Assembly (NCBI GenBank): GCA_003599145.1
Contig: QZIT01000006.1
Span: 124,001 to 188,000, forward strand
From: Candidatus Woesearchaeota archaeon
GTDB lineage: Archaea; Nanobdellota; Nanobdellia; Woesearchaeales; UBA9642
Length of the DNA stretch: 64,000 nt
Reading direction: 5' to 3'
The notes under the pieces were generated by a model. The model made no database searches, was not told where the DNA came from, and worked only from the letters and a program-made list of their open reading frames with translations. A program made the position numbers and the translations under genes. This document shows, in pieces, positions 1-64,000 of the stretch (the stretch's first letter is position 1; the number at the start of each line of letters is the position of its first letter).

Positions 1-2621
1 TTGTAATTCGGCTTTACTTCTACATCAGTTTCCATATGCTTCATCGTTATGGTCTTAGTATTCACCTGATTCATAATAAGAGGTTTTAATGCGGAAACTG
101 CAGCAGTAACTTCTTCACTTTTCGTATCAATAGTAACTTCCTCTACAGGCCAACGTACGCCTAATTGATTTTTCTCTCTTAAAAATAAAATATTGCTGAT
201 AATATCTTGTGCAGTGAGCATTTGTTTTTCCAACGCTGCATCAATAAAAGCATCATCTGATTCTGGCCAGCTGCATAAGTGTACAGATTCTTCGTGCAAG
301 GCAAACGCTCTTTTCATATTCTGATAAATTTGTTCTGTAATAAATGGCGTTATAGGTGCCATGAGCTTGAGCAATGCTAACAGGGAGGTAAACGTGGTAT
401 GCAAAACCGTTTGCTTTTCCTTTTCTGTTCCATAGGCTGCTTTTTCTCTTATCAGTTGAATATAGGTTCTGCTCAGTTCCATGTAGAACTGTTCAATAAG
501 CAGAGGAATTTCATTGAGTGCATACGCTTCAAATTTCTCACTTGCTAGTTTTATCGTGCTGTGCAATCGTGAAAGGATGTATTTTTCCTCAACATCAAGA
601 TGCACTTTTTTTATCAACACAGGATTCATGCCTACTGACTTTGCGAGCTCAATGACAAAATTCTGCAGGTTCCATAAGATCAGCAGATTTTTATGCTTTA
701 ATTGCACATCTTCAGGATTGTAGTTTAAATCAAAGCCAGGGCTTGCTGCTCCTATAGTATAATATCGCAAGGTATCTGCCCCGTATTTATCTATGACTTC
801 ATAGGGTGAAATGTAATTTCCAAGTGATTTGCTCATTTTTCTTCCTTGACTATCTTGAATAAAGCCGTGCATGTACACTGCTTTAAAGCTTGGCTTGCTG
901 AACGCAAGCATGCTGTTGACCAGTAAAAAGTTAAACCATCCTCTTATCTGGTCTTTTCCTTCAAGAATGAAATCGGCAGGGAATAATTTTTGAAAGAGCT
1001 CTTTTTTCTGAGGATAATCTAAACAGGTCCAGGAGGTTGTTCCTGCATCTATCCAGACATCTAAAATATCAGGAACTCTTTTTTTGATTCCTCCGCAATG
1101 GCAGGGAATAGTTAATGCATCAATCCAAGGCTTATGTAAATTTTCAGGAGCGCTTCCTGTTTTTTCTTTCAGCTCTTTCAATGAGCCAATAACCGTTATG
1201 TCTTTGCAGCTGTTGCATTTCCATACAGGCACAGGTGTTCCCCAATAGCGCTGTCGTGTTATGCAGTTATCTTTTAAATTTCTCAGCCAGGATTCAAATG
1301 CGTTGAATGCGGTATGGGGAATCCATGTAATATTCCTGTTTTGTTTTATGAGCGCATCTTTCAAATCTTCTGTCTTGAAAAACCATTGGTCTGTTGTTCT
1401 GAAGACGACAGGATTTTTGCATCTCCAGCAGTGGGCGTATTCATGTTCAATTTCCGTCACGGCAAGTAATGCGCCTGTTTTTTTCAGTTCAGCAATAAAT
1501 TTATGGTCGTCTTTTTTCGCAGTCCAGCCTTTGAATTTGCCCATTGATGTATCAAACGCGCCGTATTCATCTAAGGTGTTGTATGCAGGAAGCTCTTCTC
1601 TTCTGCCTATTTCAAAATCTTCTGGGCCGCATCCTGGAGCGCAATGAACTAAGCCGGAGCCTGCGGTCGTATCTACATATTCCTCGCTTAAGACAACCGT
1701 GTGCACTCGAGGGTTGATTTTTTCAATCTCCTTATAATAGGCAATTTCCTGATAGAGCGGATGAAGATATTTCATTCCCTTTAATGCAGAGCCTTTGAAT
1801 TCGTCTTCAATTTCAAACTGCTTTCCCATCACTCCCTGAACAAAAGGGCCTGCCAATGCCTTTGCAAGAATCCAATATTCATTGTCTACTTTGACCTTTA
1901 CATATTCTATTTCTGGATTTACCATCACTAATAAATTAAAGGGTATGGTCCAGGGAGTTGTTGTCCAGATGACAAGGTAGGTGTGGTCATTTTTGGAATT
2001 TGCATCTGAAAGCTGGAACTTCAAGAAAATAGAATTATCCTTTACGTTTATATATTCCAATTCATGCTTTGCCAATGCCGTTGCGCAGGAAGCGCACCAG
2101 TGCATGCTTTTTTTCCCCTCATATAATCTGTCCTGTTCAAATACTCTTTTTACCAGCCACCATTCTGCCTCGATAAATGAAGGGTGAATGGACATGTAGG
2201 GATTGTCAAAATCCATCCATACTCCTAATCTTTTAAAATCAGCAATCATCTGCTGCATATTGGCAATGCAAAACTGTTCGCATGCGTGCTGGAACTTTTC
2301 AATGCCGTATTTTTCTATGTCTTCTTTTCGTTCAAGCTTGAGGTGTTTTGCAACGGCGTTTTCTGTTGGCAAGCCGTGCATATCAAATCCTGCTCTATCC
2401 CAGACATCAGTGCCCTTCATTCTCTTGTATCGCATCAGGCTGTCCCGTAACGCTTTCCCCCATGCAGTTCCTAAATGCACCTTGCCGCTGGTGTAAGGAG
2501 GGCCGTCTAAATAATAGAATGCTTTTTTCCCTTTGTTCTGCTCTTTGGCTTTTTCATAGATTTCCTTGTCTTTCCAAAATTCCAAGAGCGATTCTTCTAT
2601 TTCCTTAAAGCTGTACTTCAT
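1..2621 (-). CDS. ileS: Isoleucyl-tRNA synthetase, 3' end truncated by window edge
   Basis: Reverse translation from ATG at 2621 gives MKYSFKEIEESLLEFWKDKEIYEKAKEQNKGKKAFYYLDGPPYTSGKVHLGTAWGKALRDS..., with KMSKSLGNY. Missing from the ORF track because it runs off the edge. Confidence 0.95.
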   Translation of the reverse strand, partial: MKYSFKEIEESLLEFWKDKEIYEKAKEQNKGKKAFYYLDGPPYTSGKVHLGTAWGKALRDSLMRYKRMKGTDVWDRAGFDMHGLPTENAVAKHLKLERKEDIEKYGIEKFQHACEQFCIANMQQMIADFKRLGVWMDFDNPYMSIHPSFIEAEWWLVKRVFEQDRLYEGKKSMHWCASCATALAKHELEYINVKDNSIFLKFQLSDANSKNDHTYLVIWTTTPWTIPFNLLVMVNPEIEYVKVKVDNEYWILAKALAGPFVQGVMGKQFEIEDEFKGSALKGMKYLHPLYQEIAYYKEIEKINPRVHTVVLSEEYVDTTAGSGLVHCAPGCGPEDFEIGRREELPAYNTLDEYGAFDTSMGKFKGWTAKKDDHKFIAELKKTGALLAVTEIEHEYAHCWRCKNPVVFRTTDQWFFKTEDLKDALIKQNRNITWIPHTAFNAFESWLRNLKDNCITRQRYWGTPVPVWKCNSCKDITVIGSLKELKEKTGSAPENLHKPWIDALTIPCHCGGIKKRVPDILDVWIDAGTTSWTCLDYPQKKELFQKLFPADFILEGKDQIRGWFNFLLVNSMLAFSKPSFKAVYMHGFIQDSQGRKMSKSLGNYISPYEVIDKYGADTLRYYTIGAASPGFDLNYNPEDVQLKHKNLLILWNLQNFVIELAKSVGMNPVLIKKVHLDVEEKYILSRLHSTIKLASEKFEAYALNEIPLLIEQFYMELSRTYIQLIREKAAYGTEKEKQTVLHTTFTSLLALLKLMAPITPFITEQIYQNMKRAFALHEESVHLCSWPESDDAFIDAALEKQMLTAQDIISNILFLREKNQLGVRWPVEEVTIDTKSEEVTAAVSALKPLIMNQVNTKTITMKHMETDVEVKPNY

Positions 2622-2728
2622 GATATGGAGTATTTAATGGCTTTTTATATAGGTTTCTATTTTTTCTCGATATTCTTCAGCAGTATTTAAACAAAACCTT
2701 TTTATAGTAGTCTTTGCCTAATAGTTTT

Positions 2729-3190
2729 ATGAAAAAAATTTCCAGGGATACGCCGCTAAGCGAGCTGACGCTCAGGAAATATGAAAAGCCTGAAAATCTG
2801 AAAGACAGGGAATTGGTGAGAAAATTATGCTTGTCACTAGGATTGCTGCAGCCTGGAGATTCTCGAGATGTTATTGTTGATGTTTTTCATGTACTGTTGA
2901 AAAGCAAGAAATCCCTAACAAGCACTGAAGTTGAAAAGCTGGTTATTCAAAACAGAAAAAAAGCAAAGCAGCAACTGCTGGGTATAGCGCCCTCTAACAT
3001 TAGACGGCAAATCTTACGGCTGAGAGATTTGTTTTTAGTTGAGAAGCTCAAAAATAGCTATAGGATAAGGGAGCAGGCAAAACTCGCTGATTTGTTTAAC
3101 GATAACCTGGAAAAGTACTATCTCAACGCCATTCTTCTCAGAGTCAGGGAATACTTGAAAGAGTCTGACAGAAGGTTTGCAAAACAATAA
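2729..3190 (+). CDS. Small basic protein, possible winged-helix/DNA-binding
   Basis: ORF 2714..3190; ATG at 2729 preferred over the TTG at 2714. Confidence 0.55.
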   Translation: MKKISRDTPLSELTLRKYEKPENLKDRELVRKLCLSLGLLQPGDSRDVIVDVFHVLLKSKKSLTSTEVEKLVIQNRKKAKQQLLGIAPSNIRRQILRLRDLFLVEKLKNSYRIREQAKLADLFNDNLEKYYLNAILLRVREYLKESDRRFAKQ

Positions 3191-3221
3191 CTATATAAAT
3201 TGTTTCCTGCTCAATAGATAT

Positions 3222-3668
3222 ATGAAAAGAGGTAAGGCGCAGGTTTCTTTGGAGTATTTAATTTTGCTTTCTGTTGCTCTTGCATTGATTATTGCTGCGA
3301 TGACTGTTTTTTTTGTCTACAGCAAAAATTCTACTTCTTCAGTAACAAAATCGCGCATTGCGGAAATTGGAAACGAGGTTGTTTACAACGCAGAGTCTCT
3401 GTACGGCATCGGAGATGGTTCCAGAGTAATTCTGGAAACGAATTTCCCTGAGGAAATTCAGGAGGTCTACGTTCTTGATGGTGTTGAACTGGTGATGGTG
3501 ATCAGGACGCCGCAGGGCATCAGCGAATCATTGTTCTTTTCCAAGGTGCAGCTTAATGGAACTTCTGCACGCCCTGCAGGAGGGCAATACATAGGAGCCA
3601 TCAGCCCTGGAAAAAATTTCATAAGAATAGAATCAAAAGGTGATTATATATTGCTCAACGCAAGCTAG
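3222..3668 (+). CDS. Pilin/archaellin-like secreted protein with class III signal peptide
   Basis: MKRGKAQVSLEYLILLSVALALIIAAMTVFF: QxSxEYLxL motif plus hydrophobic helix; internal ATG of ORF 3177..3668. Confidence 0.75.
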   Translation: MKRGKAQVSLEYLILLSVALALIIAAMTVFFVYSKNSTSSVTKSRIAEIGNEVVYNAESLYGIGDGSRVILETNFPEEIQEVYVLDGVELVMVIRTPQGISESLFFSKVQLNGTSARPAGGQYIGAISPGKNFIRIESKGDYILLNAS

Positions 3669-4165
3669 GCCAAACAACAACAGAGTTTGTTATGCTGGCA
3701 TCGTTTATGCTTCTGACTTTTGTAGTTTTCTTTATTCTCGTGCAGCATCGCATGGGTGCCATACAGGAATCAAAAGACCAAGAAGTATTGAATCAAATAA
3801 CCTCTGTGCTGAAAAAACAAATCGCCATTGCAGAGTCTGCCTCTGATGGATTCTCCCATGTGTTTACGCTTCCGCATACGGTCAACGGCGAGGACTATGC
3901 AGTTCTCTTTATGCCCAATGAAGTAACGTTCTTTTATGACGGCAAAGAAAAGCCTGTTTTTTTGGTTTCCAATGTAACCAATTATTCTTTAGGCAAAGGA
4001 GAGAATAGGATTTCAAAATTTGCTGGAGTTATAACCTTGGTGAACAGCACCGGTGTTTGTGGAAACAGCGTGATAGAAAAGCCAAACTTTCATTACCAGT
4101 TTGAAGAGTGCGAACAGGACAGTGATTGTGTTTCTAATGTTTGCGTAAGTTGTTCCTGCGTGTAA
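3650..4165 (+). CDS. Second pilin-like protein with class III signal peptide (probable non-ATG start) and Cys-rich C-terminus
   Basis: ORF called from ATG 3692, but upstream in-frame codons after the TGA at 3641 encode AQRKLGQTTTEFVMLASFMLLTFVVFFIL. C-term CEQDSDCVSNVCVSCSCV. Confidence 0.6.
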   Translation: MAQRKLGQTTTEFVMLASFMLLTFVVFFILVQHRMGAIQESKDQEVLNQITSVLKKQIAIAESASDGFSHVFTLPHTVNGEDYAVLFMPNEVTFFYDGKEKPVFLVSNVTNYSLGKGENRISKFAGVITLVNSTGVCGNSVIEKPNFHYQFEECEQDSDCVSNVCVSCSCV

Positions 4166-4216
4166 CTGCCTTTTTAATTCCAAAAGTTTATATATAACCT
4201 TTGAACTGTTTTTGCT

Positions 4217-4849
4217 ATGATTAAAAAATTCACGCGTTTTTTTCAAAACTTTTTCACGCGTTTTTTTCAAAAACGCAAAGATTTGAAATTAGGGCTCTAT
4301 GGGCCTCCCAATGGCGGCAAAACAACGCTTGCAAATAGAATCTGCACTGATTGGCTGGGGCAGGAAATGGGCGCCGTGAGCAATATCGCCCATGAAACAC
4401 GAGAAGTGCAGGTGAAAGAGCACGTTGAAATACAGTCAAAGGGAAAAACACTCAAATTCAATTTAGTGGACACTCCCGGCATTGCAACAAAAATAGATTA
4501 TGAAGATTTTATGAAATCAGGCATGCAGGAAGACGAGGCTAAGGAAAGGGCGAAAGAGGCAACGCGGGGCGTTGTTGATTCCATCAAATGGCTTGACGAC
4601 ATGGACAGTGTCATTATTGTTCTTGATGCAACCAAGGATCCGTATACGCAGGTGAATATCACCATTATTGGAAATCTGGAAGCAAGAAAAATTCCTGTGC
4701 TGATTGTTGCAAATAAAATCGACTTGAAAAAATCAGATATGAAAAGACTAGAAGCAGCATTTCCACAATATAAGGTCCTTGGCATAAGCGCAAAATTTGG
4801 AAAAAACATGGACGATTTTTATGAAGAGCTGTTCAAATTGGTGAAGTAA
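4217..4849 (+). CDS. Small Era/Ras-like GTPase (ArvA-like)
   Basis: Walker A GPPNGGKTT, DTPG, NKID and ISAK motifs; followed by DUF2073 and Zn-ribbon genes. Confidence 0.85.
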   Translation: MIKKFTRFFQNFFTRFFQKRKDLKLGLYGPPNGGKTTLANRICTDWLGQEMGAVSNIAHETREVQVKEHVEIQSKGKTLKFNLVDTPGIATKIDYEDFMKSGMQEDEAKERAKEATRGVVDSIKWLDDMDSVIIVLDATKDPYTQVNITIIGNLEARKIPVLIVANKIDLKKSDMKRLEAAFPQYKVLGISAKFGKNMDDFYEELFKLVK

Positions 4850-5242
4850 ATGCTGACGATACAGTTCATCCCCTATCAGGAACTTGCAACGCTTGATTCT
4901 GCAAAGAAAATTGCAAAACTCCTCAAAATAGTGAAGGAACAGAAAATTGTGATGTTGGAAGGAAAGCTGAAAAGCAGCGAGGAAGCCGAGTTGATAAAAA
5001 AAACAATGGAAGAGATTGATCATAAATTCATGGGCATTGAAATCAGCTCCATTGCAGCAACAGAGCAAAAAGCGTTTAAGGAAAAAATTCGTTCAATGTT
5101 GACGACGTTACTCCTTGGAAACCGCCAGGGATTTACTATTATAGGCCCTGCAAATCTCGTTAAAGAGATAAAAAGAGACCCTGATAAAATCCACCTGTTC
5201 ATTCACGATGAAAAAAGCAAGAAGGGAATAAAAAAATTATAA
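4850..5242 (+). CDS. DUF2073 family protein (ArvB-like)
   Basis: MLTIQFIPYQELATLDSAKKIAKLLKIVKEQKIVMLEGKLKSSEEAELIKKTMEEI; abuts the GTPase stop codon. Confidence 0.75.
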   Translation: MLTIQFIPYQELATLDSAKKIAKLLKIVKEQKIVMLEGKLKSSEEAELIKKTMEEIDHKFMGIEISSIAATEQKAFKEKIRSMLTTLLLGNRQGFTIIGPANLVKEIKRDPDKIHLFIHDEKSKKGIKKL

Positions 5243-5255
5243 ATGTGAGAGCACC

Positions 5256-5630
5256 ATGCCCCATCAATGCGTTCGCTGCGGAAAAGTGTATATCGACGGT
5301 TCATCTGAGATTATAGCAGGCTGTACGTGTGGTGCAAAATTATTTTTCTTTATCAAAAAAGAACACCTGCATAAGTTGCAGCAGTTAAAAAAACTTTCTG
5401 AAGAGCAGAAACATATGGTGATGCACGATGTATATGATCTTATAGGTGATGAGATTGACAGGGATGTTCCTGTTGTTCTGGACTTGGAATCCATCAATAT
5501 TCCAGAGCCTGGAAAATATGAGCTTGATTTAGTCCAGCTGTTTAAAAAAAATCCCTTGATTTATAAAGTTGGAGAGGGTAAATATGTTATTGATTTAGCG
5601 GAGACGTTTAAAACACGGAAGCAATTATAA
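5256..5630 (+). CDS. Zn-ribbon protein (OapC/ArvC-like)
   Basis: MPHQCVRCGKVYIDGSSEIIAGCTCGAKLFFFIKK: CxxC...CxC ribbon; operon position. Confidence 0.75.
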   Translation: MPHQCVRCGKVYIDGSSEIIAGCTCGAKLFFFIKKEHLHKLQQLKKLSEEQKHMVMHDVYDLIGDEIDRDVPVVLDLESINIPEPGKYELDLVQLFKKNPLIYKVGEGKYVIDLAETFKTRKQL

Positions 5631-5665
5631 AAACACTTATAAATAAAATCCATTTTTCTTTTGCT

Positions 5666-6427
5666 ATGCACATCGTGGATGTTCATTGTCATATTGATTT
5701 GTACGAATCTTTTGCAGAAGAGCCTTTCAATCTAGATGCATTTATCGATGAAAATAAAAAAGCAGGAGTAAAGGCAATCATCAGCAACGGCACTGCTCCA
5801 GAAAGCAACCGCAAAGTTCTGGAATTGGCAAAAAAGCATGATGTCATTAAACCAGCATTGGGATTTTATCCGACGCACGTTCTTGAATATTCAGAAGAAC
5901 AGTTCGATGAAGAGCTTAAGTTTATTGCAAAGCAGGATATCATTGCCATTGGAGAAATCGGACTGGATAAGTATCATATCAAGGATAAACTGCCCGAGAT
6001 GAGCATTGCTCTTGAAAAATTAATCCATCTTGCAAAAAAAATGAACAAGCCTTGCTTAATCCACAGCAGGAATGCAGAGATGGAAACTATTGATTTATTA
6101 GAAAATTTTGGCTATAAAAAAATAGTTATGCACTGCTTTTCAGGACGAAAAAATTTAATCAAAAGAATTATTGACAACGGATGGCATTTCAGCATTCCTT
6201 GCACTATTGTAAAATTAGAGCATTTTCAAAACATTGTCAAAACAGCACCTTTTGAAACCATTCTTACCGAAACAGACGGCCCTTTTTTAAGCCCATTTAA
6301 AGATTCAGTAAGAAACGAGCCGCGCTTTATTGCGGAATCCATACAGAAAATTGCAGAAATTAAACAGTTTGATCCAGAGGAAACAGCAAACATGCTTTTT
6401 ATGAATTACCAGAGGCTTTTTTTATAA
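5666..6427 (+). CDS. tatD: TatD family hydrolase
   Basis: VDVHCHIDL, GEIGLDKYH, HSRNAE, MHCFSG, TETDGPFL motifs. Confidence 0.9.
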   Translation: MHIVDVHCHIDLYESFAEEPFNLDAFIDENKKAGVKAIISNGTAPESNRKVLELAKKHDVIKPALGFYPTHVLEYSEEQFDEELKFIAKQDIIAIGEIGLDKYHIKDKLPEMSIALEKLIHLAKKMNKPCLIHSRNAEMETIDLLENFGYKKIVMHCFSGRKNLIKRIIDNGWHFSIPCTIVKLEHFQNIVKTAPFETILTETDGPFLSPFKDSVRNEPRFIAESIQKIAEIKQFDPEETANMLFMNYQRLFL

Positions 6428-6462
6428 ATATTTATAAACACTCTCCAATTTTCCTATGCCAT

Positions 6463-6549
6463 GGGCCTGTGGTCTAGTGGCTATGACGTAACCTTCACAC
6501 GGTTAAGGTCCCCAGTTCGAATAGTCTCTTGAAAATCTGGGCAGGCCCA
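6463..6549 (+). tRNA. tRNA-Val (CAC) with 14-nt T-loop intron
   Basis: Acceptor GGGCCTG/CAGGCCC; D-stem GTC/GAC; anticodon arm TAACC-TTCACAC-GGTTA; T-stem CCCAG/CTGGG interrupted. Confidence 0.88.
6522..6535 (+). other. Predicted archaeal tRNA intron, position 59/60 (TAGTCTCTTGAAAA)
   Basis: Removal gives CCCAG-TTCGAAT-CTGGG. BHB: TTCG/TGAA helix flanked by AAT bulges. Confidence 0.75.
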
Positions 6550-6583
6550 TAAAGCTTATAAATAACAAATCACTTCTGCAACC

Positions 6584-7642
6584 ATGACCTTAGAAAGCAT
6601 TGTTTCAATTACAGAGCAGAGATTAAGAACTAGACTTAAAGAGATGGCGCATCTTGCAGGAGATGAATATTTAGAAAGAGTTTCAGAAACAGGAGATGCT
6701 GAAAGCGTTATAAGACATCTTGCAGAAAGCGATAAGGCAGAGTTCATCATTACAAACTTTTTTCTTCAGCTTCCCTATGGCCCTCAAATAACAGAAACGC
6801 TTTTGAAATTCAAAGAGCATGGTGATTTGTTTTATGCAGCTTTAGATGTGGTTGCTGCACAGCTTGTTCATAATCCAGATATCCCTGCGTCGGCAAATCT
6901 TTTGGCTGCGCATAAGATAGTAACGCTTTTGGATCAGGATGCAGTTTATAAAATGATAGAGGAGTTTGATCCAACGTATCATGAAGAGGTGTATGTCGGT
7001 TTAAGCGATGTTGCTTATTATACTGAAGACGCTGGTGCTGTTGCAGCAGTTGCACAGTTCTTAGCTGAAACAAACGCTGATCCTGAAAGTGGATTTTATG
7101 GAGAAGACATCATGGAAGTCATTGCAGACAGGGCAGAAAAAACAGAAGATGCAGAAATGATTAAACAAACCGTTGAACTTGCAAAACTGTACAAAGGAGC
7201 ATCCTATTTCTTTACTACATTGATGGAGCACTACACTCCAAAAGAAAAAGATGGCTCCTATAGCTATCCTGCTGTTTTTTCAAGCGATGAGTTTATAAAT
7301 GCTGCAAATGCGTTTGATAATTGCTCTACAGGCCTTGTTGCAAGGGCGTTAGTGAAAATGGCAGTAGTGGATGAAGATCTTGCGAAACAAACTGCGCAGG
7401 TAGCCTTGACGTATCTTGATAAACAGGAAAGAACACTTGAAGAGGCACTTAGCATGCTGACAAAAACCAAAGATAAATTTCACGATTCGTACTTAACATC
7501 TCGCCTTGCCATTGCCCTGCAGAACGTGCATGGCCGAAATGCTGCGAGAAGGCTCTGGAATTTTGCAAAGCTGGAAAAAGATATTAGCGATGGAAATCCA
7601 ACAAAGCTCTTGCACCGCGTTAACAGCTATATTGAGCATTAA
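6584..7642 (+). CDS. Hypothetical alpha-helical protein (352 aa)
   Basis: ORF; TATA-like CTTATAAAT at 6555, about 25 nt before ATG. Confidence 0.6.
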   Translation: MTLESIVSITEQRLRTRLKEMAHLAGDEYLERVSETGDAESVIRHLAESDKAEFIITNFFLQLPYGPQITETLLKFKEHGDLFYAALDVVAAQLVHNPDIPASANLLAAHKIVTLLDQDAVYKMIEEFDPTYHEEVYVGLSDVAYYTEDAGAVAAVAQFLAETNADPESGFYGEDIMEVIADRAEKTEDAEMIKQTVELAKLYKGASYFFTTLMEHYTPKEKDGSYSYPAVFSSDEFINAANAFDNCSTGLVARALVKMAVVDEDLAKQTAQVALTYLDKQERTLEEALSMLTKTKDKFHDSYLTSRLAIALQNVHGRNAARRLWNFAKLEKDISDGNPTKLLHRVNSYIEH

Positions 7643-8013
7643 ATTTCATACTCCCTGCAATCTTCTTTGAGCGCTTCTGAATTTGTTCCGTTGTTGTTTA
7701 AAATAACATCAATATTGATTCTTTCACAGTATGTTCTGTCATTGGTTATTTTTGCAATTTTATACGCAACCATGTTTCTGCAGGTTCCCCTGCTGAAAAT
7801 TTCTGTGTTTTCTTCAGTTACTTTTTCCTCTTTGGCTATGGCGTTGCATAGGGTTGCATCTTTTGCCTTTATTGCAGCTTCTTGATAACATTGTGCAAGT
7901 TCATAGTTGCTTTTGTTCTGCTGCTTTTCCTTAAAACAGGGATCTTTGTTTTCTTCTGCTATTTGACAGGCAGTAATAAGCGTAAGCAGAATAAAAACAA
8001 TAAGTATCTTCAT
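7639..8013 (-). CDS. Small Cys-containing lipoprotein
   Basis: MKILIVFILLTLITAC lipobox; six or more Cys in the mature region. Confidence 0.6.
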   Translation of the reverse strand: MKILIVFILLTLITACQIAEENKDPCFKEKQQNKSNYELAQCYQEAAIKAKDATLCNAIAKEEKVTEENTEIFSRGTCRNMVAYKIAKITNDRTYCERINIDVILNNNGTNSEALKEDCREYEI

Positions 8014-8086
8014 GATAGCTTTTACCTGTTCTCCTATAAATAGTTATTGCAAAACGCTTATAAACTGAAAAGAAATTCCTCTTTGC

Positions 8087-8524
8087 ATGGATTTTATTGA
8101 TGCTGTAAGAAGAGAGTATAGAAAATTTTGCTATGAACAGGGATGGACTAAAGAGATTTATGCAGGTCATTCTGCAGTATTTACCGTTACAGGCATTGTT
8201 GAAGACATTGTTGGTGTTGCTGATGAGCCTATTGAGGAGCGTATGCATGATGATGAACCAGCAAAACCAACGCTGAGGGCAATTATAAAAAGCCTCACCG
8301 AGAAAAAAAGAGTAAGGCTAGGGCTGCGCATTGATGGAAAGTATTATATTGCAAAGCCAAAACACGAACTGAAATTGAGTTCGATTCAATCAGGGGATTT
8401 CATTACTGTAGTGTATAAAGAGTATCATATAGCGTCTTATAACTATACGCCCACAAATTTTGATGAGAAAACCCTGCGCTCGAGAGTTATACGCAGGGAA
8501 GTTGACAAGCTTATGCATCTTTAA
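8087..8524 (+). CDS. Hypothetical protein (145 aa)
   Basis: ORF with upstream TATA-like CTTATAAA. Confidence 0.55.
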   Translation: MDFIDAVRREYRKFCYEQGWTKEIYAGHSAVFTVTGIVEDIVGVADEPIEERMHDDEPAKPTLRAIIKSLTEKKRVRLGLRIDGKYYIAKPKHELKLSSIQSGDFITVVYKEYHIASYNYTPTNFDEKTLRSRVIRREVDKLMHL

Positions 8525-8568
8525 TAAACTTTATAAACAGACTTATGCTTAAAATAGAGAGGTGGGCA

Positions 8569-8808
8569 ATGCAGATTATTATTGATACGCAAAAGGATTC
8601 TAAAGAAGATATTGAAAAGGCTATTGCTTTTCTTAAATCCCTAACCGGTGCGCTACCTCAACCTTCCAATGAAGGATTTGTCAATATTTTTGACATGCCA
8701 AAGTCGGAATTGAAAGAACCTGAACAAAAGCAAGAGCCTGAAAAAAAGAAAAATACTGACGCTGATGAAAAACTCTTTGATGATAAGTTTGAAATCATTA
8801 CGTATTAA
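8569..8808 (+). CDS. Hypothetical acidic small protein
   Basis: MQIIIDTQKDSKEDIEKAIAFLKSL...; GAGAGGTGGG SD-like sequence before ATG. Confidence 0.5.
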   Translation: MQIIIDTQKDSKEDIEKAIAFLKSLTGALPQPSNEGFVNIFDMPKSELKEPEQKQEPEKKKNTDADEKLFDDKFEIITY

Positions 8809-8810
8809 CC

Positions 8811-9296
8811 ATGGACCTTAAACTTGAACAGGATATTAGGGATATGCATACGGACATTAAGCATATCAGAAGACATCTTGTAGAAAAAGAGCCTGATCAT
8901 TTCTCAAAAAGAGACATCGTCAGTGCGTTTTTTGGCGCAATCTTTATGGGGCTTACATTTCTTTTCAAAGGCCTGCTCATTCAAGTTGGCCTCAATATAC
9001 CTTGGGGAAGCATTGCCATCATTGTCACTTCCACAATCTTCATTTTGTCTACGCAAATATATTTTATTGGCTATAAGAGAGTAAGCAATAAAGAGGAAAG
9101 GCATTTCGGCCAGTTTTTGGTAAAACGGCTGTTCACTATTTATGGCATTGCTTTGATTGTTTCTTTTTATTTGCTGTATATTTTTAATTTCTTGGTGCTT
9201 GTGGGAAGCCTTGCAAATTTAGCGAAATTGACGCTTATCCTAAGCATGCCCTGTGCTATTGGCGCTGCAATAGGGGATTTGCTGAAAAAATATTAA
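8811..9296 (+). CDS. DUF2391-like integral membrane protein
   Basis: Four predicted TM segments after N-terminal coiled helix; family recall. Confidence 0.55.
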   Translation: MDLKLEQDIRDMHTDIKHIRRHLVEKEPDHFSKRDIVSAFFGAIFMGLTFLFKGLLIQVGLNIPWGSIAIIVTSTIFILSTQIYFIGYKRVSNKEERHFGQFLVKRLFTIYGIALIVSFYLLYIFNFLVLVGSLANLAKLTLILSMPCAIGAAIGDLLKKY

Positions 9297-9327
9297 AACA
9301 TATAAATGCAGCCATTTTCTGATAATC

Positions 9328-9762
9328 ATGCAATCAACCGATAGATACAAATTCATTGACCACACTGCTGATGCCAAGTATCAGGCGTATGGAAAAAATC
9401 TTGAAGAAGCATTTGTCAATGCAGCCATGGCCATGAACGCCATCATTATTGATGAAGAAAAAGTAAAATCCAAGATCTTTAAAACTATTCATGTTACAGG
9501 AAAGGATTTGAAAAACCTTTTGTATAATTTTTTAGAGGATATTCTAGTTATTTTGGATGCAGAGATGTTTTTGCTTGCGAAGATAAAGAATCTTAAAATA
9601 GAGCATATTGACAAAATGTACATGCTTACTGCTTTGTTAGAGGGAGATGTTGCAACAGAGGATTATCAAACAAATGAGCATGTCAAAGCAGTAACGTATA
9701 ATGACATGGAAATAAAAGAGGATAAAAAAGGCGTTTCTATAACTGTTGTGGTTGATTTATAA
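9328..9762 (+). CDS. Archease (RtcB activator)
   Basis: YKFIDHTADAKYQAYGKNLEEAFVNAAMAMNAII signature. Confidence 0.9.
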   Translation: MQSTDRYKFIDHTADAKYQAYGKNLEEAFVNAAMAMNAIIIDEEKVKSKIFKTIHVTGKDLKNLLYNFLEDILVILDAEMFLLAKIKNLKIEHIDKMYMLTALLEGDVATEDYQTNEHVKAVTYNDMEIKEDKKGVSITVVVDL

Positions 9763-9778
9763 ATTGAGAGGTGAACCT

Positions 9779-9964
9779 ATGAAGAAAAAAATAAAGAACA
9801 TCTGCGGCGGAGGAAGTGCAGTCTATGGCCTGGGTTTTGTTGGCGCGGCAATCTATTACATTTCAACTGCGACAGGATTCTGGATGGGTGTTCTGGGAGT
9901 TTTAAAAGCCGCTGTTTGGCCTGTTTTTGTCGTGTATGGTTTGCTTGGATTTTTAGGAATGTGA
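9779..9964 (+). CDS. Small two-TM membrane protein
   Basis: GAGAGGTGAACCT then ATG; hydrophobic Gly-rich. Confidence 0.55.
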   Translation: MKKKIKNICGGGSAVYGLGFVGAAIYYISTATGFWMGVLGVLKAAVWPVFVVYGLLGFLGM

Positions 9965-10004
9965 TTTTGCAAACCTTTATAAAAACACCGAAGTTCTTTT
10001 GACT

Positions 10005-11426
10005 ATGGAATTAAAAAAGATAAGCAGCTATGTTTGGGAAATACCAAAATCGGGAAATATGCTCGTTCCTGGTAAAGTATTTACTTCAGAAAAGCTTTTG
10101 GAAAACTTGAAAGGAGATAAAACCTTAGAGCAAGTAAGAAACGTTGCTTGTTTAAAGGGCATTATTCAAAATTCTATTGTCATGCCAGATGGCCATCAGG
10201 GTTACGGTTTTCCTATAGGCGGTGTTGCAGCTTTTGATTTAAACGATGGCATAGTTTCTCCAGGAGGCGTTGGTTATGATATTAATTGCGGTGTCAGAGT
10301 CATTACCAGTCCTTTTACAGAAAAGCAGATTGACAGCAAAAAGAAAGAACTGCTCAATGAGCTGTTTAGACAGGTTCCTGCAGGCGTTGGAAAAGCAAGC
10401 GTAACAAAACTGAGCAAAGACGTATTACTGGAAATTTTGCAGAAAGGAGCTGCGTGGGCTGTCAAAGAAGGCTATGGAACTAAAGCTGATTTGCAGAGAA
10501 TGGAAGAGTATGGCAGTGTTTCAAAGGCAGATCCTCATGCAGTAAGCCAGAAAGCAATATCCAGAGGGCAACCGCAGGTAGGCACGTTAGGCAGTGGCAA
10601 TCATTTTTTGGAAATACAAAAAGTGGATAAAATTTATGATGAAAACATTGCAAAGTTATTTGGTTTTCATAATGAAGGCCAAATTGCAGTCATGATTCAT
10701 TCAGGAAGCAGAGGATTAGGCCATCAGGTAGCAAGCGATTTTATTAAATCTATGGACGATAAATATGGTCATGAGCATTTGCCTGACAGAGAATTAATTT
10801 CAGCGCCTATGCAATCAGAACTCTCTCAGGAATATTTTAAGGCAATGTGGTCTGCAATGAACTTTGCATTTACCAATAGGCAGATGATGACCCACTGGAC
10901 GAGAGAGTCTTTTAAAAAAATTCTTGGAAGCAATGATGATATGAATATCGTCTATGATGTCTGCCATAACATTGCAAAAATAGAAGAGCATGTTATTGAT
11001 GGAGAAAAAAGAAAAGTTTGCGTCCATAGAAAAGGAGCAACAAGAAGTTTTGGTCCAGGCAGGGAGGAAATTCCTGAAGTGTACAGAAACATAGGGCAGC
11101 CTGTTATTATTCCAGGAAGCATGGGAACAGCAAGCTATGTTTTACTGGGCACTAAAAAAGCAGAAGAGATTTCCTTTGGAAGCACTGCGCACGGAGCAGG
11201 AAGAGTCATGTCACGTTCAAGAGCCTTGCAGACATTTAGAGGGGAATCTGTTGTTAAGGATTTGGAAAGCAAAAACATTCTGGTTAAAGGAACTTCCTGG
11301 AAGGGCATAGCAGAAGAAACCTATCAGGTATACAAGGATGTTGATGAAGTCATTAATGTATCGCATAATGCAGGTATAGGCAAAATGATTGTTCGATTAG
11401 TTCCTATTGCAGTCATGAAAGGTTAA
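10005..11426 (+). CDS. rtcB: RtcB tRNA-splicing ligase
   Basis: MPDGHQGYGFPIGGVAAFD, SPGGVGYDINCGVR, GTLGSGNHFLEIQ, HSGSRGLGHQ, HRKGATR, PGSMGT. Confidence 0.97.
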   Translation: MELKKISSYVWEIPKSGNMLVPGKVFTSEKLLENLKGDKTLEQVRNVACLKGIIQNSIVMPDGHQGYGFPIGGVAAFDLNDGIVSPGGVGYDINCGVRVITSPFTEKQIDSKKKELLNELFRQVPAGVGKASVTKLSKDVLLEILQKGAAWAVKEGYGTKADLQRMEEYGSVSKADPHAVSQKAISRGQPQVGTLGSGNHFLEIQKVDKIYDENIAKLFGFHNEGQIAVMIHSGSRGLGHQVASDFIKSMDDKYGHEHLPDRELISAPMQSELSQEYFKAMWSAMNFAFTNRQMMTHWTRESFKKILGSNDDMNIVYDVCHNIAKIEEHVIDGEKRKVCVHRKGATRSFGPGREEIPEVYRNIGQPVIIPGSMGTASYVLLGTKKAEEISFGSTAHGAGRVMSRSRALQTFRGESVVKDLESKNILVKGTSWKGIAEETYQVYKDVDEVINVSHNAGIGKMIVRLVPIAVMKG

Positions 11427-11464
11427 TTTTAGCAAACTTTAAGAAGTGTCGCTTCTTTTTATTG

Positions 11465-12214
11465 ATGATGAGAAAGCCTTTTGTTGTTACCTTTGTTATC
11501 CTGTTTCTTTTTTCCCTTTTGGCTATTCCTTTCATCCATGCCTATGAAATAGACTCTTTTGTCAATGACTATGCAGATGTTTTGACAGATGAAGATGAAT
11601 ATGAGCTTACATCCATTTTAATCAGCATATTTGATTCAGGCGCTGCAGAATATGCCGTTGTTACGGTTCCCAGTTTAGGAGGGCAGGATATTGAATCGTA
11701 CTCGTTTAATCTTGCCAATGGCGTTTTAGGAGATCCTGAGAAAAACAATGGATTGCTGTTGTTGGTTGCCATTGAAGACCGTGAATACAGATTTGAAGTG
11801 GGCAGAGGCTTAGAGCCAACATTAAATGATGCTTTGGTAGGAAGAATAGGAAGATATTATTTAGTTCCTTATTTCAAAGAAGGCAACTATGGACAGGGCA
11901 TGATTGAAGCAAGTTTAGCTCTGGAAAGAATGTTGATCAATGGAGAATCACTTCCCGAAGAGAAATCAGAAATAGACTGGTTTGTATGGACGATGATTAT
12001 TTTTGCTCTTGTTTTTATGATATTCCCTTTTGTTCTGGCGCTCTTCCGATGGAAAAGAACAAAAGAGTATTTTACTGCAGCCGCAGGAGCAGCAAGCATG
12101 TGGAACAGCTATCGCAGTTCAGGAGGATTTTCAGGCAGTCGTTCAGGTGGACGCTCAGGCAGGAGCTTTGGAGGGGGAAGTTTTGGAGGAGGAGGAAGTT
12201 CAGGAAGGTGGTAA
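11465..12214 (+). CDS. TPM-domain secreted/membrane protein (YgcG-like) with Gly/Ser-rich tail
   Basis: VNDYADVLTDEDEYEL, EVGRGLEPTLNDALVGRI; C-term GGGSFGGGGSSGRW. Confidence 0.8.
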   Translation: MMRKPFVVTFVILFLFSLLAIPFIHAYEIDSFVNDYADVLTDEDEYELTSILISIFDSGAAEYAVVTVPSLGGQDIESYSFNLANGVLGDPEKNNGLLLLVAIEDREYRFEVGRGLEPTLNDALVGRIGRYYLVPYFKEGNYGQGMIEASLALERMLINGESLPEEKSEIDWFVWTMIIFALVFMIFPFVLALFRWKRTKEYFTAAAGAASMWNSYRSSGGFSGSRSGGRSGRSFGGGSFGGGGSSGRW

Positions 12215-12215
12215 C

Positions 12216-12362
12216 ATGGAAAAAACTATTGATTGTCCAAAGTGCAAAACAAAAATGAAAAAGTTAAAAAAGAATGGCGTTGTTCTTGATATATGCTCAA
12301 AGTGCAGGGGCATGTGGGTAGATGCCCATGAAATACAAAAATTGCTGAAGGTGGAGAAATGA
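12216..12362 (+). CDS. zf-TFIIB-type zinc ribbon protein
   Basis: MEKTIDCPKCKTKMKKLKKNGVVLDICSKCRGMWVDAHEIQKLL; internal ATG of ORF 12030..12362. Confidence 0.8.
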   Translation: MEKTIDCPKCKTKMKKLKKNGVVLDICSKCRGMWVDAHEIQKLLKVEK

Positions 12363-12931
12363 AAAAAACAGGAATGATTCTTATCGTGGCCGCATTGCTT
12401 TTATTGATTATAGTCATTTGGGGAATTTCAGCGTACAATGGTTTGGTAAGAAGCGATGAAACCGTGAAGGAAAAATGGGCTAACGTCCAGTCTGCCTATC
12501 AAAGAAGAGCTGATTTGATTCCTAATTTGGTTGCAACGGTAAAGCAGTATTCTGATTATGAAGGAGATGTTTTAACAGAGATAACCAATGCAAGAGCTTC
12601 TTTATTAAATGCACAGACGCCTGCAGAACTGCAGTCTGCTGATGCGCAAATGAATGCTGCGCTTGCAAGATTGTTGGTGGTTGTGGAAAATTATCCTGAC
12701 TTAAAGGCCAATGAAAATTACCTGTCATTGCAGGATGAATTGGCAGGAACTGAAAATAGAATTAAAGTAGAACGGGATATCTATAACAATGCAGTGAAAA
12801 ATTACAACATCAAAACAAGAGTGTTTCCATCGAGCATGATTGCAGGCATGTATGTGTTTGAAAGTTATGATTCCTTTATTGCAGATGAAAATGCAGAAAA
12901 CGCTCCTGATGTTGGAAGCTTATTTGAATGA
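12359..12931 (+). CDS. lemA: LemA family protein
   Basis: YNGLVRSDETVKEKWANVQSAYQRRADLIPNLVATVKQY. Confidence 0.95.
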   Translation: MKKTGMILIVAALLLLIIVIWGISAYNGLVRSDETVKEKWANVQSAYQRRADLIPNLVATVKQYSDYEGDVLTEITNARASLLNAQTPAELQSADAQMNAALARLLVVVENYPDLKANENYLSLQDELAGTENRIKVERDIYNNAVKNYNIKTRVFPSSMIAGMYVFESYDSFIADENAENAPDVGSLFE

Positions 12932-13801
12932 AGAAACAATCTGCTTGAATAACAAAGAATCTTCTGCTGAAGGGGTTCCGCAGTCATTGCAGCCGAGATG
13001 GAATGCTCCTGTTTTTAGTTCTCTCGTTGCATCGACGGAAACGCCGTTTACCCATGGATGTTCACCGCCAAGCTCGTAAAAAAGGCTGTGTAATTCTCCA
13101 ATTTCAAGACTTGCTGTATCTCCGAAAAATTCCCTTTCTCTTACCATAAAATAGTTTCCGGGATTTCTGTCATCAAGATAGTGCCTGCCATCTCCTCCAA
13201 AATTTCCTTTTGTGTACGGCTTATCTTTTGTTATTTTTCCTTTTTCAAATTTAAAAACTGGCTTTTCTGTTCCAAACGCTCTTGTCCACGAGCCGTCTGA
13301 AGTAAACCGGTCAAATGTTGTGGTGTAATGTCCCCATGAGTTTCTTTCATACGTATCTCTTGTTTCCAATGAGCCATCAAGGTCATACGTTTCTGCAATA
13401 TACATGCCTTTTCCCAATGGCTTTGTTTGTCCAACATAGAATAAAGGGTAATCTTCTTCTTTTTGAGCCAAGGATATGCCTGTTGAAACAAAATGCCCTG
13501 TTTTTGTTGTTGTATCTTGTAAAACGTGATAGGTTCTCATGCCTCTTTCTGGAAAAGGGTCAAATTGTTGTGGAAAAAATTGATCGTAAAGAATCGCATA
13601 CTTACTAACGTCATCATAATCTATTTTTTGCCTTTGGCTTACTGCGGTCCTTAATTTTTGTTCTAAAGGAATAACTTGTTTAACTGCTTGCACTACAGGT
13701 GCTTTCTGTACAGGCTGTTCATCTTTTGAGCAGGTTCCAGCAAAAAAGGACAGTCCAATAATTGCTGCCAAGCTTCCTATGACTTTTCCTCTGGCTACCA
13801 T
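12920..13801 (-). CDS. Hypothetical secreted/lipoprotein
   Basis: MVARGKVIGSLAAIIGLSFFAGTCSKDEQ lipobox-like. Confidence 0.6.
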   Translation of the reverse strand: MVARGKVIGSLAAIIGLSFFAGTCSKDEQPVQKAPVVQAVKQVIPLEQKLRTAVSQRQKIDYDDVSKYAILYDQFFPQQFDPFPERGMRTYHVLQDTTTKTGHFVSTGISLAQKEEDYPLFYVGQTKPLGKGMYIAETYDLDGSLETRDTYERNSWGHYTTTFDRFTSDGSWTRAFGTEKPVFKFEKGKITKDKPYTKGNFGGDGRHYLDDRNPGNYFMVREREFFGDTASLEIGELHSLFYELGGEHPWVNGVSVDATRELKTGAFHLGCNDCGTPSAEDSLLFKQIVSSFK

Positions 13802-13866
13802 AGTCTAAGGAGACGAATGCGGGTTTATAAATCTTTCTATTTTTACTACTCTATATTGGTAACAAT

Positions 13867-14394
13867 ATGCATATTTTTAAATGTTGCATGCTTTCTGCGT
13901 TTATGCCTGATTTAGAAACGAGCATAAAAGAATATGAAAAAGCTGTCAATGTCAAAGCATGGCTGGTTGATACTTCTGCAAGAATACTTTTTTATGTGCC
14001 TATTATGGGTGTTTGGGAAAAATACGTTGCAGGCCTTGAGAATCCAGAACTTCTTAAGTCAAGGGCATCAGCGGTAGCCATTAATCTTATTTTTGGCAGA
14101 ATGCATGGAAAAGTAAGAGAATATGTTTCAAAGGTAACTCGTACTGATGAAACTAGCTCAAAAAAAAGAAAATTTTTAGCTGATTCTCTTTCAGGATTTA
14201 TTATAGGAATAACTTCTTATGCTCCTGTCTTGCTTGTTGCGAATGTTTCTCTTGAAGAAGCAGTAGTTGCAATGCCTTTCGCAATTGCTTTAGGAGCATT
14301 TTCAGGAAGGCCTTATGGAGCCTATCACGATTGGTATAGACACCTATGGAAGATGACTCCTGTATATAAATCTACAGACCAAAGCTCTCAGTGA
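13867..14394 (+). CDS. AlaE-like L-alanine exporter family membrane protein
   Basis: SARILFYVPIMGVWEKYVAG...SRASAVAINLIFGRMHGKVREY...GRPYGAYHDWYRHLW resembles AlaE. Confidence 0.65.
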   Translation: MHIFKCCMLSAFMPDLETSIKEYEKAVNVKAWLVDTSARILFYVPIMGVWEKYVAGLENPELLKSRASAVAINLIFGRMHGKVREYVSKVTRTDETSSKKRKFLADSLSGFIIGITSYAPVLLVANVSLEEAVVAMPFAIALGAFSGRPYGAYHDWYRHLWKMTPVYKSTDQSSQ

Positions 14395-14644
14395 ACTCAA
14401 CCAATCGATTATACTCCTGTAGAAACATGCTTCCTTTGTCTGTTAAGAAATAGAATTTTTTTCCTTTCTCCTCTTTTTCCATGACAAATTCCTTTTCCAT
14501 TAAATCTTTTAAATATTCGTTCATCCTCTGATAGGAAAGGTTGCTTTTATACAGCAGGTGAGTCGGCTTTATTTTTCCACCTTTGTCCTGCATGGACTTA
14601 AGGATGTCATGGATAATTTTGATTTTATTTCTTTTTTCAGTCAT
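14372..14644 (-). CDS. Winged-helix transcriptional regulator
   Basis: KIIHDILKSMQDKGGKIKPTHLLYKSNLSYQRMNEYLKDLMEKEFV. Confidence 0.75.
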   Translation of the reverse strand: MTEKRNKIKIIHDILKSMQDKGGKIKPTHLLYKSNLSYQRMNEYLKDLMEKEFVMEKEEKGKKFYFLTDKGSMFLQEYNRLVEFTESFGL

Positions 14645-14648
14645 AGGA

Positions 14649-15332
14649 TCACTTGCGGAATAATCGGATGAAGTGGATGAGCAACGTAATGAAGGAAATC
14701 AATTGAACAATTTCTGCAGCGACATAGAACGTGTTCCAAACGCTGCTTAATGCAAAGAGCAATTGTGCTCCTGTCAATATGGCAAACGCCAGCAACACGT
14801 TTCGTGATTGCGCTGTTTTTTTCTCAGCATAGTTTTGGTAAAAATAGTGCGTGATGTACAGCAGCAAAATGAATGACACGATAAAAAACAGCGCATAGGC
14901 AACGTAGATGCCTAAAAAGGATGATGTGAACGCGAGTATAAACAACAAGGAAATAAGTTTTTTGTCCTTGACTTTCATATTAAGGGCGATCAGCGTCATG
15001 AACGCAGCAAGCATTAAAATGATATGTGCGGAAAAGCCAAGGAAATTCAATGTTGAAGACTGAATGATGTTTTTTGCAATAGGACTTCCTATAGTCCTAA
15101 TATGCCCCCAGCTGAAATACATAAGTAGATAGCTTCCTGCTCTCGCTGCCAAGGCTGCTCCTATAAAAAAGAACGACAGGGAAAGGTAGAGATATTTTTT
15201 TTCCTTGACCATCCTGAATAATCTGTAGCTGTAAAAGCAAATCAGCAATGCGGTAAACATGCCAAAAAGCTCTATTAAAGAATCATATCCCAGAAACCAG
15301 GAAGGGCTCAGGGCAATATTTACATTTATCAT
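14649..15332 (-). CDS. Multi-TM membrane protein (about 7 TM)
   Basis: Long hydrophobic segments; adjacent to the wHTH gene. Confidence 0.6.
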   Translation of the reverse strand: MINVNIALSPSWFLGYDSLIELFGMFTALLICFYSYRLFRMVKEKKYLYLSLSFFFIGAALAARAGSYLLMYFSWGHIRTIGSPIAKNIIQSSTLNFLGFSAHIILMLAAFMTLIALNMKVKDKKLISLLFILAFTSSFLGIYVAYALFFIVSFILLLYITHYFYQNYAEKKTAQSRNVLLAFAILTGAQLLFALSSVWNTFYVAAEIVQLISFITLLIHFIRLFRK

Positions 15333-15451
15333 TTACTAATGACAGCAATCTTTTCTTTATAAAGTTTGCGTATTTAGAATCTTAATCGCTCTTTAACAAA
15401 CCATTTATAAACAGTTGCCTAGAGTATAGTAGAACAAAACGAGGTGATAGC

Positions 15452-15598
15452 ATGAAGGAAACTATAAGGAAAATTCACATGACAAAAAATCCAAGACTTG
15501 CCGCCTTGCTTGACAATGATAACTGGAAAGATGATCTTCTCTATGGAGGAGAAATCTACAGTGAAGCAGCTCACGCTCTGACCCATCTCCGTGTATAG
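15452..15598 (+). CDS. Small ORF, 48 aa (MKETIRKIHMTKNPRLAALLDNDNWKDDLLYGGEIYSEAAHALTHLRV)
   Basis: SD-like GAGGTGATAGC before ATG; TATA-like TTTATAAA upstream; two hairpins downstream. Confidence 0.5.
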   Translation: MKETIRKIHMTKNPRLAALLDNDNWKDDLLYGGEIYSEAAHALTHLRV

Positions 15599-15613
15599 TA
15601 ACCACCTTTTCCG

Positions 15614-15636
15614 GGCTATAGCTTCATGCTATAGCC
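15614..15636 (+). other. RNA hairpin GGCTATAGC-TTCAT-GCTATAGCC
   Basis: Perfect 9-bp inverted repeat. Confidence 0.6.
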
Positions 15637-15670
15637 TAGAACCTTTATGATGTGCTTTTCAACCCTCTCG

Positions 15671-15699
15671 GCTGACGACCCCTATCGTCAGCATTTTTT
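15671..15699 (+). terminator. Terminator-like hairpin GCTGACGA-CCCCTA-TCGTCAGC plus T-tract
   Basis: 8-bp perfect stem followed by ATTTTTT. Confidence 0.6.
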
Positions 15700-15747
15700 C
15701 ACCCCTTACCAAAAAGTTTATTAACTTGTTCTAGAATAAAACAGTAC

Positions 15748-16362
15748 GTGTTACTGCAAGCGATAGAAACTGCGAGAATAACGCTTGATGACGTTTCTTT
15801 AGATACTCTTGTCGTTGATAACCCTCACGATTATAGGCATGTTGAAGGAGCTATAGCGCAAAGAATGGTTGAGCAATGGCTTTCGGAAATTCCTGGCATG
15901 ACGTTTGACCTGGATTTTCCTCGCAGTGTAGATAGGTATACCATAAGAAGGTCGCATATGGATATTGTTGTGCAGGAAGGCAAGAATTCTGTGCATTCTT
16001 ATGATGCACTTGCTTTTTATGAAGGAAAGCCGGTTGTTGTTGAAGTAAAGTCGCTAAAATGCGGGCATGTTCCTGTTCCAAGAGCTTTGAAGTGTGCAAG
16101 AAGGATTTATCATCAGGATGCAGTAATGCTGATATTTTTTCCGTTCGGATTCAAAGAATTTAGGCACGTTGACCGTCGAATAAAACGGTGGGAACACAAT
16201 CCTCAGGTGCATTGTGTTGATGTAGGGTATACGGTTGATCAATTGCATCAAAAAGTTGAAGAGTATTATCGCGTAAGCGGATTTGAGTATACAGCAAAAA
16301 ATATGCCTGTTCTTAAAATCCCTTCTTTGAGACTTCCTGCTTTCACGCTTAGTCCTGCTTAA
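15748..16362 (+). CDS. Hypothetical protein, possible PD-(D/E)XK nuclease fold
   Basis: YDALAFYEGKPVVVEVKSLKCG fits D-x(n)-ExK; GTG start. Confidence 0.5.
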   Translation: MLLQAIETARITLDDVSLDTLVVDNPHDYRHVEGAIAQRMVEQWLSEIPGMTFDLDFPRSVDRYTIRRSHMDIVVQEGKNSVHSYDALAFYEGKPVVVEVKSLKCGHVPVPRALKCARRIYHQDAVMLIFFPFGFKEFRHVDRRIKRWEHNPQVHCVDVGYTVDQLHQKVEEYYRVSGFEYTAKNMPVLKIPSLRLPAFTLSPA

Positions 16363-16967
16363 TCATTCACTTCTATCAGCGTTCCTTTTCGTGCAACATT
16401 AATCACTTTTGTTTTTCCTATTCTTTCCTCTAGTCCAGAAGCTTCCTCGACATGGCTGCAGATTAAAATATCTGGCTTAAACGTATCGATTGCTTTTCTC
16501 ACGCCTTTGCTTCCGGGAACAAAGTGAGAGAACTTTTCCATAATCGTTCCAGAGGGATGCACATGCGTAACCATGATTTTAACTTTTGCATCTTTGATAT
16601 ACTTGTATCCTTGCTTGAGCAAATCAAAAATTTCAGTTTCTGTTATTTGATGTATGCCTATATTGACTCCGGAACATCCAAAAAACCCAATGTTCTTATG
16701 CTTGATGCTGTAGCCGTGAATATTTTTCTGTCCATATAATTCAGCGAGGAATTCTGCTGTCGCAATGCTTTCGTGATTGCCCGGCACAAAAATAACTTTC
16801 TGGTTTTTTTTGACAAACGGCCCTAAGATGCCTTCTGTTGATTTTTCTGCGTCAGTCAAATCTCCGCATAAAATAACTAAATCTGCTTTTTCTTTCTGTG
16901 CCTGCTCTGCCAGCTTTTCTGCCAATCGTTTATCTCCGTGAATATCCCCTACTGAAAAGATTCTCAT
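16359..16967 (-). CDS. Metallophosphoesterase
   Basis: GDIHGD, CGDLTD, VPGNHE, THVHP motifs. Confidence 0.9.
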   Translation of the reverse strand: MRIFSVGDIHGDKRLAEKLAEQAQKEKADLVILCGDLTDAEKSTEGILGPFVKKNQKVIFVPGNHESIATAEFLAELYGQKNIHGYSIKHKNIGFFGCSGVNIGIHQITETEIFDLLKQGYKYIKDAKVKIMVTHVHPSGTIMEKFSHFVPGSKGVRKAIDTFKPDILICSHVEEASGLEERIGKTKVINVARKGTLIEVND

Positions 16968-17530
16968 TTTCTCTCCTTGATTTTTACTTCGCCTTCTTCA
17001 ATATGAACCAATGTCGAGGGGTTTCCTGCTTTTTTTCCCTCATAAATCGCAAACTGCACGCCTTTTTCCATCCTTTTGTCTAAATTTTCCAAATCAGTCA
17101 TAAACATTTCTCCAGTAACATTTGCAGAGGTGGTTACAATAGGCGTATCTATCATGGCAACAACTTTGCTGAACCAGTGCTTTGGTATTCTTATGCCGAT
17201 AGTTTTGCCGTCGCTGATATTGCCTGCAAGCTCTTTGTGATTTTTTAACGGTAAGATGATAGTATACGGTCCTGGCAATTTTTTTAGCCATTCCTTTGCC
17301 TGTTCATTTAGTATGCAATGCTCATAAATCCATTCCATTGATGGAGCAATAATAGAGAATGGTTTTTCAGTTTGTTTTATTTTTCTTATTTTTTTTACTA
17401 AGTCTTCATTGGTTGCATCGCAGCCAATGCCGTAGATGGTGTCTGTAGGGTAAATGAAAATGTCGCTCTTCAGGGTTTTTACATACTTTCGGACATTTAA
17501 AATGAATTCTTCCTTGGTGATGATTCTCAT
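16964..17530 (-). CDS. Sua5/YciO/YrdC L-threonylcarbamoyladenylate synthase
   Basis: YPTDTIYGIGCDATNEDLVKKIRKIKQTEKPFSII...PGPYTIILP...TSANVTGE. Confidence 0.92.
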   Translation of the reverse strand: MRIITKEEFILNVRKYVKTLKSDIFIYPTDTIYGIGCDATNEDLVKKIRKIKQTEKPFSIIAPSMEWIYEHCILNEQAKEWLKKLPGPYTIILPLKNHKELAGNISDGKTIGIRIPKHWFSKVVAMIDTPIVTTSANVTGEMFMTDLENLDKRMEKGVQFAIYEGKKAGNPSTLVHIEEGEVKIKERK

Positions 17531-17606
17531 AATTACACAGAAAGAGAGGGTATTTAAATATATTTTGAATTCCCTTTAAGCTGAAAAATCTAAAAAAGAA
17601 GAAAAT

Positions 17607-17732
17607 TCAAGAATAAGAAAATGCTTCAGCTCCTGTATACTGTTGAACATAGGAATGTATTTTTTCCTTTTTGGCTATTTCTTCATCGTCATACTTGCTG
17701 ATTAACGAGAGTATCCGTTCTTTCTGGTTCAT
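17607..17732 (-). CDS. Tiny ORF, 41 aa (MNQKERILSLISKYDDEEIAKKEKIHSYVQQYTGAEAFSYS)
   Basis: ATGA overlap with the upstream 25-aa ORF. Confidence 0.4.
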   Translation of the reverse strand: MNQKERILSLISKYDDEEIAKKEKIHSYVQQYTGAEAFSYS

Positions 17733-17806
17733 GCTCTCACCTTCTGGCTTTTTATCTGCTCAAAGAAGAGCTGTTCGATGTATTTCATGTTTTCATGTGG
17801 TTTCAT
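17729..17806 (-). CDS. Tiny ORF, 25 aa (MKPHENMKYIEQLFFEQIKSQKVRA)
   Basis: Downstream of an SD-containing hairpin; overlaps next ORF by ATGA. Confidence 0.35.
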   Translation of the reverse strand: MKPHENMKYIEQLFFEQIKSQKVRA

Positions 17807-17823
17807 TTTGGTGCCCCCAACAT

Positions 17824-17846
17824 CCTCCTGAAAGGGGAACAGGAGG
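17824..17846 (-). promoter_or_regulatory. SD-containing hairpin CCTCCTG-TTCCCCTTT-CAGGAGG
   Basis: Perfect 7-bp inverted repeat including AGGAGG on the minus strand. Confidence 0.5.
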
Positions 17847-17934
17847 TGTTTAATTATTCTGAGAAATCTGCGTTTATATACCCTGTGCCAACATGTCCAG
17901 TGCCAATAGAACCATGCTAAGAACGGCTTAAACC

Positions 17935-18405
17935 TTATTTCCTTTCATTAGCAGGCTGTCCAGTAGGTGGAAAGTGAGGTTCAGGAGACCTGTTGTATGT
18001 TGCAAGCAATGCATCTAAGGTGTCTGGAATTGCAATGCTTAGTTCTGCATTAGCTTGTCTTAATTCTTGCAAGCTCAACTGCCCATGGGGAATGTATTTT
18101 CCTTTAAGGGTTAATGCCAATAAGCTATCTGTGTCCTGTATCAATATAACTCTGCTTCCAGGATTCTTTTCTCCTGCATAGATGGCCCAAGATGCTGTTT
18201 TTGGGGTTCCGTCAATAGTTCTTACTTGAATCATGTAGTTTAATGTGTCTTTGCCGACATCCCACCCCGCTTTATATAAGATAGATCCTTCATCGTTATG
18301 CGTTCTTACCCACAACGGCTGTTTTTGATAAACTCTGAACAACTGGGGACCGTTCATCTTTAACAGTGCATTTCTTGTTTGTTCTGCATCCATGTCATCA
18401 CCCAA
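17935..18405 (-). CDS. Hypothetical protein
   Basis: ORF 156 aa; ATG alternatives at residues 1 and 5. Confidence 0.55.
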   Translation of the reverse strand: MGDDMDAEQTRNALLKMNGPQLFRVYQKQPLWVRTHNDEGSILYKAGWDVGKDTLNYMIQVRTIDGTPKTASWAIYAGEKNPGSRVILIQDTDSLLALTLKGKYIPHGQLSLQELRQANAELSIAIPDTLDALLATYNRSPEPHFPPTGQPANERK

Positions 18406-18482
18406 TGTTGAGATTATTTTTTCTTTTATAAACTTTTTTAAAAATCCAAAAAATAGATAAATACGATACTCTTTGCATAATT

Positions 18483-19187
18483 ATGGTGAACATTATTACA
18501 ACAAAAAGCTTCAAGCTTGCAGTTTATATGCAAGGAAATCAAAAAGCAAAAAAACTTGCCTTAGTCTTGCCTGGAAGACTTGATACAAAGGATTATCATC
18601 ATATGAAAAGCCATGTTGATTATTTAGCAAGCAAGGGGTTTTTGGCAGTTTCTTTTGATCCTCCAGGAACATGGGAAAGCCCTGGTGACATTGCTTTGTA
18701 CACGATGACGAATTATCTTAAAGCAATTAACGAATTGATTGCTTATTTTGGCAATAAGCCGACAGTTCTTATTGGACATAGCAGGGGAGGAACTATGGCT
18801 ATGCTGGCAGGCACGAGAAATAAACACGTAACGCACATTATAGCAATAATGTCAAGTCCTGTAGCAAGTACCATAATAGAAGCATACACTTCTTATAGAG
18901 ATACTCCTTCAGGAGGCAAAAAAGAGTTTCATCTGCCAGCAAGCTATTATAAAGACGCTGCACAATATGACCTGCGCGATGCACTTGCAAAGTGCACTAA
19001 GCCAAAACTTTTCTTTTTAGGAAAAAAAGACACTATGGTTACACCTGAATCAGTCAGAGAAGCTTTTGCAAAATCTGCCAAACCAAAACAGCTGTATGAA
19101 CTTGATTGCAGTCATGATTATCGCCGCTATCCAGAAAAAATTGAAGAAGTGAATAAAGAGATAGGAAAATTTTTAGATAAAACATGA
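18483..19187 (+). CDS. Alpha/beta hydrolase
   Basis: VLIGHSRGGTMAMLAG nucleophile elbow; FLGKKDTMV; CSHDYR. Confidence 0.85.
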   Translation: MVNIITTKSFKLAVYMQGNQKAKKLALVLPGRLDTKDYHHMKSHVDYLASKGFLAVSFDPPGTWESPGDIALYTMTNYLKAINELIAYFGNKPTVLIGHSRGGTMAMLAGTRNKHVTHIIAIMSSPVASTIIEAYTSYRDTPSGGKKEFHLPASYYKDAAQYDLRDALAKCTKPKLFFLGKKDTMVTPESVREAFAKSAKPKQLYELDCSHDYRRYPEKIEEVNKEIGKFLDKT

Positions 19188-19549
19188 AATATTGCATACA
19201 AAAGCATCAGGCAAGCCATTTGCATTATGATTTTCGTTTGGAATTAGACGGTGTTGCAAAATCTTGGGCAATTCCTAAAGAACCGTCAATAAAAGAAGGA
19301 GAAAAAAGATTAGCTGTGCAGGTTGAAGACCATGAAATTTCCTATATGGATTTTGAAGGAATTATTGAAGAGGGCTATGGCAAAGGAATTGTCGAACTCT
19401 GGGACGCTGGCTCATGGAAACCTGAAAGCATAAAGGAAAATAAAATAGTCTTTTTTCTCGACGGAAAAAAATTAAAAGGAAGATTTACGCTTTTGAAATT
19501 TAAAGATAAAAACTGGCTATTGTTCAAGGCAAAAGAAAAAGATCAATAA
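19184..19549 (+). CDS. Stand-alone LigD-type 3'-phosphoesterase domain protein
   Basis: HQASHLHYDFRLELDGVAKSWAIPKEPS...VEDHEISYMDFEGIIEEGYGKGIVELWD. Confidence 0.9.
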   Translation: MKYCIQKHQASHLHYDFRLELDGVAKSWAIPKEPSIKEGEKRLAVQVEDHEISYMDFEGIIEEGYGKGIVELWDAGSWKPESIKENKIVFFLDGKKLKGRFTLLKFKDKNWLLFKAKEKDQ

Positions 19550-20604
19550 TCCGTCAGCTTCTTGTTCACAATAGTCGTATTCCCGCCTTTGTGCGTTCTT
19601 TCTAAATTAATATAATTTCCCTCGTCGAGTTTTGCGATTTTTCTCTGAAATGTTTTGTAGCTTAATTTTCCGTTTTGCTTGGTATATTCCCTGAATAAAT
19701 CGCCAATTTTCTGTCCAGAGTTCTCTTTCACTATTTTAAAAATAAATCGTTCTTCATCGTCTAAATCAGCAGAGCTTTTGATGGTGAATTCTTCTAATTT
19801 TGCAATGGCTTTTTTGACGTGTTCGAGACTGACTTTCTTGCTTGCCCTTTCTTCTGCAAATAATGCAGATTCCTTCAATAAAAATAATCCTGAACGGATG
19901 TCTTTCATTTCAGAAGCAGTTTTGCAAATGACTTGCAGGGCTTCTTCTTCAAAAACATCGTCATAAAAAGCATAATTTGCTCGTTCTTTCAAAATGCCTT
20001 CTGTTTCCTTGAGATTGTACTGTTTAAATTCCAATAATTCAGGAACCAATCTGCTTTTGATTCGTTCATCTATTTCCAGCAATAAACTTTTGTAGTTGGT
20101 GATTAAAATGATGCTCTTCTTGAAAATTTCCTCGAGCAATAAATATAAAAAATCAAATTCTTCTGCCTTGTCAATTTCATCAAAAACAAATACTGCCTTT
20201 TTTTTATTGATGATGTTTGCAGCTATTTTAAATAAATCGTCTGTTTTTTTGTTTTGCGTAAACGCATAGCCAACAGCGTCGCACATTTCCAAAATTACTT
20301 TGTACGTAGTATTTTTCTGCCAGCAGTTGATGTAGAACAAATGAACTTCTTCAGAAAACTCATCATTTTCCTCCAGCTCTCTCAATAAATGCTTGCACGC
20401 AGCAGTTTTTCCTATTCCAGGAGGACCATGAATCAATAAATTTCTGCCGTTTCTTCCTGCTAGAATAGGTTTGATGCAGTTTGCAATGTGTTGCTGCTCT
20501 TTTTCCCTGTATGGAATTAATTTAGGAACAAACGCATAGTCTAATGCAGCCTCATTTTTAAAAAGAGTTTCATCACCTTTTAAAACAGTATCAAACACGC
20601 CCAT
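19543..20604 (-). CDS. Orc1/Cdc6 family replication initiator ATPase
   Basis: LIHGPPGIGKTAACKHLL, VFVFDEIDKAEE, C-terminal winged-helix region. Confidence 0.85.
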   Translation of the reverse strand: MGVFDTVLKGDETLFKNEAALDYAFVPKLIPYREKEQQHIANCIKPILAGRNGRNLLIHGPPGIGKTAACKHLLRELEENDEFSEEVHLFYINCWQKNTTYKVILEMCDAVGYAFTQNKKTDDLFKIAANIINKKKAVFVFDEIDKAEEFDFLYLLLEEIFKKSIILITNYKSLLLEIDERIKSRLVPELLEFKQYNLKETEGILKERANYAFYDDVFEEEALQVICKTASEMKDIRSGLFLLKESALFAEERASKKVSLEHVKKAIAKLEEFTIKSSADLDDEERFIFKIVKENSGQKIGDLFREYTKQNGKLSYKTFQRKIAKLDEGNYINLERTHKGGNTTIVNKKLTDY

Positions 20605-20733
20605 AAAAAAAACAGAAAGATGTTTTGTTTATATAGTTTATGGCAAAAAAGGACGTAATCTTTCTCATACTTCCTGTACTATTTACGAAAAAAATATGCT
20701 CACTCTTTTTAAGCGGATTTTCTCTCCTTCAGT

Positions 20734-20982
20734 ATGTTTTCAGTCCTTATGGATAAAAAAGTCATTAAGTGCTTGGAGCAATATCCGCTTTCCATTAAAA
20801 ACAGAATTTTAGATAAGATGAATGATGTTTTGGAAAATCCTTTCCGTCACTTTAAAAAGCTTAAGCAAAGGTCTGAATACTCAATGCATGTTGGCGTCTA
20901 TAGAGTTATTGCAGATATTGATACATCATCACGAAAAATTATTGTAACAAAAGTAGGCCGCCGCAAACATGTTTACGATTAA
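20734..20982 (+). CDS. RelE/ParE-like toxin
   Basis: LENPFRHFKKLKQRSEYSMHVGVYRVIADIDTSSRKIIVTKVGRRKHVYD. Confidence 0.8.
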   Translation: MFSVLMDKKVIKCLEQYPLSIKNRILDKMNDVLENPFRHFKKLKQRSEYSMHVGVYRVIADIDTSSRKIIVTKVGRRKHVYD

Positions 20983-21224
20983 CGTTTCTTATATCCTAAA
21001 ATCTTCTCAGCTTCTGTAAGGGTGTAATATTCTCCATTGCTGATTCTTTTTCGTGCGGCTTCAATGTCCTTTATGGTTTTCTGGCTTAGCTTTGGCTGCT
21101 TCTTGACACTTTTAACTATGAAAAGAATTTTTCTTAAAATGTCGTCGTAGCTTTCATTACGGTATTCCCTGAAAATGTCCAATTGCTCTTTTGTTTGTTC
21201 TTGAAGCTTGATGGTTGTGGTCAT
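20979..21224 (-). CDS. Antitoxin-like protein
   Basis: TTTIKLQEQTKEQLDIFREYRNESYDDILRKIL; adjacent to RelE-like ORFs. Confidence 0.65.
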   Translation of the reverse strand: MTTTIKLQEQTKEQLDIFREYRNESYDDILRKILFIVKSVKKQPKLSQKTIKDIEAARKRISNGEYYTLTEAEKILGYKKR

Positions 21225-21250
21225 AGTATACTTAGGTATACGTAGGTATA
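21221..21250. promoter_or_regulatory. Three 10-bp iterons (tcatAGTATA cttaGGTATA cgtaGGTATA)
   Basis: Exact 10-bp spacing, overlapping the antitoxin start. Confidence 0.55.
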
Positions 21251-21267
21251 TTTAAAGGTTTCGGTTA

Positions 21268-21471
21268 TTAATTCCCCCATGTTCTGAGATAGTTATCATG
21301 GTCGTCTATTCTTAACACTTCAACAGCATTGTCTTTTCTTACATAAGCAACCCTCCAGTCGTGATGGCGCAATTTGAAATAACAGGCATGGCCTGGAAAT
21401 TGCCTGCTGAGTGTACTCCATCCTGTAATGGATGATTTTTTAATGACCTCTGGCTTTTCTGTTGGCTGCAC
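21268..21471 (-). CDS. Short RelE/ParE-like protein, possibly truncated
   Basis: HDWRVAYVRKDNAVEVLRIDDHDNYLRTW. Confidence 0.5.
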   Translation of the reverse strand: MQPTEKPEVIKKSSITGWSTLSRQFPGHACYFKLRHHDWRVAYVRKDNAVEVLRIDDHDNYLRTWGN

Positions 21472-21514
21472 TATTTTTTGCTGATTTATAAAGATTGTTC
21501 ACTTTATTCTACTT

Positions 21515-21790
21515 TCAACGATGTTTGCAGCCAGGCCAACAACATGGTCTTCGTTTTCCTTTAAGAAGTTCCTTGCACGTTCGTTCAACATGATTTTTTC
21601 TTGTTTCTGGTTTCTTGACAGACGTAATCCAGCAAATCCATTCATTTCGTGCAAGCGGTGTTAAGCTATTCCAGGTATTTGTAGTTGCTGAAGATGAAAG
21701 CAGAGCTTTTCGTAAATCAGCTGGAACTTGATGCACTACTCCTGTAGCAATTTCTTTGGTCATGTTAGCCATCCGGAATCTTTGGCTCAA
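21515..21790 (-). CDS. YdeI/OmpD-associated (OmdA) family protein
   Basis: VPADLRKALLSSSATTNTWNSLTPLARNEWICWITSVKKPETRKNHVERTCKELLKGKRRPCCWPGCKHR. Confidence 0.8.
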   Translation of the reverse strand: MSQRFRMANMTKEIATGVVHQVPADLRKALLSSSATTNTWNSLTPLARNEWICWITSVKKPETRKNHVERTCKELLKGKRRPCCWPGCKHR

Positions 21791-22211
21791 CTAATTTTGC
21801 TAACTTTTCCAACGACTCCTGCCATCCTAGATAGCACATTTCCGTTGGTATAGCAATAGGTATGCCTTCCTGGACAATTTTAATATCCGTGCCGCATGAA
21901 ACTTTTTTAAGCCAAACTGACGTTATCATTTCTCCTGGAAGATTAGGGTTGTCAAATTTGTCTGTATATTTTAAAAACTCATCTTGCTTAAGTTCAAGAT
22001 ACTTGCCTCCAAAAGAATGCCCATTGCCTGTAGAAAAATTGATGAATGACATCTTAAAATTTCCATTGACTTTTACGTCCATATGCTGAACAGTGCATAT
22101 GAATCCATAGGGAGGAATCCAAGATGCAAGTGCATTGGCCTGTGTAAATGCGCGATAAACTTTTTCTGGCGGTGCCTTAAGCACCCTGTGCAATGTTACG
22201 CTGTTTGTCAT
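21765..22211 (-). CDS. SRPBCC/AHSA1 family protein
   Basis: LHRVLKAPPEKVYRAFTQANALASWIPPYGF. Confidence 0.85.
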   Translation of the reverse strand: MTNSVTLHRVLKAPPEKVYRAFTQANALASWIPPYGFICTVQHMDVKVNGNFKMSFINFSTGNGHSFGGKYLELKQDEFLKYTDKFDNPNLPGEMITSVWLKKVSCGTDIKIVQEGIPIAIPTEMCYLGWQESLEKLAKLVEPKIPDG

Positions 22212-22368
22212 TTTTAACCTCCTAAATTAATAATGGTAAGCTCTTCAGACGCCATGCGATTCATGGCAAATGCGTTCAGGCACTCCTCTTTATATATTTT
22301 CTGAAGCTCTCTTCGCTCATTTCTTCCCTCACCCATACCTTTTTAAATAAAATCAGCATACTGCAACC

Positions 22369-24093
22369 ATGGACTATCTTGAGCTGACGGACTATTATCA
22401 AAAGCTTGAAAATACCGCTAAACGACTAGAAAAAACCTATCTGGTAAGCGAATTATTAAAAAAAACCCCTGAAAAAGACCTCACTGTTATTATGCATTTG
22501 TTGCGGGGAAGTGTTTTTCCAGACTGGGATGAACGAAAAACAGGTATTGCAGAACGGCTTATTATTAAGGCAATCAATGTTGCAACAGGCATTTCAGCAG
22601 ATAACATAGAGCAGGAATGGAAAAAAAAAGGGGATCTGGGAAATGTTGCTGAAAAGCTTGCAGGAAAAAAATCTCAAGCTACGTTATTTCAAAAAACCTT
22701 AACTGTGCAGAAAGTGTTTGACAATATAAGAAAATTGGCTGAAATGGAAGGGCAGGGAACTGTTGACAGAAAAATGCAGTTATTGGCAGAGCTGCTTTCC
22801 CAGTCAACCACTTTGGAAGCAAGATATATTGTAAGAACTGCTTTGGGGGATTTAAGAATTGGTTTGGGAGATGGCTCTTTAAGAGATGCTATCGCTTGGG
22901 CATATTTGATTGATCCTCATTATGATTCTGGTTCAATCACTCCAGATAACCGAGAAGCATACAATAAAGTGATAGAATCAGTACAAACAGCATATAATAA
23001 CTGCAATGATTTTGCCACAGTTGCAATAGCAGCAAAAAAGAATACTCTGGAAAAAGTTTCCCTGATATTAGGACAGCCTGTCAAGGTAATGCTTGCGCCA
23101 AAGGCAAAAAACATTGCTGATGGCTTTGAAAGAGTGGGAAAGCCTGCACAAATTGAATACAAATATGATGGTTTCAGGGTAGTTATCCATAAAGCAGAGC
23201 GCATTTCTATTTTTACCAGAAGGCTTGAGAACGTAACAAAACAGTTTCCTGAAGTTGTTGAGGCATTAAAAAATGTCAAGGGAGACAATTATATTATTGA
23301 CTGCGAAGCAGTTGGCTTTGACAAAAAAACAGGAAAGTATTTGCCCTTTCAGCATATTTCCCAAAGAATAAGGAGAAAGTATGGCATTGACGAGCTCTCA
23401 AAAACAATGCCTGTTGAATTAAATGTGTTTGATGTGCTCTATTATAATGGCAAAAGCTATCTGAACGAGCCTTTTGAAAAAAGAAGGGTGTTATTGGAAA
23501 AAATAATAAAGTCAGAGCAAAAAAAAATTGTTCTTGCTGCGCATATAGTTACTGATGATGAAAAAAAGGCAGATGCTTTTTACAAGCAATCCTTAAAAGC
23601 AGGCAATGAAGGCATCATGATGAAAAATCTTCAGGGCATCTATAAGCCTGGTTCAAGAGTTGGATTTATGGTTAAAGTGAAGCCTGTTATGGAAACACTG
23701 GATTTGGTAATAACCGGAGCAGAGTGGGGAGAAGGCAAACGAAGCGGATGGCTAACGAGCTTTACTTTATCTTGCATGGGTGAAGATGGCTATTTAGATA
23801 TTGGAAAAGTTGGCACAGGAATTAAAGAGCTTGAAAGTGAAGAAGGCGTTACGTTTGAAGAACTTACCAATTTATTAAAGCCTTTGATTAAAGAAGAAAA
23901 AGGAAAAACAGTCAAAGTGAAGCCTAAAATTGTTGTTTCTATTAATTATGAAGAGATTCAGAAAAGCCCTACATATGGCTCTGGTTATGCCTTAAGATTC
24001 CCGAGAGTTGTTGCCATAAGGCCTGATTTAAACCCAGAAGAAGTTGCTTCTGTGCAGGAAATTGACGAATTCTATACTGGGCAGAAGAAGTAA
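22369..24093 (+). CDS. lig: ATP-dependent DNA ligase
   Basis: EYKYDGFRVVIHK active site; IDCEAVGFD; GNEGIMMKNL; VKVKPV. Confidence 0.97.
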   Translation: MDYLELTDYYQKLENTAKRLEKTYLVSELLKKTPEKDLTVIMHLLRGSVFPDWDERKTGIAERLIIKAINVATGISADNIEQEWKKKGDLGNVAEKLAGKKSQATLFQKTLTVQKVFDNIRKLAEMEGQGTVDRKMQLLAELLSQSTTLEARYIVRTALGDLRIGLGDGSLRDAIAWAYLIDPHYDSGSITPDNREAYNKVIESVQTAYNNCNDFATVAIAAKKNTLEKVSLILGQPVKVMLAPKAKNIADGFERVGKPAQIEYKYDGFRVVIHKAERISIFTRRLENVTKQFPEVVEALKNVKGDNYIIDCEAVGFDKKTGKYLPFQHISQRIRRKYGIDELSKTMPVELNVFDVLYYNGKSYLNEPFEKRRVLLEKIIKSEQKKIVLAAHIVTDDEKKADAFYKQSLKAGNEGIMMKNLQGIYKPGSRVGFMVKVKPVMETLDLVITGAEWGEGKRSGWLTSFTLSCMGEDGYLDIGKVGTGIKELESEEGVTFEELTNLLKPLIKEEKGKTVKVKPKIVVSINYEEIQKSPTYGSGYALRFPRVVAIRPDLNPEEVASVQEIDEFYTGQKK

Positions 24094-24149
24094 TTACTGA
24101 TAAGGAGTAAATAGAAATATTTAAATAGGGTTTGTTGTTCTTTTGTGGT

Positions 24150-24968
24150 ATGACAAGAGATCAAGAGTTCTTAAAGCATTGGAGTGCAAAACTTTCACGC
24201 ACAGCTTCCGCATATTTTAAATGCGCAGAGAAAGATAGAGTAAGAGCAATGCTTAGGGATATTATTAGCTTAGAGACGAGAGTAGTTGGAAGAAGAATAA
24301 GGTCCTGGAAAAATGGCCATGCTATATGGCCGTATACAAAGGAAGAATACTATCCTTCTAATTTAAACATGCTGTCTTTATTCTTATATGCAATAAAAGT
24401 CCCTGAAACTGATCCTGCAATAGCAGAACTAAAGAGCAAATACTCATTTTCCTATCCTCCTGATGAAGAAACCAGAGCAATTATTGATGGCTATAAAATT
24501 AAACCTAAAGAGAAACCTGTTCTTTTGCTCAAAAGCGAAACTCTGAAGCAAACAGTAGCTGCTTATTTGTCAACTATGCGTGATGTTCAGCAATTTTATA
24601 GTAGGTTAGCAGATGTTTTTGGAATAAAAATTCCTGCTGTTTATACGCAAGTCCATAATTGGAGAAATGGGCGTACTTTTGGAGTTAGCTCAGCAAACCC
24701 TCAAATTCCGGAGATACAATTAGACAGAACATCCTTGTTTCTCTACGGCTTAAAGGTTCCTGAAACTCATCCTGTTATTGCAGAGCTAAGACAAATGCCT
24801 ATGTTTATTTATCCTCCTCCACATGCATCTGACAGAGAAAAGCTAGACAAGCCATACACTCCAACAGACCCAAGAGCTGCTTTGATTGAAAGAATAAAGC
24901 TTGTTCCTGATGAAACAGTTGCCACATTGACTGATTCTTTGGATAGCCTTGTTGCTAAGAATATATAA
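24150..24968 (+). CDS. Uncharacterised protein with two copies of an LSLFLYGLKVPE...IAEL...YPP domain
   Basis: ATG at 24150 (ORF 24132..24968). Repeats: MLSLFLYAIKVPETDPAIAELKSKYSFSYPP and TSLFLYGLKVPETHPVIAELRQMPMFIYPP. Confidence 0.6.
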   Translation: MTRDQEFLKHWSAKLSRTASAYFKCAEKDRVRAMLRDIISLETRVVGRRIRSWKNGHAIWPYTKEEYYPSNLNMLSLFLYAIKVPETDPAIAELKSKYSFSYPPDEETRAIIDGYKIKPKEKPVLLLKSETLKQTVAAYLSTMRDVQQFYSRLADVFGIKIPAVYTQVHNWRNGRTFGVSSANPQIPEIQLDRTSLFLYGLKVPETHPVIAELRQMPMFIYPPPHASDREKLDKPYTPTDPRAALIERIKLVPDETVATLTDSLDSLVAKNI

Positions 24969-24990
24969 ATAACCTGTAGTTTCTAAAACC

Positions 24991-25452
24991 ATGAAACCAT
25001 TCAAAAGCAGTTTGCTGGAAAGGACCGTTAACCAGTATTTAGCTACAGTTCCTGATCCAAATCATTTTTTTGAAATTCTTGCAGAACTGTTTGGAATACA
25101 ACCGAATAGTCTAAAGTCAAACACAGTGTATTATTGGAAAGCAGGTTATGTTTTTGGGACAGCAGCTGAAAAAACCCACAGTCAGCAAAGAGGTTTAGAT
25201 AGATTGTCTTTATTCCTTTACGGTTTAAGGGTTCCAGAAGACCATAAGGTTATCGCAGAATTAAGGGAAATTCCAACCTTTATTTACCCTCCTGCTGATG
25301 AAGAAGCTTCTAAGAAAGTGCGTCAAACCTATGAAAGAGAGCCTACAAAAGATGCTTTAATCAACAGGATTTATTCGTTGGAAGAAAAGCATGCTCCTGC
25401 TGTCCATACGTTTCTTGATGATTTGCTTTCACAGCATAATCAAGCTTCCTGA
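24991..25452 (+). CDS. Uncharacterised protein with one copy of the same domain
   Basis: LSLFLYGLRVPEDHKVIAELREIPTFIYPPADEE. Confidence 0.6.
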   Translation: MKPFKSSLLERTVNQYLATVPDPNHFFEILAELFGIQPNSLKSNTVYYWKAGYVFGTAAEKTHSQQRGLDRLSLFLYGLRVPEDHKVIAELREIPTFIYPPADEEASKKVRQTYEREPTKDALINRIYSLEEKHAPAVHTFLDDLLSQHNQAS

Positions 25453-25722
25453 ACTGCCGCAGTAAAAGAAAAAGTTGAACTTTGTTTGCAAGTACTTGTG
25501 CATTTTCCTTTTTTGCCTTTTAGCTTTAACAATTCTGTGGGAGCATTTAACTTCATAGATATCTATCTTGCTTCCCTTTCTTGCAAGAACGTCTATTTCC
25601 CCTAGCATTCTTTTTTTGGCGCGGATAGGAACATGTAAGGATAAAGAATCATATTCAGGCCTTATTCTTTCAACAAGGTCCATCACATACCGGTCGTGTT
25701 TGGAGAGCTTTACGGTCAACAC
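25429..25722 (-). CDS. Small PD-(D/E)XK nuclease-like protein
   Basis: MLGEIDVLARKGSKIDIYEVKCSHR: GEIDV...EVK. Confidence 0.7.
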   Translation of the reverse strand: MLTVKLSKHDRYVMDLVERIRPEYDSLSLHVPIRAKKRMLGEIDVLARKGSKIDIYEVKCSHRIVKAKRQKRKMHKYLQTKFNFFFYCGSSGSLIML

Positions 25723-25844
25723 CTGGTATATTTAACAGTATATTAATGTACTTTTAAGTATTTAAACTTTTTGCTTCTCCAGTCTCTATTTTCCGTCGCT
25801 GTCATCGAAAATAAAGTTCGTAAAAAAAATCATGTTTTCAAAAA

Positions 25845-25859
25845 TGGAACAATGTTCCA
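25845..25859. promoter_or_regulatory. Operator-like palindrome TGGAAC-AAT-GTTCCA
   Basis: Perfect 6-bp half-sites, extended A/T symmetry, just upstream of TATA-like sequence and HTH gene. Confidence 0.45.
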
Positions 25860-25902
25860 AAAATGAAAAAGTATTTATAGGAGCTTATAAATTAGCTGTT
25901 GT

Positions 25903-26439
25903 GTGGAGTCAGAAAAATTACTAGAAGACCTTTTTGACAGAAAGATACTTATTATTATACGATTCTTTTTAAAAAACCCAGACCAGAAGTTTTACCTCAG
26001 GGAGATAGCGAAAAGTACCAGAATACCTTTGGCAACGACCTTCAGAATACTCAATAACCTGCTCAAGCTTGAAATCATTGAAAGGCATAAAGTAAAGGCC
26101 TTTAAGTTTTATTCCTGGAACAACAATGAACAGACAAAGTACTTGCAATATATCTTGGAACAAAAGAAAACAGTCTTGGATAGCTTTACAGAGAAAGTTT
26201 CTCAGATAGAGGGTGTAGAGATGATTATCCTTCATGGCGAAGCTTCTAAGGATCAGGCAAATATCTTGATAGTTGGCAAGGGCATTGATACTGATGCCAT
26301 TAGGCAGTTGGTTGTTGAGGTAAAGGAAAAGAACAGCTTTACCATAACTAATCTGACTTTGGAGCCAGAACAGTTTAACCAAATGGCCGCAATGGGCTTA
26401 TACCCTAAAAAGAAGGTTGTCTTATATGAAAAAGTTTGA
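25903..26439 (+). CDS. Winged-helix transcriptional regulator
   Basis: FYLREIAKSTRIPLATTFRILNNLLKLEIIERHK; GTG start. Confidence 0.75.
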   Translation: MESEKLLEDLFDRKILIIIRFFLKNPDQKFYLREIAKSTRIPLATTFRILNNLLKLEIIERHKVKAFKFYSWNNNEQTKYLQYILEQKKTVLDSFTEKVSQIEGVEMIILHGEASKDQANILIVGKGIDTDAIRQLVVEVKEKNSFTITNLTLEPEQFNQMAAMGLYPKKKVVLYEKV

Positions 26440-26706
26440 TGTGTGTTCTATAAAAGCTATTTTTTAATCAATACTATCTAGAACAGTAATATTTAAATAT
26501 AAGTTCCTCTTATAAACAAAAATATAAAAAGCTAATCGTCGACAGTTTAGTATACTGGTATAATAAACAGTCACGAAAAACACGCTTTTTGAAGACAATC
26601 AGGGTAAAAAACTTGATTGATATAAATATATGGCTACTTAGAGATATAGTTTGCGCTATATTGATCTAGGGGTGAAGAAAAAAACACAAAAAGGGGGTAA
26701 GGCAAC

Positions 26707-27774
26707 ATGGACTATAACAAAAGTTCCATACAAAATGGAAACACGAATTTTGAAGGATATGAAGTAGGGCAAGCAAATATTAAGGTGATTGGGTGTGGCG
26801 GTGGCGGAACCAACATGACCAATTGGTTGTATAAAAAAGGAGTTAAGGGTGCTGAAATCTACGCATGTAATACTGATACTCAACACTTAAATCTTATAGA
26901 AGCCGACAAAAAAGTTCTTTTGGGCAGAGATGTTACAAGAGGATTAGGATGCGGCGGATTCCCGGAGAGAGGTGCACAAGCAGCACAGGAAACACAGCAG
27001 GAGCTTAAAGAATTATTAAGAGGTTCTGACATGGTGTTTGTCTGTGCAGGCATGGGAGGAGGCACAGGTACAGGTGCAAGTCCATATGTAGCACAAATTG
27101 CAAAAGATTCAGGTGCTATTGTCATTGGAACAGTAACCATGCCATTTAAAATCGAAAGAGCAAGAATTGAAAAAGCAGAATTTGGATTGCAGCAGTTAAG
27201 GCAAGTTTGTGATACAGTAATTGTTATTGATAACAACAGGTTAGTGCAGATTGCAGGAAACCTTCCTGTACAGCAGGCATTTGCCGTTGCAAACGAATTG
27301 ATTGCAACCATGATTAAAGGAATTGTTGAAACCATTGCTATACCATCTCTTGTTAATTTGGACTTTGCAGATGTCAAAGCAATTATGACTAATGGAGATG
27401 TTGCAGCAATTGGCGTTGGAGCAAGCGATACCAATAACAGAGTTGAAGAAGCTGTTAAAGGAGCTTTGTCAAATCCATTGCTTGACATAACCTATGAAGG
27501 AGCATCTGGTGCCATCTTACAGGTTGTAGGAGGTCCAGACATGACTTTGGATGAGATCAACAAAATTGGAGAACTCGTTACCGAAAGCATGGACGACGAT
27601 GCAAATGTTATCTGGGGCGCAAGAGTGAATGAGAACATGAAAGGCAAAATAACCGTCATGACTATCATCACAGGTGTAAAGAGCCCATGGATCCTTGGAA
27701 AACAATCAGCCAAGCAACAGGCATCGCAGAGACAGAGACTGAGTGATGAGTTAGGCATAGAAATCGTCAGGTAA
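26707..27774 (+). CDS. ftsZ: FtsZ cell-division GTPase
   Basis: GCGGGGTNMTNWL, GMGGGTGTGASP tubulin signature; GGGGGTAAGG SD. Confidence 0.93.
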   Translation: MDYNKSSIQNGNTNFEGYEVGQANIKVIGCGGGGTNMTNWLYKKGVKGAEIYACNTDTQHLNLIEADKKVLLGRDVTRGLGCGGFPERGAQAAQETQQELKELLRGSDMVFVCAGMGGGTGTGASPYVAQIAKDSGAIVIGTVTMPFKIERARIEKAEFGLQQLRQVCDTVIVIDNNRLVQIAGNLPVQQAFAVANELIATMIKGIVETIAIPSLVNLDFADVKAIMTNGDVAAIGVGASDTNNRVEEAVKGALSNPLLDITYEGASGAILQVVGGPDMTLDEINKIGELVTESMDDDANVIWGARVNENMKGKITVMTIITGVKSPWILGKQSAKQQASQRQRLSDELGIEIVR

Positions 27775-27797
27775 TCATAGTCCAGTGGACGTCTTTC

Positions 27798-27843
27798 TTT
27801 GCCTTCACTTACCATCACCCCCAACGATAAGAGTGAAGGCAAA
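27798..27843 (+). terminator. Terminator-like hairpin TTTGCCTTCACT...AGTGAAGGCAAA
   Basis: 12-bp perfect inverted repeat followed by T-rich tract after ftsZ. Confidence 0.6.
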
Positions 27844-27881
27844 ACCTTTTTCTTTTTTTTTACAAGTTTTCTAGAATGAAA

Positions 27882-28739
27882 TTATGCTGTGGTTGCAAAT
27901 AAACTAGGCAAATTTGTTTTTTTCTGATAAGCAGCATTAAAGATATCCATAATTTTTGCTACAGAGCAGCTATTGTCATATTCTATTATTTTTCGAAGGC
28001 CTATTTTTTTTAACTCGTGCAAGGTCAGCAGTTGTACTCCAGCAAGTTCATTTAACACTGCTGTTCTGTCTTCAGAGGCAAGCAGAGGACACTGTTCAGT
28101 TAAAAGGTGATACACTGCTTCTTCTTTTTTTTCAGCTGTCCAATAATTTTTAGGAAGTGCAAAATCCCAAAAATGCATGTGCGTTTCTTGTTTCAGGTCA
28201 AATAAGCTTTTATCACCAGTAGCATCTTGGTAGGCTTGGTCAAAAACTTGTATGAGCTTTAAAGGCGAGCGTTTCATGGTATTCAATAATCCTTCAAGCC
28301 CTATTGCTATAAAATGATCTGCAAGCGAGTAAGGAAGTGAGCGCAATCCTTCTAAAACAGCTTTTCTGTCTGGATTGTCAAGAAGAGGAGTGTGAATACC
28401 TAACGCATAATAGACAATATGTTTAACATTTTCTGGATGGCTAAATGCTCCGTCATCAAATTTATCACATTCTCCAGACATAAGGTCGTCATACTGCTGA
28501 TGCAAGTAGTCGGGTTCCATTCTGAACAGTTCTTTTGTTCGTTGTGGATCTGCAAGAAGTACATCTATGCTTTCTCTAAGAAAATCAGGAATGTTTCTTC
28601 TGTATGCTTCTACTTTTGCAAACTTAAAAAATGCCAACGTGAATTGCTTTGCAGTAATTCCATATTCAGAAAGGACTTCATGAAAAGGCATGCCTTTATC
28701 TCTTGCAAGAATTGCCTCTATGCCTGTAATAAGGTTCAT
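27882..28739 (-). CDS. Hypothetical protein (285 aa)
   Basis: ORF, no recognised motif. Confidence 0.6.
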   Translation of the reverse strand: MNLITGIEAILARDKGMPFHEVLSEYGITAKQFTLAFFKFAKVEAYRRNIPDFLRESIDVLLADPQRTKELFRMEPDYLHQQYDDLMSGECDKFDDGAFSHPENVKHIVYYALGIHTPLLDNPDRKAVLEGLRSLPYSLADHFIAIGLEGLLNTMKRSPLKLIQVFDQAYQDATGDKSLFDLKQETHMHFWDFALPKNYWTAEKKEEAVYHLLTEQCPLLASEDRTAVLNELAGVQLLTLHELKKIGLRKIIEYDNSCSVAKIMDIFNAAYQKKTNLPSLFATTA

Positions 28740-28794
28740 TTGTGCCAGAAGTGAGTGTTGTTATAAAAATATTGTTCTTTTCTCACGAGTAAAT

Positions 28795-30273
28795 CTATCT
28801 TTTAAAAGCAAATTTTGCTTTAAAATGCCTTAAGGTTAATTCCCTGCCATATTCTACTTCAACTCCGGGAATTTTATCTTTATGGTCATGCAATGCTTTG
28901 ACTGCTTCAACAACAGCTCTTAAATCCTGCTCTTCATACTTTAATCTTGGCACTGCAAACCTGACATAGTTTACTCTTGGGTGCTTTTCGTGGCCGTCTT
29001 CAAATTTTCCAAAGGCAAAATAGCCTAACTCTACTGCCCTATGCCCATAGCCTGCAAGAAGCAATGCTACAAATGAAATGCCTCCAAAATCCTCTCCTTT
29101 CATATTTGTTCCATGAAAGAATTTGTTAATATCTAGATAAACAGCATGACCGCCAATAGGAGTAACAACTGGAATGCCTGCATCAATAAACATCTGTCCA
29201 AACTGCTGCACTTGCTGTATTCTATGGTCCAAGTATTCCTGCTTGATGACTGTTCTTAATCCATAAACCAAAGTCATCAAATCTCTTCCTGATATTCCTC
29301 CATAGGTTGGATGGCCTTCTGTTAAAATCTGATGGTCTGTTAGAAACTCAAGCAAATGAGGGTATTTTCTGGCAAAGAGGCCGTTTTTCTTGATAAACAA
29401 TCCTCCTCCCATGTTGACTAAGCCATCTTTTTTAAAGCTGATATGAAATCCATCAACATAGCTGAACATTTCATGAATGATTTCAATGATTTCTTTTTTG
29501 TTATATCCTGATTCTTTTTGCTGGATAAACCATGCGTTCTCTGCAAATCTGCACGCGTCAAAAAAGAAAGGGACTTTATACTGCTTCGCTAGCTCACTTA
29601 CTTCTTTGATATTTTCCATGCTTACAGGCTGTCCGCCGCCTGTATTGTTGGTTATCGTGAGATAGATTAAGGGAACATTCTTGCTCTGTTCTTTGAGTAA
29701 TTCTCTTAATTCTTCTATGTTCATGTTTCCTTTAAAATCAGCTTCCATGCCATCAACTAGCTCTTCAGAAAAAAGATTCATAGGCTCTATATTGTTTGAT
29801 TCTATATTTGCTTCTGTTGTGTCAAAATGACCGTTGCTTGGTATGATTAATCCTCTGCCCAACGTGCTTATTGCCTTGAATAGGGCATATTCCGCAGGCC
29901 TTCCCTGATGGAATAAATAAAATGAAGGTTTTTCATTGATAGGGTCATACTCCCAGTCCTCTCCAAAGGTTTCTCTTATCTGCTTTGCCAATAAGAAATA
30001 GCCTTTGTTTGAGCCATACGATTCATCGCCTAAAGATAAAGATGCCCATTGTTCATCAGTCATGGTTGTTGTTCCAGAATCAGATAAAAAGTCACATCCT
30101 GTTATCATATTTGCAGGATAATTAAACACATTCAAGCCTACTTTTTCCAGCATTTTGGTTCTTTCTTCTGCAGTATGTTGTTTTTTAAAGCTTACAGAAT
30201 GATTTGTATAGGGTCTTGGTCTTGACAATGCTTTTTCATCTTTAAACTTGCTGACAAGCTCAAAAAAGTTCAT
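28795..30273 (-). CDS. Tryptophanase / beta-eliminating lyase (PLP)
   Basis: DSGTTTMTDEQWASL, YLFHQGRPAE, TITNNTGGGQPVSM, FFDACRFAENAWFIQ, HISFKKDGLVNMGG. Confidence 0.92.
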   Translation of the reverse strand: MNFFELVSKFKDEKALSRPRPYTNHSVSFKKQHTAEERTKMLEKVGLNVFNYPANMITGCDFLSDSGTTTMTDEQWASLSLGDESYGSNKGYFLLAKQIRETFGEDWEYDPINEKPSFYLFHQGRPAEYALFKAISTLGRGLIIPSNGHFDTTEANIESNNIEPMNLFSEELVDGMEADFKGNMNIEELRELLKEQSKNVPLIYLTITNNTGGGQPVSMENIKEVSELAKQYKVPFFFDACRFAENAWFIQQKESGYNKKEIIEIIHEMFSYVDGFHISFKKDGLVNMGGGLFIKKNGLFARKYPHLLEFLTDHQILTEGHPTYGGISGRDLMTLVYGLRTVIKQEYLDHRIQQVQQFGQMFIDAGIPVVTPIGGHAVYLDINKFFHGTNMKGEDFGGISFVALLLAGYGHRAVELGYFAFGKFEDGHEKHPRVNYVRFAVPRLKYEEQDLRAVVEAVKALHDHKDKIPGVEVEYGRELTLRHFKAKFAFKR

Positions 30274-30392
30274 AAAGGGAAGAATATGCTTATGGTTTAT
30301 AAATTTTATCTCATGAGTGTCTAAACTTTTTGATACCCGTCTTGCTTTTTTTTAGCAATATTTATATAGTAGTTTGCTCAAAATTTGATCTG

Positions 30393-32498
30393 ATGAAGAG
30401 GATTATGTGGGTAGGTGTTTTGTTGCTTGTTCTTGCTTCAGTTATTGCTGCAGGCGGCAATGGTGGAATCTTTACCAGAGATGATGTTGTACGAATGCAC
30501 AATGATGCGCTTGTACTGTTATTGTCTAACGATCCAAATGCGCCTTTAAATCCAGATGAGCTTGCAGATTTAGATGCGTTTATCAAAAGCGATGATGCTT
30601 TTAACCTTAATTGGGTTGGGCAAAATTCTGGTTTAACCTTAGGTCAGATTATTGATAAATATGAGCATAAAGAAAACGGAGTTACCCCTTCAGGCGTTGA
30701 TGAATCCTGCACTCTAGCAGGGTCAACAAGACAATGCGGTGAAACTGATGCTGGCATTTGTCAGTATGGAGTGCAATTTTGCCAGAATGGTCTTTGGGGA
30801 GACTGTGTTAATGATGTGTCTGCTGTAGCAGAAACTCTTGCTGCAGATACTTGCGCAGATGATTTAGATAATGATTGTGATGGTTTTACTGATGAAGATG
30901 ATGACAGTTGCGATGCTGTTTGTGTTCCTGGAATAGAAAGCCTTGAAGCAGATACTTGCGACGATACTCTAGATAATGATTGTGATGCTTTAATTGATGA
31001 AGCTGATGCTGATTGTGATGAGCCGGATGTTTGTATTCCTGAAGTTTGCGATAATAGTTTAGATGATGATTGTGATGATTTGATTGATGAAGCTGATGAT
31101 GATTGTGAAGCTGTTGTTTGCGAGAATGGAGATGAACGGCAATGCGGAACAACAGACGTTGGCGTTTGTGCATTTGGCATACAAGCCTGTTCAAATAACC
31201 AATGGAATTCCTGTGTTGGTGCAGTGAATCCTCAAACAGAAACCTGTGCAGACGGTGCAGATGAGGATTGTGATGGCGCTGTAGATGAAGATTGCCCTAC
31301 CAATGGGCATCCTGTCGTTCAATTTCAAGGGCCTCCTACAGGAAAAGGGCTTTTAGATGCGCCGGTTAGGTTTTCCATAAATGCCTATGATCCAGATGGT
31401 GGTTCATTGCATTACAAATTTGAATGGGGAGATGGAGAAATAACTGAATATGATGATACTGTTCGAGAAACAGAAAGATCCCATACCTACAGAACGATGT
31501 GCGCTAAAACAGTTCGATTAACGGTTACTGATGATGAAGGAGAATCAGAGATGAAACAGCTTTCGCTTATGATTACTGATACTACAAACGATGCGCCTAC
31601 TGGTTTGCAGATAACTGGTCCTGCAGAGATTGCAACCTTTGGAACACCAATGTCATGGACTTTTTCCGCAACAGACCCTGAAGCTTGCCCTTTAACCTAT
31701 AAAATTTATTTTCAAGAAATTGCTGGCTTAAACACTCAATTTCCAAATACTCCAAGTGGTACTGCGTTGCCTGTTTCGAATGTGTATGATAAACCTGCTA
31801 GCTTAACTACGGGTTATGCAGTCTTTACTATGAAATTTGTTGCTGAAGATATCCTTGGAATTCCTGCAACACTGCAAAAAGAAATCACTGTTGGAAAAAC
31901 GCAAAGTGCCGATCCTGGCACACCAGAAGTCAATCTTGCTCCTGTTTTTACTGATTGGGTTGATCCAACATTCAGCCCTCTAGTTTTTGTCAATGACTAT
32001 ACCACTCCAAGGCCGTCATGGAAGTTTAAGATTACTGACCCTGAAGGAGGCAGAATTAAATATGCTATTGCTTGGGGGGATGGAACATCAATCAGTGCAG
32101 GAGGTGCTACAGGCTTATTGAGCGGGCAGCTTCATACGGTGTATCATGGATTTTCTGAAGCAAAAATGTATGAAGTAACCTTTACCGCGTTTGACATGGA
32201 AGGCAACAGCAAAGAAGTGAAAAAAAGCATTACGGTTAAAAACCCTCAGGACGTGCCAAGCACTAAATTTTCTCTAGGAAATAAAGTAAGATTACAGGCA
32301 TCTGGAGCAATGTATGCAGATAACAGCGGACAGCCAGGAGCTTTAGTCGGTTATTTGGGTCCTGCAAATGGTACGGTTGCTGCAGGAACTCCTTATTATA
32401 AACCTAATGCTGCAGGAGGAGTTTGGTATTGGAAGGTTAATTATCCTAACCAAAACAACAGGTGGAGCTTAGAATCTCAGCTGACGAAAATTTCTTAA
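30393..32498 (+). CDS. Secreted protein with MopE-like Asp/Cys metal-binding repeats and PKD-like domains
   Basis: CADDLDNDCDGFTDEDDDSC, CDDTLDNDCDALIDEADADC, CDNSLDDDCDDLIDEADDDC, CADGADEDCDGAVDEDC; PKD-like WGDGE/WGDGT. Confidence 0.85.
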   Translation: MKRIMWVGVLLLVLASVIAAGGNGGIFTRDDVVRMHNDALVLLLSNDPNAPLNPDELADLDAFIKSDDAFNLNWVGQNSGLTLGQIIDKYEHKENGVTPSGVDESCTLAGSTRQCGETDAGICQYGVQFCQNGLWGDCVNDVSAVAETLAADTCADDLDNDCDGFTDEDDDSCDAVCVPGIESLEADTCDDTLDNDCDALIDEADADCDEPDVCIPEVCDNSLDDDCDDLIDEADDDCEAVVCENGDERQCGTTDVGVCAFGIQACSNNQWNSCVGAVNPQTETCADGADEDCDGAVDEDCPTNGHPVVQFQGPPTGKGLLDAPVRFSINAYDPDGGSLHYKFEWGDGEITEYDDTVRETERSHTYRTMCAKTVRLTVTDDEGESEMKQLSLMITDTTNDAPTGLQITGPAEIATFGTPMSWTFSATDPEACPLTYKIYFQEIAGLNTQFPNTPSGTALPVSNVYDKPASLTTGYAVFTMKFVAEDILGIPATLQKEITVGKTQSADPGTPEVNLAPVFTDWVDPTFSPLVFVNDYTTPRPSWKFKITDPEGGRIKYAIAWGDGTSISAGGATGLLSGQLHTVYHGFSEAKMYEVTFTAFDMEGNSKEVKKSITVKNPQDVPSTKFSLGNKVRLQASGAMYADNSGQPGALVGYLGPANGTVAAGTPYYKPNAAGGVWYWKVNYPNQNNRWSLESQLTKIS

Positions 32499-32558
32499 GT
32501 GTTTAGAAGATATCAAATATAGAAAGATTTATAAACTTTTTAACACATAAATGCCTTT

Positions 32559-32888
32559 ATGAACAAAGTAATTGACGCTGTAGCCGTAGTTGTTTTTCTT
32601 GCAGCTGTTGTTGGCATATTTTTCATAAGGGCTGCAGATGATGCAACAGGAAGAGTTATTGAAGAGCCAAAATCATTAAGCTCAGAAAATGTCATGTATC
32701 CCAATGTCTATTATGATTTCAGATTTTGCTATGAAAAGGCTCCTGGAATATTACAGATAGGACTTGAAAATAGGCAAACAGGAGAAATGGAAAAATATGC
32801 TCTTGAAGACACAGCAGATAGAACTAAGCAGACAAGCTATAGGTGTGAACAGGGAAGCATTCTCAAAGTGGTAACCTATACTGATTAA
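32559..32888 (+). CDS. Small N-terminally membrane-anchored protein
   Basis: MNKVIDAVAVVVFLAAVVGIFFIRAADDATGRV. Confidence 0.55.
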   Translation: MNKVIDAVAVVVFLAAVVGIFFIRAADDATGRVIEEPKSLSSENVMYPNVYYDFRFCYEKAPGILQIGLENRQTGEMEKYALEDTADRTKQTSYRCEQGSILKVVTYTD

Positions 32889-32949
32889 GTTGTAACGTAT
32901 AGAGTGTATTGTATAGATTAATTTTCCACTAAAAAATTTCTAAGAACTA

Positions 32950-33156
32950 TTACTTCATTTCAGTATAGCCGCATTTTCCGCAAGTCCATCTATCCTTGTG
33001 GTTGGCCATGAAGAAGTGTCCTTTTGGGCATACTCTGTTTTTTCTCTTTAATGCACCGCCAGAAACATCATAAATTTTGAAAATCTTATAGCCTGGAACT
33101 TTCTTTTTTGGTTTTTTTCCCTTTTTGACAACTTTTTTAGATGAGCCTTTTCCCAT
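32950..33156 (-). CDS. rps27ae: Ribosomal protein eS31 (S27ae)
   Basis: CPKGHFFMANHKDRWTCGKCGYTE. Confidence 0.93.
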   Translation of the reverse strand: MGKGSSKKVVKKGKKPKKKVPGYKIFKIYDVSGGALKRKNRVCPKGHFFMANHKDRWTCGKCGYTEMK

Positions 33157-33198
33157 GGTGCACCGTGCCTATTGAGTATACATAGTTTGTTATGTCGT

Positions 33199-33546
33199 TT
33201 ATTTAGACTTTTTGCCTTTCTTTTTTGCTTTTTTTGCAGAGGAAATTTTTTCTCTTTCCTCTTTTCTCTTGTCTTTAGGCAAATGTCTTATGAGCATGTA
33301 TTTTGATTCGATGTTTTTTTTCTCTGCGCTCTCATAGATGAAGCCGTAGACGGTTGTTCCGTTTTTTCCGAAGGCAGTGCTGATTTTCTTGACTACAATA
33401 CAGTCTTCGTGAGCGCCTGTTTTTGCCGCAATAGCTTTGGCTATGTCAATTCTTGAAGGTGTAGGACCTTCAAATCTCACTTCTGCCTTGATTGCCTTGC
33501 GCGCAAATAGTGGATTCTCCTTTTGCTCTATTTCTGTTATGTTCAT
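33199..33546 (-). CDS. rps24e: Ribosomal protein eS24
   Basis: QKENPLFARKAIKAEVRFEGPTPSRIDIAKAIAAKTGA. Confidence 0.93.
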   Translation of the reverse strand: MNITEIEQKENPLFARKAIKAEVRFEGPTPSRIDIAKAIAAKTGAHEDCIVVKKISTAFGKNGTTVYGFIYESAEKKNIESKYMLIRHLPKDKRKEEREKISSAKKAKKKGKKSK

Positions 33547-33728
33547 CGTATTTTAATAGCGTACTCTCCGTTATGTTCTACATTCATCTTGCGCGCTATC
33601 ATGGATTCTTTGACCTTTAAAAAATGAATTCTGCCGTTCCAATTGTTGGTAAAGGCATTGCCTTTGCAATTTGGACAAACTTCTCCCTCTACAAACAGCT
33701 TGCATTTTTTGCATACTTTCTTTTTCAT
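33543..33728 (-). CDS. spt4: RNA polymerase subunit E''/Spt4
   Basis: CKKCKLFVEGEVCPNCKGNAFTNNWNGRI. Confidence 0.93.
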   Translation of the reverse strand: MKKKVCKKCKLFVEGEVCPNCKGNAFTNNWNGRIHFLKVKESMIARKMNVEHNGEYAIKIR

Positions 33729-33769
33729 TTACTTGAGAAAAGACGACCCTTTTAAAAAGCTTTTGGTTG

Positions 33770-34123
33770 TTAAACAGAAACTAGTTCTATTAAATCCTTA
33801 GCGGTAATAATTCCTACTATCTGCCCTGAATCCAAAACAACTAATCTTCTAAACGTGTGCTTGTGCATCAATTTGCTTACTTCAAGAAAAGACGTGTGTA
33901 TGTCGATAGTCTTGACGTTTTTAGTCATGATTTCATGAATAAACACCCTTTTTGGGTCTAATCCTTTTGCCGTTACTTTATAGACAAGATCTCTCTCGGT
34001 GATAATGCCTACAGGCGTGTTGTTATGGGCAATAACCAAAGAGCCTATGCCATTTCTGGCCATGGCTTTAGCTGCTTCAAACGCCGAATTATATTCAGAA
34101 ATAGTGATGACTGGTTTAGACAT
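33770..34123 (-). CDS. CBS-domain pair protein
   Basis: GIGSLVIAHNNTPVGIITERDLVYKV...FRRLVVLDSGQIVGIITAKDLIEL. Confidence 0.93.
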   Translation of the reverse strand: MSKPVITISEYNSAFEAAKAMARNGIGSLVIAHNNTPVGIITERDLVYKVTAKGLDPKRVFIHEIMTKNVKTIDIHTSFLEVSKLMHKHTFRRLVVLDSGQIVGIITAKDLIELVSV

Positions 34124-34157
34124 CCACTGTTTAATGTCTATAATGGTTACACCTCTT

Positions 34158-34718
34158 TTATTTTGCTTTTTTTGATTCTTTTGCTTCTTTGGGAATATCA
34201 GTCCATTCTTCCTTGCCTAATCCCTGCTGTCGCATCATGAGGCCTATTTTTGGATTTAAGATATCTTTATAGGAAATCGCGATTATTTTTGCCCTACAGT
34301 TGTCTCCAACTTTCAAGGTTCTCTTGGTATCTTTTCCCAAAAGCACTTTATCCTTGCTGAAGCTGACAAAATCGTTCATGCTCTGGCTGATGTGAATCAT
34401 GCCGTCTATGGGGCCAATAGTCATAAAAGCACCGAATTCTGCGATATCCTTGACTTTTCCCCAAAGGGTTTCCTGCATTTCAGGCTTGAAAATAATAAGT
34501 GTAAAGGTGGTTTCATAGTAGCTTGCGCCATCTCCGGGAATGATGATGCCCTCTCCAATATTGTCGACGCTGGAGCATTCAATAACCATCCCGAGTTCTT
34601 TAGAAATATAACCGCCGAATTTTTTCTTGACTTCTTTAATGATTGCTTGATCAAGGTCAATGCCGAATAAGCTTGGCGGTACTCTGATGTGGTCTTTGAC
34701 TTTAGTTTTGTAAAACAT
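34158..34718 (-). CDS. rpoE1: RNA polymerase subunit E' (Rpo7)
   Basis: MFYKTKVKDHIRVPPSLFG...KFGGYISKELGMVI...GEFGAFMTIGP-like S1 domain. Confidence 0.93.
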   Translation of the reverse strand: MFYKTKVKDHIRVPPSLFGIDLDQAIIKEVKKKFGGYISKELGMVIECSSVDNIGEGIIIPGDGASYYETTFTLIIFKPEMQETLWGKVKDIAEFGAFMTIGPIDGMIHISQSMNDFVSFSKDKVLLGKDTKRTLKVGDNCRAKIIAISYKDILNPKIGLMMRQQGLGKEEWTDIPKEAKESKKAK

Positions 34719-34722
34719 GTTG

Positions 34723-35106
34723 TCACCCAAATGAAAGATATTTTTTATTTTTAAGCGTAATTATTTTTATTTTTTTCGATTTAAGCTTTCTTTTCAATCC
34801 TGCGTCCTGTGTTGCAACATAGTCTCCTGGTTTTGCTATGCTGAGGAGAATGTCATCGACGCTTCTATCTAAGAAACTTGCATCTGCTTTTAAATGTTTT
34901 TGTTTTATAAGCTGCAAGGCCATCTTTGCTGCTGTTTTATCCTTCATATTTGCCGTTTTTATGACGTTTGCCAATTCCTGAAAGGTTTTTTCAACAATGA
35001 CCATCTCTGCAGGCTCTTCTAAGAGCCTTTTTATCTCGGTAAAGATATCCACCTTGAATTGATACGGAATAAGCAAAAAATTCGTGTCAATATAGACTTT
35101 TGCCAT
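34723..35106 (-). CDS. PIN-domain (Fcf1/VapC9-like) RNase
   Basis: VYIDTNFLLIPYQFKVDIF...DDILLSIAKPGDYVATQDAGLKRKLK; adjacent to rpoE1. Confidence 0.85.
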   Translation of the reverse strand: MAKVYIDTNFLLIPYQFKVDIFTEIKRLLEEPAEMVIVEKTFQELANVIKTANMKDKTAAKMALQLIKQKHLKADASFLDRSVDDILLSIAKPGDYVATQDAGLKRKLKSKKIKIITLKNKKYLSFG

Positions 35107-35178
35107 GTTCTTGTTTGTTTTTTAAGGTTTATAAAGATTGTTACCGTAAAGCTTATAAATCCCCTTTTGCCATAAAGA

Positions 35179-35889
35179 GTGAGAGGTGTGATGATGAATA
35201 TTCAATTAAAGAAAAAACCAAATAAACCTATTATTATTCAAGGATTTCCAGGATTTGGATTAGTAGGCACGATTGCAACCGAATTCTTAATAGAGCACTT
35301 AAAGCCAGAGTTGATAGGAGAGTTTTTCTATGATGAATTGCCTGTTACCGTCGCTATTCACAAAGAAAAATTGGTAAAGCCCATGGCTATTTACTATGAC
35401 AAGCAGTACAATCTGGTGATTCTCCATACTATTCTTAATGTTACAGGGTATGAATGGAAAATTGCAGATAAAATTGTTGAGATGGCAAAGCTGTTAAAGG
35501 CAAAAGAGATTATCTGCTTAGAGGGCGTTGCCTCCCAGGCAGAACAGGAAATTCCGACGGCGAACGTCTATTCTTATGGGGTAAAAAACGCAAAGGATTT
35601 GCACGTTCAGCCATTGCAGGAAAGCATTATCATAGGAGTTACTGCAGCCATGCTGCTGAAATATCCGGATATTTCCTGCTTTTTTGCAGAAACGCACACA
35701 TCCTTGCCAGATAGTAAGGCAGCGGCAAAATTGATTGAAGTGCTTGATAAATACTTAAAACTCAAGGTTGATTATGTTCCCCTCATAAAACAGGCAGAGG
35801 AATTTGAAACCAAAATAAAAGGGTTATTGCAGCAGAGCAATAAAACCATTAAAGAAAAAGAAACGAGGGACATGAGCTATTTAGGCTGA
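35179..35889 (+). CDS. PAC2 family proteasome assembly chaperone-like protein
   Basis: IIIQGFPGFGLVGTIATEFLIEHLKPELIGEF. Confidence 0.88.
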   Translation: MRGVMMNIQLKKKPNKPIIIQGFPGFGLVGTIATEFLIEHLKPELIGEFFYDELPVTVAIHKEKLVKPMAIYYDKQYNLVILHTILNVTGYEWKIADKIVEMAKLLKAKEIICLEGVASQAEQEIPTANVYSYGVKNAKDLHVQPLQESIIIGVTAAMLLKYPDISCFFAETHTSLPDSKAAAKLIEVLDKYLKLKVDYVPLIKQAEEFETKIKGLLQQSNKTIKEKETRDMSYLG

Positions 35890-35984
35890 TTATTTTTTTA
35901 ATTCCTTTTTTTCCTGCTAACCTTATTTCTCTTTCCTTCATCTTTATAGAAAAACATTAAAAGAGTGCAATATTATGGAGTTTC

Positions 35985-37232
35985 ATGCAAAAAAATCATG
36001 CTCAACTGTTGGAAACCATAAAACAGCGACTTAAGCCAGATGTGTCGGTGATGAAAGAAATCGATGCGTTCGTTTCTGATTTAAATAAAAAAATAAAGCA
36101 AAAAAAAATAAAGGCAGTTTGCGTGAAAGGAGGTAGTGTCGCAAAACAAACATTCTTGAAAAACGATTATGATGTTGATTTGTTTGTCAAATTTGACGTT
36201 TCATACAAAAAGAAAAATATTTCTGCACTGCTGAAAACAGTTTTGCCAAAAACTGCAGTCATGGTGCACGGCAGCAGGGACTATTTTCAGCTGCACCGCA
36301 ATCTTCATTATGAACTCGTGCCTGTGTTGCATGTAAAAAATTACAAAGAAGCAGCAAATGTGACGGATATGAGTCCCTTGCATGTTGGATGGGTGTTGCA
36401 GCACGTCAAAAAAAATCCAAAACTTCCTGACGAAATCAGGCTTGCAAAGCAATTCTGCAAGGCAAACAACTGCTATGGAGCAGAGAGCTATATTAGAGGA
36501 TTCAGCGGGCACATTTTGGATATTCTCATCATCTACTACGGCTCCTTTTTAGCGTTACTCAAAAACGCGCAACAGTGGAACAATAAAGTCATCATTGACC
36601 CTGAGAAACAGCTGAAAAACCCCTTGCAAGAATTGAACAGCGCAAAAACAGAAAGCCCCTTGATTATTGTCGACCCTGTGCAGAAAAACAGAAATGCAGC
36701 TGCTGCATTAAGCAGGGAAAAGTTTCTTTTGTTCAAGCAAAAGGCAAAAGCATTTCTCAAAAAGCCCTCAGAAAAGTATTTTCAAATCATCACGTTCACA
36801 GAGGAGAAAATACAAAAGAAATATGAAAAGAAAAAAAAGAATCATCAGCTCATAATGCTAAAAATAGAGCCTGTCGATGGAAAAAAAGATGTTGTGGGCA
36901 GCAAAATCCTCAAAGTGTTTGAGTATCTGGATGCTGAAATGAAAAAAAAAGAATTTGCTGTTGAGGGAAAAAATTGGCAGTTCGAGCCTGCATTGATATA
37001 CTTTCTTGTTAAAAAAGAAAAATTGTCACATACACTGTATCTTCCAGGCCCTCCTTTGCACATGACTTCTGATGTTTTGAAATTCAAGAAAAAACATAAA
37101 AAAACCATCATCAAAAACAAAAGAATTTTTGCAGTTGAAAAAAGAAAATATAAAGATGCAAAAAGCTTCATCACTGATGCCATAAAAAATAGTTATGTCA
37201 AGGAAAAAGTAAAGAAAATTTCTTTGGCATGA
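35985..37232 (+). CDS. cca: Archaeal CCA tRNA nucleotidyltransferase
   Basis: VKGGSVAKQTFLKNDYDVDLFVKF; HYELVPVLHV. Confidence 0.93.
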   Translation: MQKNHAQLLETIKQRLKPDVSVMKEIDAFVSDLNKKIKQKKIKAVCVKGGSVAKQTFLKNDYDVDLFVKFDVSYKKKNISALLKTVLPKTAVMVHGSRDYFQLHRNLHYELVPVLHVKNYKEAANVTDMSPLHVGWVLQHVKKNPKLPDEIRLAKQFCKANNCYGAESYIRGFSGHILDILIIYYGSFLALLKNAQQWNNKVIIDPEKQLKNPLQELNSAKTESPLIIVDPVQKNRNAAAALSREKFLLFKQKAKAFLKKPSEKYFQIITFTEEKIQKKYEKKKKNHQLIMLKIEPVDGKKDVVGSKILKVFEYLDAEMKKKEFAVEGKNWQFEPALIYFLVKKEKLSHTLYLPGPPLHMTSDVLKFKKKHKKTIIKNKRIFAVEKRKYKDAKSFITDAIKNSYVKEKVKKISLA

Positions 37233-37266
37233 AAATATTTATAAACTGTGCTGTTTCAATTTCTCC

Positions 37267-37824
37267 ATGCTTGAACTGAGAAGACAGATATTTCATCTTA
37301 TTTTTGGCATTTTCTTTGTATTACTGCTTTTTTTTAATATACTTAATGCATGGATGGCGCTTGTTCTTTTTGGAATAGCCTTGCTGTATGCAATATTTCA
37401 TCGGTATGTGAAGCTCTTTTTCATTGACTGGTTTGTTGAACGATTTGAGCGTGATGAACCGGGCGTGAAATTTCATGGGTTGGTAAGCTTTCTTCTGGGC
37501 GTTTTCATTGCGGTTGCATTTTTTGAAAAACAAATTGCTATGGCTGCCATGATGATTCTTGCCTTTGGAGACAGCGCGTCAACAATTTTTGGTGTGTTGT
37601 TGGGAAGAAAAAAAATGCCGTGGAGCGAGAGAAAAACTATTGTAGGAACTTTTTTTGGCATTGTTTTCGCTTTTTTGGGTGCAGTGATGTTTGTCAGTCC
37701 CTTGCATGCGTTCATCGCCAGTGTTCTTGCCATGACGGTTGAAAGCATTGATTATGAAATTATAGGAGTGAATGACAACGTGATTTTGCCTTTTGTCAGC
37801 GGTGTTATTTTAACCATGCTATGA
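37267..37824 (+). CDS. Dolichol/polyprenol kinase-like membrane protein
   Basis: FGDSASTIFGVLLGRKKMPWSERKTIVGTFFGI. Confidence 0.8.
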   Translation: MLELRRQIFHLIFGIFFVLLLFFNILNAWMALVLFGIALLYAIFHRYVKLFFIDWFVERFERDEPGVKFHGLVSFLLGVFIAVAFFEKQIAMAAMMILAFGDSASTIFGVLLGRKKMPWSERKTIVGTFFGIVFAFLGAVMFVSPLHAFIASVLAMTVESIDYEIIGVNDNVILPFVSGVILTML

Positions 37825-38093
37825 CGAGAAGAGAAGAAATAATAAAATTGCTGAGCGAGCAGAGCTTTTCGTTACAGCAGTTGGCAAACCATTTCAAAAC
37901 AGACGTTGCTGATTTGACAGAAGATATTGCGCACGTTAAATTAAGTATTCATCCTTTAAAATTGCTCTCTGATCCTGCATTCTGCAAAAAATGCGGCTAT
38001 GTTTTTCAGGAAAGAAACAAGATTAAAACTCCTTCAAAATGTCCTAGGTGCAAAAGCGAGTGGATAGAAGCGCAAAAATTTAAAATCGGCTGA
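37821..38093 (+). CDS. HTH plus Zn-ribbon predicted regulator
   Basis: FCKKCGYVFQERNKIKTPSKCPRCKSEWIE after an N-terminal HTH. Confidence 0.85.
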   Translation: MTRREEIIKLLSEQSFSLQQLANHFKTDVADLTEDIAHVKLSIHPLKLLSDPAFCKKCGYVFQERNKIKTPSKCPRCKSEWIEAQKFKIG

Positions 38094-38808
38094 CCATGCT
38101 GTCATAAGGGTTGTTGGTGTGGCCTGCAAAGGTCTGAAAATTTCCATTTTTTCTCTTATTGATGGCAATAAGCTGTTCTCGCACCGTGATTCTTTCCTGT
38201 TCGTTTAAAGAAATGTGAGGATTGACGCTGTATGCTGCTGCATCTCCATAGAAAAGATACGTGAACCCATGGACGACGTAAGCAAAAACTGCGTGGGCCA
38301 TAGAATGCCCTTTCATAATTGCATAGTATAAGCCGTTGCTCTGTTCATTTAATAAGCCTTCTACACTTCTTTTTTTGATATCCGGAAGTGCATCAAGACT
38401 TGCTAGCTGTACTCCTCCTGCTCTTTCTTGGGCAATAAACCGGTCTGCAACTTTTCCTTCTTGCGCTAAAGGAAAATCCTTCCAGACTGCGCTTTCTGTA
38501 TCTGTTCGATAATGCTCTATTTCTCCTGCAGACGTATACAAGATGGGCTTTCCCATATTGAGTGGATTTCCTATGTGGTCAAAATGCAAATGCGTTGCTA
38601 AAAGACGGTAATCATGCCAATGAATCCCTAAAGATAATAGTGTGTCAGGAAGCACAGCTGTACATTCAGGATGGCTTAAGTCTATGATTGCTTTTCTCTC
38701 AGGCAGAACATACACGTCGCTGGCAACCTGTTTGTTAGTGGGTATTAACCTGATGACTTCTCCTGCTTTAGCATCTTGCCCCTTTGAGTATGCTTTTACC
38801 TGAAACAT
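38080..38808 (-). CDS. MBL-fold metallo-hydrolase
   Basis: LLATHLHFDHIGNPLNMG; KGHSMAHAVFAYVVHGFTYLFYGDAA. Confidence 0.85.
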   Translation of the reverse strand: MFQVKAYSKGQDAKAGEVIRLIPTNKQVASDVYVLPERKAIIDLSHPECTAVLPDTLLSLGIHWHDYRLLATHLHFDHIGNPLNMGKPILYTSAGEIEHYRTDTESAVWKDFPLAQEGKVADRFIAQERAGGVQLASLDALPDIKKRSVEGLLNEQSNGLYYAIMKGHSMAHAVFAYVVHGFTYLFYGDAAAYSVNPHISLNEQERITVREQLIAINKRKNGNFQTFAGHTNNPYDSMVSRF

Positions 38809-38881
38809 GCTTGCAGAGAAAACAGAAGTTGCTTATAAATATTTAGAAAATTTTATTAAGCTGCTGCTCTTTGCTTTTTTT

Positions 38882-39586
38882 ATGGAGCAAAAAATCGTCG
38901 TTGTTGATTTTTCTGGAACGCTCATACAGCCGTTTGTAGCAGAACAGGCTAATCTAAAAAGGTATGCTCTTCTGGGCATCTCCAAGCCTTCACAAGAAGA
39001 GCACAAAAAACTTCATGGAACAAAAAAACACTATGATATTATCAAGCAGCATGTGGAAAAGAATTTCGGCATTTCAGATGCTATGCAGATATCTTTTGTG
39101 CAAAGCTACGGACGTGAAATAGTCTTATCAGGCAAGGATGTTAAAACCATGATGATGACTGATTTGTTCAGAAACTGCATGTACGCTGTTGCTAGAGAGT
39201 ATGGAAAAAAGATTTTTGTTACTGGCATGATCGCTTCATTGCAGCGCATTCAAAAAAAGGGATATAAACTCGCTATTGTTTCAGGTGTAAGAAAAGACAT
39301 TATTACCGGAATGCTTGCCATTGTCAAATGTCCTTTGCAGTTTGATTATATCTATGCCCAAGACCCTGTTTTGAGCAGAGATGACAATCAACAGCTGAAC
39401 AATGAACTTGCCAAAAAAGGAAAAATAGCTTTTCTTATAGGTGATAAGCTTGATGATTTGAAGCCTGCAAAATCTCTTAAGGCGAAATCTATTTTTGTTA
39501 CTTGGGGGCATCCTGTAGGAAATGAAACATCCTTCGCAGACTATGTGGTGAAAACTCCTAAAGCATTGGAGCATATCATTAGCTAG
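38882..39586 (+). CDS. HAD-family hydrolase
   Basis: VVVDFSGTLIQPF; IVSGVRKDI; LIGDKLDDLKPAKSL. Confidence 0.82.
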   Translation: MEQKIVVVDFSGTLIQPFVAEQANLKRYALLGISKPSQEEHKKLHGTKKHYDIIKQHVEKNFGISDAMQISFVQSYGREIVLSGKDVKTMMMTDLFRNCMYAVAREYGKKIFVTGMIASLQRIQKKGYKLAIVSGVRKDIITGMLAIVKCPLQFDYIYAQDPVLSRDDNQQLNNELAKKGKIAFLIGDKLDDLKPAKSLKAKSIFVTWGHPVGNETSFADYVVKTPKALEHIIS

Positions 39587-39623
39587 GTTTCAGTAAAATA
39601 GTTATCTCGTTTCATCTTTTGAT

Positions 39624-39646
39624 ACCTTGAGCAAACGCTCGGAGGT
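39624..39646 (+). promoter_or_regulatory. SD-sequestering hairpin ACCTTGAGC-AAAC-GCTCGGAGGT
   Basis: GAGC/GCTC plus ACCTT/GGAGGT pairing hides GGAGGT, 6 nt before ATG 39653. Confidence 0.5.
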
Positions 39647-39652
39647 AAGACT

Positions 39653-39976
39653 ATGAATAAAACGTTAGGCATTATTGCACTGTTGGCAATACTTGCTATC
39701 GGAGCAGTGTATGCATACAATGCAGAGAGGCCTGCAATAGGCGAGTACCGTGATCAGATGGAGCAGATTCTTGAAGAAGGAACCTATGCAGATTTAGAGG
39801 CATTCAGAGAAGAAATAGGATTTAGTGTCATGCCAAGAGTAACTGATGAAGAAACCTTTGCTCTTATGAAAGAGCGACATGCACAACAAGAGCAGTTCAG
39901 GGAAGAGAATGGCCCTGCATATAGGGCAGGCATGAAAAGAGGAATGCTGCGAGGAATGCGCTTATGCGACCAATAA
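39653..39976 (+). CDS. Small secreted protein
   Basis: MNKTLGIIALLAILAIGAVYA signal; GGAGGT SD. Confidence 0.7.
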   Translation: MNKTLGIIALLAILAIGAVYAYNAERPAIGEYRDQMEQILEEGTYADLEAFREEIGFSVMPRVTDEETFALMKERHAQQEQFREENGPAYRAGMKRGMLRGMRLCDQ

Positions 39977-40028
39977 TTTTTTTCTTTTTTTTGGTAAACT
40001 ATAAAAAGACGGGAGAATTACAAAGAGC

Positions 40029-40238
40029 ATGATGCGCGTTGGGTTGATGGGCTATGGATGGATATTTCAGCTGGTTATTCTCATACTGCTTTTTTTAATT
40101 ATATGGTGGCTAGTGAAGAGCAGCGGCTCTTTTGGCTACAAAACAGATGAAACTGCTGCAGGCATTCTAAAAAAAAGGCTTGCCAAAGGCGAGATTACCT
40201 TAAAAGAATATAACCAATTGAAGAAAGAGATTGAGTGA
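40029..40238 (+). CDS. SHOCT-domain membrane protein
   Basis: One TM plus AAGILKKRLAKGEITLKEYNQLKKEI. Confidence 0.82.
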   Translation: MMRVGLMGYGWIFQLVILILLFLIIWWLVKSSGSFGYKTDETAAGILKKRLAKGEITLKEYNQLKKEIE

Positions 40239-40239
40239 T

Positions 40240-40653
40240 ATGGAAATATCTGCAAAGAAACTCATTATAGGGCTTTTGTTAGTCTTTATTCTCGGAGTTT
40301 TGTTTGCAGTAGTTAATGGGACCTATACATCGTCAACGAATGAACAGCTTCCGCTGATTGTGTATGGCATTTCATTTCTTTCCTTAATTCTAGGAGGCTT
40401 TATCGTTCTGTTCTTTCAATGGAAGATTAGCGCCATGCAATTAGAACGCGTGCTGAAAATACTTCCCAGAGATGAGCGCCTTGTGGTGAAAATACTGCTA
40501 GACAACAGTGGCGCCATTGAGCAAAATAAGCTTGTTGTTCTTTCTGGCTTCACGAAAGTGCAGGTTTCAAGGATCATTCAAAAATTGGTTGAAAGAGATG
40601 TTCTTGAGAAAAAAAATTTGGGTAACACTAATTTAATTCTTCTTAAGCTGTGA
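40240..40653 (+). CDS. Two-TM winged-helix regulator
   Basis: TM pair then LPRDERLVVKILLDNSGAIEQNKLVVLSGFTKVQVSRIIQKLVERDVLEKK. Confidence 0.78.
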   Translation: MEISAKKLIIGLLLVFILGVLFAVVNGTYTSSTNEQLPLIVYGISFLSLILGGFIVLFFQWKISAMQLERVLKILPRDERLVVKILLDNSGAIEQNKLVVLSGFTKVQVSRIIQKLVERDVLEKKNLGNTNLILLKL

Positions 40654-41340
40654 ACTGCCTTTCTCATTCAAATTATCAAGATACTTCTTGAAATGCTTTG
40701 CAACAACAAAAAATAAAAATACAAAAACCAAAGAAAAGGCAATGTTGATCCAGATGTTTCCTAAGAAAAATGTTTCTCCCGTGTAAGCAATTAAAAAGTT
40801 CATTGGTATGATGCCTATAAAGGTTGCAATGGCAAATTTCCATAATTTAATGGGTGTTAATCCTGCAGCGTAGCTGATTAAGTCAAAATGAAACAACGGC
40901 AGCAAGCGGGAAACTAAAATAAATAAGAACAAGTACTTGTCAGATAATTTTTCGCTAATCAGCTTTTCAACCTTGACATATTTTTGCATGAACTTTCCTT
41001 TTAAGTATCTCGCAATAAGAAACGCAATGCATGCTCCGATAAGTTCTCCTATAACCGTATACAACCCGCCTAAAAAACCTCCAAAAACAGTGCCTGCAGT
41101 CGCATTTAAGGGTATGCTGGGAAGAGGCGCAATAATTACCGTAACTACAATAAAAAGGATGTAGCCCAAAGGCGCAAAAATACCAAAGGATAGAATGAAA
41201 TTGCGTATTGGCTCTAATTCTATTTTCGAGAGAATAAAAGAGGCAAAAAAAATAAGGGTCAGTATTGCCGCAATAATCGTAAGTGTCTTATGGACGTTCT
41301 GTTTCATGTTAAAACCAGTGCCTTCGTTTGAAATAGGCAA
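40633..41340 (-). CDS. TVP38/TMEM64 (DedA-like) membrane protein
   Basis: AGTVFGGFLGGLYTVIGELIGACIAFLIARYLKGKF. Confidence 0.85.
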   Translation of the reverse strand: MPISNEGTGFNMKQNVHKTLTIIAAILTLIFFASFILSKIELEPIRNFILSFGIFAPLGYILFIVVTVIIAPLPSIPLNATAGTVFGGFLGGLYTVIGELIGACIAFLIARYLKGKFMQKYVKVEKLISEKLSDKYLFLFILVSRLLPLFHFDLISYAAGLTPIKLWKFAIATFIGIIPMNFLIAYTGETFFLGNIWINIAFSLVFVFLFFVVAKHFKKYLDNLNEKGSSQLKKN

Positions 41341-42250
41341 GCATGGCTATAGAGACAACAACCATGAGCAGTATCATGAGCCAAAAGCCGTAATGAAAAC
41401 TTCCTCCTGGCAAGTTTGCAAAGTTTGTCCCATAAATGCTTGAAATCACCGTTAAGGGAAGCGCAATCGTGGCAATAATGCTTAACACTTTCATGACTTC
41501 ATTCGTATTGTTAGATACGGTTGACATGTATACTTCAAAGGCGTTGTTAACAGACTCTTTTGCATCGTCAAGCAAATCGGCAACTTTAATAGAGTGGTCA
41601 TAGACATCTCTGAAATAGGGCTGTGATTTTTCCGAGAGAAAAGCGCAGTCGCTTTTTGCAATAAAGCCTAGTTTTTCTCTCTGAGGCAAAACTGCTTTCT
41701 TGATGAGCTTTATGGTTCTTTTGATCTTGAATATCTTTTTCATGAAAAGGGGGTTCATTCTTTTCGTCATATCCTCTTCAAGGTCGTCAACCTGGTCTTG
41801 AAGGTCATCCAAAACAGGAAAATAGTGGTCTACTTCTTCATCAATAAGCCTATGAAAGATAAAGTCATTGCCCTTTCTGAACAGGTTTTCCAGTCTGTAT
41901 CTGTTTTTCTTGAGCTCGCTAAAGACAGGAATATCTCTTTTATGATTCGTGATGATAAAATTGCTTCCCAAAATAAAATCAAGCTCCAGCAAGTCAAAAT
42001 GCTTGTTTTTGTGTATGCCGTAAAAAACACAGAATAAGTATTCGGGAAATTCTTCAACTTTGATTCTTACATGAACATGAAAAAGGTCTTCTGCAGTTAC
42101 CGGATGCAAGTCAAAGGTTTCCTGCAAGAGCAATATTTCTTCCTTGGTAATTGCTGTCGCATCAATCCATATCTGCTTTTCCTTTAATTCCTCTAAATCC
42201 TGTGCAACGCCTTTTTTGAGGCCGTCTTCATAGTAGAAAATGTCCAGCAT
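41309..42250 (-). CDS. corA: CorA family divalent cation transporter
   Basis: C-terminal two TMs with YGTNFANLPG. Confidence 0.9.
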   Translation of the reverse strand: MLDIFYYEDGLKKGVAQDLEELKEKQIWIDATAITKEEILLLQETFDLHPVTAEDLFHVHVRIKVEEFPEYLFCVFYGIHKNKHFDLLELDFILGSNFIITNHKRDIPVFSELKKNRYRLENLFRKGNDFIFHRLIDEEVDHYFPVLDDLQDQVDDLEEDMTKRMNPLFMKKIFKIKRTIKLIKKAVLPQREKLGFIAKSDCAFLSEKSQPYFRDVYDHSIKVADLLDDAKESVNNAFEVYMSTVSNNTNEVMKVLSIIATIALPLTVISSIYGTNFANLPGGSFHYGFWLMILLMVVVSIAMLAYFKRRHWF

Positions 42251-42281
42251 GATTTCTTGTTATCTTCGTTGCTTATAAAGA

Positions 42282-45200
42282 TTACGTAACTACAATAGCT
42301 GGCTTTGAAGGAGAAGCGTTTTTTGCCTTTGCTTCAGTGCTTTTTTCTGCTGCTTCTATACGGATATCTGCTTTGAATATCCCTTTGATTCTTTCAGAAA
42401 CCTTTTGCAGATTCTGCAGTTCTTCTTTTTGGGATAAAATAACAGAAGGCAGTTTGGTATTATCCTTCAGAATAAGCGGAAGCAGTTTTGCAATGTCCTC
42501 TCCATACTGCTTGAATTCCTGTTTTGCCATCACTGCCTGCAATATGAGTTTCATATCTCTTGTTTTTTCAATTTCTTTTTTAAGCAGTCTGTAAAAGTCA
42601 TATTTCCAAGATGCGCTGATAATTATCTTTATGGTTTTTGGTTGCTCTATCTTTGCAAATTCCAGTACTTTTCTCATATCTAAAGTTAGATTGGTGATGG
42701 TTTCTTCTATAAACTCTGCTTTTGCATCAATTTTCTTTTCATCAAACGATGGCCATGATGCTAAGGAGATAAACGTTTTTTGGCCTGCCTTTTCCCATAA
42801 CTCTTCTGCAAGATGAGGTGTAAAAGGAGCAATCAGCAATAACAGGGTAGTAAATGCTTCTTTTGGGAGTTCTTCAAGTGTCTGCAGATAATTCACAAAT
42901 TCAGTTATGGCAATGGTTGTTTTATTGTATTCAAAAGTATCTATAGTTTCCGTAACGCCTTTTATGGTTCTGTGCATTTTGCTTTGCGTCAGCGTATCTA
43001 TTTTTGCAATCAGTTTTTTATCTGACAATGCATATACTCTTGATAAGAATCTATAGGAGCCTTCAACGCCATCATCTCTCCATTCTATCACTTTGTCAGG
43101 AGTTGCAACAGACATTAAGAAGAATCTTGCTGTGTCTATGCCGTATGTATCAGAAATATCTGTTTGATACACCACATTTCCTTTGCTTTTTGACATTTTT
43201 GCTCCATCTTTGTAGACAATGCCCTGATTGAATAATTTTGCAAAAGGCTCGTCAAAATCAATAAGCTTCATATCATGCAATGCTTTAACAAAAAACCTTG
43301 CATAAATCAAGTGCATGACTGCATGCTCAGCACCGCCTATATACTGGTCAACAGGCATCCAATACTTTACTTTTGCTTTGCTGAACGGCTCTTTTTTATT
43401 TTTATTATCGCAGTATCTTAAAAAATACCATGATGAATCCATAAAACCGCCCATGGTGTCTGTTTCCCTTTGTGCAGGTCCTTTACACTTTGGACAGGCA
43501 ACGTTCACAAATTCTTTATGCTCTTTTAAAGGATTCTTTGCCTTTAAGTCAACATTTTTAGGAAGCAAAACAGGAATTGCTGATGGAACTACCCCGCACT
43601 TTTGACAGTGAATCATGGGTATAGGTGTTCCCCAGTATCTTTGTCTTGATATTAACCAGTCTTTTATTTTATACTGAATAACTTTCTTTCCTAATTTCTT
43701 TTGAGCAAGGTATTTGGTTATCTCAGCAATGGCATCAGTGCTTTTTGTTCCATTAAACTCTCCTGAATTGATTAAGGTTCCTTCTTCTGTGTATGCTCTT
43801 TCTTTTCCCAGATACTGCAATAATCCAAAGGCATTATACTCATGTGTTATTTTTTTCAGGGCTTCTTCTGCAGACATCCAAATTACTTCATGCTTTTTTG
43901 CTTCTTCTTTATCTAAAGTAACAGGTTTATCATCAGTTAATTCCAATAAAACAGCCTGGTCAAGCCGCATTCTCCATACTTTTTTATTGTCTGCAAAAAA
44001 ATGCTGTTCAGTTTCTCCGCCGAGTTTTTTTATAAATTGAGTTTTATACCCTGTTTCTTCTAAAACTTCCCGTTCAGCAGCTTTTCCTGCGTCTTCTCCT
44101 TGGTCAATTCCTCCAATGACAGGAGAGATCCATCCAAATTCTTTCCACTGTATCATCAAAAAGGTATTGTCTTTTTTTCTGTGAACGACTGCAGAAATGG
44201 TTTTTCTAAACTCTTCATTTTTATGAGCCTCTCCGAAAACAGGCATGATGACTTCTTTAATGGGAATTTTATATTTTTTTGCAAACTCAAAATCCCTTTG
44301 GTCATGTGCAGGCACTGCCATTACCATGCCTGAGCCATAATCAGCAAGAACAAAATTGCCTGCCCAGACAGGAACTTTTTCTCCGTTGACAGGATTGATT
44401 GCATAGCTTCCTGTAAATACGCCATCTTTATCTAGCGATTCAATTTCTTCCTGTGTTTTTACTTTCTGGCATTTTTTGACAAAGGCTTCCATGTCTTTTT
44501 TATGCTCTGCTGTTGTCAATTCCATCAAACGAGGATGGTGAGCAGAAATAACCATAAAGGTAACTCCATAAATAGTGTCTGGGCGTGTTGTAAAAATAGG
44601 CCATTGCTCCTTGTTGATTTCAAACAATATTTCTGTTCCATGGCTTTTCCCTATCCAGTTTTTCTGCATTGTTTTTATTTTTTCAGGCCACTCTATTTTT
44701 TCCAAATCAGCCAGCAATCTCTCTGCATAGTCTGTAATCTTAAAAAACCATTGCTCTAAGTCTTTTTTTACCACGTCTGTTTCACAGCGCCAGCACTTGC
44801 CTCCTTCTGCTTCTTCATTGGCTAAAACAGACTCGCAGTTAGGGCACCAGTTGACAGGAGCTTTTTTTCTGTATGCTAATCCTTTTTCGAATAATTTTAT
44901 GAAAAAATATTGATTCCATTGATAATACTCAGGGTCATGGCTTGCCAGCATTCTTTCCCAGTCATAGCTGTTGCCCAATGCTTTTTGATATGCAATAATT
45001 TTTTTTATTGCTTTTTCAGTATAGTCTAAAGGATGGATGCCTTCTTTTTTTGCAGCTGTTTCTGCAGGCAATCCAAAAGAATCATAGCCCATAGGATACA
45101 AGACATTATGGCCCTGCATTCTTTTACATCGTGCATAGACATCTCCAATAGTATAATTTCTTACATGGCCCATATGTAAAAAAGAAGCGCTGGGATAGGG

Positions 45201-45308
45201 ATACATCTCTAAAACATAATATTTTTTCTTTTTTCCCTCTGTAGCATGAAAGATGCCTGCTTCTTCCCATGCAGACTGCCATTTCTTGGCTATTGCATTT
45301 AAATCCAT
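42282..45308 (-). CDS. leuS: Leucyl-tRNA synthetase (bacterial type) with internal Nudix domain
   Basis: YPYPSASFLHMGHVRNYTIGDV; KMSKSKGNVV; Nudix box GGIDQGEDAGKAAEREVLEETGY. Confidence 0.96.
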   Translation of the reverse strand: MDLNAIAKKWQSAWEEAGIFHATEGKKKKYYVLEMYPYPSASFLHMGHVRNYTIGDVYARCKRMQGHNVLYPMGYDSFGLPAETAAKKEGIHPLDYTEKAIKKIIAYQKALGNSYDWERMLASHDPEYYQWNQYFFIKLFEKGLAYRKKAPVNWCPNCESVLANEEAEGGKCWRCETDVVKKDLEQWFFKITDYAERLLADLEKIEWPEKIKTMQKNWIGKSHGTEILFEINKEQWPIFTTRPDTIYGVTFMVISAHHPRLMELTTAEHKKDMEAFVKKCQKVKTQEEIESLDKDGVFTGSYAINPVNGEKVPVWAGNFVLADYGSGMVMAVPAHDQRDFEFAKKYKIPIKEVIMPVFGEAHKNEEFRKTISAVVHRKKDNTFLMIQWKEFGWISPVIGGIDQGEDAGKAAEREVLEETGYKTQFIKKLGGETEQHFFADNKKVWRMRLDQAVLLELTDDKPVTLDKEEAKKHEVIWMSAEEALKKITHEYNAFGLLQYLGKERAYTEEGTLINSGEFNGTKSTDAIAEITKYLAQKKLGKKVIQYKIKDWLISRQRYWGTPIPMIHCQKCGVVPSAIPVLLPKNVDLKAKNPLKEHKEFVNVACPKCKGPAQRETDTMGGFMDSSWYFLRYCDNKNKKEPFSKAKVKYWMPVDQYIGGAEHAVMHLIYARFFVKALHDMKLIDFDEPFAKLFNQGIVYKDGAKMSKSKGNVVYQTDISDTYGIDTARFFLMSVATPDKVIEWRDDGVEGSYRFLSRVYALSDKKLIAKIDTLTQSKMHRTIKGVTETIDTFEYNKTTIAITEFVNYLQTLEELPKEAFTTLLLLIAPFTPHLAEELWEKAGQKTFISLASWPSFDEKKIDAKAEFIEETITNLTLDMRKVLEFAKIEQPKTIKIIISASWKYDFYRLLKKEIEKTRDMKLILQAVMAKQEFKQYGEDIAKLLPLILKDNTKLPSVILSQKEELQNLQKVSERIKGIFKADIRIEAAEKSTEAKAKNASPSKPAIVVT

Positions 45309-45404
45309 GGTTTCAATAAACCTGCTGGTATTTAAATAGGTTACTGTGCTATGGAGAGAAACTATAAAAATAGCAAAAAAATAAAAAAATTACAGCAACA
45401 TCGT

Positions 45405-46121
45405 TTATTCTGCAATAGTCCAGTTAAGCTGCAGCATTTTTTCAACATCAGTTGTCTGTGCAGTAAAATAGTGGTGTGTTTTGCATACACCGCACGCTTC
45501 ACATACTGCTTCTGTTCTGTTGATTCTTTCAATGTTGATTAGGTTTGCGTTATGCTTGTTGGCGTAGTAGGGAATCATGATTTGTTCATCTGTTGCCTGG
45601 GCAAAAAACTGCAGTTCTCCTGTTGCATACCATGCTTGCCATGGAGTTTCTTCACATTGCACAGGTTCATACTGTATTTTAGTATATCGGGTGTTTTCAA
45701 TAATCTCATATATTTTCTGGGTCATTGCCTGTAATTGTTCTGGCATGTTTCCTTTATAGAAGGGATCAACCTTGACTGTTTTTGTTATTCCGCCTTTTTG
45801 CATGGTGAGCTCCATGATGCCTACATCAGTTACTAAAGCAGGGTTTTGCTCATAGAGGTCATCAAGCGCTGAAAAGTTTTCAAATAAAACCAATAAGTTT
45901 GCGTAAGTTTCTGCATCAATAGGCTTTACCTGTTCTTCTGTGATGGAGCCATTGGCGTGATACAGTCTATACGTAACCGTATCTTTGGTAATGGTTAATT
46001 CCTGTACAGCCATCTCTTGCATAACAAAACCGCCGTAGGTTTTGTAAACAATGGTTGTATCTTGAATTTGCGCTGTGCATGCTGCTGTCAATAATAACAG
46101 TGCTAGTATAAGTATTTTCAT
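45405..46121 (-). CDS. Lipoprotein
   Basis: MKILILALLLLTAACTAQ lipobox. Confidence 0.65.
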   Translation of the reverse strand: MKILILALLLLTAACTAQIQDTTIVYKTYGGFVMQEMAVQELTITKDTVTYRLYHANGSITEEQVKPIDAETYANLLVLFENFSALDDLYEQNPALVTDVGIMELTMQKGGITKTVKVDPFYKGNMPEQLQAMTQKIYEIIENTRYTKIQYEPVQCEETPWQAWYATGELQFFAQATDEQIMIPYYANKHNANLINIERINRTEAVCEACGVCKTHHYFTAQTTDVEKMLQLNWTIAE

Positions 46122-46222
46122 AGTCTCACCAATTGTATAAGGTTGAGCAACTATTTAAATATTATTTTAGGTTCAGTTGCATTTGAAGTTAAGTTTATAA
46201 ATACTGGATCTGTTCTGAAGCC

Positions 46223-46918
46223 ATGGATGATTTAGCAAAAACTGTTGATGCCTGTGCAAAATTGGACTTAAAGAACGCAGCATTAGGACCTGAATTTTAC
46301 TATAAGCATCTTCCTTTATGCGTCATTGATGCCGTATTTTCCATGGGAGTGCGGTATGCAGCAGTACAAAAAGTAGTTGATAGATATTGTGATTCTGAAA
46401 TCTTAACTCCCTATAGAGATACAGCAGAACTTCCCGATATCTCTGCTCAGGAAAATATTTCCCAATTTGCCTTTGGCATGAGAGTGAAAGGAATACCTCA
46501 ATACACAGAAGATGTTTTCAAAAATAAACAAAGAACTTCAACAAGGAATGGCATTTTAAAAGGAGAAGCCGTGTATCTTTTTGCCTGCGCTTTGGAAAAA
46601 GAAGGCATACTCTATTTGCAGGATGCTCCTTTAGCTATCCAAACTGATGCGCTGCGCAACGCTATCCAGGAAATTCCTGGACAGAAAAGCGGATTGTCTT
46701 TGGATTATTTCTTCATGCTTGCAGGTTCTGATGATTTTATCAAGGCAGATAGACTGGTAAGAAGATTTTTGGAAAATGCGCTTGGGAAACCTGTTTCTGT
46801 TGCTGATGCAAGAATATTGCTTTCAGAAGCAGTTGATGTTTTAGTATCAGCCTATCCCGCAATGACTCCAAGATTATTAGATCATACTATCTGGAAGTAT
46901 CAGCGACAAACTTTATAA
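46223..46918 (+). CDS. Hypothetical protein with weak HhH-GPD-like segment
   Basis: IQEIPGQKSGLSLDYFFMLAGSDDFIKADRLVRRFLENALG. Confidence 0.5.
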   Translation: MDDLAKTVDACAKLDLKNAALGPEFYYKHLPLCVIDAVFSMGVRYAAVQKVVDRYCDSEILTPYRDTAELPDISAQENISQFAFGMRVKGIPQYTEDVFKNKQRTSTRNGILKGEAVYLFACALEKEGILYLQDAPLAIQTDALRNAIQEIPGQKSGLSLDYFFMLAGSDDFIKADRLVRRFLENALGKPVSVADARILLSEAVDVLVSAYPAMTPRLLDHTIWKYQRQTL

Positions 46919-46940
46919 ACCTTCTCTTATTAGCAAAACT

Positions 46941-48587
46941 ATGGACGAAATCATTGAGAAATGCGCCCTGCAAAATGCAGTAAAGCATGATGGAAAAGCA
47001 AACATGGGCAGTGTTGTAGGCGCAGTTATTCAGGAAATTCCCCATTTTAAAGACAACATGGCTGAAAATTCAAAGAAAATTAAAGCCATTCTGGATAGAG
47101 TGAATAAGCTCTCTTTGGAAGAGCAGAAAAAATTACTTCAAAAATACCCTGAAGAAGTAAAAGAGAAAAAAGAAAGAGACATGTTTGCCTTTTTGAATGT
47201 TACAGGAAGCATAAAAACTGGATTTCCCCCAGGACCTGAAAAATACCCGCACATAGGGCATGCAAAAGCACTCATCCTTAACTATGAACTTGCGAAAAAA
47301 TATAATGGAAAATTTGTTTTGAGATTTGAAGACACGAATCCTGAATTAGTACGGAAGGAATTCTATGACATCATGCTTGAAAATTTTAAATGGCTTGATG
47401 TCAAATGGGATAAGCTGGATTATGCATCGGATCATATGCAGGTATTTTATGATTTTGCTAAAAAACTCCTGACAGAAGGCAAAGCGTATGTTTGTTTTTG
47501 CTCTAAGGAAATCATAAGCGAGGGCAGGGCAAAAGGCACTCCTTGTGTTTGCAGAAATACGGCTCCAGAAGAAAATCTTGCTAACTTTGAAAAAATGATG
47601 ACTTCTTTGACTGAAGGGGCTGCTATTGTGAGACTCAAGATAGATTTGCAGCATCAGAATACTACTATGAGAGATCCTACCATCATGAGGATTATTGAGT
47701 CAGAACATCCGCGAACAAAGAAAAAATACAGAGTCTGGCCTAATTATGACTTTCAAAACTCCATCATGGATGGCATTGAAGGAATTACTCATAGAATGAG
47801 AAGCAAGGAGTTTGAATTGAGAAATGCCCTGCAGAGATACATACAGCAAATGTTAGCATTACCTCAAACAAGCATCTATGAGTTTGCACGCTTTAATCTT
47901 GAAGGCGTTGAAAGCTCTGGCAGAATTATCAGGGAAAAAATTGCAAATCATGAATTGACAGGCTGGGATGATCCTTCGTTAACAACGTTGGTTGCTTTAA
48001 GAAGAAGGGGCTTTCAGGCAAAAGCTATTTATGATTTTGTATTATCAACAGGCATTTCAAAATCAGAAAGCACCTTAACCTGGGATGATTTAATAGTCCA
48101 TAATAAAAGGATTCTTGACAGCCAGTGCAATAGATATTTTTTCATCGAACATCCCGTAAAAATAAGCATTCATGACACTCCAGAAAGAACAGTTGAAGTA
48201 AAACTTCATCCAGAGCAAAACAAAGGCAAAAGAAAATTTAAGCTAACAGGAACTTTTTATGTTGATAAAAAAGATTTTGACCAGTTCAGGGAAAATGAGA
48301 TTATACGATTGATGGACTGTTTAAATTTCAGAAAGCACGGTGATGGCTTTATTTTTGATAGCTTTGAATATGAGCATTTTAAGGGAAAAGGAAAACACAT
48401 CATTCATTGGCTAACCGACGATGCTATTGAAACAAACATTTTCATGCCAAACCATGAAGTAAAAAAAGGGCTTGCAGAAAAAGCAGTTTCAAAATTAAAG
48501 CAGGGAACGATTATTCAGTTTGAACGATTTGGATTCTGCATTTTAGACAACAAAAAAGAAAATATCTTCTGGTTTACGCATCGATAA
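46941..48587 (+). CDS. gltX: Glutamyl-tRNA synthetase (archaeal type)
   Basis: FPPGPEKYPHIGHAKALILNYELAKKYNGKFVLRFEDTNPE. Confidence 0.95.
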   Translation: MDEIIEKCALQNAVKHDGKANMGSVVGAVIQEIPHFKDNMAENSKKIKAILDRVNKLSLEEQKKLLQKYPEEVKEKKERDMFAFLNVTGSIKTGFPPGPEKYPHIGHAKALILNYELAKKYNGKFVLRFEDTNPELVRKEFYDIMLENFKWLDVKWDKLDYASDHMQVFYDFAKKLLTEGKAYVCFCSKEIISEGRAKGTPCVCRNTAPEENLANFEKMMTSLTEGAAIVRLKIDLQHQNTTMRDPTIMRIIESEHPRTKKKYRVWPNYDFQNSIMDGIEGITHRMRSKEFELRNALQRYIQQMLALPQTSIYEFARFNLEGVESSGRIIREKIANHELTGWDDPSLTTLVALRRRGFQAKAIYDFVLSTGISKSESTLTWDDLIVHNKRILDSQCNRYFFIEHPVKISIHDTPERTVEVKLHPEQNKGKRKFKLTGTFYVDKKDFDQFRENEIIRLMDCLNFRKHGDGFIFDSFEYEHFKGKGKHIIHWLTDDAIETNIFMPNHEVKKGLAEKAVSKLKQGTIIQFERFGFCILDNKKENIFWFTHR

Positions 48588-48602
48588 ACTGCGTGTATTC
48601 CT

Positions 48603-49358
48603 TTACTTTTTTGGCTTTGCAATAATAAGGATTCGTTTAGCATCAGCTCTTGCATTGAAAAAGCTCATGGTTTTGAATACGCTGATTATTTCAAATCCTG
48701 CTTTATCCAGGAGGGGTATTATTTCGTTTTTATCATACAATCTTACTTTTTTCTGCTTCTTTTTTATAAACTGCAATTTTTTCCCATCTTTACCATAAAA
48801 CTGTTGGGTAAACACTAAGACTGTTTGATTATTTTTCTGCTCTATAGAATTATCTATTTTTTCGACATAGAGACCATCCATTTGAATATGGCTGAACTTT
48901 TTTCTTCTGAATTTTCTTGATTGTTTGTTCGGTATGTCCAGCAAAAGCAATCCGTCTTTTTTGAGATTTTTTTTCATGCTTTTTAATACAGAAAGATTCC
49001 CAGTATCTGAAAAGTAGCCAAAGCTTGTAAACCAAGAAAGCATAACATCAAATCTTTTTTTTAAAGTAAACTTGCGCATATCTTTTTTGTAATAGTTTTC
49101 TGCATAAGCAGGAAATTTTTCTTTAGCTTCCTTAAGCAATGCCGTTTCAGTATCTATTCCGTAAACTTTAAAGCCTTTTTTCCTGAGCAATGGATGAATT
49201 CTTCCGTTTCCGCAACCAACATCGAGAATAGTAAGGTACTTTTGATGAAGTTTTCGTTCAAATAATTGCAATATCTGCACAATATATGCAGATTCTTCTT
49301 TGCTTTTGTGCTCTCGAAAACGTATGTGCCATTCAAGAGCGGCAGGAATGGCGTTCAT
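48603..49358 (-). CDS. Class I SAM-dependent methyltransferase
   Basis: ILDVGCGNGRIHPLLRKKGFKVYGIDT. Confidence 0.88.
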   Translation of the reverse strand: MNAIPAALEWHIRFREHKSKEESAYIVQILQLFERKLHQKYLTILDVGCGNGRIHPLLRKKGFKVYGIDTETALLKEAKEKFPAYAENYYKKDMRKFTLKKRFDVMLSWFTSFGYFSDTGNLSVLKSMKKNLKKDGLLLLDIPNKQSRKFRRKKFSHIQMDGLYVEKIDNSIEQKNNQTVLVFTQQFYGKDGKKLQFIKKKQKKVRLYDKNEIIPLLDKAGFEIISVFKTMSFFNARADAKRILIIAKPKK

Positions 49359-49418
49359 TATATCCTTTATGTTTATGGCTATTTAAATTTTTGCAAATCG
49401 TAACGTCTGATGGTTGAA

Positions 49419-50624
49419 CTAGTTGCTTTTCACCGCGTAATAGTCTTCAAGAATGATTTTATCCATTTGTTCTAAATTTCTTACCTGATACAACCTCCCA
49501 TTGCCCAGCGCAACCATTTTTTCAGCTAATTGCAATCCTTCTTTTGAAAGATTAATGCCTATCATGGATAAGGTGATGTTGTGGTTTCTTGCGCTGCTCA
49601 CTGCCTCGAGCGTTTCTTTTTCAGGGTTTTTTCCCCGAGTGGGCATGGCATCCGTTAATAGAATCAAATGTTTAGTTTCATGTTTGGGAAACAATTCTAT
49701 TGCCCTCAGGATGGTTTTTTGAATATCTGTTTCATTGCTCGCTTTGATTTCTGCAAGCTCTCTCAAAATGTGCATGAAATCTGTTGTTGGAGCTACCTGT
49801 GTTTTTATGTCGCTGCCAAAAACAATAAGGCCTACTTTATTTTTTTCTGCGATGGCTTTATAGCAAAGTGCAATGCCTGCCTTTTTTGCAGTTTTTAGTT
49901 TCTCTCCTCGCATGCTTCCTGATGCATCCAAGCCGTAAATAATGGAAATTCTTCCTTTGTTCTCCCTTTCAAACATCATCAAATCCTGTTTATCCAGCTT
50001 CGTATGCCCCCTTCTCAAGGCTTTTTTGATGCTTGCCTTTATTGCCAGATCTCTATACCTGCTTTTTTTATAGAGAGAAACGTTGTTTTTTTCTCCGTAA
50101 ATGGATTTTTCTTTTTTCTTTTTTTCTCCAAACCCTTTCGGCATTAAATGGTCAAGCTCTTCAACATATAAAACAAGAGAACTTAGCAATAATCCTTTAT
50201 CAGTTACGGTTCCTCGATTGTCCAGCAGCTTCTTCTTTTGTAAATCGCGTATTTTTTGTTCTATATGCTCTTTGATGAGTTTTTTAAATTCAGGAATCTT
50301 GATATTTTTTTCAACATAATCAGGACTGTAGCCAGTAAGTTCTTTAACAATAACTTCCCCATACAATTGCTCTGCAAGTTTATAATCCTTCACTAAATTT
50401 TCATAAATAAGGTCGGGAGTAAATCCCCCTAGTCCCTGCGTTAAAGAATCTGCTATTAACTTGCCATCATCAACAGTGTCTTTGTCATTTTCAATGACCG
50501 AGTGCATTAATTTTTCTTCTTCAGTTTGCTTGTCTAAGGCTCCTGAAAGTTCTTCAACAGTCTCAGTTTTCTTAGCTTTTGTTTTTTCTTCTTTCAAATC
50601 AAACTCTGTGTCAGAGGTAATCAC
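49419..50624 (-). CDS. VWA-domain protein
   Basis: IIYGLDASGSMRGEKLKTAKKAG (MIDAS); adjacent MoxR ATPase. Confidence 0.88.
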   Translation of the reverse strand: MITSDTEFDLKEEKTKAKKTETVEELSGALDKQTEEEKLMHSVIENDKDTVDDGKLIADSLTQGLGGFTPDLIYENLVKDYKLAEQLYGEVIVKELTGYSPDYVEKNIKIPEFKKLIKEHIEQKIRDLQKKKLLDNRGTVTDKGLLLSSLVLYVEELDHLMPKGFGEKKKKEKSIYGEKNNVSLYKKSRYRDLAIKASIKKALRRGHTKLDKQDLMMFERENKGRISIIYGLDASGSMRGEKLKTAKKAGIALCYKAIAEKNKVGLIVFGSDIKTQVAPTTDFMHILRELAEIKASNETDIQKTILRAIELFPKHETKHLILLTDAMPTRGKNPEKETLEAVSSARNHNITLSMIGINLSKEGLQLAEKMVALGNGRLYQVRNLEQMDKIILEDYYAVKSN

Positions 50625-51504
50625 CCTTTTTGAATTTGGTGAATTCTTCCTCTATAAACGAGTCTGTGGTTTCCAGATATTTTACAGAGGGCTTTAATTT
50701 TATTCTATGCGCTAAAACAGAGCTGATGACTGCCTTGATATCCTCTAAAATGACGGTTTTTCTTTTTTCCAGCAATGCATTGCTCTGCGCTCTTTCGTAG
50801 ATGCCTATGCTTGCCCTCACGCTTGGTTTTTTTTCTAACCGTTCATCGTTTCTTAATTCCCTGATGAAGCTGACGGCATAGTCAAGCAGGTTTACAGGAA
50901 ACTCAACGATTTTTTTTCCTTTTGAAGTAACTATTTCTTTCTCTATGTCCAGTGTTTCAGGATAGCCTATGGAGATAATATCAAATCTATCCAGAAAAAC
51001 ATCACTTAACGGCTCTGTTGATGTATCTTCAGGGTTCATGGTTCCTATAAAGATAAAATTGCAGTCAAAATCAACATCATAACTGCCTATGGTGATTTTT
51101 CTTTCTTCTAATACTTGCAATAAGGCATTTTGCAGTTTTTCACTGCACCGGTTGATTTCATCAAAAAACAAGATGCCTCCATTTGCCTTGAATATTTTTC
51201 CCTTGGTAAATGCTTCTTTGCTTAAAGGCCCATACTGAATTGCTTTGATAGGGTCGATATCTCCCAGCAAATCTTCTGCAGTCAAATCAGGACTTCCCTG
51301 AACACGGACAAATAACTCCTTGTTTTTTGTTTCCAGAAATTCATAGACGTTTTTTGCCAGCGTTGTCTTTCCTACACCAGGAGGCCCTAATAAAATAACG
51401 TGCCTGTTCATAAACAGAGCAGATTTCAGTTGCTTTTTGGTTTCCTCTTGGCCTAAAATCGCTTCAAAATCTTTTTTCAGTATGTTTTCTTGTAGTTTGT
51501 CCAT
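50611..51504 (-). CDS. MoxR-type AAA+ ATPase
   Basis: LLGPPGVGKTTLAKNV, ILFFDEINRCSEKLQNALLQVLEERKITIG, TMNPED. Confidence 0.93.
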   Translation of the reverse strand: MDKLQENILKKDFEAILGQEETKKQLKSALFMNRHVILLGPPGVGKTTLAKNVYEFLETKNKELFVRVQGSPDLTAEDLLGDIDPIKAIQYGPLSKEAFTKGKIFKANGGILFFDEINRCSEKLQNALLQVLEERKITIGSYDVDFDCNFIFIGTMNPEDTSTEPLSDVFLDRFDIISIGYPETLDIEKEIVTSKGKKIVEFPVNLLDYAVSFIRELRNDERLEKKPSVRASIGIYERAQSNALLEKRKTVILEDIKAVISSVLAHRIKLKPSVKYLETTDSFIEEEFTKFKKGDYL

Positions 51505-51558
51505 AGGCAGATACAGAATGACAGGGGTTATATAAAGTTTACTCTAAACTAGAGTCCA

Positions 51559-52197
51559 TCATACGTGTCTTTTTCCATAGACAATGATACAGTCATTATC
51601 CGTTCCGTTTGCGTTACATGCTTCTTTAAAAAGTTCTTTTTTCACTTTTTTATTTGCTTCAGGATTGTTTGGTCCAGATTCATGATAGTATACGTATTGA
51701 TCGTCAAACCCCGTAAGCACAACAAAATGTCCCTGATAGAAATCTTTTTTTTGAATAATCTTGTTGTAGTCAATTAAAACCATAGGAATATGGTCTTGTT
51801 GAAGGTGCTGTTCAATCTCTTTTAGAGATAGTGCTTTTTTTTCAAAAATAGCATATTTGAGCAATTTTTTAGTGGCTTTGACCATGACAGGAACATCTAT
51901 CCTGCTAAGGATTTTCTCCGCATCTTTTCCAAAATGCTTTCTGATGAACGGTTCTCCTTCTAAATAGGGCTCTAAATCTTCTTTTGAATAATACTTTACG
52001 TTCAATCCAAGATCCTGTAAAACAGAGGCAATCTGCACTGTAGACGTCCATCGATTAGCTTTCCTTCTTGTTAGCTTATCAAGCTCTTCTAAAGCAAAAT
52101 CTTTGTTCAAAAAATGCTTCAGAACAATTTTCATGGCAACCTGCATGCACTGGCTTCCGTCGCCATCATTCTTGTAAAAGGGAATGTTGAGCATCAT
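51559..52197 (-). CDS. C39-like papain-fold peptidase, stand-alone
   Basis: IPFYKNDGDGSQCMQVAMKIVLKHF; GHFVVLTGFDDQYVYYHE. Confidence 0.7.
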   Translation of the reverse strand: MMLNIPFYKNDGDGSQCMQVAMKIVLKHFLNKDFALEELDKLTRRKANRWTSTVQIASVLQDLGLNVKYYSKEDLEPYLEGEPFIRKHFGKDAEKILSRIDVPVMVKATKKLLKYAIFEKKALSLKEIEQHLQQDHIPMVLIDYNKIIQKKDFYQGHFVVLTGFDDQYVYYHESGPNNPEANKKVKKELFKEACNANGTDNDCIIVYGKRHV

Positions 52198-52250
52198 CAA
52201 AGATAAAAAAGAAAATTGTTTTTATAAAGTTTGCTAAAGAATAAAAAAAA

Positions 52251-52541
52251 TTATTCTACAATCTTGAAGATTTCCCTTCTGCCTTTCATATACATTTCTG
52301 TATAATGGGCCATTTCCTTTGCAATATCAGGATCCATTTTTCCAGAACTGTATTCTTCCATTTGTTTTTCGTACTCTTCCAGATTTTTTACCTGTCTTTC
52401 TATGACTACCGTATTGTAATCGCCTACTAAATCAGTCATCACTCTTGCTGTTTTGTCTTCTCCAAATACTTTTAAGAATAATTTTGCCAGCTTTGATGCC
52501 TGTCCTGGCTTTGCAGTAAATGTTTCACGAATGACTAACAT
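52251..52541 (-). CDS. Small alpha/beta-barrel-type (NIPSNAP/ABM-like) protein
   Basis: MLVIRETFTAKPGQASKLAKLFLKVF. Confidence 0.5.
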   Translation of the reverse strand: MLVIRETFTAKPGQASKLAKLFLKVFGEDKTARVMTDLVGDYNTVVIERQVKNLEEYEKQMEEYSSGKMDPDIAKEMAHYTEMYMKGRREIFKIVE

Positions 52542-52555
52542 AATACACCTCCGTT

Positions 52556-52945
52556 TTACCTGCGATTGGGTTGCAGCATGCCTACTCTGTTTCCTTCTGT
52601 ATCTTGGAACATGACAAAACTTCCAACTCCAGGAATGTCCATTGGCTTTCCTAAAACATTTCCGCCAGACTCATTGACCGCTTTCATCTGCGCGTTTAGA
52701 TCATCAACAGCAATCACGATGTGAGGCATTGTTCCATCTTTGCCTTTCTGATAAAACCCTCCGTTTATAGCTCCTGCTGTTTTTGGCCTTTTGGTTTTTT
52801 CATCAACTTCTGTTGTAGTCGCTAAAATATACTTTCCCATTTCAGGACCAAGCTGATTCATTTTCCATCCGAAAACGTTCGAATAAAACGCAATCACTCT
52901 TTTTTTGTCTTCTGCAGGCATTTCAAAATGGACAACAGGATTCAT
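52556..52945 (-). CDS. VOC/glyoxalase family protein
   Basis: VVHFEMPAEDKKRVIAFYSNVFGWKM...FVMFQDTEGNRVGMLQ. Confidence 0.88.
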   Translation of the reverse strand: MNPVVHFEMPAEDKKRVIAFYSNVFGWKMNQLGPEMGKYILATTTEVDEKTKRPKTAGAINGGFYQKGKDGTMPHIVIAVDDLNAQMKAVNESGGNVLGKPMDIPGVGSFVMFQDTEGNRVGMLQPNRR

Positions 52946-52946
52946 T

Positions 52947-53318
52947 TTACACCTTCACTATGGCTTTGAATCCGCCATAAGCCATTCTTTTCACGTCAAA
53001 AGGCATTTGTTTGTCTGTCCATGCAGGATCGTTCATTGCAGGGTCTTTCATCACTTTTGCGTTGACGGCATTGCGATGCGCTTTTGATTTATAGATGATG
53101 AAGGAAAATAAAATAGTTTCGCCTTTCTTGGGCTTGACCAGTTTAGGGAATGTTTGTATTTTCATCTTTCCCATATTTGGCGTCAAATCATCTCCAACAC
53201 ATTCAAAGTATTGAAGAGCGCCATGCTTTTTCCATATTTTTCCTCCAGCCTGCGCCATTTTGCTATACGCTTTAAGATTTTTCGTTGGTACAGGTAAAAC
53301 AAAGCCATCAACATACAT
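52947..53318 (-). CDS. DUF1428 family protein
   Basis: MYVDGFVLPVPTKNLKAYSKMAQAGGKIWKKHGALQYFECVGDDL. Confidence 0.88.
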   Translation of the reverse strand: MYVDGFVLPVPTKNLKAYSKMAQAGGKIWKKHGALQYFECVGDDLTPNMGKMKIQTFPKLVKPKKGETILFSFIIYKSKAHRNAVNAKVMKDPAMNDPAWTDKQMPFDVKRMAYGGFKAIVKV

Positions 53319-53322
53319 AGTA

Positions 53323-53748
53323 TCACCTCTTTGGCATTTTGCGTTCATTCATGTAAAATACTTCCCAGATATGGCCGTCTAAATCTTCAAAGCTTCTTCC
53401 GTACATCCATCCGTGGTCCTGAGGTTTTCTTGGTTCTTTGCCTCCTGCTTTGACGGCCTTGTTGATTATTTCATCAACTTTTTTTCTGCTTTCAACAGCT
53501 AATGCAAGAAGAACTTCAGTTGTTTTTTTTGCATCAGAGATTTTTTTGGGAGTGAATGTCTTAAAGAATTTTTCAACAATAAGCATGGAGTAGATGTTCT
53601 CTCCGATAATCATGCACGCTGCCTTTTTATCGGTAAATTTGGGGTTGAAGGTAAAACCTAGGGTAGAGAAAAATTTTATGGTTTTACTCAAATCTTTTAC
53701 AGGGAGATTCACAAAAATTTGTTTTGCCATAAAAATTTTATGGGCCAA
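53323..53748 (-). CDS. VOC family protein
   Basis: IFVNLPVKDLSKTIKFFSTLGFTFNPKFTD...DLDGHIWEVFYM. Confidence 0.88.
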   Translation of the reverse strand: MAHKIFMAKQIFVNLPVKDLSKTIKFFSTLGFTFNPKFTDKKAACMIIGENIYSMLIVEKFFKTFTPKKISDAKKTTEVLLALAVESRKKVDEIINKAVKAGGKEPRKPQDHGWMYGRSFEDLDGHIWEVFYMNERKMPKR

Positions 53749-53823
53749 GTATTTATAAACCTTTTGAAGGAAGAATCAGAAAACCGCAATGTTTTTATTA
53801 TCCGTCATAGTTTTTACGTTTAG

Positions 53824-53895
53824 GGGCCTGTGGTGTATCGGTAACACGCAACCTTCGCAAGGTTGAGACATCGGGTTCAATTCCCGACAGGTCCA
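53824..53895 (+). tRNA. tRNA-Ala (CGC), intronless
   Basis: GGGCCTG/CAGGTCC with G3:U70; anticodon loop TTCGCAA; T-arm TCGGG-TTCAATT-CCCGA. Confidence 0.92.
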
Positions 53896-53933
53896 TAGCA
53901 AGATTTATATACTACTTATAAGTAACTACTTTT

Positions 53934-54425
53934 ATGGCTCTGTGTGAAACCGTCAAATTGGAGCATGTAGATGACCACGTTCTTGATTTAGTTATCAACT
54001 TAAACAGAATTCCTCAGATCAATACGTTAACAACGTGTGAAGGACATGTTCCGTATGAACCCCCTACGTGGCCTGCTAAAGACGGTTGGATTTATTTTAC
54101 TATTCCTGAAGGTGCTTATAGAGACTTGTTGTTAACGCTGGAGTTGTTCTGTCAGGAAAGGAATTATTTTGCTTTGAGAAACATACGGTCTGTAAAACCT
54201 ATGATAGAAAGCTTTCAAATCGTCGCAGAGTATGAACCCCATCATGATGCTGAAATGAACAATCTTTTTGAAAAGATGAATGATGCAGGAAAAAAAGCAT
54301 ACTTTGAAAGGGCAGAAATAAGAAGAAAAGAAATTCTGCAGGGATGGAGCGATTTAAACGCTCTTGTAGTGCAGTATATTCAAGCTCACATCGCTGAAGA
54401 TATCGAATCCCTTCCGTACAGATAA
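53934..54425 (+). CDS. Hypothetical protein (163 aa)
   Basis: ORF with upstream TATA-like box; VINLNRIPQINTLTTCEGH motif. Confidence 0.6.
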   Translation: MALCETVKLEHVDDHVLDLVINLNRIPQINTLTTCEGHVPYEPPTWPAKDGWIYFTIPEGAYRDLLLTLELFCQERNYFALRNIRSVKPMIESFQIVAEYEPHHDAEMNNLFEKMNDAGKKAYFERAEIRRKEILQGWSDLNALVVQYIQAHIAEDIESLPYR

Positions 54426-54653
54426 TCAGCGCTTGCTTTTCATTCTTCTTTCGCTGACTTCTTTTGTTGGAGCATTTTTGCTAAAGCGCAAAAATTTGTT
54501 GATGCGCATTTCATCTTCCTGCTTCTGCTTTTGCTGTTCAGGCGTCAATTCAGGCATCCTGACATCGATCGTTGCAGACTTCTCTTTATGAAATTTCAAG
54601 TACTTTTCTTTCTTTGCGCTAACTTTCTTTTTTTCCTTGTCTTTTTTGGCCAT
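54426..54653 (-). CDS. Highly charged small protein
   Basis: Lys/Glu-rich ORF. Confidence 0.5.
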   Translation of the reverse strand: MAKKDKEKKKVSAKKEKYLKFHKEKSATIDVRMPELTPEQQKQKQEDEMRINKFLRFSKNAPTKEVSERRMKSKR

Positions 54654-54700
54654 AGAACATCACCCTGAAAGAGAAAATCGCTTATTTATATATTTTTCTT

Positions 54701-55279
54701 TTAGCAAGCTAATTGATAGCCTTGAAACACAAAAGCCTTGACAATCTGCACATCATATAAGTTGATAATGCCGTCGTTGTTTACATCAATTGCCTTTTCT
54801 AATACAGGTTTTTCTCTTCCTAAAAGATAACTATTGAATTTTTCCACATCAGCTTCATCAACCTTGCCGTTGCAGTCAAAATCTCCGCATAAGCAGTCTG
54901 TTGCCTGATAAATCACTATTCGAGTATTGCCCTCTATTTTTCTAGGAGCGTTATCTTCAAAGTAATTGCCGTTAAAAAAGTATTCTCCAGGTGTTGATGG
55001 AGCCTGCACTTGATAAGTGTAAACCTTATCTGAGAATGATACGGTATTTCCTGTATCTGAATCAAGCGAAAAGCCTTCTGGCACAGTATCTTTGACTAAC
55101 GCCTGCTTTCCATTGTAAACCGTTACGCTAAAAACCTCTCCTGTGGTTGCATAATTAGGCAGCACTCTGTATACTGTAGGCTGGGCAACAACATTTCCGG
55201 TAATGCCTTTGGAAGAAACGAGAATGGCAATAAAGAGTATTCCCAAACATGCCAGTAAAACAGCAGTCATCGGTTTCAT
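54701..55279 (-). CDS. Secreted protein with C-terminal dockerin type I-like domain
   Basis: CGDFDCNGKVDEADVEKFNSYLLG...AIDVNNDGIINLYDVQIVKAFVF. Confidence 0.82.
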   Translation of the reverse strand: MKPMTAVLLACLGILFIAILVSSKGITGNVVAQPTVYRVLPNYATTGEVFSVTVYNGKQALVKDTVPEGFSLDSDTGNTVSFSDKVYTYQVQAPSTPGEYFFNGNYFEDNAPRKIEGNTRIVIYQATDCLCGDFDCNGKVDEADVEKFNSYLLGREKPVLEKAIDVNNDGIINLYDVQIVKAFVFQGYQLAC

Positions 55280-55310
55280 ACTGCAACATTATTTTGGTTG
55301 TTTATAAAGC

Positions 55311-55805
55311 TTATGAAAGAAATAAACCAATGTATCTTGGCATCTTAGGAAGAAACTTTTCAGGATGTTTTTGCAAGCTTTCCAAGAGCTCTTTTTTTGT
55401 AAACCATTTTATTTCCTCAACTTCGTCTTCCTGAAAAATAAGCTCTGAAGCAGGTTTATCAATCTTTAACGTAAACCATTGCGTAAAGTACTTATATTGC
55501 CCGTAGGGAGCTGTTTTAGGGCCTAATGTTGGTTTAATATTTTTTAACCCTAATTCTTCTTCTGCCTCTTTGATAATATTTTGTTCATAGGTTTCTCCTT
55601 CGTCAACAGTTCCTGCGACAGCAGGTCCCCATTTGCCAGGGTCGTGTTTTTTATTCCTGTGCCTTTTTGCTAAAAGAATATCTCCCTTGCTGTTGGTAAT
55701 CCACAAGGCAGAAACCCGGTAAATATCATCTGGCTTTTCATCTTCTCGGTATTTATGTCCTATAACGTTATCATGCTCATCAACAATAATCATTCTGGGT
55801 TTCAT
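55311..55805 (-). CDS. Nudix hydrolase
   Basis: GTVDEGETYEQNIIKEAEEELGL; internal ATG of ORF 55311..55826. Confidence 0.88.
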   Translation of the reverse strand: MKPRMIIVDEHDNVIGHKYREDEKPDDIYRVSALWITNSKGDILLAKRHRNKKHDPGKWGPAVAGTVDEGETYEQNIIKEAEEELGLKNIKPTLGPKTAPYGQYKYFTQWFTLKIDKPASELIFQEDEVEEIKWFTKKELLESLQKHPEKFLPKMPRYIGLFLS

Positions 55806-55944
55806 GTTTTTTTTGTAGCTGATCATACTATAAATAGTTTGTGCATAGATTAAAAAAAGATAAGACTTATTTAATATTCCTTTCTAGTGGTGAATTTACG
55901 AAATATTTATAAACGTGCATTTAATCTCATTTGAAGGTCCTACA

Positions 55945-56790
55945 ATGTCAGAAGCAATAGCGCAAACTGTTGAGAGAGAATTTGCTTTGATTACCTATGC
56001 GAATCTTACCCAGATAGATTTGCGCGAAAGCAATTATCCAGATGCTAAATTTGGTGGAATTTTTTTCTCAGGCACGAATGTACATACAGGATATGTATAC
56101 ACTTTGGGGGTTATTGTTAAACATGATCGTACTCCCTACGTAAATATTAATACTGAACAAAGAGGTTCATTCTTAAACAAAGGCTCTGAAAGACAGGCTC
56201 AATGTGCATTAGAATCCCTTGCTATGACGGTAAGAGAGAGGATTGGGGGATATTTTCAGATTCACCCATTTTATGGCGCAATTTATGGAACGCATTTTAA
56301 TCCTATTACTGATTTTTGCAAAGGAAATATGGATGAGCCGTTAGGCATGACTATCCATCTTGTTAACGATGCTGGGCAGTTTGATGATGAAATGACGAGA
56401 GAAGCTCTTTACATGGGAAATACGATCTCCGTTCCAGGACCAAATGCCCAAAGGTTTCTTGAGTATATGAAAGCTGTAAATCTGCGTAATCCAAACCAGC
56501 AAGACAGAGACCAAGCAATCACTAATGGTTTAGGCGAGCAATGGGATGCCGAATTTAAAAAATTTAATCCTCCTGCAAAAAGAAGATGGCTGTTTTTTAA
56601 ACAACCATCAATTCCTCCCGCAATGGAAGTTACCCAGCACAGTATTGCTGATATGATGGATTATTTACAGGAATTGGGTTTGAGGGATTTGAGAGCAACG
56701 CAAGCTAATTATCAAGGGCTAACCTCTACTGAGCTAGATGCGGCAACATTGCCAAGAGAAAAAATTGAGCATATGTTTGAAACATTCTAA
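55945..56790 (+). CDS. Hypothetical protein
   Basis: ORF 55915..56790; ATG 55945 likely. Confidence 0.55.
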   Translation: MSEAIAQTVEREFALITYANLTQIDLRESNYPDAKFGGIFFSGTNVHTGYVYTLGVIVKHDRTPYVNINTEQRGSFLNKGSERQAQCALESLAMTVRERIGGYFQIHPFYGAIYGTHFNPITDFCKGNMDEPLGMTIHLVNDAGQFDDEMTREALYMGNTISVPGPNAQRFLEYMKAVNLRNPNQQDRDQAITNGLGEQWDAEFKKFNPPAKRRWLFFKQPSIPPAMEVTQHSIADMMDYLQELGLRDLRATQANYQGLTSTELDAATLPREKIEHMFETF

Positions 56791-56846
56791 GAATTTTTTT
56801 GATATATCCATAGCTTTATAAACATCGTATAATCTCTGAAAAGCAA

Positions 56847-56943
56847 GGGCTGGTAGTTAAATCTGGTATAACGCGCCCATGGCATGGGTGAGGCTCCGGG
56901 TTCAAAAGAGACGAAACATCTCAAGAAAATCCCGGCCAGTCCA
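56847..56943 (+). tRNA. tRNA-Ala (GGC) with 23-nt T-loop intron
   Basis: GGGCTGG/CCAGTCC with G3:U70; D-stem GTTA/TAAC; anticodon arm CGCCC-ATGGCAT-GGGTG; T-stem CCGGG/CCCGG interrupted. Confidence 0.88.
56907..56929 (+). other. Predicted tRNA intron, position 59/60 (AGAGACGAAACATCTCAAGAAAA)
   Basis: Removal gives CCGGG-TTCAAAT-CCCGG; internal GAGA/TCTC hairpin; TTC/GAA pairing. Confidence 0.75.
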
Positions 56944-56947
56944 TTTT

Positions 56948-57487
56948 TTATACATGCAAAGAATTTCTGTACATGCTGTCAATATAGTCTTGAACGCCTA
57001 AATCCTCAGAGCCGAATCCAGAAGGCAACAATTCAGCAGTATTGGTTACTATGATTTCTTGAAAATCAGAGCTTGTAAGAATAACTTCAATAGGTTTACC
57101 GTTAACACTTGCTGCTTCATGAAGCACTTGTCTGCAGGCGCCGCAGGGTGCAGTTGCTTTTGTTGTCTCTTCATACGCATCTTGAGCAAGCCATTTGCGT
57201 GCAGTGATGGCAATCCGTTTCAAGTCATACTCTCGTCTGTTAAATGCCTGAAAAAGCGCGCTTCTCTCTGCGCAGATGGTGAGTCCATAAGAAGCATTTT
57301 CAACATTTGCACCAAGAATAATGAGACCTGTTTCTGTCATCAACGCTGCGCCAACTGAAAAATGAGAGTAAGGGCAATAAGAGCCTTTCGTAGCGTTCAT
57401 TGCCTGATGAATGAGGTTTTGTACGCTTGATTCTAATGTGACAATACTATGATACGTTTCCATGCGCTCAGAACAGCTTTGAAGCAC
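56948..57487 (-). CDS. cdd: Cytidine deaminase
   Basis: CPYSHFSVGAALMTETG; NVENASYGLTICAERSALFQAF; PCGACRQVLHE. Confidence 0.93.
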   Translation of the reverse strand: MLQSCSERMETYHSIVTLESSVQNLIHQAMNATKGSYCPYSHFSVGAALMTETGLIILGANVENASYGLTICAERSALFQAFNRREYDLKRIAITARKWLAQDAYEETTKATAPCGACRQVLHEAASVNGKPIEVILTSSDFQEIIVTNTAELLPSGFGSEDLGVQDYIDSMYRNSLHV

Positions 57488-57495
57488 TTAAAGAT

Positions 57496-58245
57496 ATGTT
57501 GTATAGAAACAGACAACTTTTTATACAGAAACATACTTCTCGACCTATGCAACGGTCATTTAAGAATCTGCAATTGACAAAACAGGAGTTTGCTCTTTAT
57601 GAAACGCTGCTAAAGAGTGGGCCTTTGCCTATCGTGAGCATTGCAAAACAGTCTGCTGTCAATAGAAGTTACTGTTATGAATTGCTGGAAAAACTTTCAG
57701 TAAAAGGTTTTGTTTCAAAAATACTGATTAATAATAAAATTCATTGGCAGGCACTCTCGCGAACTAAAATTCTGTATGCATTGGACAGCTACAGAGAAAA
57801 ACTCAATACGTATCTTGAGAACATTGAACAAAAATATAAGCCTGAAACACCAAGAAGCATAGCTCTCTTTAAAGGAACAAAAGGAGTGCGCTCTCTTTTG
57901 GAAGATATTACAGTATCAAAAACAAAAGTGGTTGGTTTTGGCATTAAGGGAAAGCTCAAGCAGTTTTTTCCTTATTACTATCCGCATTTTGCTGATAAGA
58001 TTAAGCAATCTGATATTCCTTTTGAGCTTATCTTCCTGAAAAAGGGAAAACCTATTCCAACAGCAAAAACAAAATATAAATCCTTTCCAGAGGCATTAGA
58101 TTCTTCTGTAGAAATCAATGTCTATGAAGATAAAACCATTCTCATTTTTTGGAAAGACCCTGTTGAAGCAATAGAAATTGTTGACAAGGACGTTGCCAAC
58201 AGTTTCCGAAATTTTCATAAGTTGTTTTGGGACCAGTTGAAATAG
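57496..58245 (+). CDS. TrmB-family transcriptional regulator
   Basis: N-terminal HTH (LTKQEFALYETLLKSGPLPIVSIAKQSAVNRSYCYELLEKL) plus sensor domain. Confidence 0.8.
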   Translation: MLYRNRQLFIQKHTSRPMQRSFKNLQLTKQEFALYETLLKSGPLPIVSIAKQSAVNRSYCYELLEKLSVKGFVSKILINNKIHWQALSRTKILYALDSYREKLNTYLENIEQKYKPETPRSIALFKGTKGVRSLLEDITVSKTKVVGFGIKGKLKQFFPYYYPHFADKIKQSDIPFELIFLKKGKPIPTAKTKYKSFPEALDSSVEINVYEDKTILIFWKDPVEAIEIVDKDVANSFRNFHKLFWDQLK

Positions 58246-58249
58246 CTGT

Positions 58250-58513
58250 TCACGTTTCCATAAGTTTGTATGCTGCATACAGTTTATCTGCGTGAGCCAA
58301 ACAAACACCTAAAGCATACCATCCTGCTTTCTTTAGCGCGCTGTGCTTTTCGTCTATTTTTTCTTGTTCGAGTGCTTTATTCAATGCATACTTGCCTACG
58401 CCATACAACACAGGGATTTCATAAGCGCCAGTTAGCCTTGAAAAACTTCCCATAATGATGCCCTGTAATGTTTGGTGCACTGGCCTTCTGAAGAGCGGGT
58501 TTTGTAGATTCAT
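58250..58513 (-). CDS. Hypothetical small protein
   Basis: ORF; SD-like GGAGG upstream on the minus strand. Confidence 0.5.
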   Translation of the reverse strand: MNLQNPLFRRPVHQTLQGIIMGSFSRLTGAYEIPVLYGVGKYALNKALEQEKIDEKHSALKKAGWYALGVCLAHADKLYAAYKLMET

Positions 58514-58623
58514 AGTCTCAACCTCCTTTTTAACGTATAACGTAAACCAACTATTTATATATTCTCCCCCACCTAGTGTAGAGTAATAGTAACCTTTATA
58601 TATTTGTGTATCTTTTTAATGGC

Positions 58624-59370
58624 ATGGATGCTGTCTATCTGGAAAAAATAGGCCTGACAAAGAATGAAAGCATTATTTATCTTACGCTATTACGCATAGG
58701 CACATCAAAGACAGGCAACCTCCTAAAATCTGCAAAAATAAATTCCGGAAAAATCTATGAAATCCTTGAGGCATTAAAGCAAAAAGGGTTGGTCAGTGAA
58801 ACTATACAAGATAGAGTAAAATATTTTACTGCAGCTCCCCCTCAGCAAGTGCTACACTATATTGAAATGAAAAAAAATGCAGTGCTTGAGCAGGAAGCCA
58901 TTGCTCAAAAAATGATCCCTCAATTGACGGTATTAAGAAAAGAACATCTGGAAAACAAAAAAATTCTTGTCTATACAGGCTTTAGAGGAATTATAACCGC
59001 AGCAGAAGAAGCCTTGGAAAATACTCCTGCAGGACAGGAAATTTTATCTTTGGGCATATCTGATATTAATGCAAAGTATCAGCATTACTGGGTGAAATGG
59101 GAGAAAATGAGGCAGAAGAAAAAAATAGCTGCAAGGTATGTTCTTTCAGAAAAAGGAATTATTTACAACGATTTAAAAAAAGAAAAACGAATTCAGTTAA
59201 AAATTCTAGAACTCGACACCCCTGTAGGCGTAGACATCTATGGAAAAGATAAAATACTCATTCTGCATTACCAAGAACCTGTAACCTGCACGCTGATTTA
59301 TGATGAGCATACGGCAACATCGTTTAAATCTTTTTTTGAAGCCATGTGGAAAACAGCAAAGAAACCTTGA
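58624..59370 (+). CDS. TrmB-family transcriptional regulator
   Basis: MDAVYLEKIGLTKNESIIYLTLLRIGTSKTGNLLKSAKINSGKIYEILEALKQKGLV. Confidence 0.88.
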   Translation: MDAVYLEKIGLTKNESIIYLTLLRIGTSKTGNLLKSAKINSGKIYEILEALKQKGLVSETIQDRVKYFTAAPPQQVLHYIEMKKNAVLEQEAIAQKMIPQLTVLRKEHLENKKILVYTGFRGIITAAEEALENTPAGQEILSLGISDINAKYQHYWVKWEKMRQKKKIAARYVLSEKGIIYNDLKKEKRIQLKILELDTPVGVDIYGKDKILILHYQEPVTCTLIYDEHTATSFKSFFEAMWKTAKKP

Positions 59371-59425
59371 TTGTCGTTGTAACAATAAGCGAAACATATA
59401 AAAACCATTGCTTGCTCTTGCCAGT

Positions 59426-60061
59426 ATGGTTAAGGCAATTTTCTTTGATTTGTGGGGAACCTTGGTTGAAACTACGGTCTATCCTAGTCCTATTAGGCAG
59501 GTAAAATACATCTTGGGCATTCAGGGAACATTTCAGGATTATATTCTAACCTTTGAACAGATATTCATGACTAAAACATTTTCTTCCTTGGAAGAAGGCT
59601 TTAGAGAGGTCTGCAAGGCGTTTGATATTGAGCCAACAAAAGACCAGTTAGATCAGTTAATAGGTTTATGGAATAAAAAGAATCTTATCAGCAAGCCTTA
59701 TCCTGAAACGCTTGAAGTTCTTGAAAAATTGCATAAAAAATTCAAATTAGTGTTAATCAGCAATACGGATTGTTTTTCTACTGAGCAAACATTGGACAAA
59801 TTTGACATGACGAAATACTTTGAAAAGATTGTCGTTTCCTATAAAGAGGGCAAATTAAAATCTCACCCTGAATTATTTGCAAACGCATTAAAGGAGTTAA
59901 AAATAAAGAAAGAAGATGCGATCATGATAGGAGATAGCATTGAAAGCGACATGGAAGGTGCTCAAGCAGCAGGTATAAAAGGAATATTGATAGATAGAAA
60001 AGATAGAAGGGAGTATGAGCATAAAATCATGAGCTTACTAGAAATAGAGGATGCGTTATGA
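59426..60061 (+). CDS. HAD-superfamily hydrolase
   Basis: AIFFDLWGTLVE; LISNTDCF; MIGDSIESDMEGAQAAGIKGILIDR. Confidence 0.92.
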   Translation: MVKAIFFDLWGTLVETTVYPSPIRQVKYILGIQGTFQDYILTFEQIFMTKTFSSLEEGFREVCKAFDIEPTKDQLDQLIGLWNKKNLISKPYPETLEVLEKLHKKFKLVLISNTDCFSTEQTLDKFDMTKYFEKIVVSYKEGKLKSHPELFANALKELKIKKEDAIMIGDSIESDMEGAQAAGIKGILIDRKDRREYEHKIMSLLEIEDAL

Positions 60062-60471
60062 ATTGCATATTCTGCAAAATCATCAAAAAAGAAATTCCCT
60101 GCAACTTGCTCTATGAAGATGAATCATGCTTTGTTTTTCTCGACATTAAGCCAATAACCAAAGGACATACGCTAGTAGTGCCTAAAAAACATTCTGAAAA
60201 TCTGTTGGATATAGAAGAAAAAGACGTGTTGCACTGTATGAACCTGATAAAAAAATTAGGCCCTAAAATTATGAAAGCCATGAAGGCAGATGGCTTTAAC
60301 GTAGGACAGAATAATTTCTCTGCAGCAGGACAAACGGTTATGCATACGCATTTTCATATTATCCCCAGATACAAAAACGACGGATTGAAAAATTGGCAAA
60401 ATAAAGATACTTCTGCAGATGCATTATTGCAGGCTGAAAAAGAAATTAAAAAAGCGTTACGTGTTCCATAA
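60058..60471 (+). CDS. HIT-family protein
   Basis: CIFCKIIKKEIPCNLLYEDE; QTVMHTHFHIIPRY. Confidence 0.94.
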   Translation: MNCIFCKIIKKEIPCNLLYEDESCFVFLDIKPITKGHTLVVPKKHSENLLDIEEKDVLHCMNLIKKLGPKIMKAMKADGFNVGQNNFSAAGQTVMHTHFHIIPRYKNDGLKNWQNKDTSADALLQAEKEIKKALRVP

Positions 60472-61635
60472 TGCTTCAAAATAAGCCCTGAAATTTTTAT
60501 AGAGCGCTTCTGAGCTTATTTCAAAGCAGCGCATGTCTTTCTCGAACATGAAAAAGATGACTTTGTTTCCCTTGTAGAGATTAATCTGCATGGGAATGCC
60601 TGATAATGCTTTCGGGAGTGAACGTACTTCGCTGATTTTTCCTGTTGGATCTCCTCCATGAATGAATTCTTCAAGGATGTCTTTTTTGTAATCAGGATCT
60701 CCCAGCAATCGCGCTTTAATGCCTTTTTTGACTCTCTCTTTGTGATAATTCCTGAACCAATCGCTGAGCTGCTCTCCCAAATGACCATAGGTTGCTCCTA
60801 TAACTTGATATTCGTCTCCTGATTCCAGTTCATCAAGCATTGATCTGAATCTTTCCGTCACTGGTTCAAATCCCTTGTAGACTAAAACGTCTTGGTTCCA
60901 AAGCAATAAAAATTGATCGTAGAAAGAATCTGCTAAGTCTTTATTTTTAATCCTTATCGCAATAACGTTTTTTGAATCACCAATTCTGATAATGACATTA
61001 TCTTTATAGATGTTTACGGTTGCAGGTGATGCCATGGCGTTGGGAATGACTTTTCCTTCTGCTAATCGCATGCCTTTTCGTTCTCGTTCATACCACTGTC
61101 TGCCTTCATCTGAATAGATTGTTTTGGTTTTAATGCCTATCTTTTCCCTAAACTGATACTGTTTTTTAAAATAATCGCTCATGCGAACATCTAATTCTCC
61201 AACAACATAGACATACATGGTGTCTCCTTTTTTGAGCACTTGCAAGGTATCTTTAAATGCTGTTTCCAATCCTTTCATTCCTCGAAACACCGTCGCTTCT
61301 GTTTTATACTTTGCAAGTGTTTTTTTTAAGAGCAATTCGGGAATGAGGTTTTTTATGGATTGTTTCTGCTCCTGTAATTTTTGCTCCTTTTCCTGCAAAT
61401 AATCTAAAATTCTTTCAGGAGATGCCGCTTCAAAGTGTTTTATGCCTTCTTCTATAACAGAACTGACCAGTCCTTTCTGCATCAATCTATCAAGAATTTC
61501 GTAAATTTTAGAGCTTGCAGCGCCTGATTTCTCAACAATAGGTCCTGTGGTTGCAGTTCCGAGTTCTAACAATGCCATGTAGACATTAATCTCAGATTTA
61601 GTTAATCCTATAGATTCCAGCAAGGAAGTGTCCAT
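60457..61635 (-). CDS. TrmB-family regulator with duplicated sensor domain
   Basis: LLESIGLTKSEINVYMALLELGTATTGPIVEKSGAASSKIYEILDRL, then two sensor-like copies. Confidence 0.85.
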   Translation of the reverse strand: MDTSLLESIGLTKSEINVYMALLELGTATTGPIVEKSGAASSKIYEILDRLMQKGLVSSVIEEGIKHFEAASPERILDYLQEKEQKLQEQKQSIKNLIPELLLKKTLAKYKTEATVFRGMKGLETAFKDTLQVLKKGDTMYVYVVGELDVRMSDYFKKQYQFREKIGIKTKTIYSDEGRQWYERERKGMRLAEGKVIPNAMASPATVNIYKDNVIIRIGDSKNVIAIRIKNKDLADSFYDQFLLLWNQDVLVYKGFEPVTERFRSMLDELESGDEYQVIGATYGHLGEQLSDWFRNYHKERVKKGIKARLLGDPDYKKDILEEFIHGGDPTGKISEVRSLPKALSGIPMQINLYKGNKVIFFMFEKDMRCFEISSEALYKNFRAYFEALWNT

Positions 61636-61760
61636 AGTTGTTTTAAGGCATTTTCCTATATAAAACTATTGTTTTCTCCCCCCTAAGGGTTAGGTAAGAT
61701 TTAAATACTAAGATAATCACTATATAGTAGTAATAATTAAAATAAAAGAGGGGGATACAC

Positions 61761-62384
61761 ATGAAAACCATAACCAAAATCGCAACAATCGCAGCAATTA
61801 TTGCCGCTTCATTTGCAAGCGCAAAAGCAGCACCAATCAACGGCAATGCAGAATACATTAAAAGCGAAGGCGAAGGAAAAAGCATGGTCGAAACCAACTT
61901 GTTTTATGAAGTTGCAGGCGTTAAAGGATTCACCTTTGTTGACTTCAATGAACAGGGTAATACTTACTTCGGAAAAACAACCTTCACGCCAAAATCAGGA
62001 AATGGCGTCAGAGCACAGATCATTCATGGGACAGCAATGCCAAATCAATACGGTATTGGTATAACCATGAAATTGCCAAAAGTTGCTGGTGTTTCAGGAA
62101 GCGTTTACAATGTTCCTTTGTGGGTTGACCGTGAAGGAGAACAACTCGAAAAGAATATTGTTGGTGTAAGCTTAGGAGCAAAACTTCCTTACGATATTGG
62201 CTTGTTCGCCTTCAATGAGTGGAATCTTAGAGGAGCAAATGGCATCGCATCAACCTATGGAGAGATTGGTGTAACAAAGAATGTTGGCCAATTTACCTTG
62301 ATGTACAATCCATCTTTGAACGGCAACGGTGATGCGACTCCAGAATTGGAACAGCGAGTGAGCATCGGATTTAATTTCAAGTAA
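61761..62384 (+). CDS. Secreted beta-strand-rich protein resembling an outer-membrane barrel
   Basis: Signal peptide MKTITKIATIAAIIAASFASAKAA; Gly/aromatic alternating strands; C-terminal RVSIGFNFK; GAGGGGG SD. Confidence 0.65.
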   Translation: MKTITKIATIAAIIAASFASAKAAPINGNAEYIKSEGEGKSMVETNLFYEVAGVKGFTFVDFNEQGNTYFGKTTFTPKSGNGVRAQIIHGTAMPNQYGIGITMKLPKVAGVSGSVYNVPLWVDREGEQLEKNIVGVSLGAKLPYDIGLFAFNEWNLRGANGIASTYGEIGVTKNVGQFTLMYNPSLNGNGDATPELEQRVSIGFNFK

Positions 62385-62440
62385 TTTTTTTCTTTTTTTT
62401 AAACCAATACCTATTTAAATGACTCTTTCTCATACGTAGC

Positions 62441-63763
62441 ATGATTGATTTAATCCTGCTCTTTAGCGTTGTTGGCGTTGTTATTTTCTTAGGATTTGCA
62501 GGAGAGATAGTTTTTAGAAAAACAAGCATCCCTGATATCATCTGGTTAATTCTTTTCGGGATTGTCATAGGCTCATTTTATGATGTGCAAGGAGCATCCA
62601 TCATTACTGATATTGCTCCTGTATTTACCACGTTTGCATTGATTTTCATCCTCTTTGAGGGTGCATTAAGCATCAACATCAGCGACTTATTTAAAAGCAT
62701 GTCCAAAACAACCGTCATAACCCTCCTCTCATTTGTTCTTGCAATTGCTGTTGTTACTGGTATTTTTTCAGCAGTGGGATTGCCCGTATTATACGGCATG
62801 CTGATAGGTGCTATTCTTGGAGGAACAACGTCTGCTGTTGTCATTCCTCTTTCTGAAAGGCTTGCCATCAAAAGCGAAACAGTCTCTATTTTGAAGCTCG
62901 AGTCTGCGCTCAACGATGTTTTGTGCGTTCTTGCAAGCATTACTTTTATAGGCATCATTGTAAATATTGCAAGCTTTTCGCTTTCCAAGGCATTAAATCA
63001 GCTTTTGGGAAGTTTTGCTATCGCTATTTTAATTGGAGTCGTTGTTGCACTTTTATGGATCCCTCTGTTGAAATTTATTCAAAAGCATGTTAAAAGTTAT
63101 CTGATTACTATAGCTTTAATGCTTATCCTCTATGCGTTTGTTGAGTATATTCATGCCAATGGAGCCATTGCATGTTTGGCTTTTGGTTTGGTTCTTGGCA
63201 ACTCAAAAAAAATCTACGAGCTTATGAGAAAAGACGACACCACTGCTGCGCTTTCGGGAACAGAGCGATTTTTTTATTCGCAGATTTCCTTTTTTGTCAA
63301 GGCATTCTTTTTTGTCTATATTGGAATGCTTATGGATTTTAGCAATCCCCTGCCGTTTATTATTGGGGGAGTCATCACCATAGCACTTTTCTTGATAAGG
63401 CCTGTTGCAATAGCGCCCTATGCAAGAAAGCTTGAACTCAAAGACAAGGCAGTGCTTGAAACGTTAATTCCCAAAGGATTAGCCGCCGCAGTTCTTGCTC
63501 AGCTACCTTCACAGATGGGCATTGAAATTTTTCAAGGATTTGAAAGCATGATTATGGCTGTTGTATTATACACTATTTTGCTAAGCTCCTTGTTCGTATT
63601 CCTGATAGAAAAAAATTGGTTTTTTGGCTTTACTGAGCTGTTCAGAAAATTAAGAGGGCTGCCTCCTTTGGCAAAGCCTGCTGAGGTCATGGTGCAAAAA
63701 GCAGATGAGGAAAAGAAAGCAGAAGCAAGGGAAGAAACAAAGAAACAACAGAAGAAAAAATAG
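62441..63763 (+). CDS. Cation:proton antiporter (CPA1/NhaP-like)
   Basis: LIFILFEGALSINI; SALNDVLCVLASI; about 12 TMs. Confidence 0.88.
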   Translation: MIDLILLFSVVGVVIFLGFAGEIVFRKTSIPDIIWLILFGIVIGSFYDVQGASIITDIAPVFTTFALIFILFEGALSINISDLFKSMSKTTVITLLSFVLAIAVVTGIFSAVGLPVLYGMLIGAILGGTTSAVVIPLSERLAIKSETVSILKLESALNDVLCVLASITFIGIIVNIASFSLSKALNQLLGSFAIAILIGVVVALLWIPLLKFIQKHVKSYLITIALMLILYAFVEYIHANGAIACLAFGLVLGNSKKIYELMRKDDTTAALSGTERFFYSQISFFVKAFFFVYIGMLMDFSNPLPFIIGGVITIALFLIRPVAIAPYARKLELKDKAVLETLIPKGLAAAVLAQLPSQMGIEIFQGFESMIMAVVLYTILLSSLFVFLIEKNWFFGFTELFRKLRGLPPLAKPAEVMVQKADEEKKAEAREETKKQQKKK

Positions 63764-63800
63764 GCAGATTTAAAAACAATTTCCTTTTTCTTTTTCCCAT

Positions 63801-63955
63801 GCGGGTGTAGTTCAGCCTGGTTTAGATCGCCACGCTCATAACGTGGATGTCGAGGGTTCAAATGAGATTTTTGCAAAAATCTCGCTAAATGCAGGGGTTT
63901 TGGTCAAGCCCCTTAATGCGAAAAGCAAAAATCTATGAAAGTCCCTCCACCCGCA
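63801..63955 (+). tRNA. tRNA with CAU anticodon (elongator Met or Ile2) with 79-nt T-loop intron
   Basis: GCGGGTG/CACCCGC; anticodon arm CCACG-CTCATAA-CGTGG; T-stem GAGGG/CCCTC interrupted. No GGG:CCC initiator anticodon stem. Confidence 0.85.
63863..63941 (+). other. Predicted 79-nt tRNA intron at position 59/60
   Basis: Removal gives GAGGG-TTCAAAT-CCCTC. BHB: TTCA/TGAA helix with AAT and AGT bulges; 10-bp inner helix AGATTTTTGC/GCAAAAATCT. Confidence 0.78.
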
Positions 63956-64000
63956 CCTTACACTTTCGCGGTGCAGTGTGGTACTGTGTAGTAATAGAAA

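Follow-up and report, generated by a model that had tools for sequence, protein, structure and literature searches.

The window analyzed here, a stretch of 64 kb (C2:124001-188000) from a genome of 1.31 Mb in six contigs and with 97% completeness, carries tRNA genes with inserts in the T-loop. We asked whether these inserts are introns removed by the archaeal splicing proteins, how their ends would be recognized and how they came to occupy a large share of the tRNA genes. We are highly confident that the inserts, at position 59/60, are archaeal tRNA introns of the protein-spliced type.

Interrupted tRNA genes in the window and the genome

A strict cloverleaf script requiring 7/7 acceptor pairs, 5/5 T-stem pairs, T8 and the D-loop GG identified in the window the interrupted genes Val-CAC, Ala-GGC and CAU and the uninterrupted Ala-CGC, all on the forward strand. 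Its fifth match, at 19385, was an obvious chance match, and a model of tRNA positions 1-59 (R1) found no further tRNAs in the window. In tRNA-Val(CAC), a 5′ exon of positions 1-59 ending in TTCGAA (6463..6521) is followed by a 14-nt intron, TAGTCTCTTGAAAA (6522..6535), and by a 3′ exon reaching from position 60 to the discriminator (6536..6549); the T-arm sequence is CCCAGTTCGAATAGTCTCTTGAAAATCTGGG. The tRNA-Ala(GGC) gene consists of a 5′ exon of positions 1-59 ending in TTCAAA (56847..56906), a 23-nt intron (56907..56929) and a 3′ exon (56930..56943), and the tRNA(CAU) gene of a 5′ exon (63801..63862), a 79-nt intron (63863..63941; shuffled-fold z -4.2) and a 3′ exon (63942..63955). As Ile-TAT has a tRNA of its own and another Met tRNA resembles an initiator, tRNA(CAU) is probably the elongator Met. 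The intronless Ala-CGC (53824..53895), which served as internal control, was the only tRNA gene that ARAGORN and Rfam found in the window. Excision of the inserts at 59/60 gave complete cloverleaves in the three interrupted genes, with T-loops TTCGAAT, TTCAAAT and TTCAAAT. The preliminary description was thus borne out in the proportion of interrupted genes (three of four), in the lengths, junctions and restored loops of the inserts, and in the bulge triplets and TTCR/NGAA complementarity that it had proposed at each intron.

For the whole genome, we combined Rfam tRNA searches at a loose threshold with R1 and a pattern scan, and recovered 42 tRNA genes, 17 of which (~40%) have a 59/60 intron: Ala-TGC, Ala-GGC, Arg-TCG, Arg-CCT, Asp, Gln-TTG, Glu-TTC, Glu-CTC, Gly-TCC, His, Ile-TAT, Leu (AAG as read), Lys-TTT, CAU, Pro-TGG, Val-CAC and Val-TAC. 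The introns were 13 to 139 nt long, and all ended in NGAAA(A or G) ahead of T60; that of Glu-TTC, which the splitting script did not locate, was placed by eye. The pattern GTTCRAA...GAAART was not overrepresented in the genome, where it matched 36 times and the reversed control 53 times, and its matches were used as a candidate list only, each verified by its cloverleaf. Several of the 17 genes also contained 37/38 and D-loop introns. The D-loop introns of Val-TAC, Gln-CTG, Lys-TTT, Ile-TAT and Pro-TGG appeared by eye to follow a similar plan, and can be read as an exon four-mer, a bulge, the intron, the complement of the four-mer and a second bulge. The T-loop-intron genes have other bases after the discriminator and do not encode the 3′ CCA, in which they differ from those of Thermoproteales; genes with conserved introns reportedly tend to encode 3′ CCA (attributed to Sugahara 2008).

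Could the interrupted genes be decaying pseudogenes, hit by random insertions and replaced by intact copies? Pseudogene-like T-arm insertions are known in eukaryotes (PMC4090602), but each of the 17 genes was the sole copy of its isoacceptor found in this 97% complete genome, and the intact copies that the preliminary description had named as a reason to abandon its reading did not turn up. Moreover, the cloverleaves were intact outside the insert, exact removal of which restored a complete cloverleaf in 17/17 genes, and the position and ends of the inserts were constant, with covariation between intron and exon. We therefore regard decay as extremely unlikely and retain the intron reading.

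The interruptions have consequences for gene finding. ARAGORN found 0/17 of the T-loop-intron genes, and Rfam at its gathering score found 1/17, the other 16 falling below the cut-off or being missed. The expectation that such genes are invisible to default scans thus held for ARAGORN and, save for one gene, for Rfam; tRNAscan-SE 2.0 includes noncanonical introns in its default search (PMC8450103). Pro-GGG, Pro-CGG, Gly-CCC, Arg-CCG and Leu-CAG were not found in the genome by the combined scans and could be present in a more heavily interrupted form. It is likely that many of the "missing" tRNAs of these microbes are merely hidden, and T-loop introns explain how tRNA sets of Woesearchaeota-like genomes can look incomplete with simple scanners.

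Pairing between the T-loop and the intron

The underlying proposal is that the T-loop itself provides half of the splice motif. Across the intron, the T-stem was 100% paired in 18 aligned interrupted T-arms, with 4/5 pairs covarying. The splice helix was tested at its fourth pair, exon base 57 against intron base -6, in 123 rebuilt interrupted tRNAs, 17 from the genome itself and 106 distinct ones from relatives. Where base 57 was A, the intron base at -6 was U in 66, C in 0, A in 5 and G in 2 cases; where it was G, the counts were C 41, U 5 and A 4 (Fisher test on the A/G by U/C part, 2e-25). These counts carry some selection and shared ancestry, the relatives having been gathered with a pairing-rewarding covariance model (R3) and a script demanding GAA at -5 to -3. 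The set from the genome itself, found mostly without R3, showed a like pattern at 57/-6, in 17 sequences only. The covariation indicates that the TTCR/YGAA splice helix is real. Consistent with the proposed pairing, no T-loop intron occurred in tRNAs with a non-TTCRA T-loop (Thr, TGCAA; Gly-GCC, TCCGA).

The details of the motif varied. In the genome, the central helix had four pairs in 13/17 introns and three pairs in 4/17. Among relatives, intron bases 2 and -7, which make up the first inner-helix pair, were paired in 79 of 105 introns, compared with a mean of 44 and a maximum of 58 in a re-paired control, which indicates a 5′ bulge fixed at 3 nt; this register beat every other tested. An inner helix of at least 2 bp was found in 35/105 introns of relatives. 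The genome's own introns paired in the strict register in 5/17 cases, their register differing from that of relatives, and in many of them the inner helix was absent or shifted, often by one or two bases. The 12-nt introns have room for at most one inner-helix base pair and, judged from their sequences, are bulge-helix-loop rather than strict bulge-helix-bulge (BHB) motifs; many T-loop introns appear to be relaxed motifs rather than clean BHBs.

The preliminary description had assigned one BHB architecture to the three window introns. The complementarity supports this, but in Ala-GGC only 3/4 central pairs form (TTC/GAA plus an A-A mismatch, with an inner helix GAGA/TCTC), and the TTCG/TGAA central helix is part of the RNAfold minimum-energy structure only for Val-CAC, the best folds of Ala-GGC and CAU having an internal loop in its place. 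The more general idea that the invariant T-loop serves as half of a BHB fared similarly: the covariation upholds the half-site, whereas the motif around it is often relaxed. Self-splicing by a group I or II intron was rejected, as no Rfam catalytic core matched in the window and the inserts, at 13 to 139 nt, are not long enough.

A different possibility is that the inserts are never spliced and are retained as an extended T-loop. The hairpins of some longer introns could indeed stack on the T-stem. Inserts of 13 to 139 nt should nevertheless destroy the T-loop/D-loop elbow of the tRNA; the covariation of TTCR with YGAA is understandable if the two form a splice motif; and the genome has EndA and RtcB as well as 37/38 introns in other tRNAs. 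We judge retention to be very unlikely and return to removal by splicing. The canonical 37/38 introns are presumably excised by the shared enzymes and differ in that the anticodon region, rather than the T-loop, forms the pairs.

Splicing proteins and the proposed route

The window encodes the tRNA-splicing ligase RtcB (9999..11426, forward strand; Pfam PF01139, E 7e-168), with its closest matches in MAGs that bear the names Woesearchaeota, Pacearchaeota and Nanoarchaeota. The splicing endonuclease EndA is represented in the genome by one PF01974 gene (C1:554640, E 2e-29), a second match being weak and stop-ridden (E 0.13), and exactly one PF01974 match was found in 39 of the 40 genomes of the order searched, including this one. 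The catalytic residues Tyr, His and Lys are conserved, and the closest solved chains are the catalytic subunit of Nanoarchaeum equitans (3iey_A, E 6e-39) and the EndA of M. jannaschii. The protein lacks the nine-residue insertion of A. pernix, which we take to be the crenarchaea-specific loop.

We infer the following route for cleavage and ligation. In the precursor, the T-stem would keep pairing across the intron and T-loop bases 54-57 (TTCR) would pair with YGAA near the intron 3′ end, so that each splice site would lie in a bulge of 3 nt (AA^N and AA^T or AG^T). In either bulge, a single EndA would cut on the 3′ side of base 2, and the exons would then be joined by RtcB to restore the normal T-loop. 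The length of the intron would be almost free, from 12 to 139 nt. As TTCRAA is nearly invariant, an intron ending in YGAARR would suit almost any tRNA, which would allow introns to spread between isoacceptors.

The enzyme in this route differs in its subunits from those of two comparable systems. Thermoproteales have an (alpha-beta)2 EndA with the crenarchaeal loop, which gives broad specificity, and the EndA of N. equitans, an organism with tRNA introns and split tRNAs and by inference of the same broad group, consists of alpha plus beta subunits; here, a single loopless EndA subunit is apparently used for the T-loop introns. The alpha'2 enzyme of fulgidus is able to remove a bulge-helix-loop intron from full-length pre-tRNA. 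Provided that no divergent second subunit was missed, the order looks like an exception to the rule of co-evolution between EndA and introns.

Spread of the introns and relation to known systems

To survey other genomes, we used R3, which models the interrupted T-arm only; a full pre-tRNA model (R2) found tRNAs with and without intron and was dropped. R3 shows ordinary T-arms as 25-nt matches with E ~0.005 or worse, and misses most introns longer than ~70 nt, so that the survey counts are lower bounds. It had matches in at least 204 of 288 genomes of the order (154/193 genera) and in at least 176 of 371 genomes of the phylum. Matches with an intron were found in the genome itself and in two genomes of the same family (G004 and G005), and in none of G001, G002 and G003. 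Of 89 loci taken from survey matches (L193-L281), 81 could be rebuilt into complete tRNAs with strict pairing. No match was obtained even at E 0.1 in four bacterial genomes and one Thermoplasmatales chromosome. Two Thermoplasmata MAGs, Wukongarchaeum and Halarchaeoplasma had matches, and a complete interrupted tRNA was rebuilt in each, indicating a broader archaeal range than first supposed. The absence of insertions from relatives, which would have spoken against the preliminary description, was thus not what we found, and its proposal of a lineage-wide DPANN intron family agrees with the 17/42 genes, the covariation and the 204/288 genomes of the order, although the introns are not confined to DPANN.

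Within the genome, introns of different tRNAs are akin. Those of Gln-TTG and Glu-TTC are related almost throughout; those of CAU and Arg-CCT share parts with this family, to which the D-loop insert of Glu-CTC is also related; and the Gly-TCC intron is identical to nt 1-18 of that of Glu-TTC. All five genomic copies of a hairpin module, GCAGG(C/G)G...CCCCT(A/T)A, lie within tRNA introns, one of them in the window (GCAGGGG...CCCCTTA in the tRNA(CAU) intron, 63891..63915); the reversed pattern had 0 matches in the genome. Two Gln tRNAs of G004 have introns that are one base apart, and the His intron of that genome is clearly related. Box C/D guide RNAs were sought by eye in the long introns, with no obvious C and D boxes seen. 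Reverse transcriptase was rejected as a driver of spread, as PF00078 had no match in the genome above the Pfam cut-off.

As 204/288 genomes of the order have such introns and further archaeal groups have them too, some may be old, and all might be ancestral and independently lost rather than gained by spread. Against this, 11 of the 17 isoacceptors have an uninterrupted T-loop in the sister-genus genome G001, scored as 100% complete, and no T-loop intron occurred among the about 30 tRNA genes recovered from it, a partial set. Furthermore, loss alone cannot yield related introns in unrelated tRNAs of one genome. We consider purely ancestral introns unlikely and favor gain by spread, possibly through transposition or gene conversion; the kindred introns in different tRNAs resemble, by analogy, the intron transposition of Thermoproteales.

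T-loop introns at 59/60 and intron transposition are of a kind already known from Thermoproteales. As far as the work is reported in later articles, noncanonical BHB introns occupy many positions there, including 59/60 (Sugahara 2008; Fujishima 2010, cited in PMC4033280, PMC4090602), with up to three introns per tRNA gene (cited in PMC4033280, PMC4090602), and similar introns in unrelated tRNAs were read as transposition (Fujishima 2010, cited in PMC4033280, PMC4090602). The two systems have in common the site and introns that closely resemble one another while lying in unrelated tRNAs and at different positions; they differ in phylum and in the T-loop being the recurrent noncanonical site here. 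The known noncanonical intron sites include 59/60, and the sources of such introns include Nanoarchaeota (PMC4090602); reviews mention T-loop introns (PMC6379350). The permuted tRNAs of Thermofilum pendens join at the same T-loop junction (PMC3978253), with the gene halves reversed there and in normal order around an intron here. Nst1, related to N. equitans, has only two intron-bearing tRNAs (PMC3655853), compared with 17 with T-loop introns alone here. In the literature searched on tRNA introns in Woesearchaeota, only a paper on group I introns (PMC6125680) was relevant and no account of T-loop introns in this group turned up; priority elsewhere is possible. What is new is the order-wide spread, the covariation evidence for the T-loop half-site and the minimal 12-nt introns, together with, as far as genome comparison can tell, an intron family spreading within one genome and an apparent conflict with the EndA co-evolution rule.

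Our broadest interpretation is tentative. It may be that a loopless single-subunit EndA removes relaxed, often 12-nt introns across a whole DPANN order, and that TTCRAA acts as a universal landing site for a mobile, EndA-dependent intron family that is still invading tRNAs. The T-loop introns provide a large natural data set for tRNA intron gain, and they offer a direct way to test, with one small enzyme and an RNA of 31 nt, whether EndA architecture and intron diversity co-evolve as proposed.

Identity of the CAU tRNA

In most archaea, AUA codons are decoded by a modified CAU tRNA. The genome analyzed here carries a separate tRNA-Ile(TAT) with three introns (L147, contig C1, 119463-119584), and TAT-type Ile tRNAs were also found in the sister-genus genome G001, the relative G002 and the same-family genome G005. 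Because of this separate Ile-TAT tRNA, we infer that the CAU tRNA of the window is the elongator Met tRNA.

Multiple introns and a displaced insert in other tRNAs

The tRNA-Glu(CTC) on the minus strand of contig C2 (L151, about 326830-327010) apparently has three introns, and the one in its D-loop contains the hairpin module GCAGG(C/G)G...CCCCT(A/T)A, which four further tRNAs carry within their T-loop introns. In tRNA-Trp (L021, contig C3, 152255-152357), a 29-nt insert adjoins the T-stem rather than lying in the anticodon loop, its splice position being ambiguous at about 53/54. A tRNA-Leu gene interrupted both by an insert in the D-arm and by a T-loop intron (L152, contig C4, about 66990-67170) was provisionally read as having the anticodon AAG; A34 is unusual among archaea. 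The window itself encodes a 1008-aa leucyl-tRNA synthetase ORF (42282-45308), in which Pfam assigns residues 368-487 to a NUDIX domain that may be an insertion.

T-loop introns in Thermoplasmata

Some Thermoplasmata are likewise rich in T-loop introns, since R3, the covariance model of the interrupted T-arm, gave at least about ten matches per genome in two metagenome-assembled genomes (L282 and L283).
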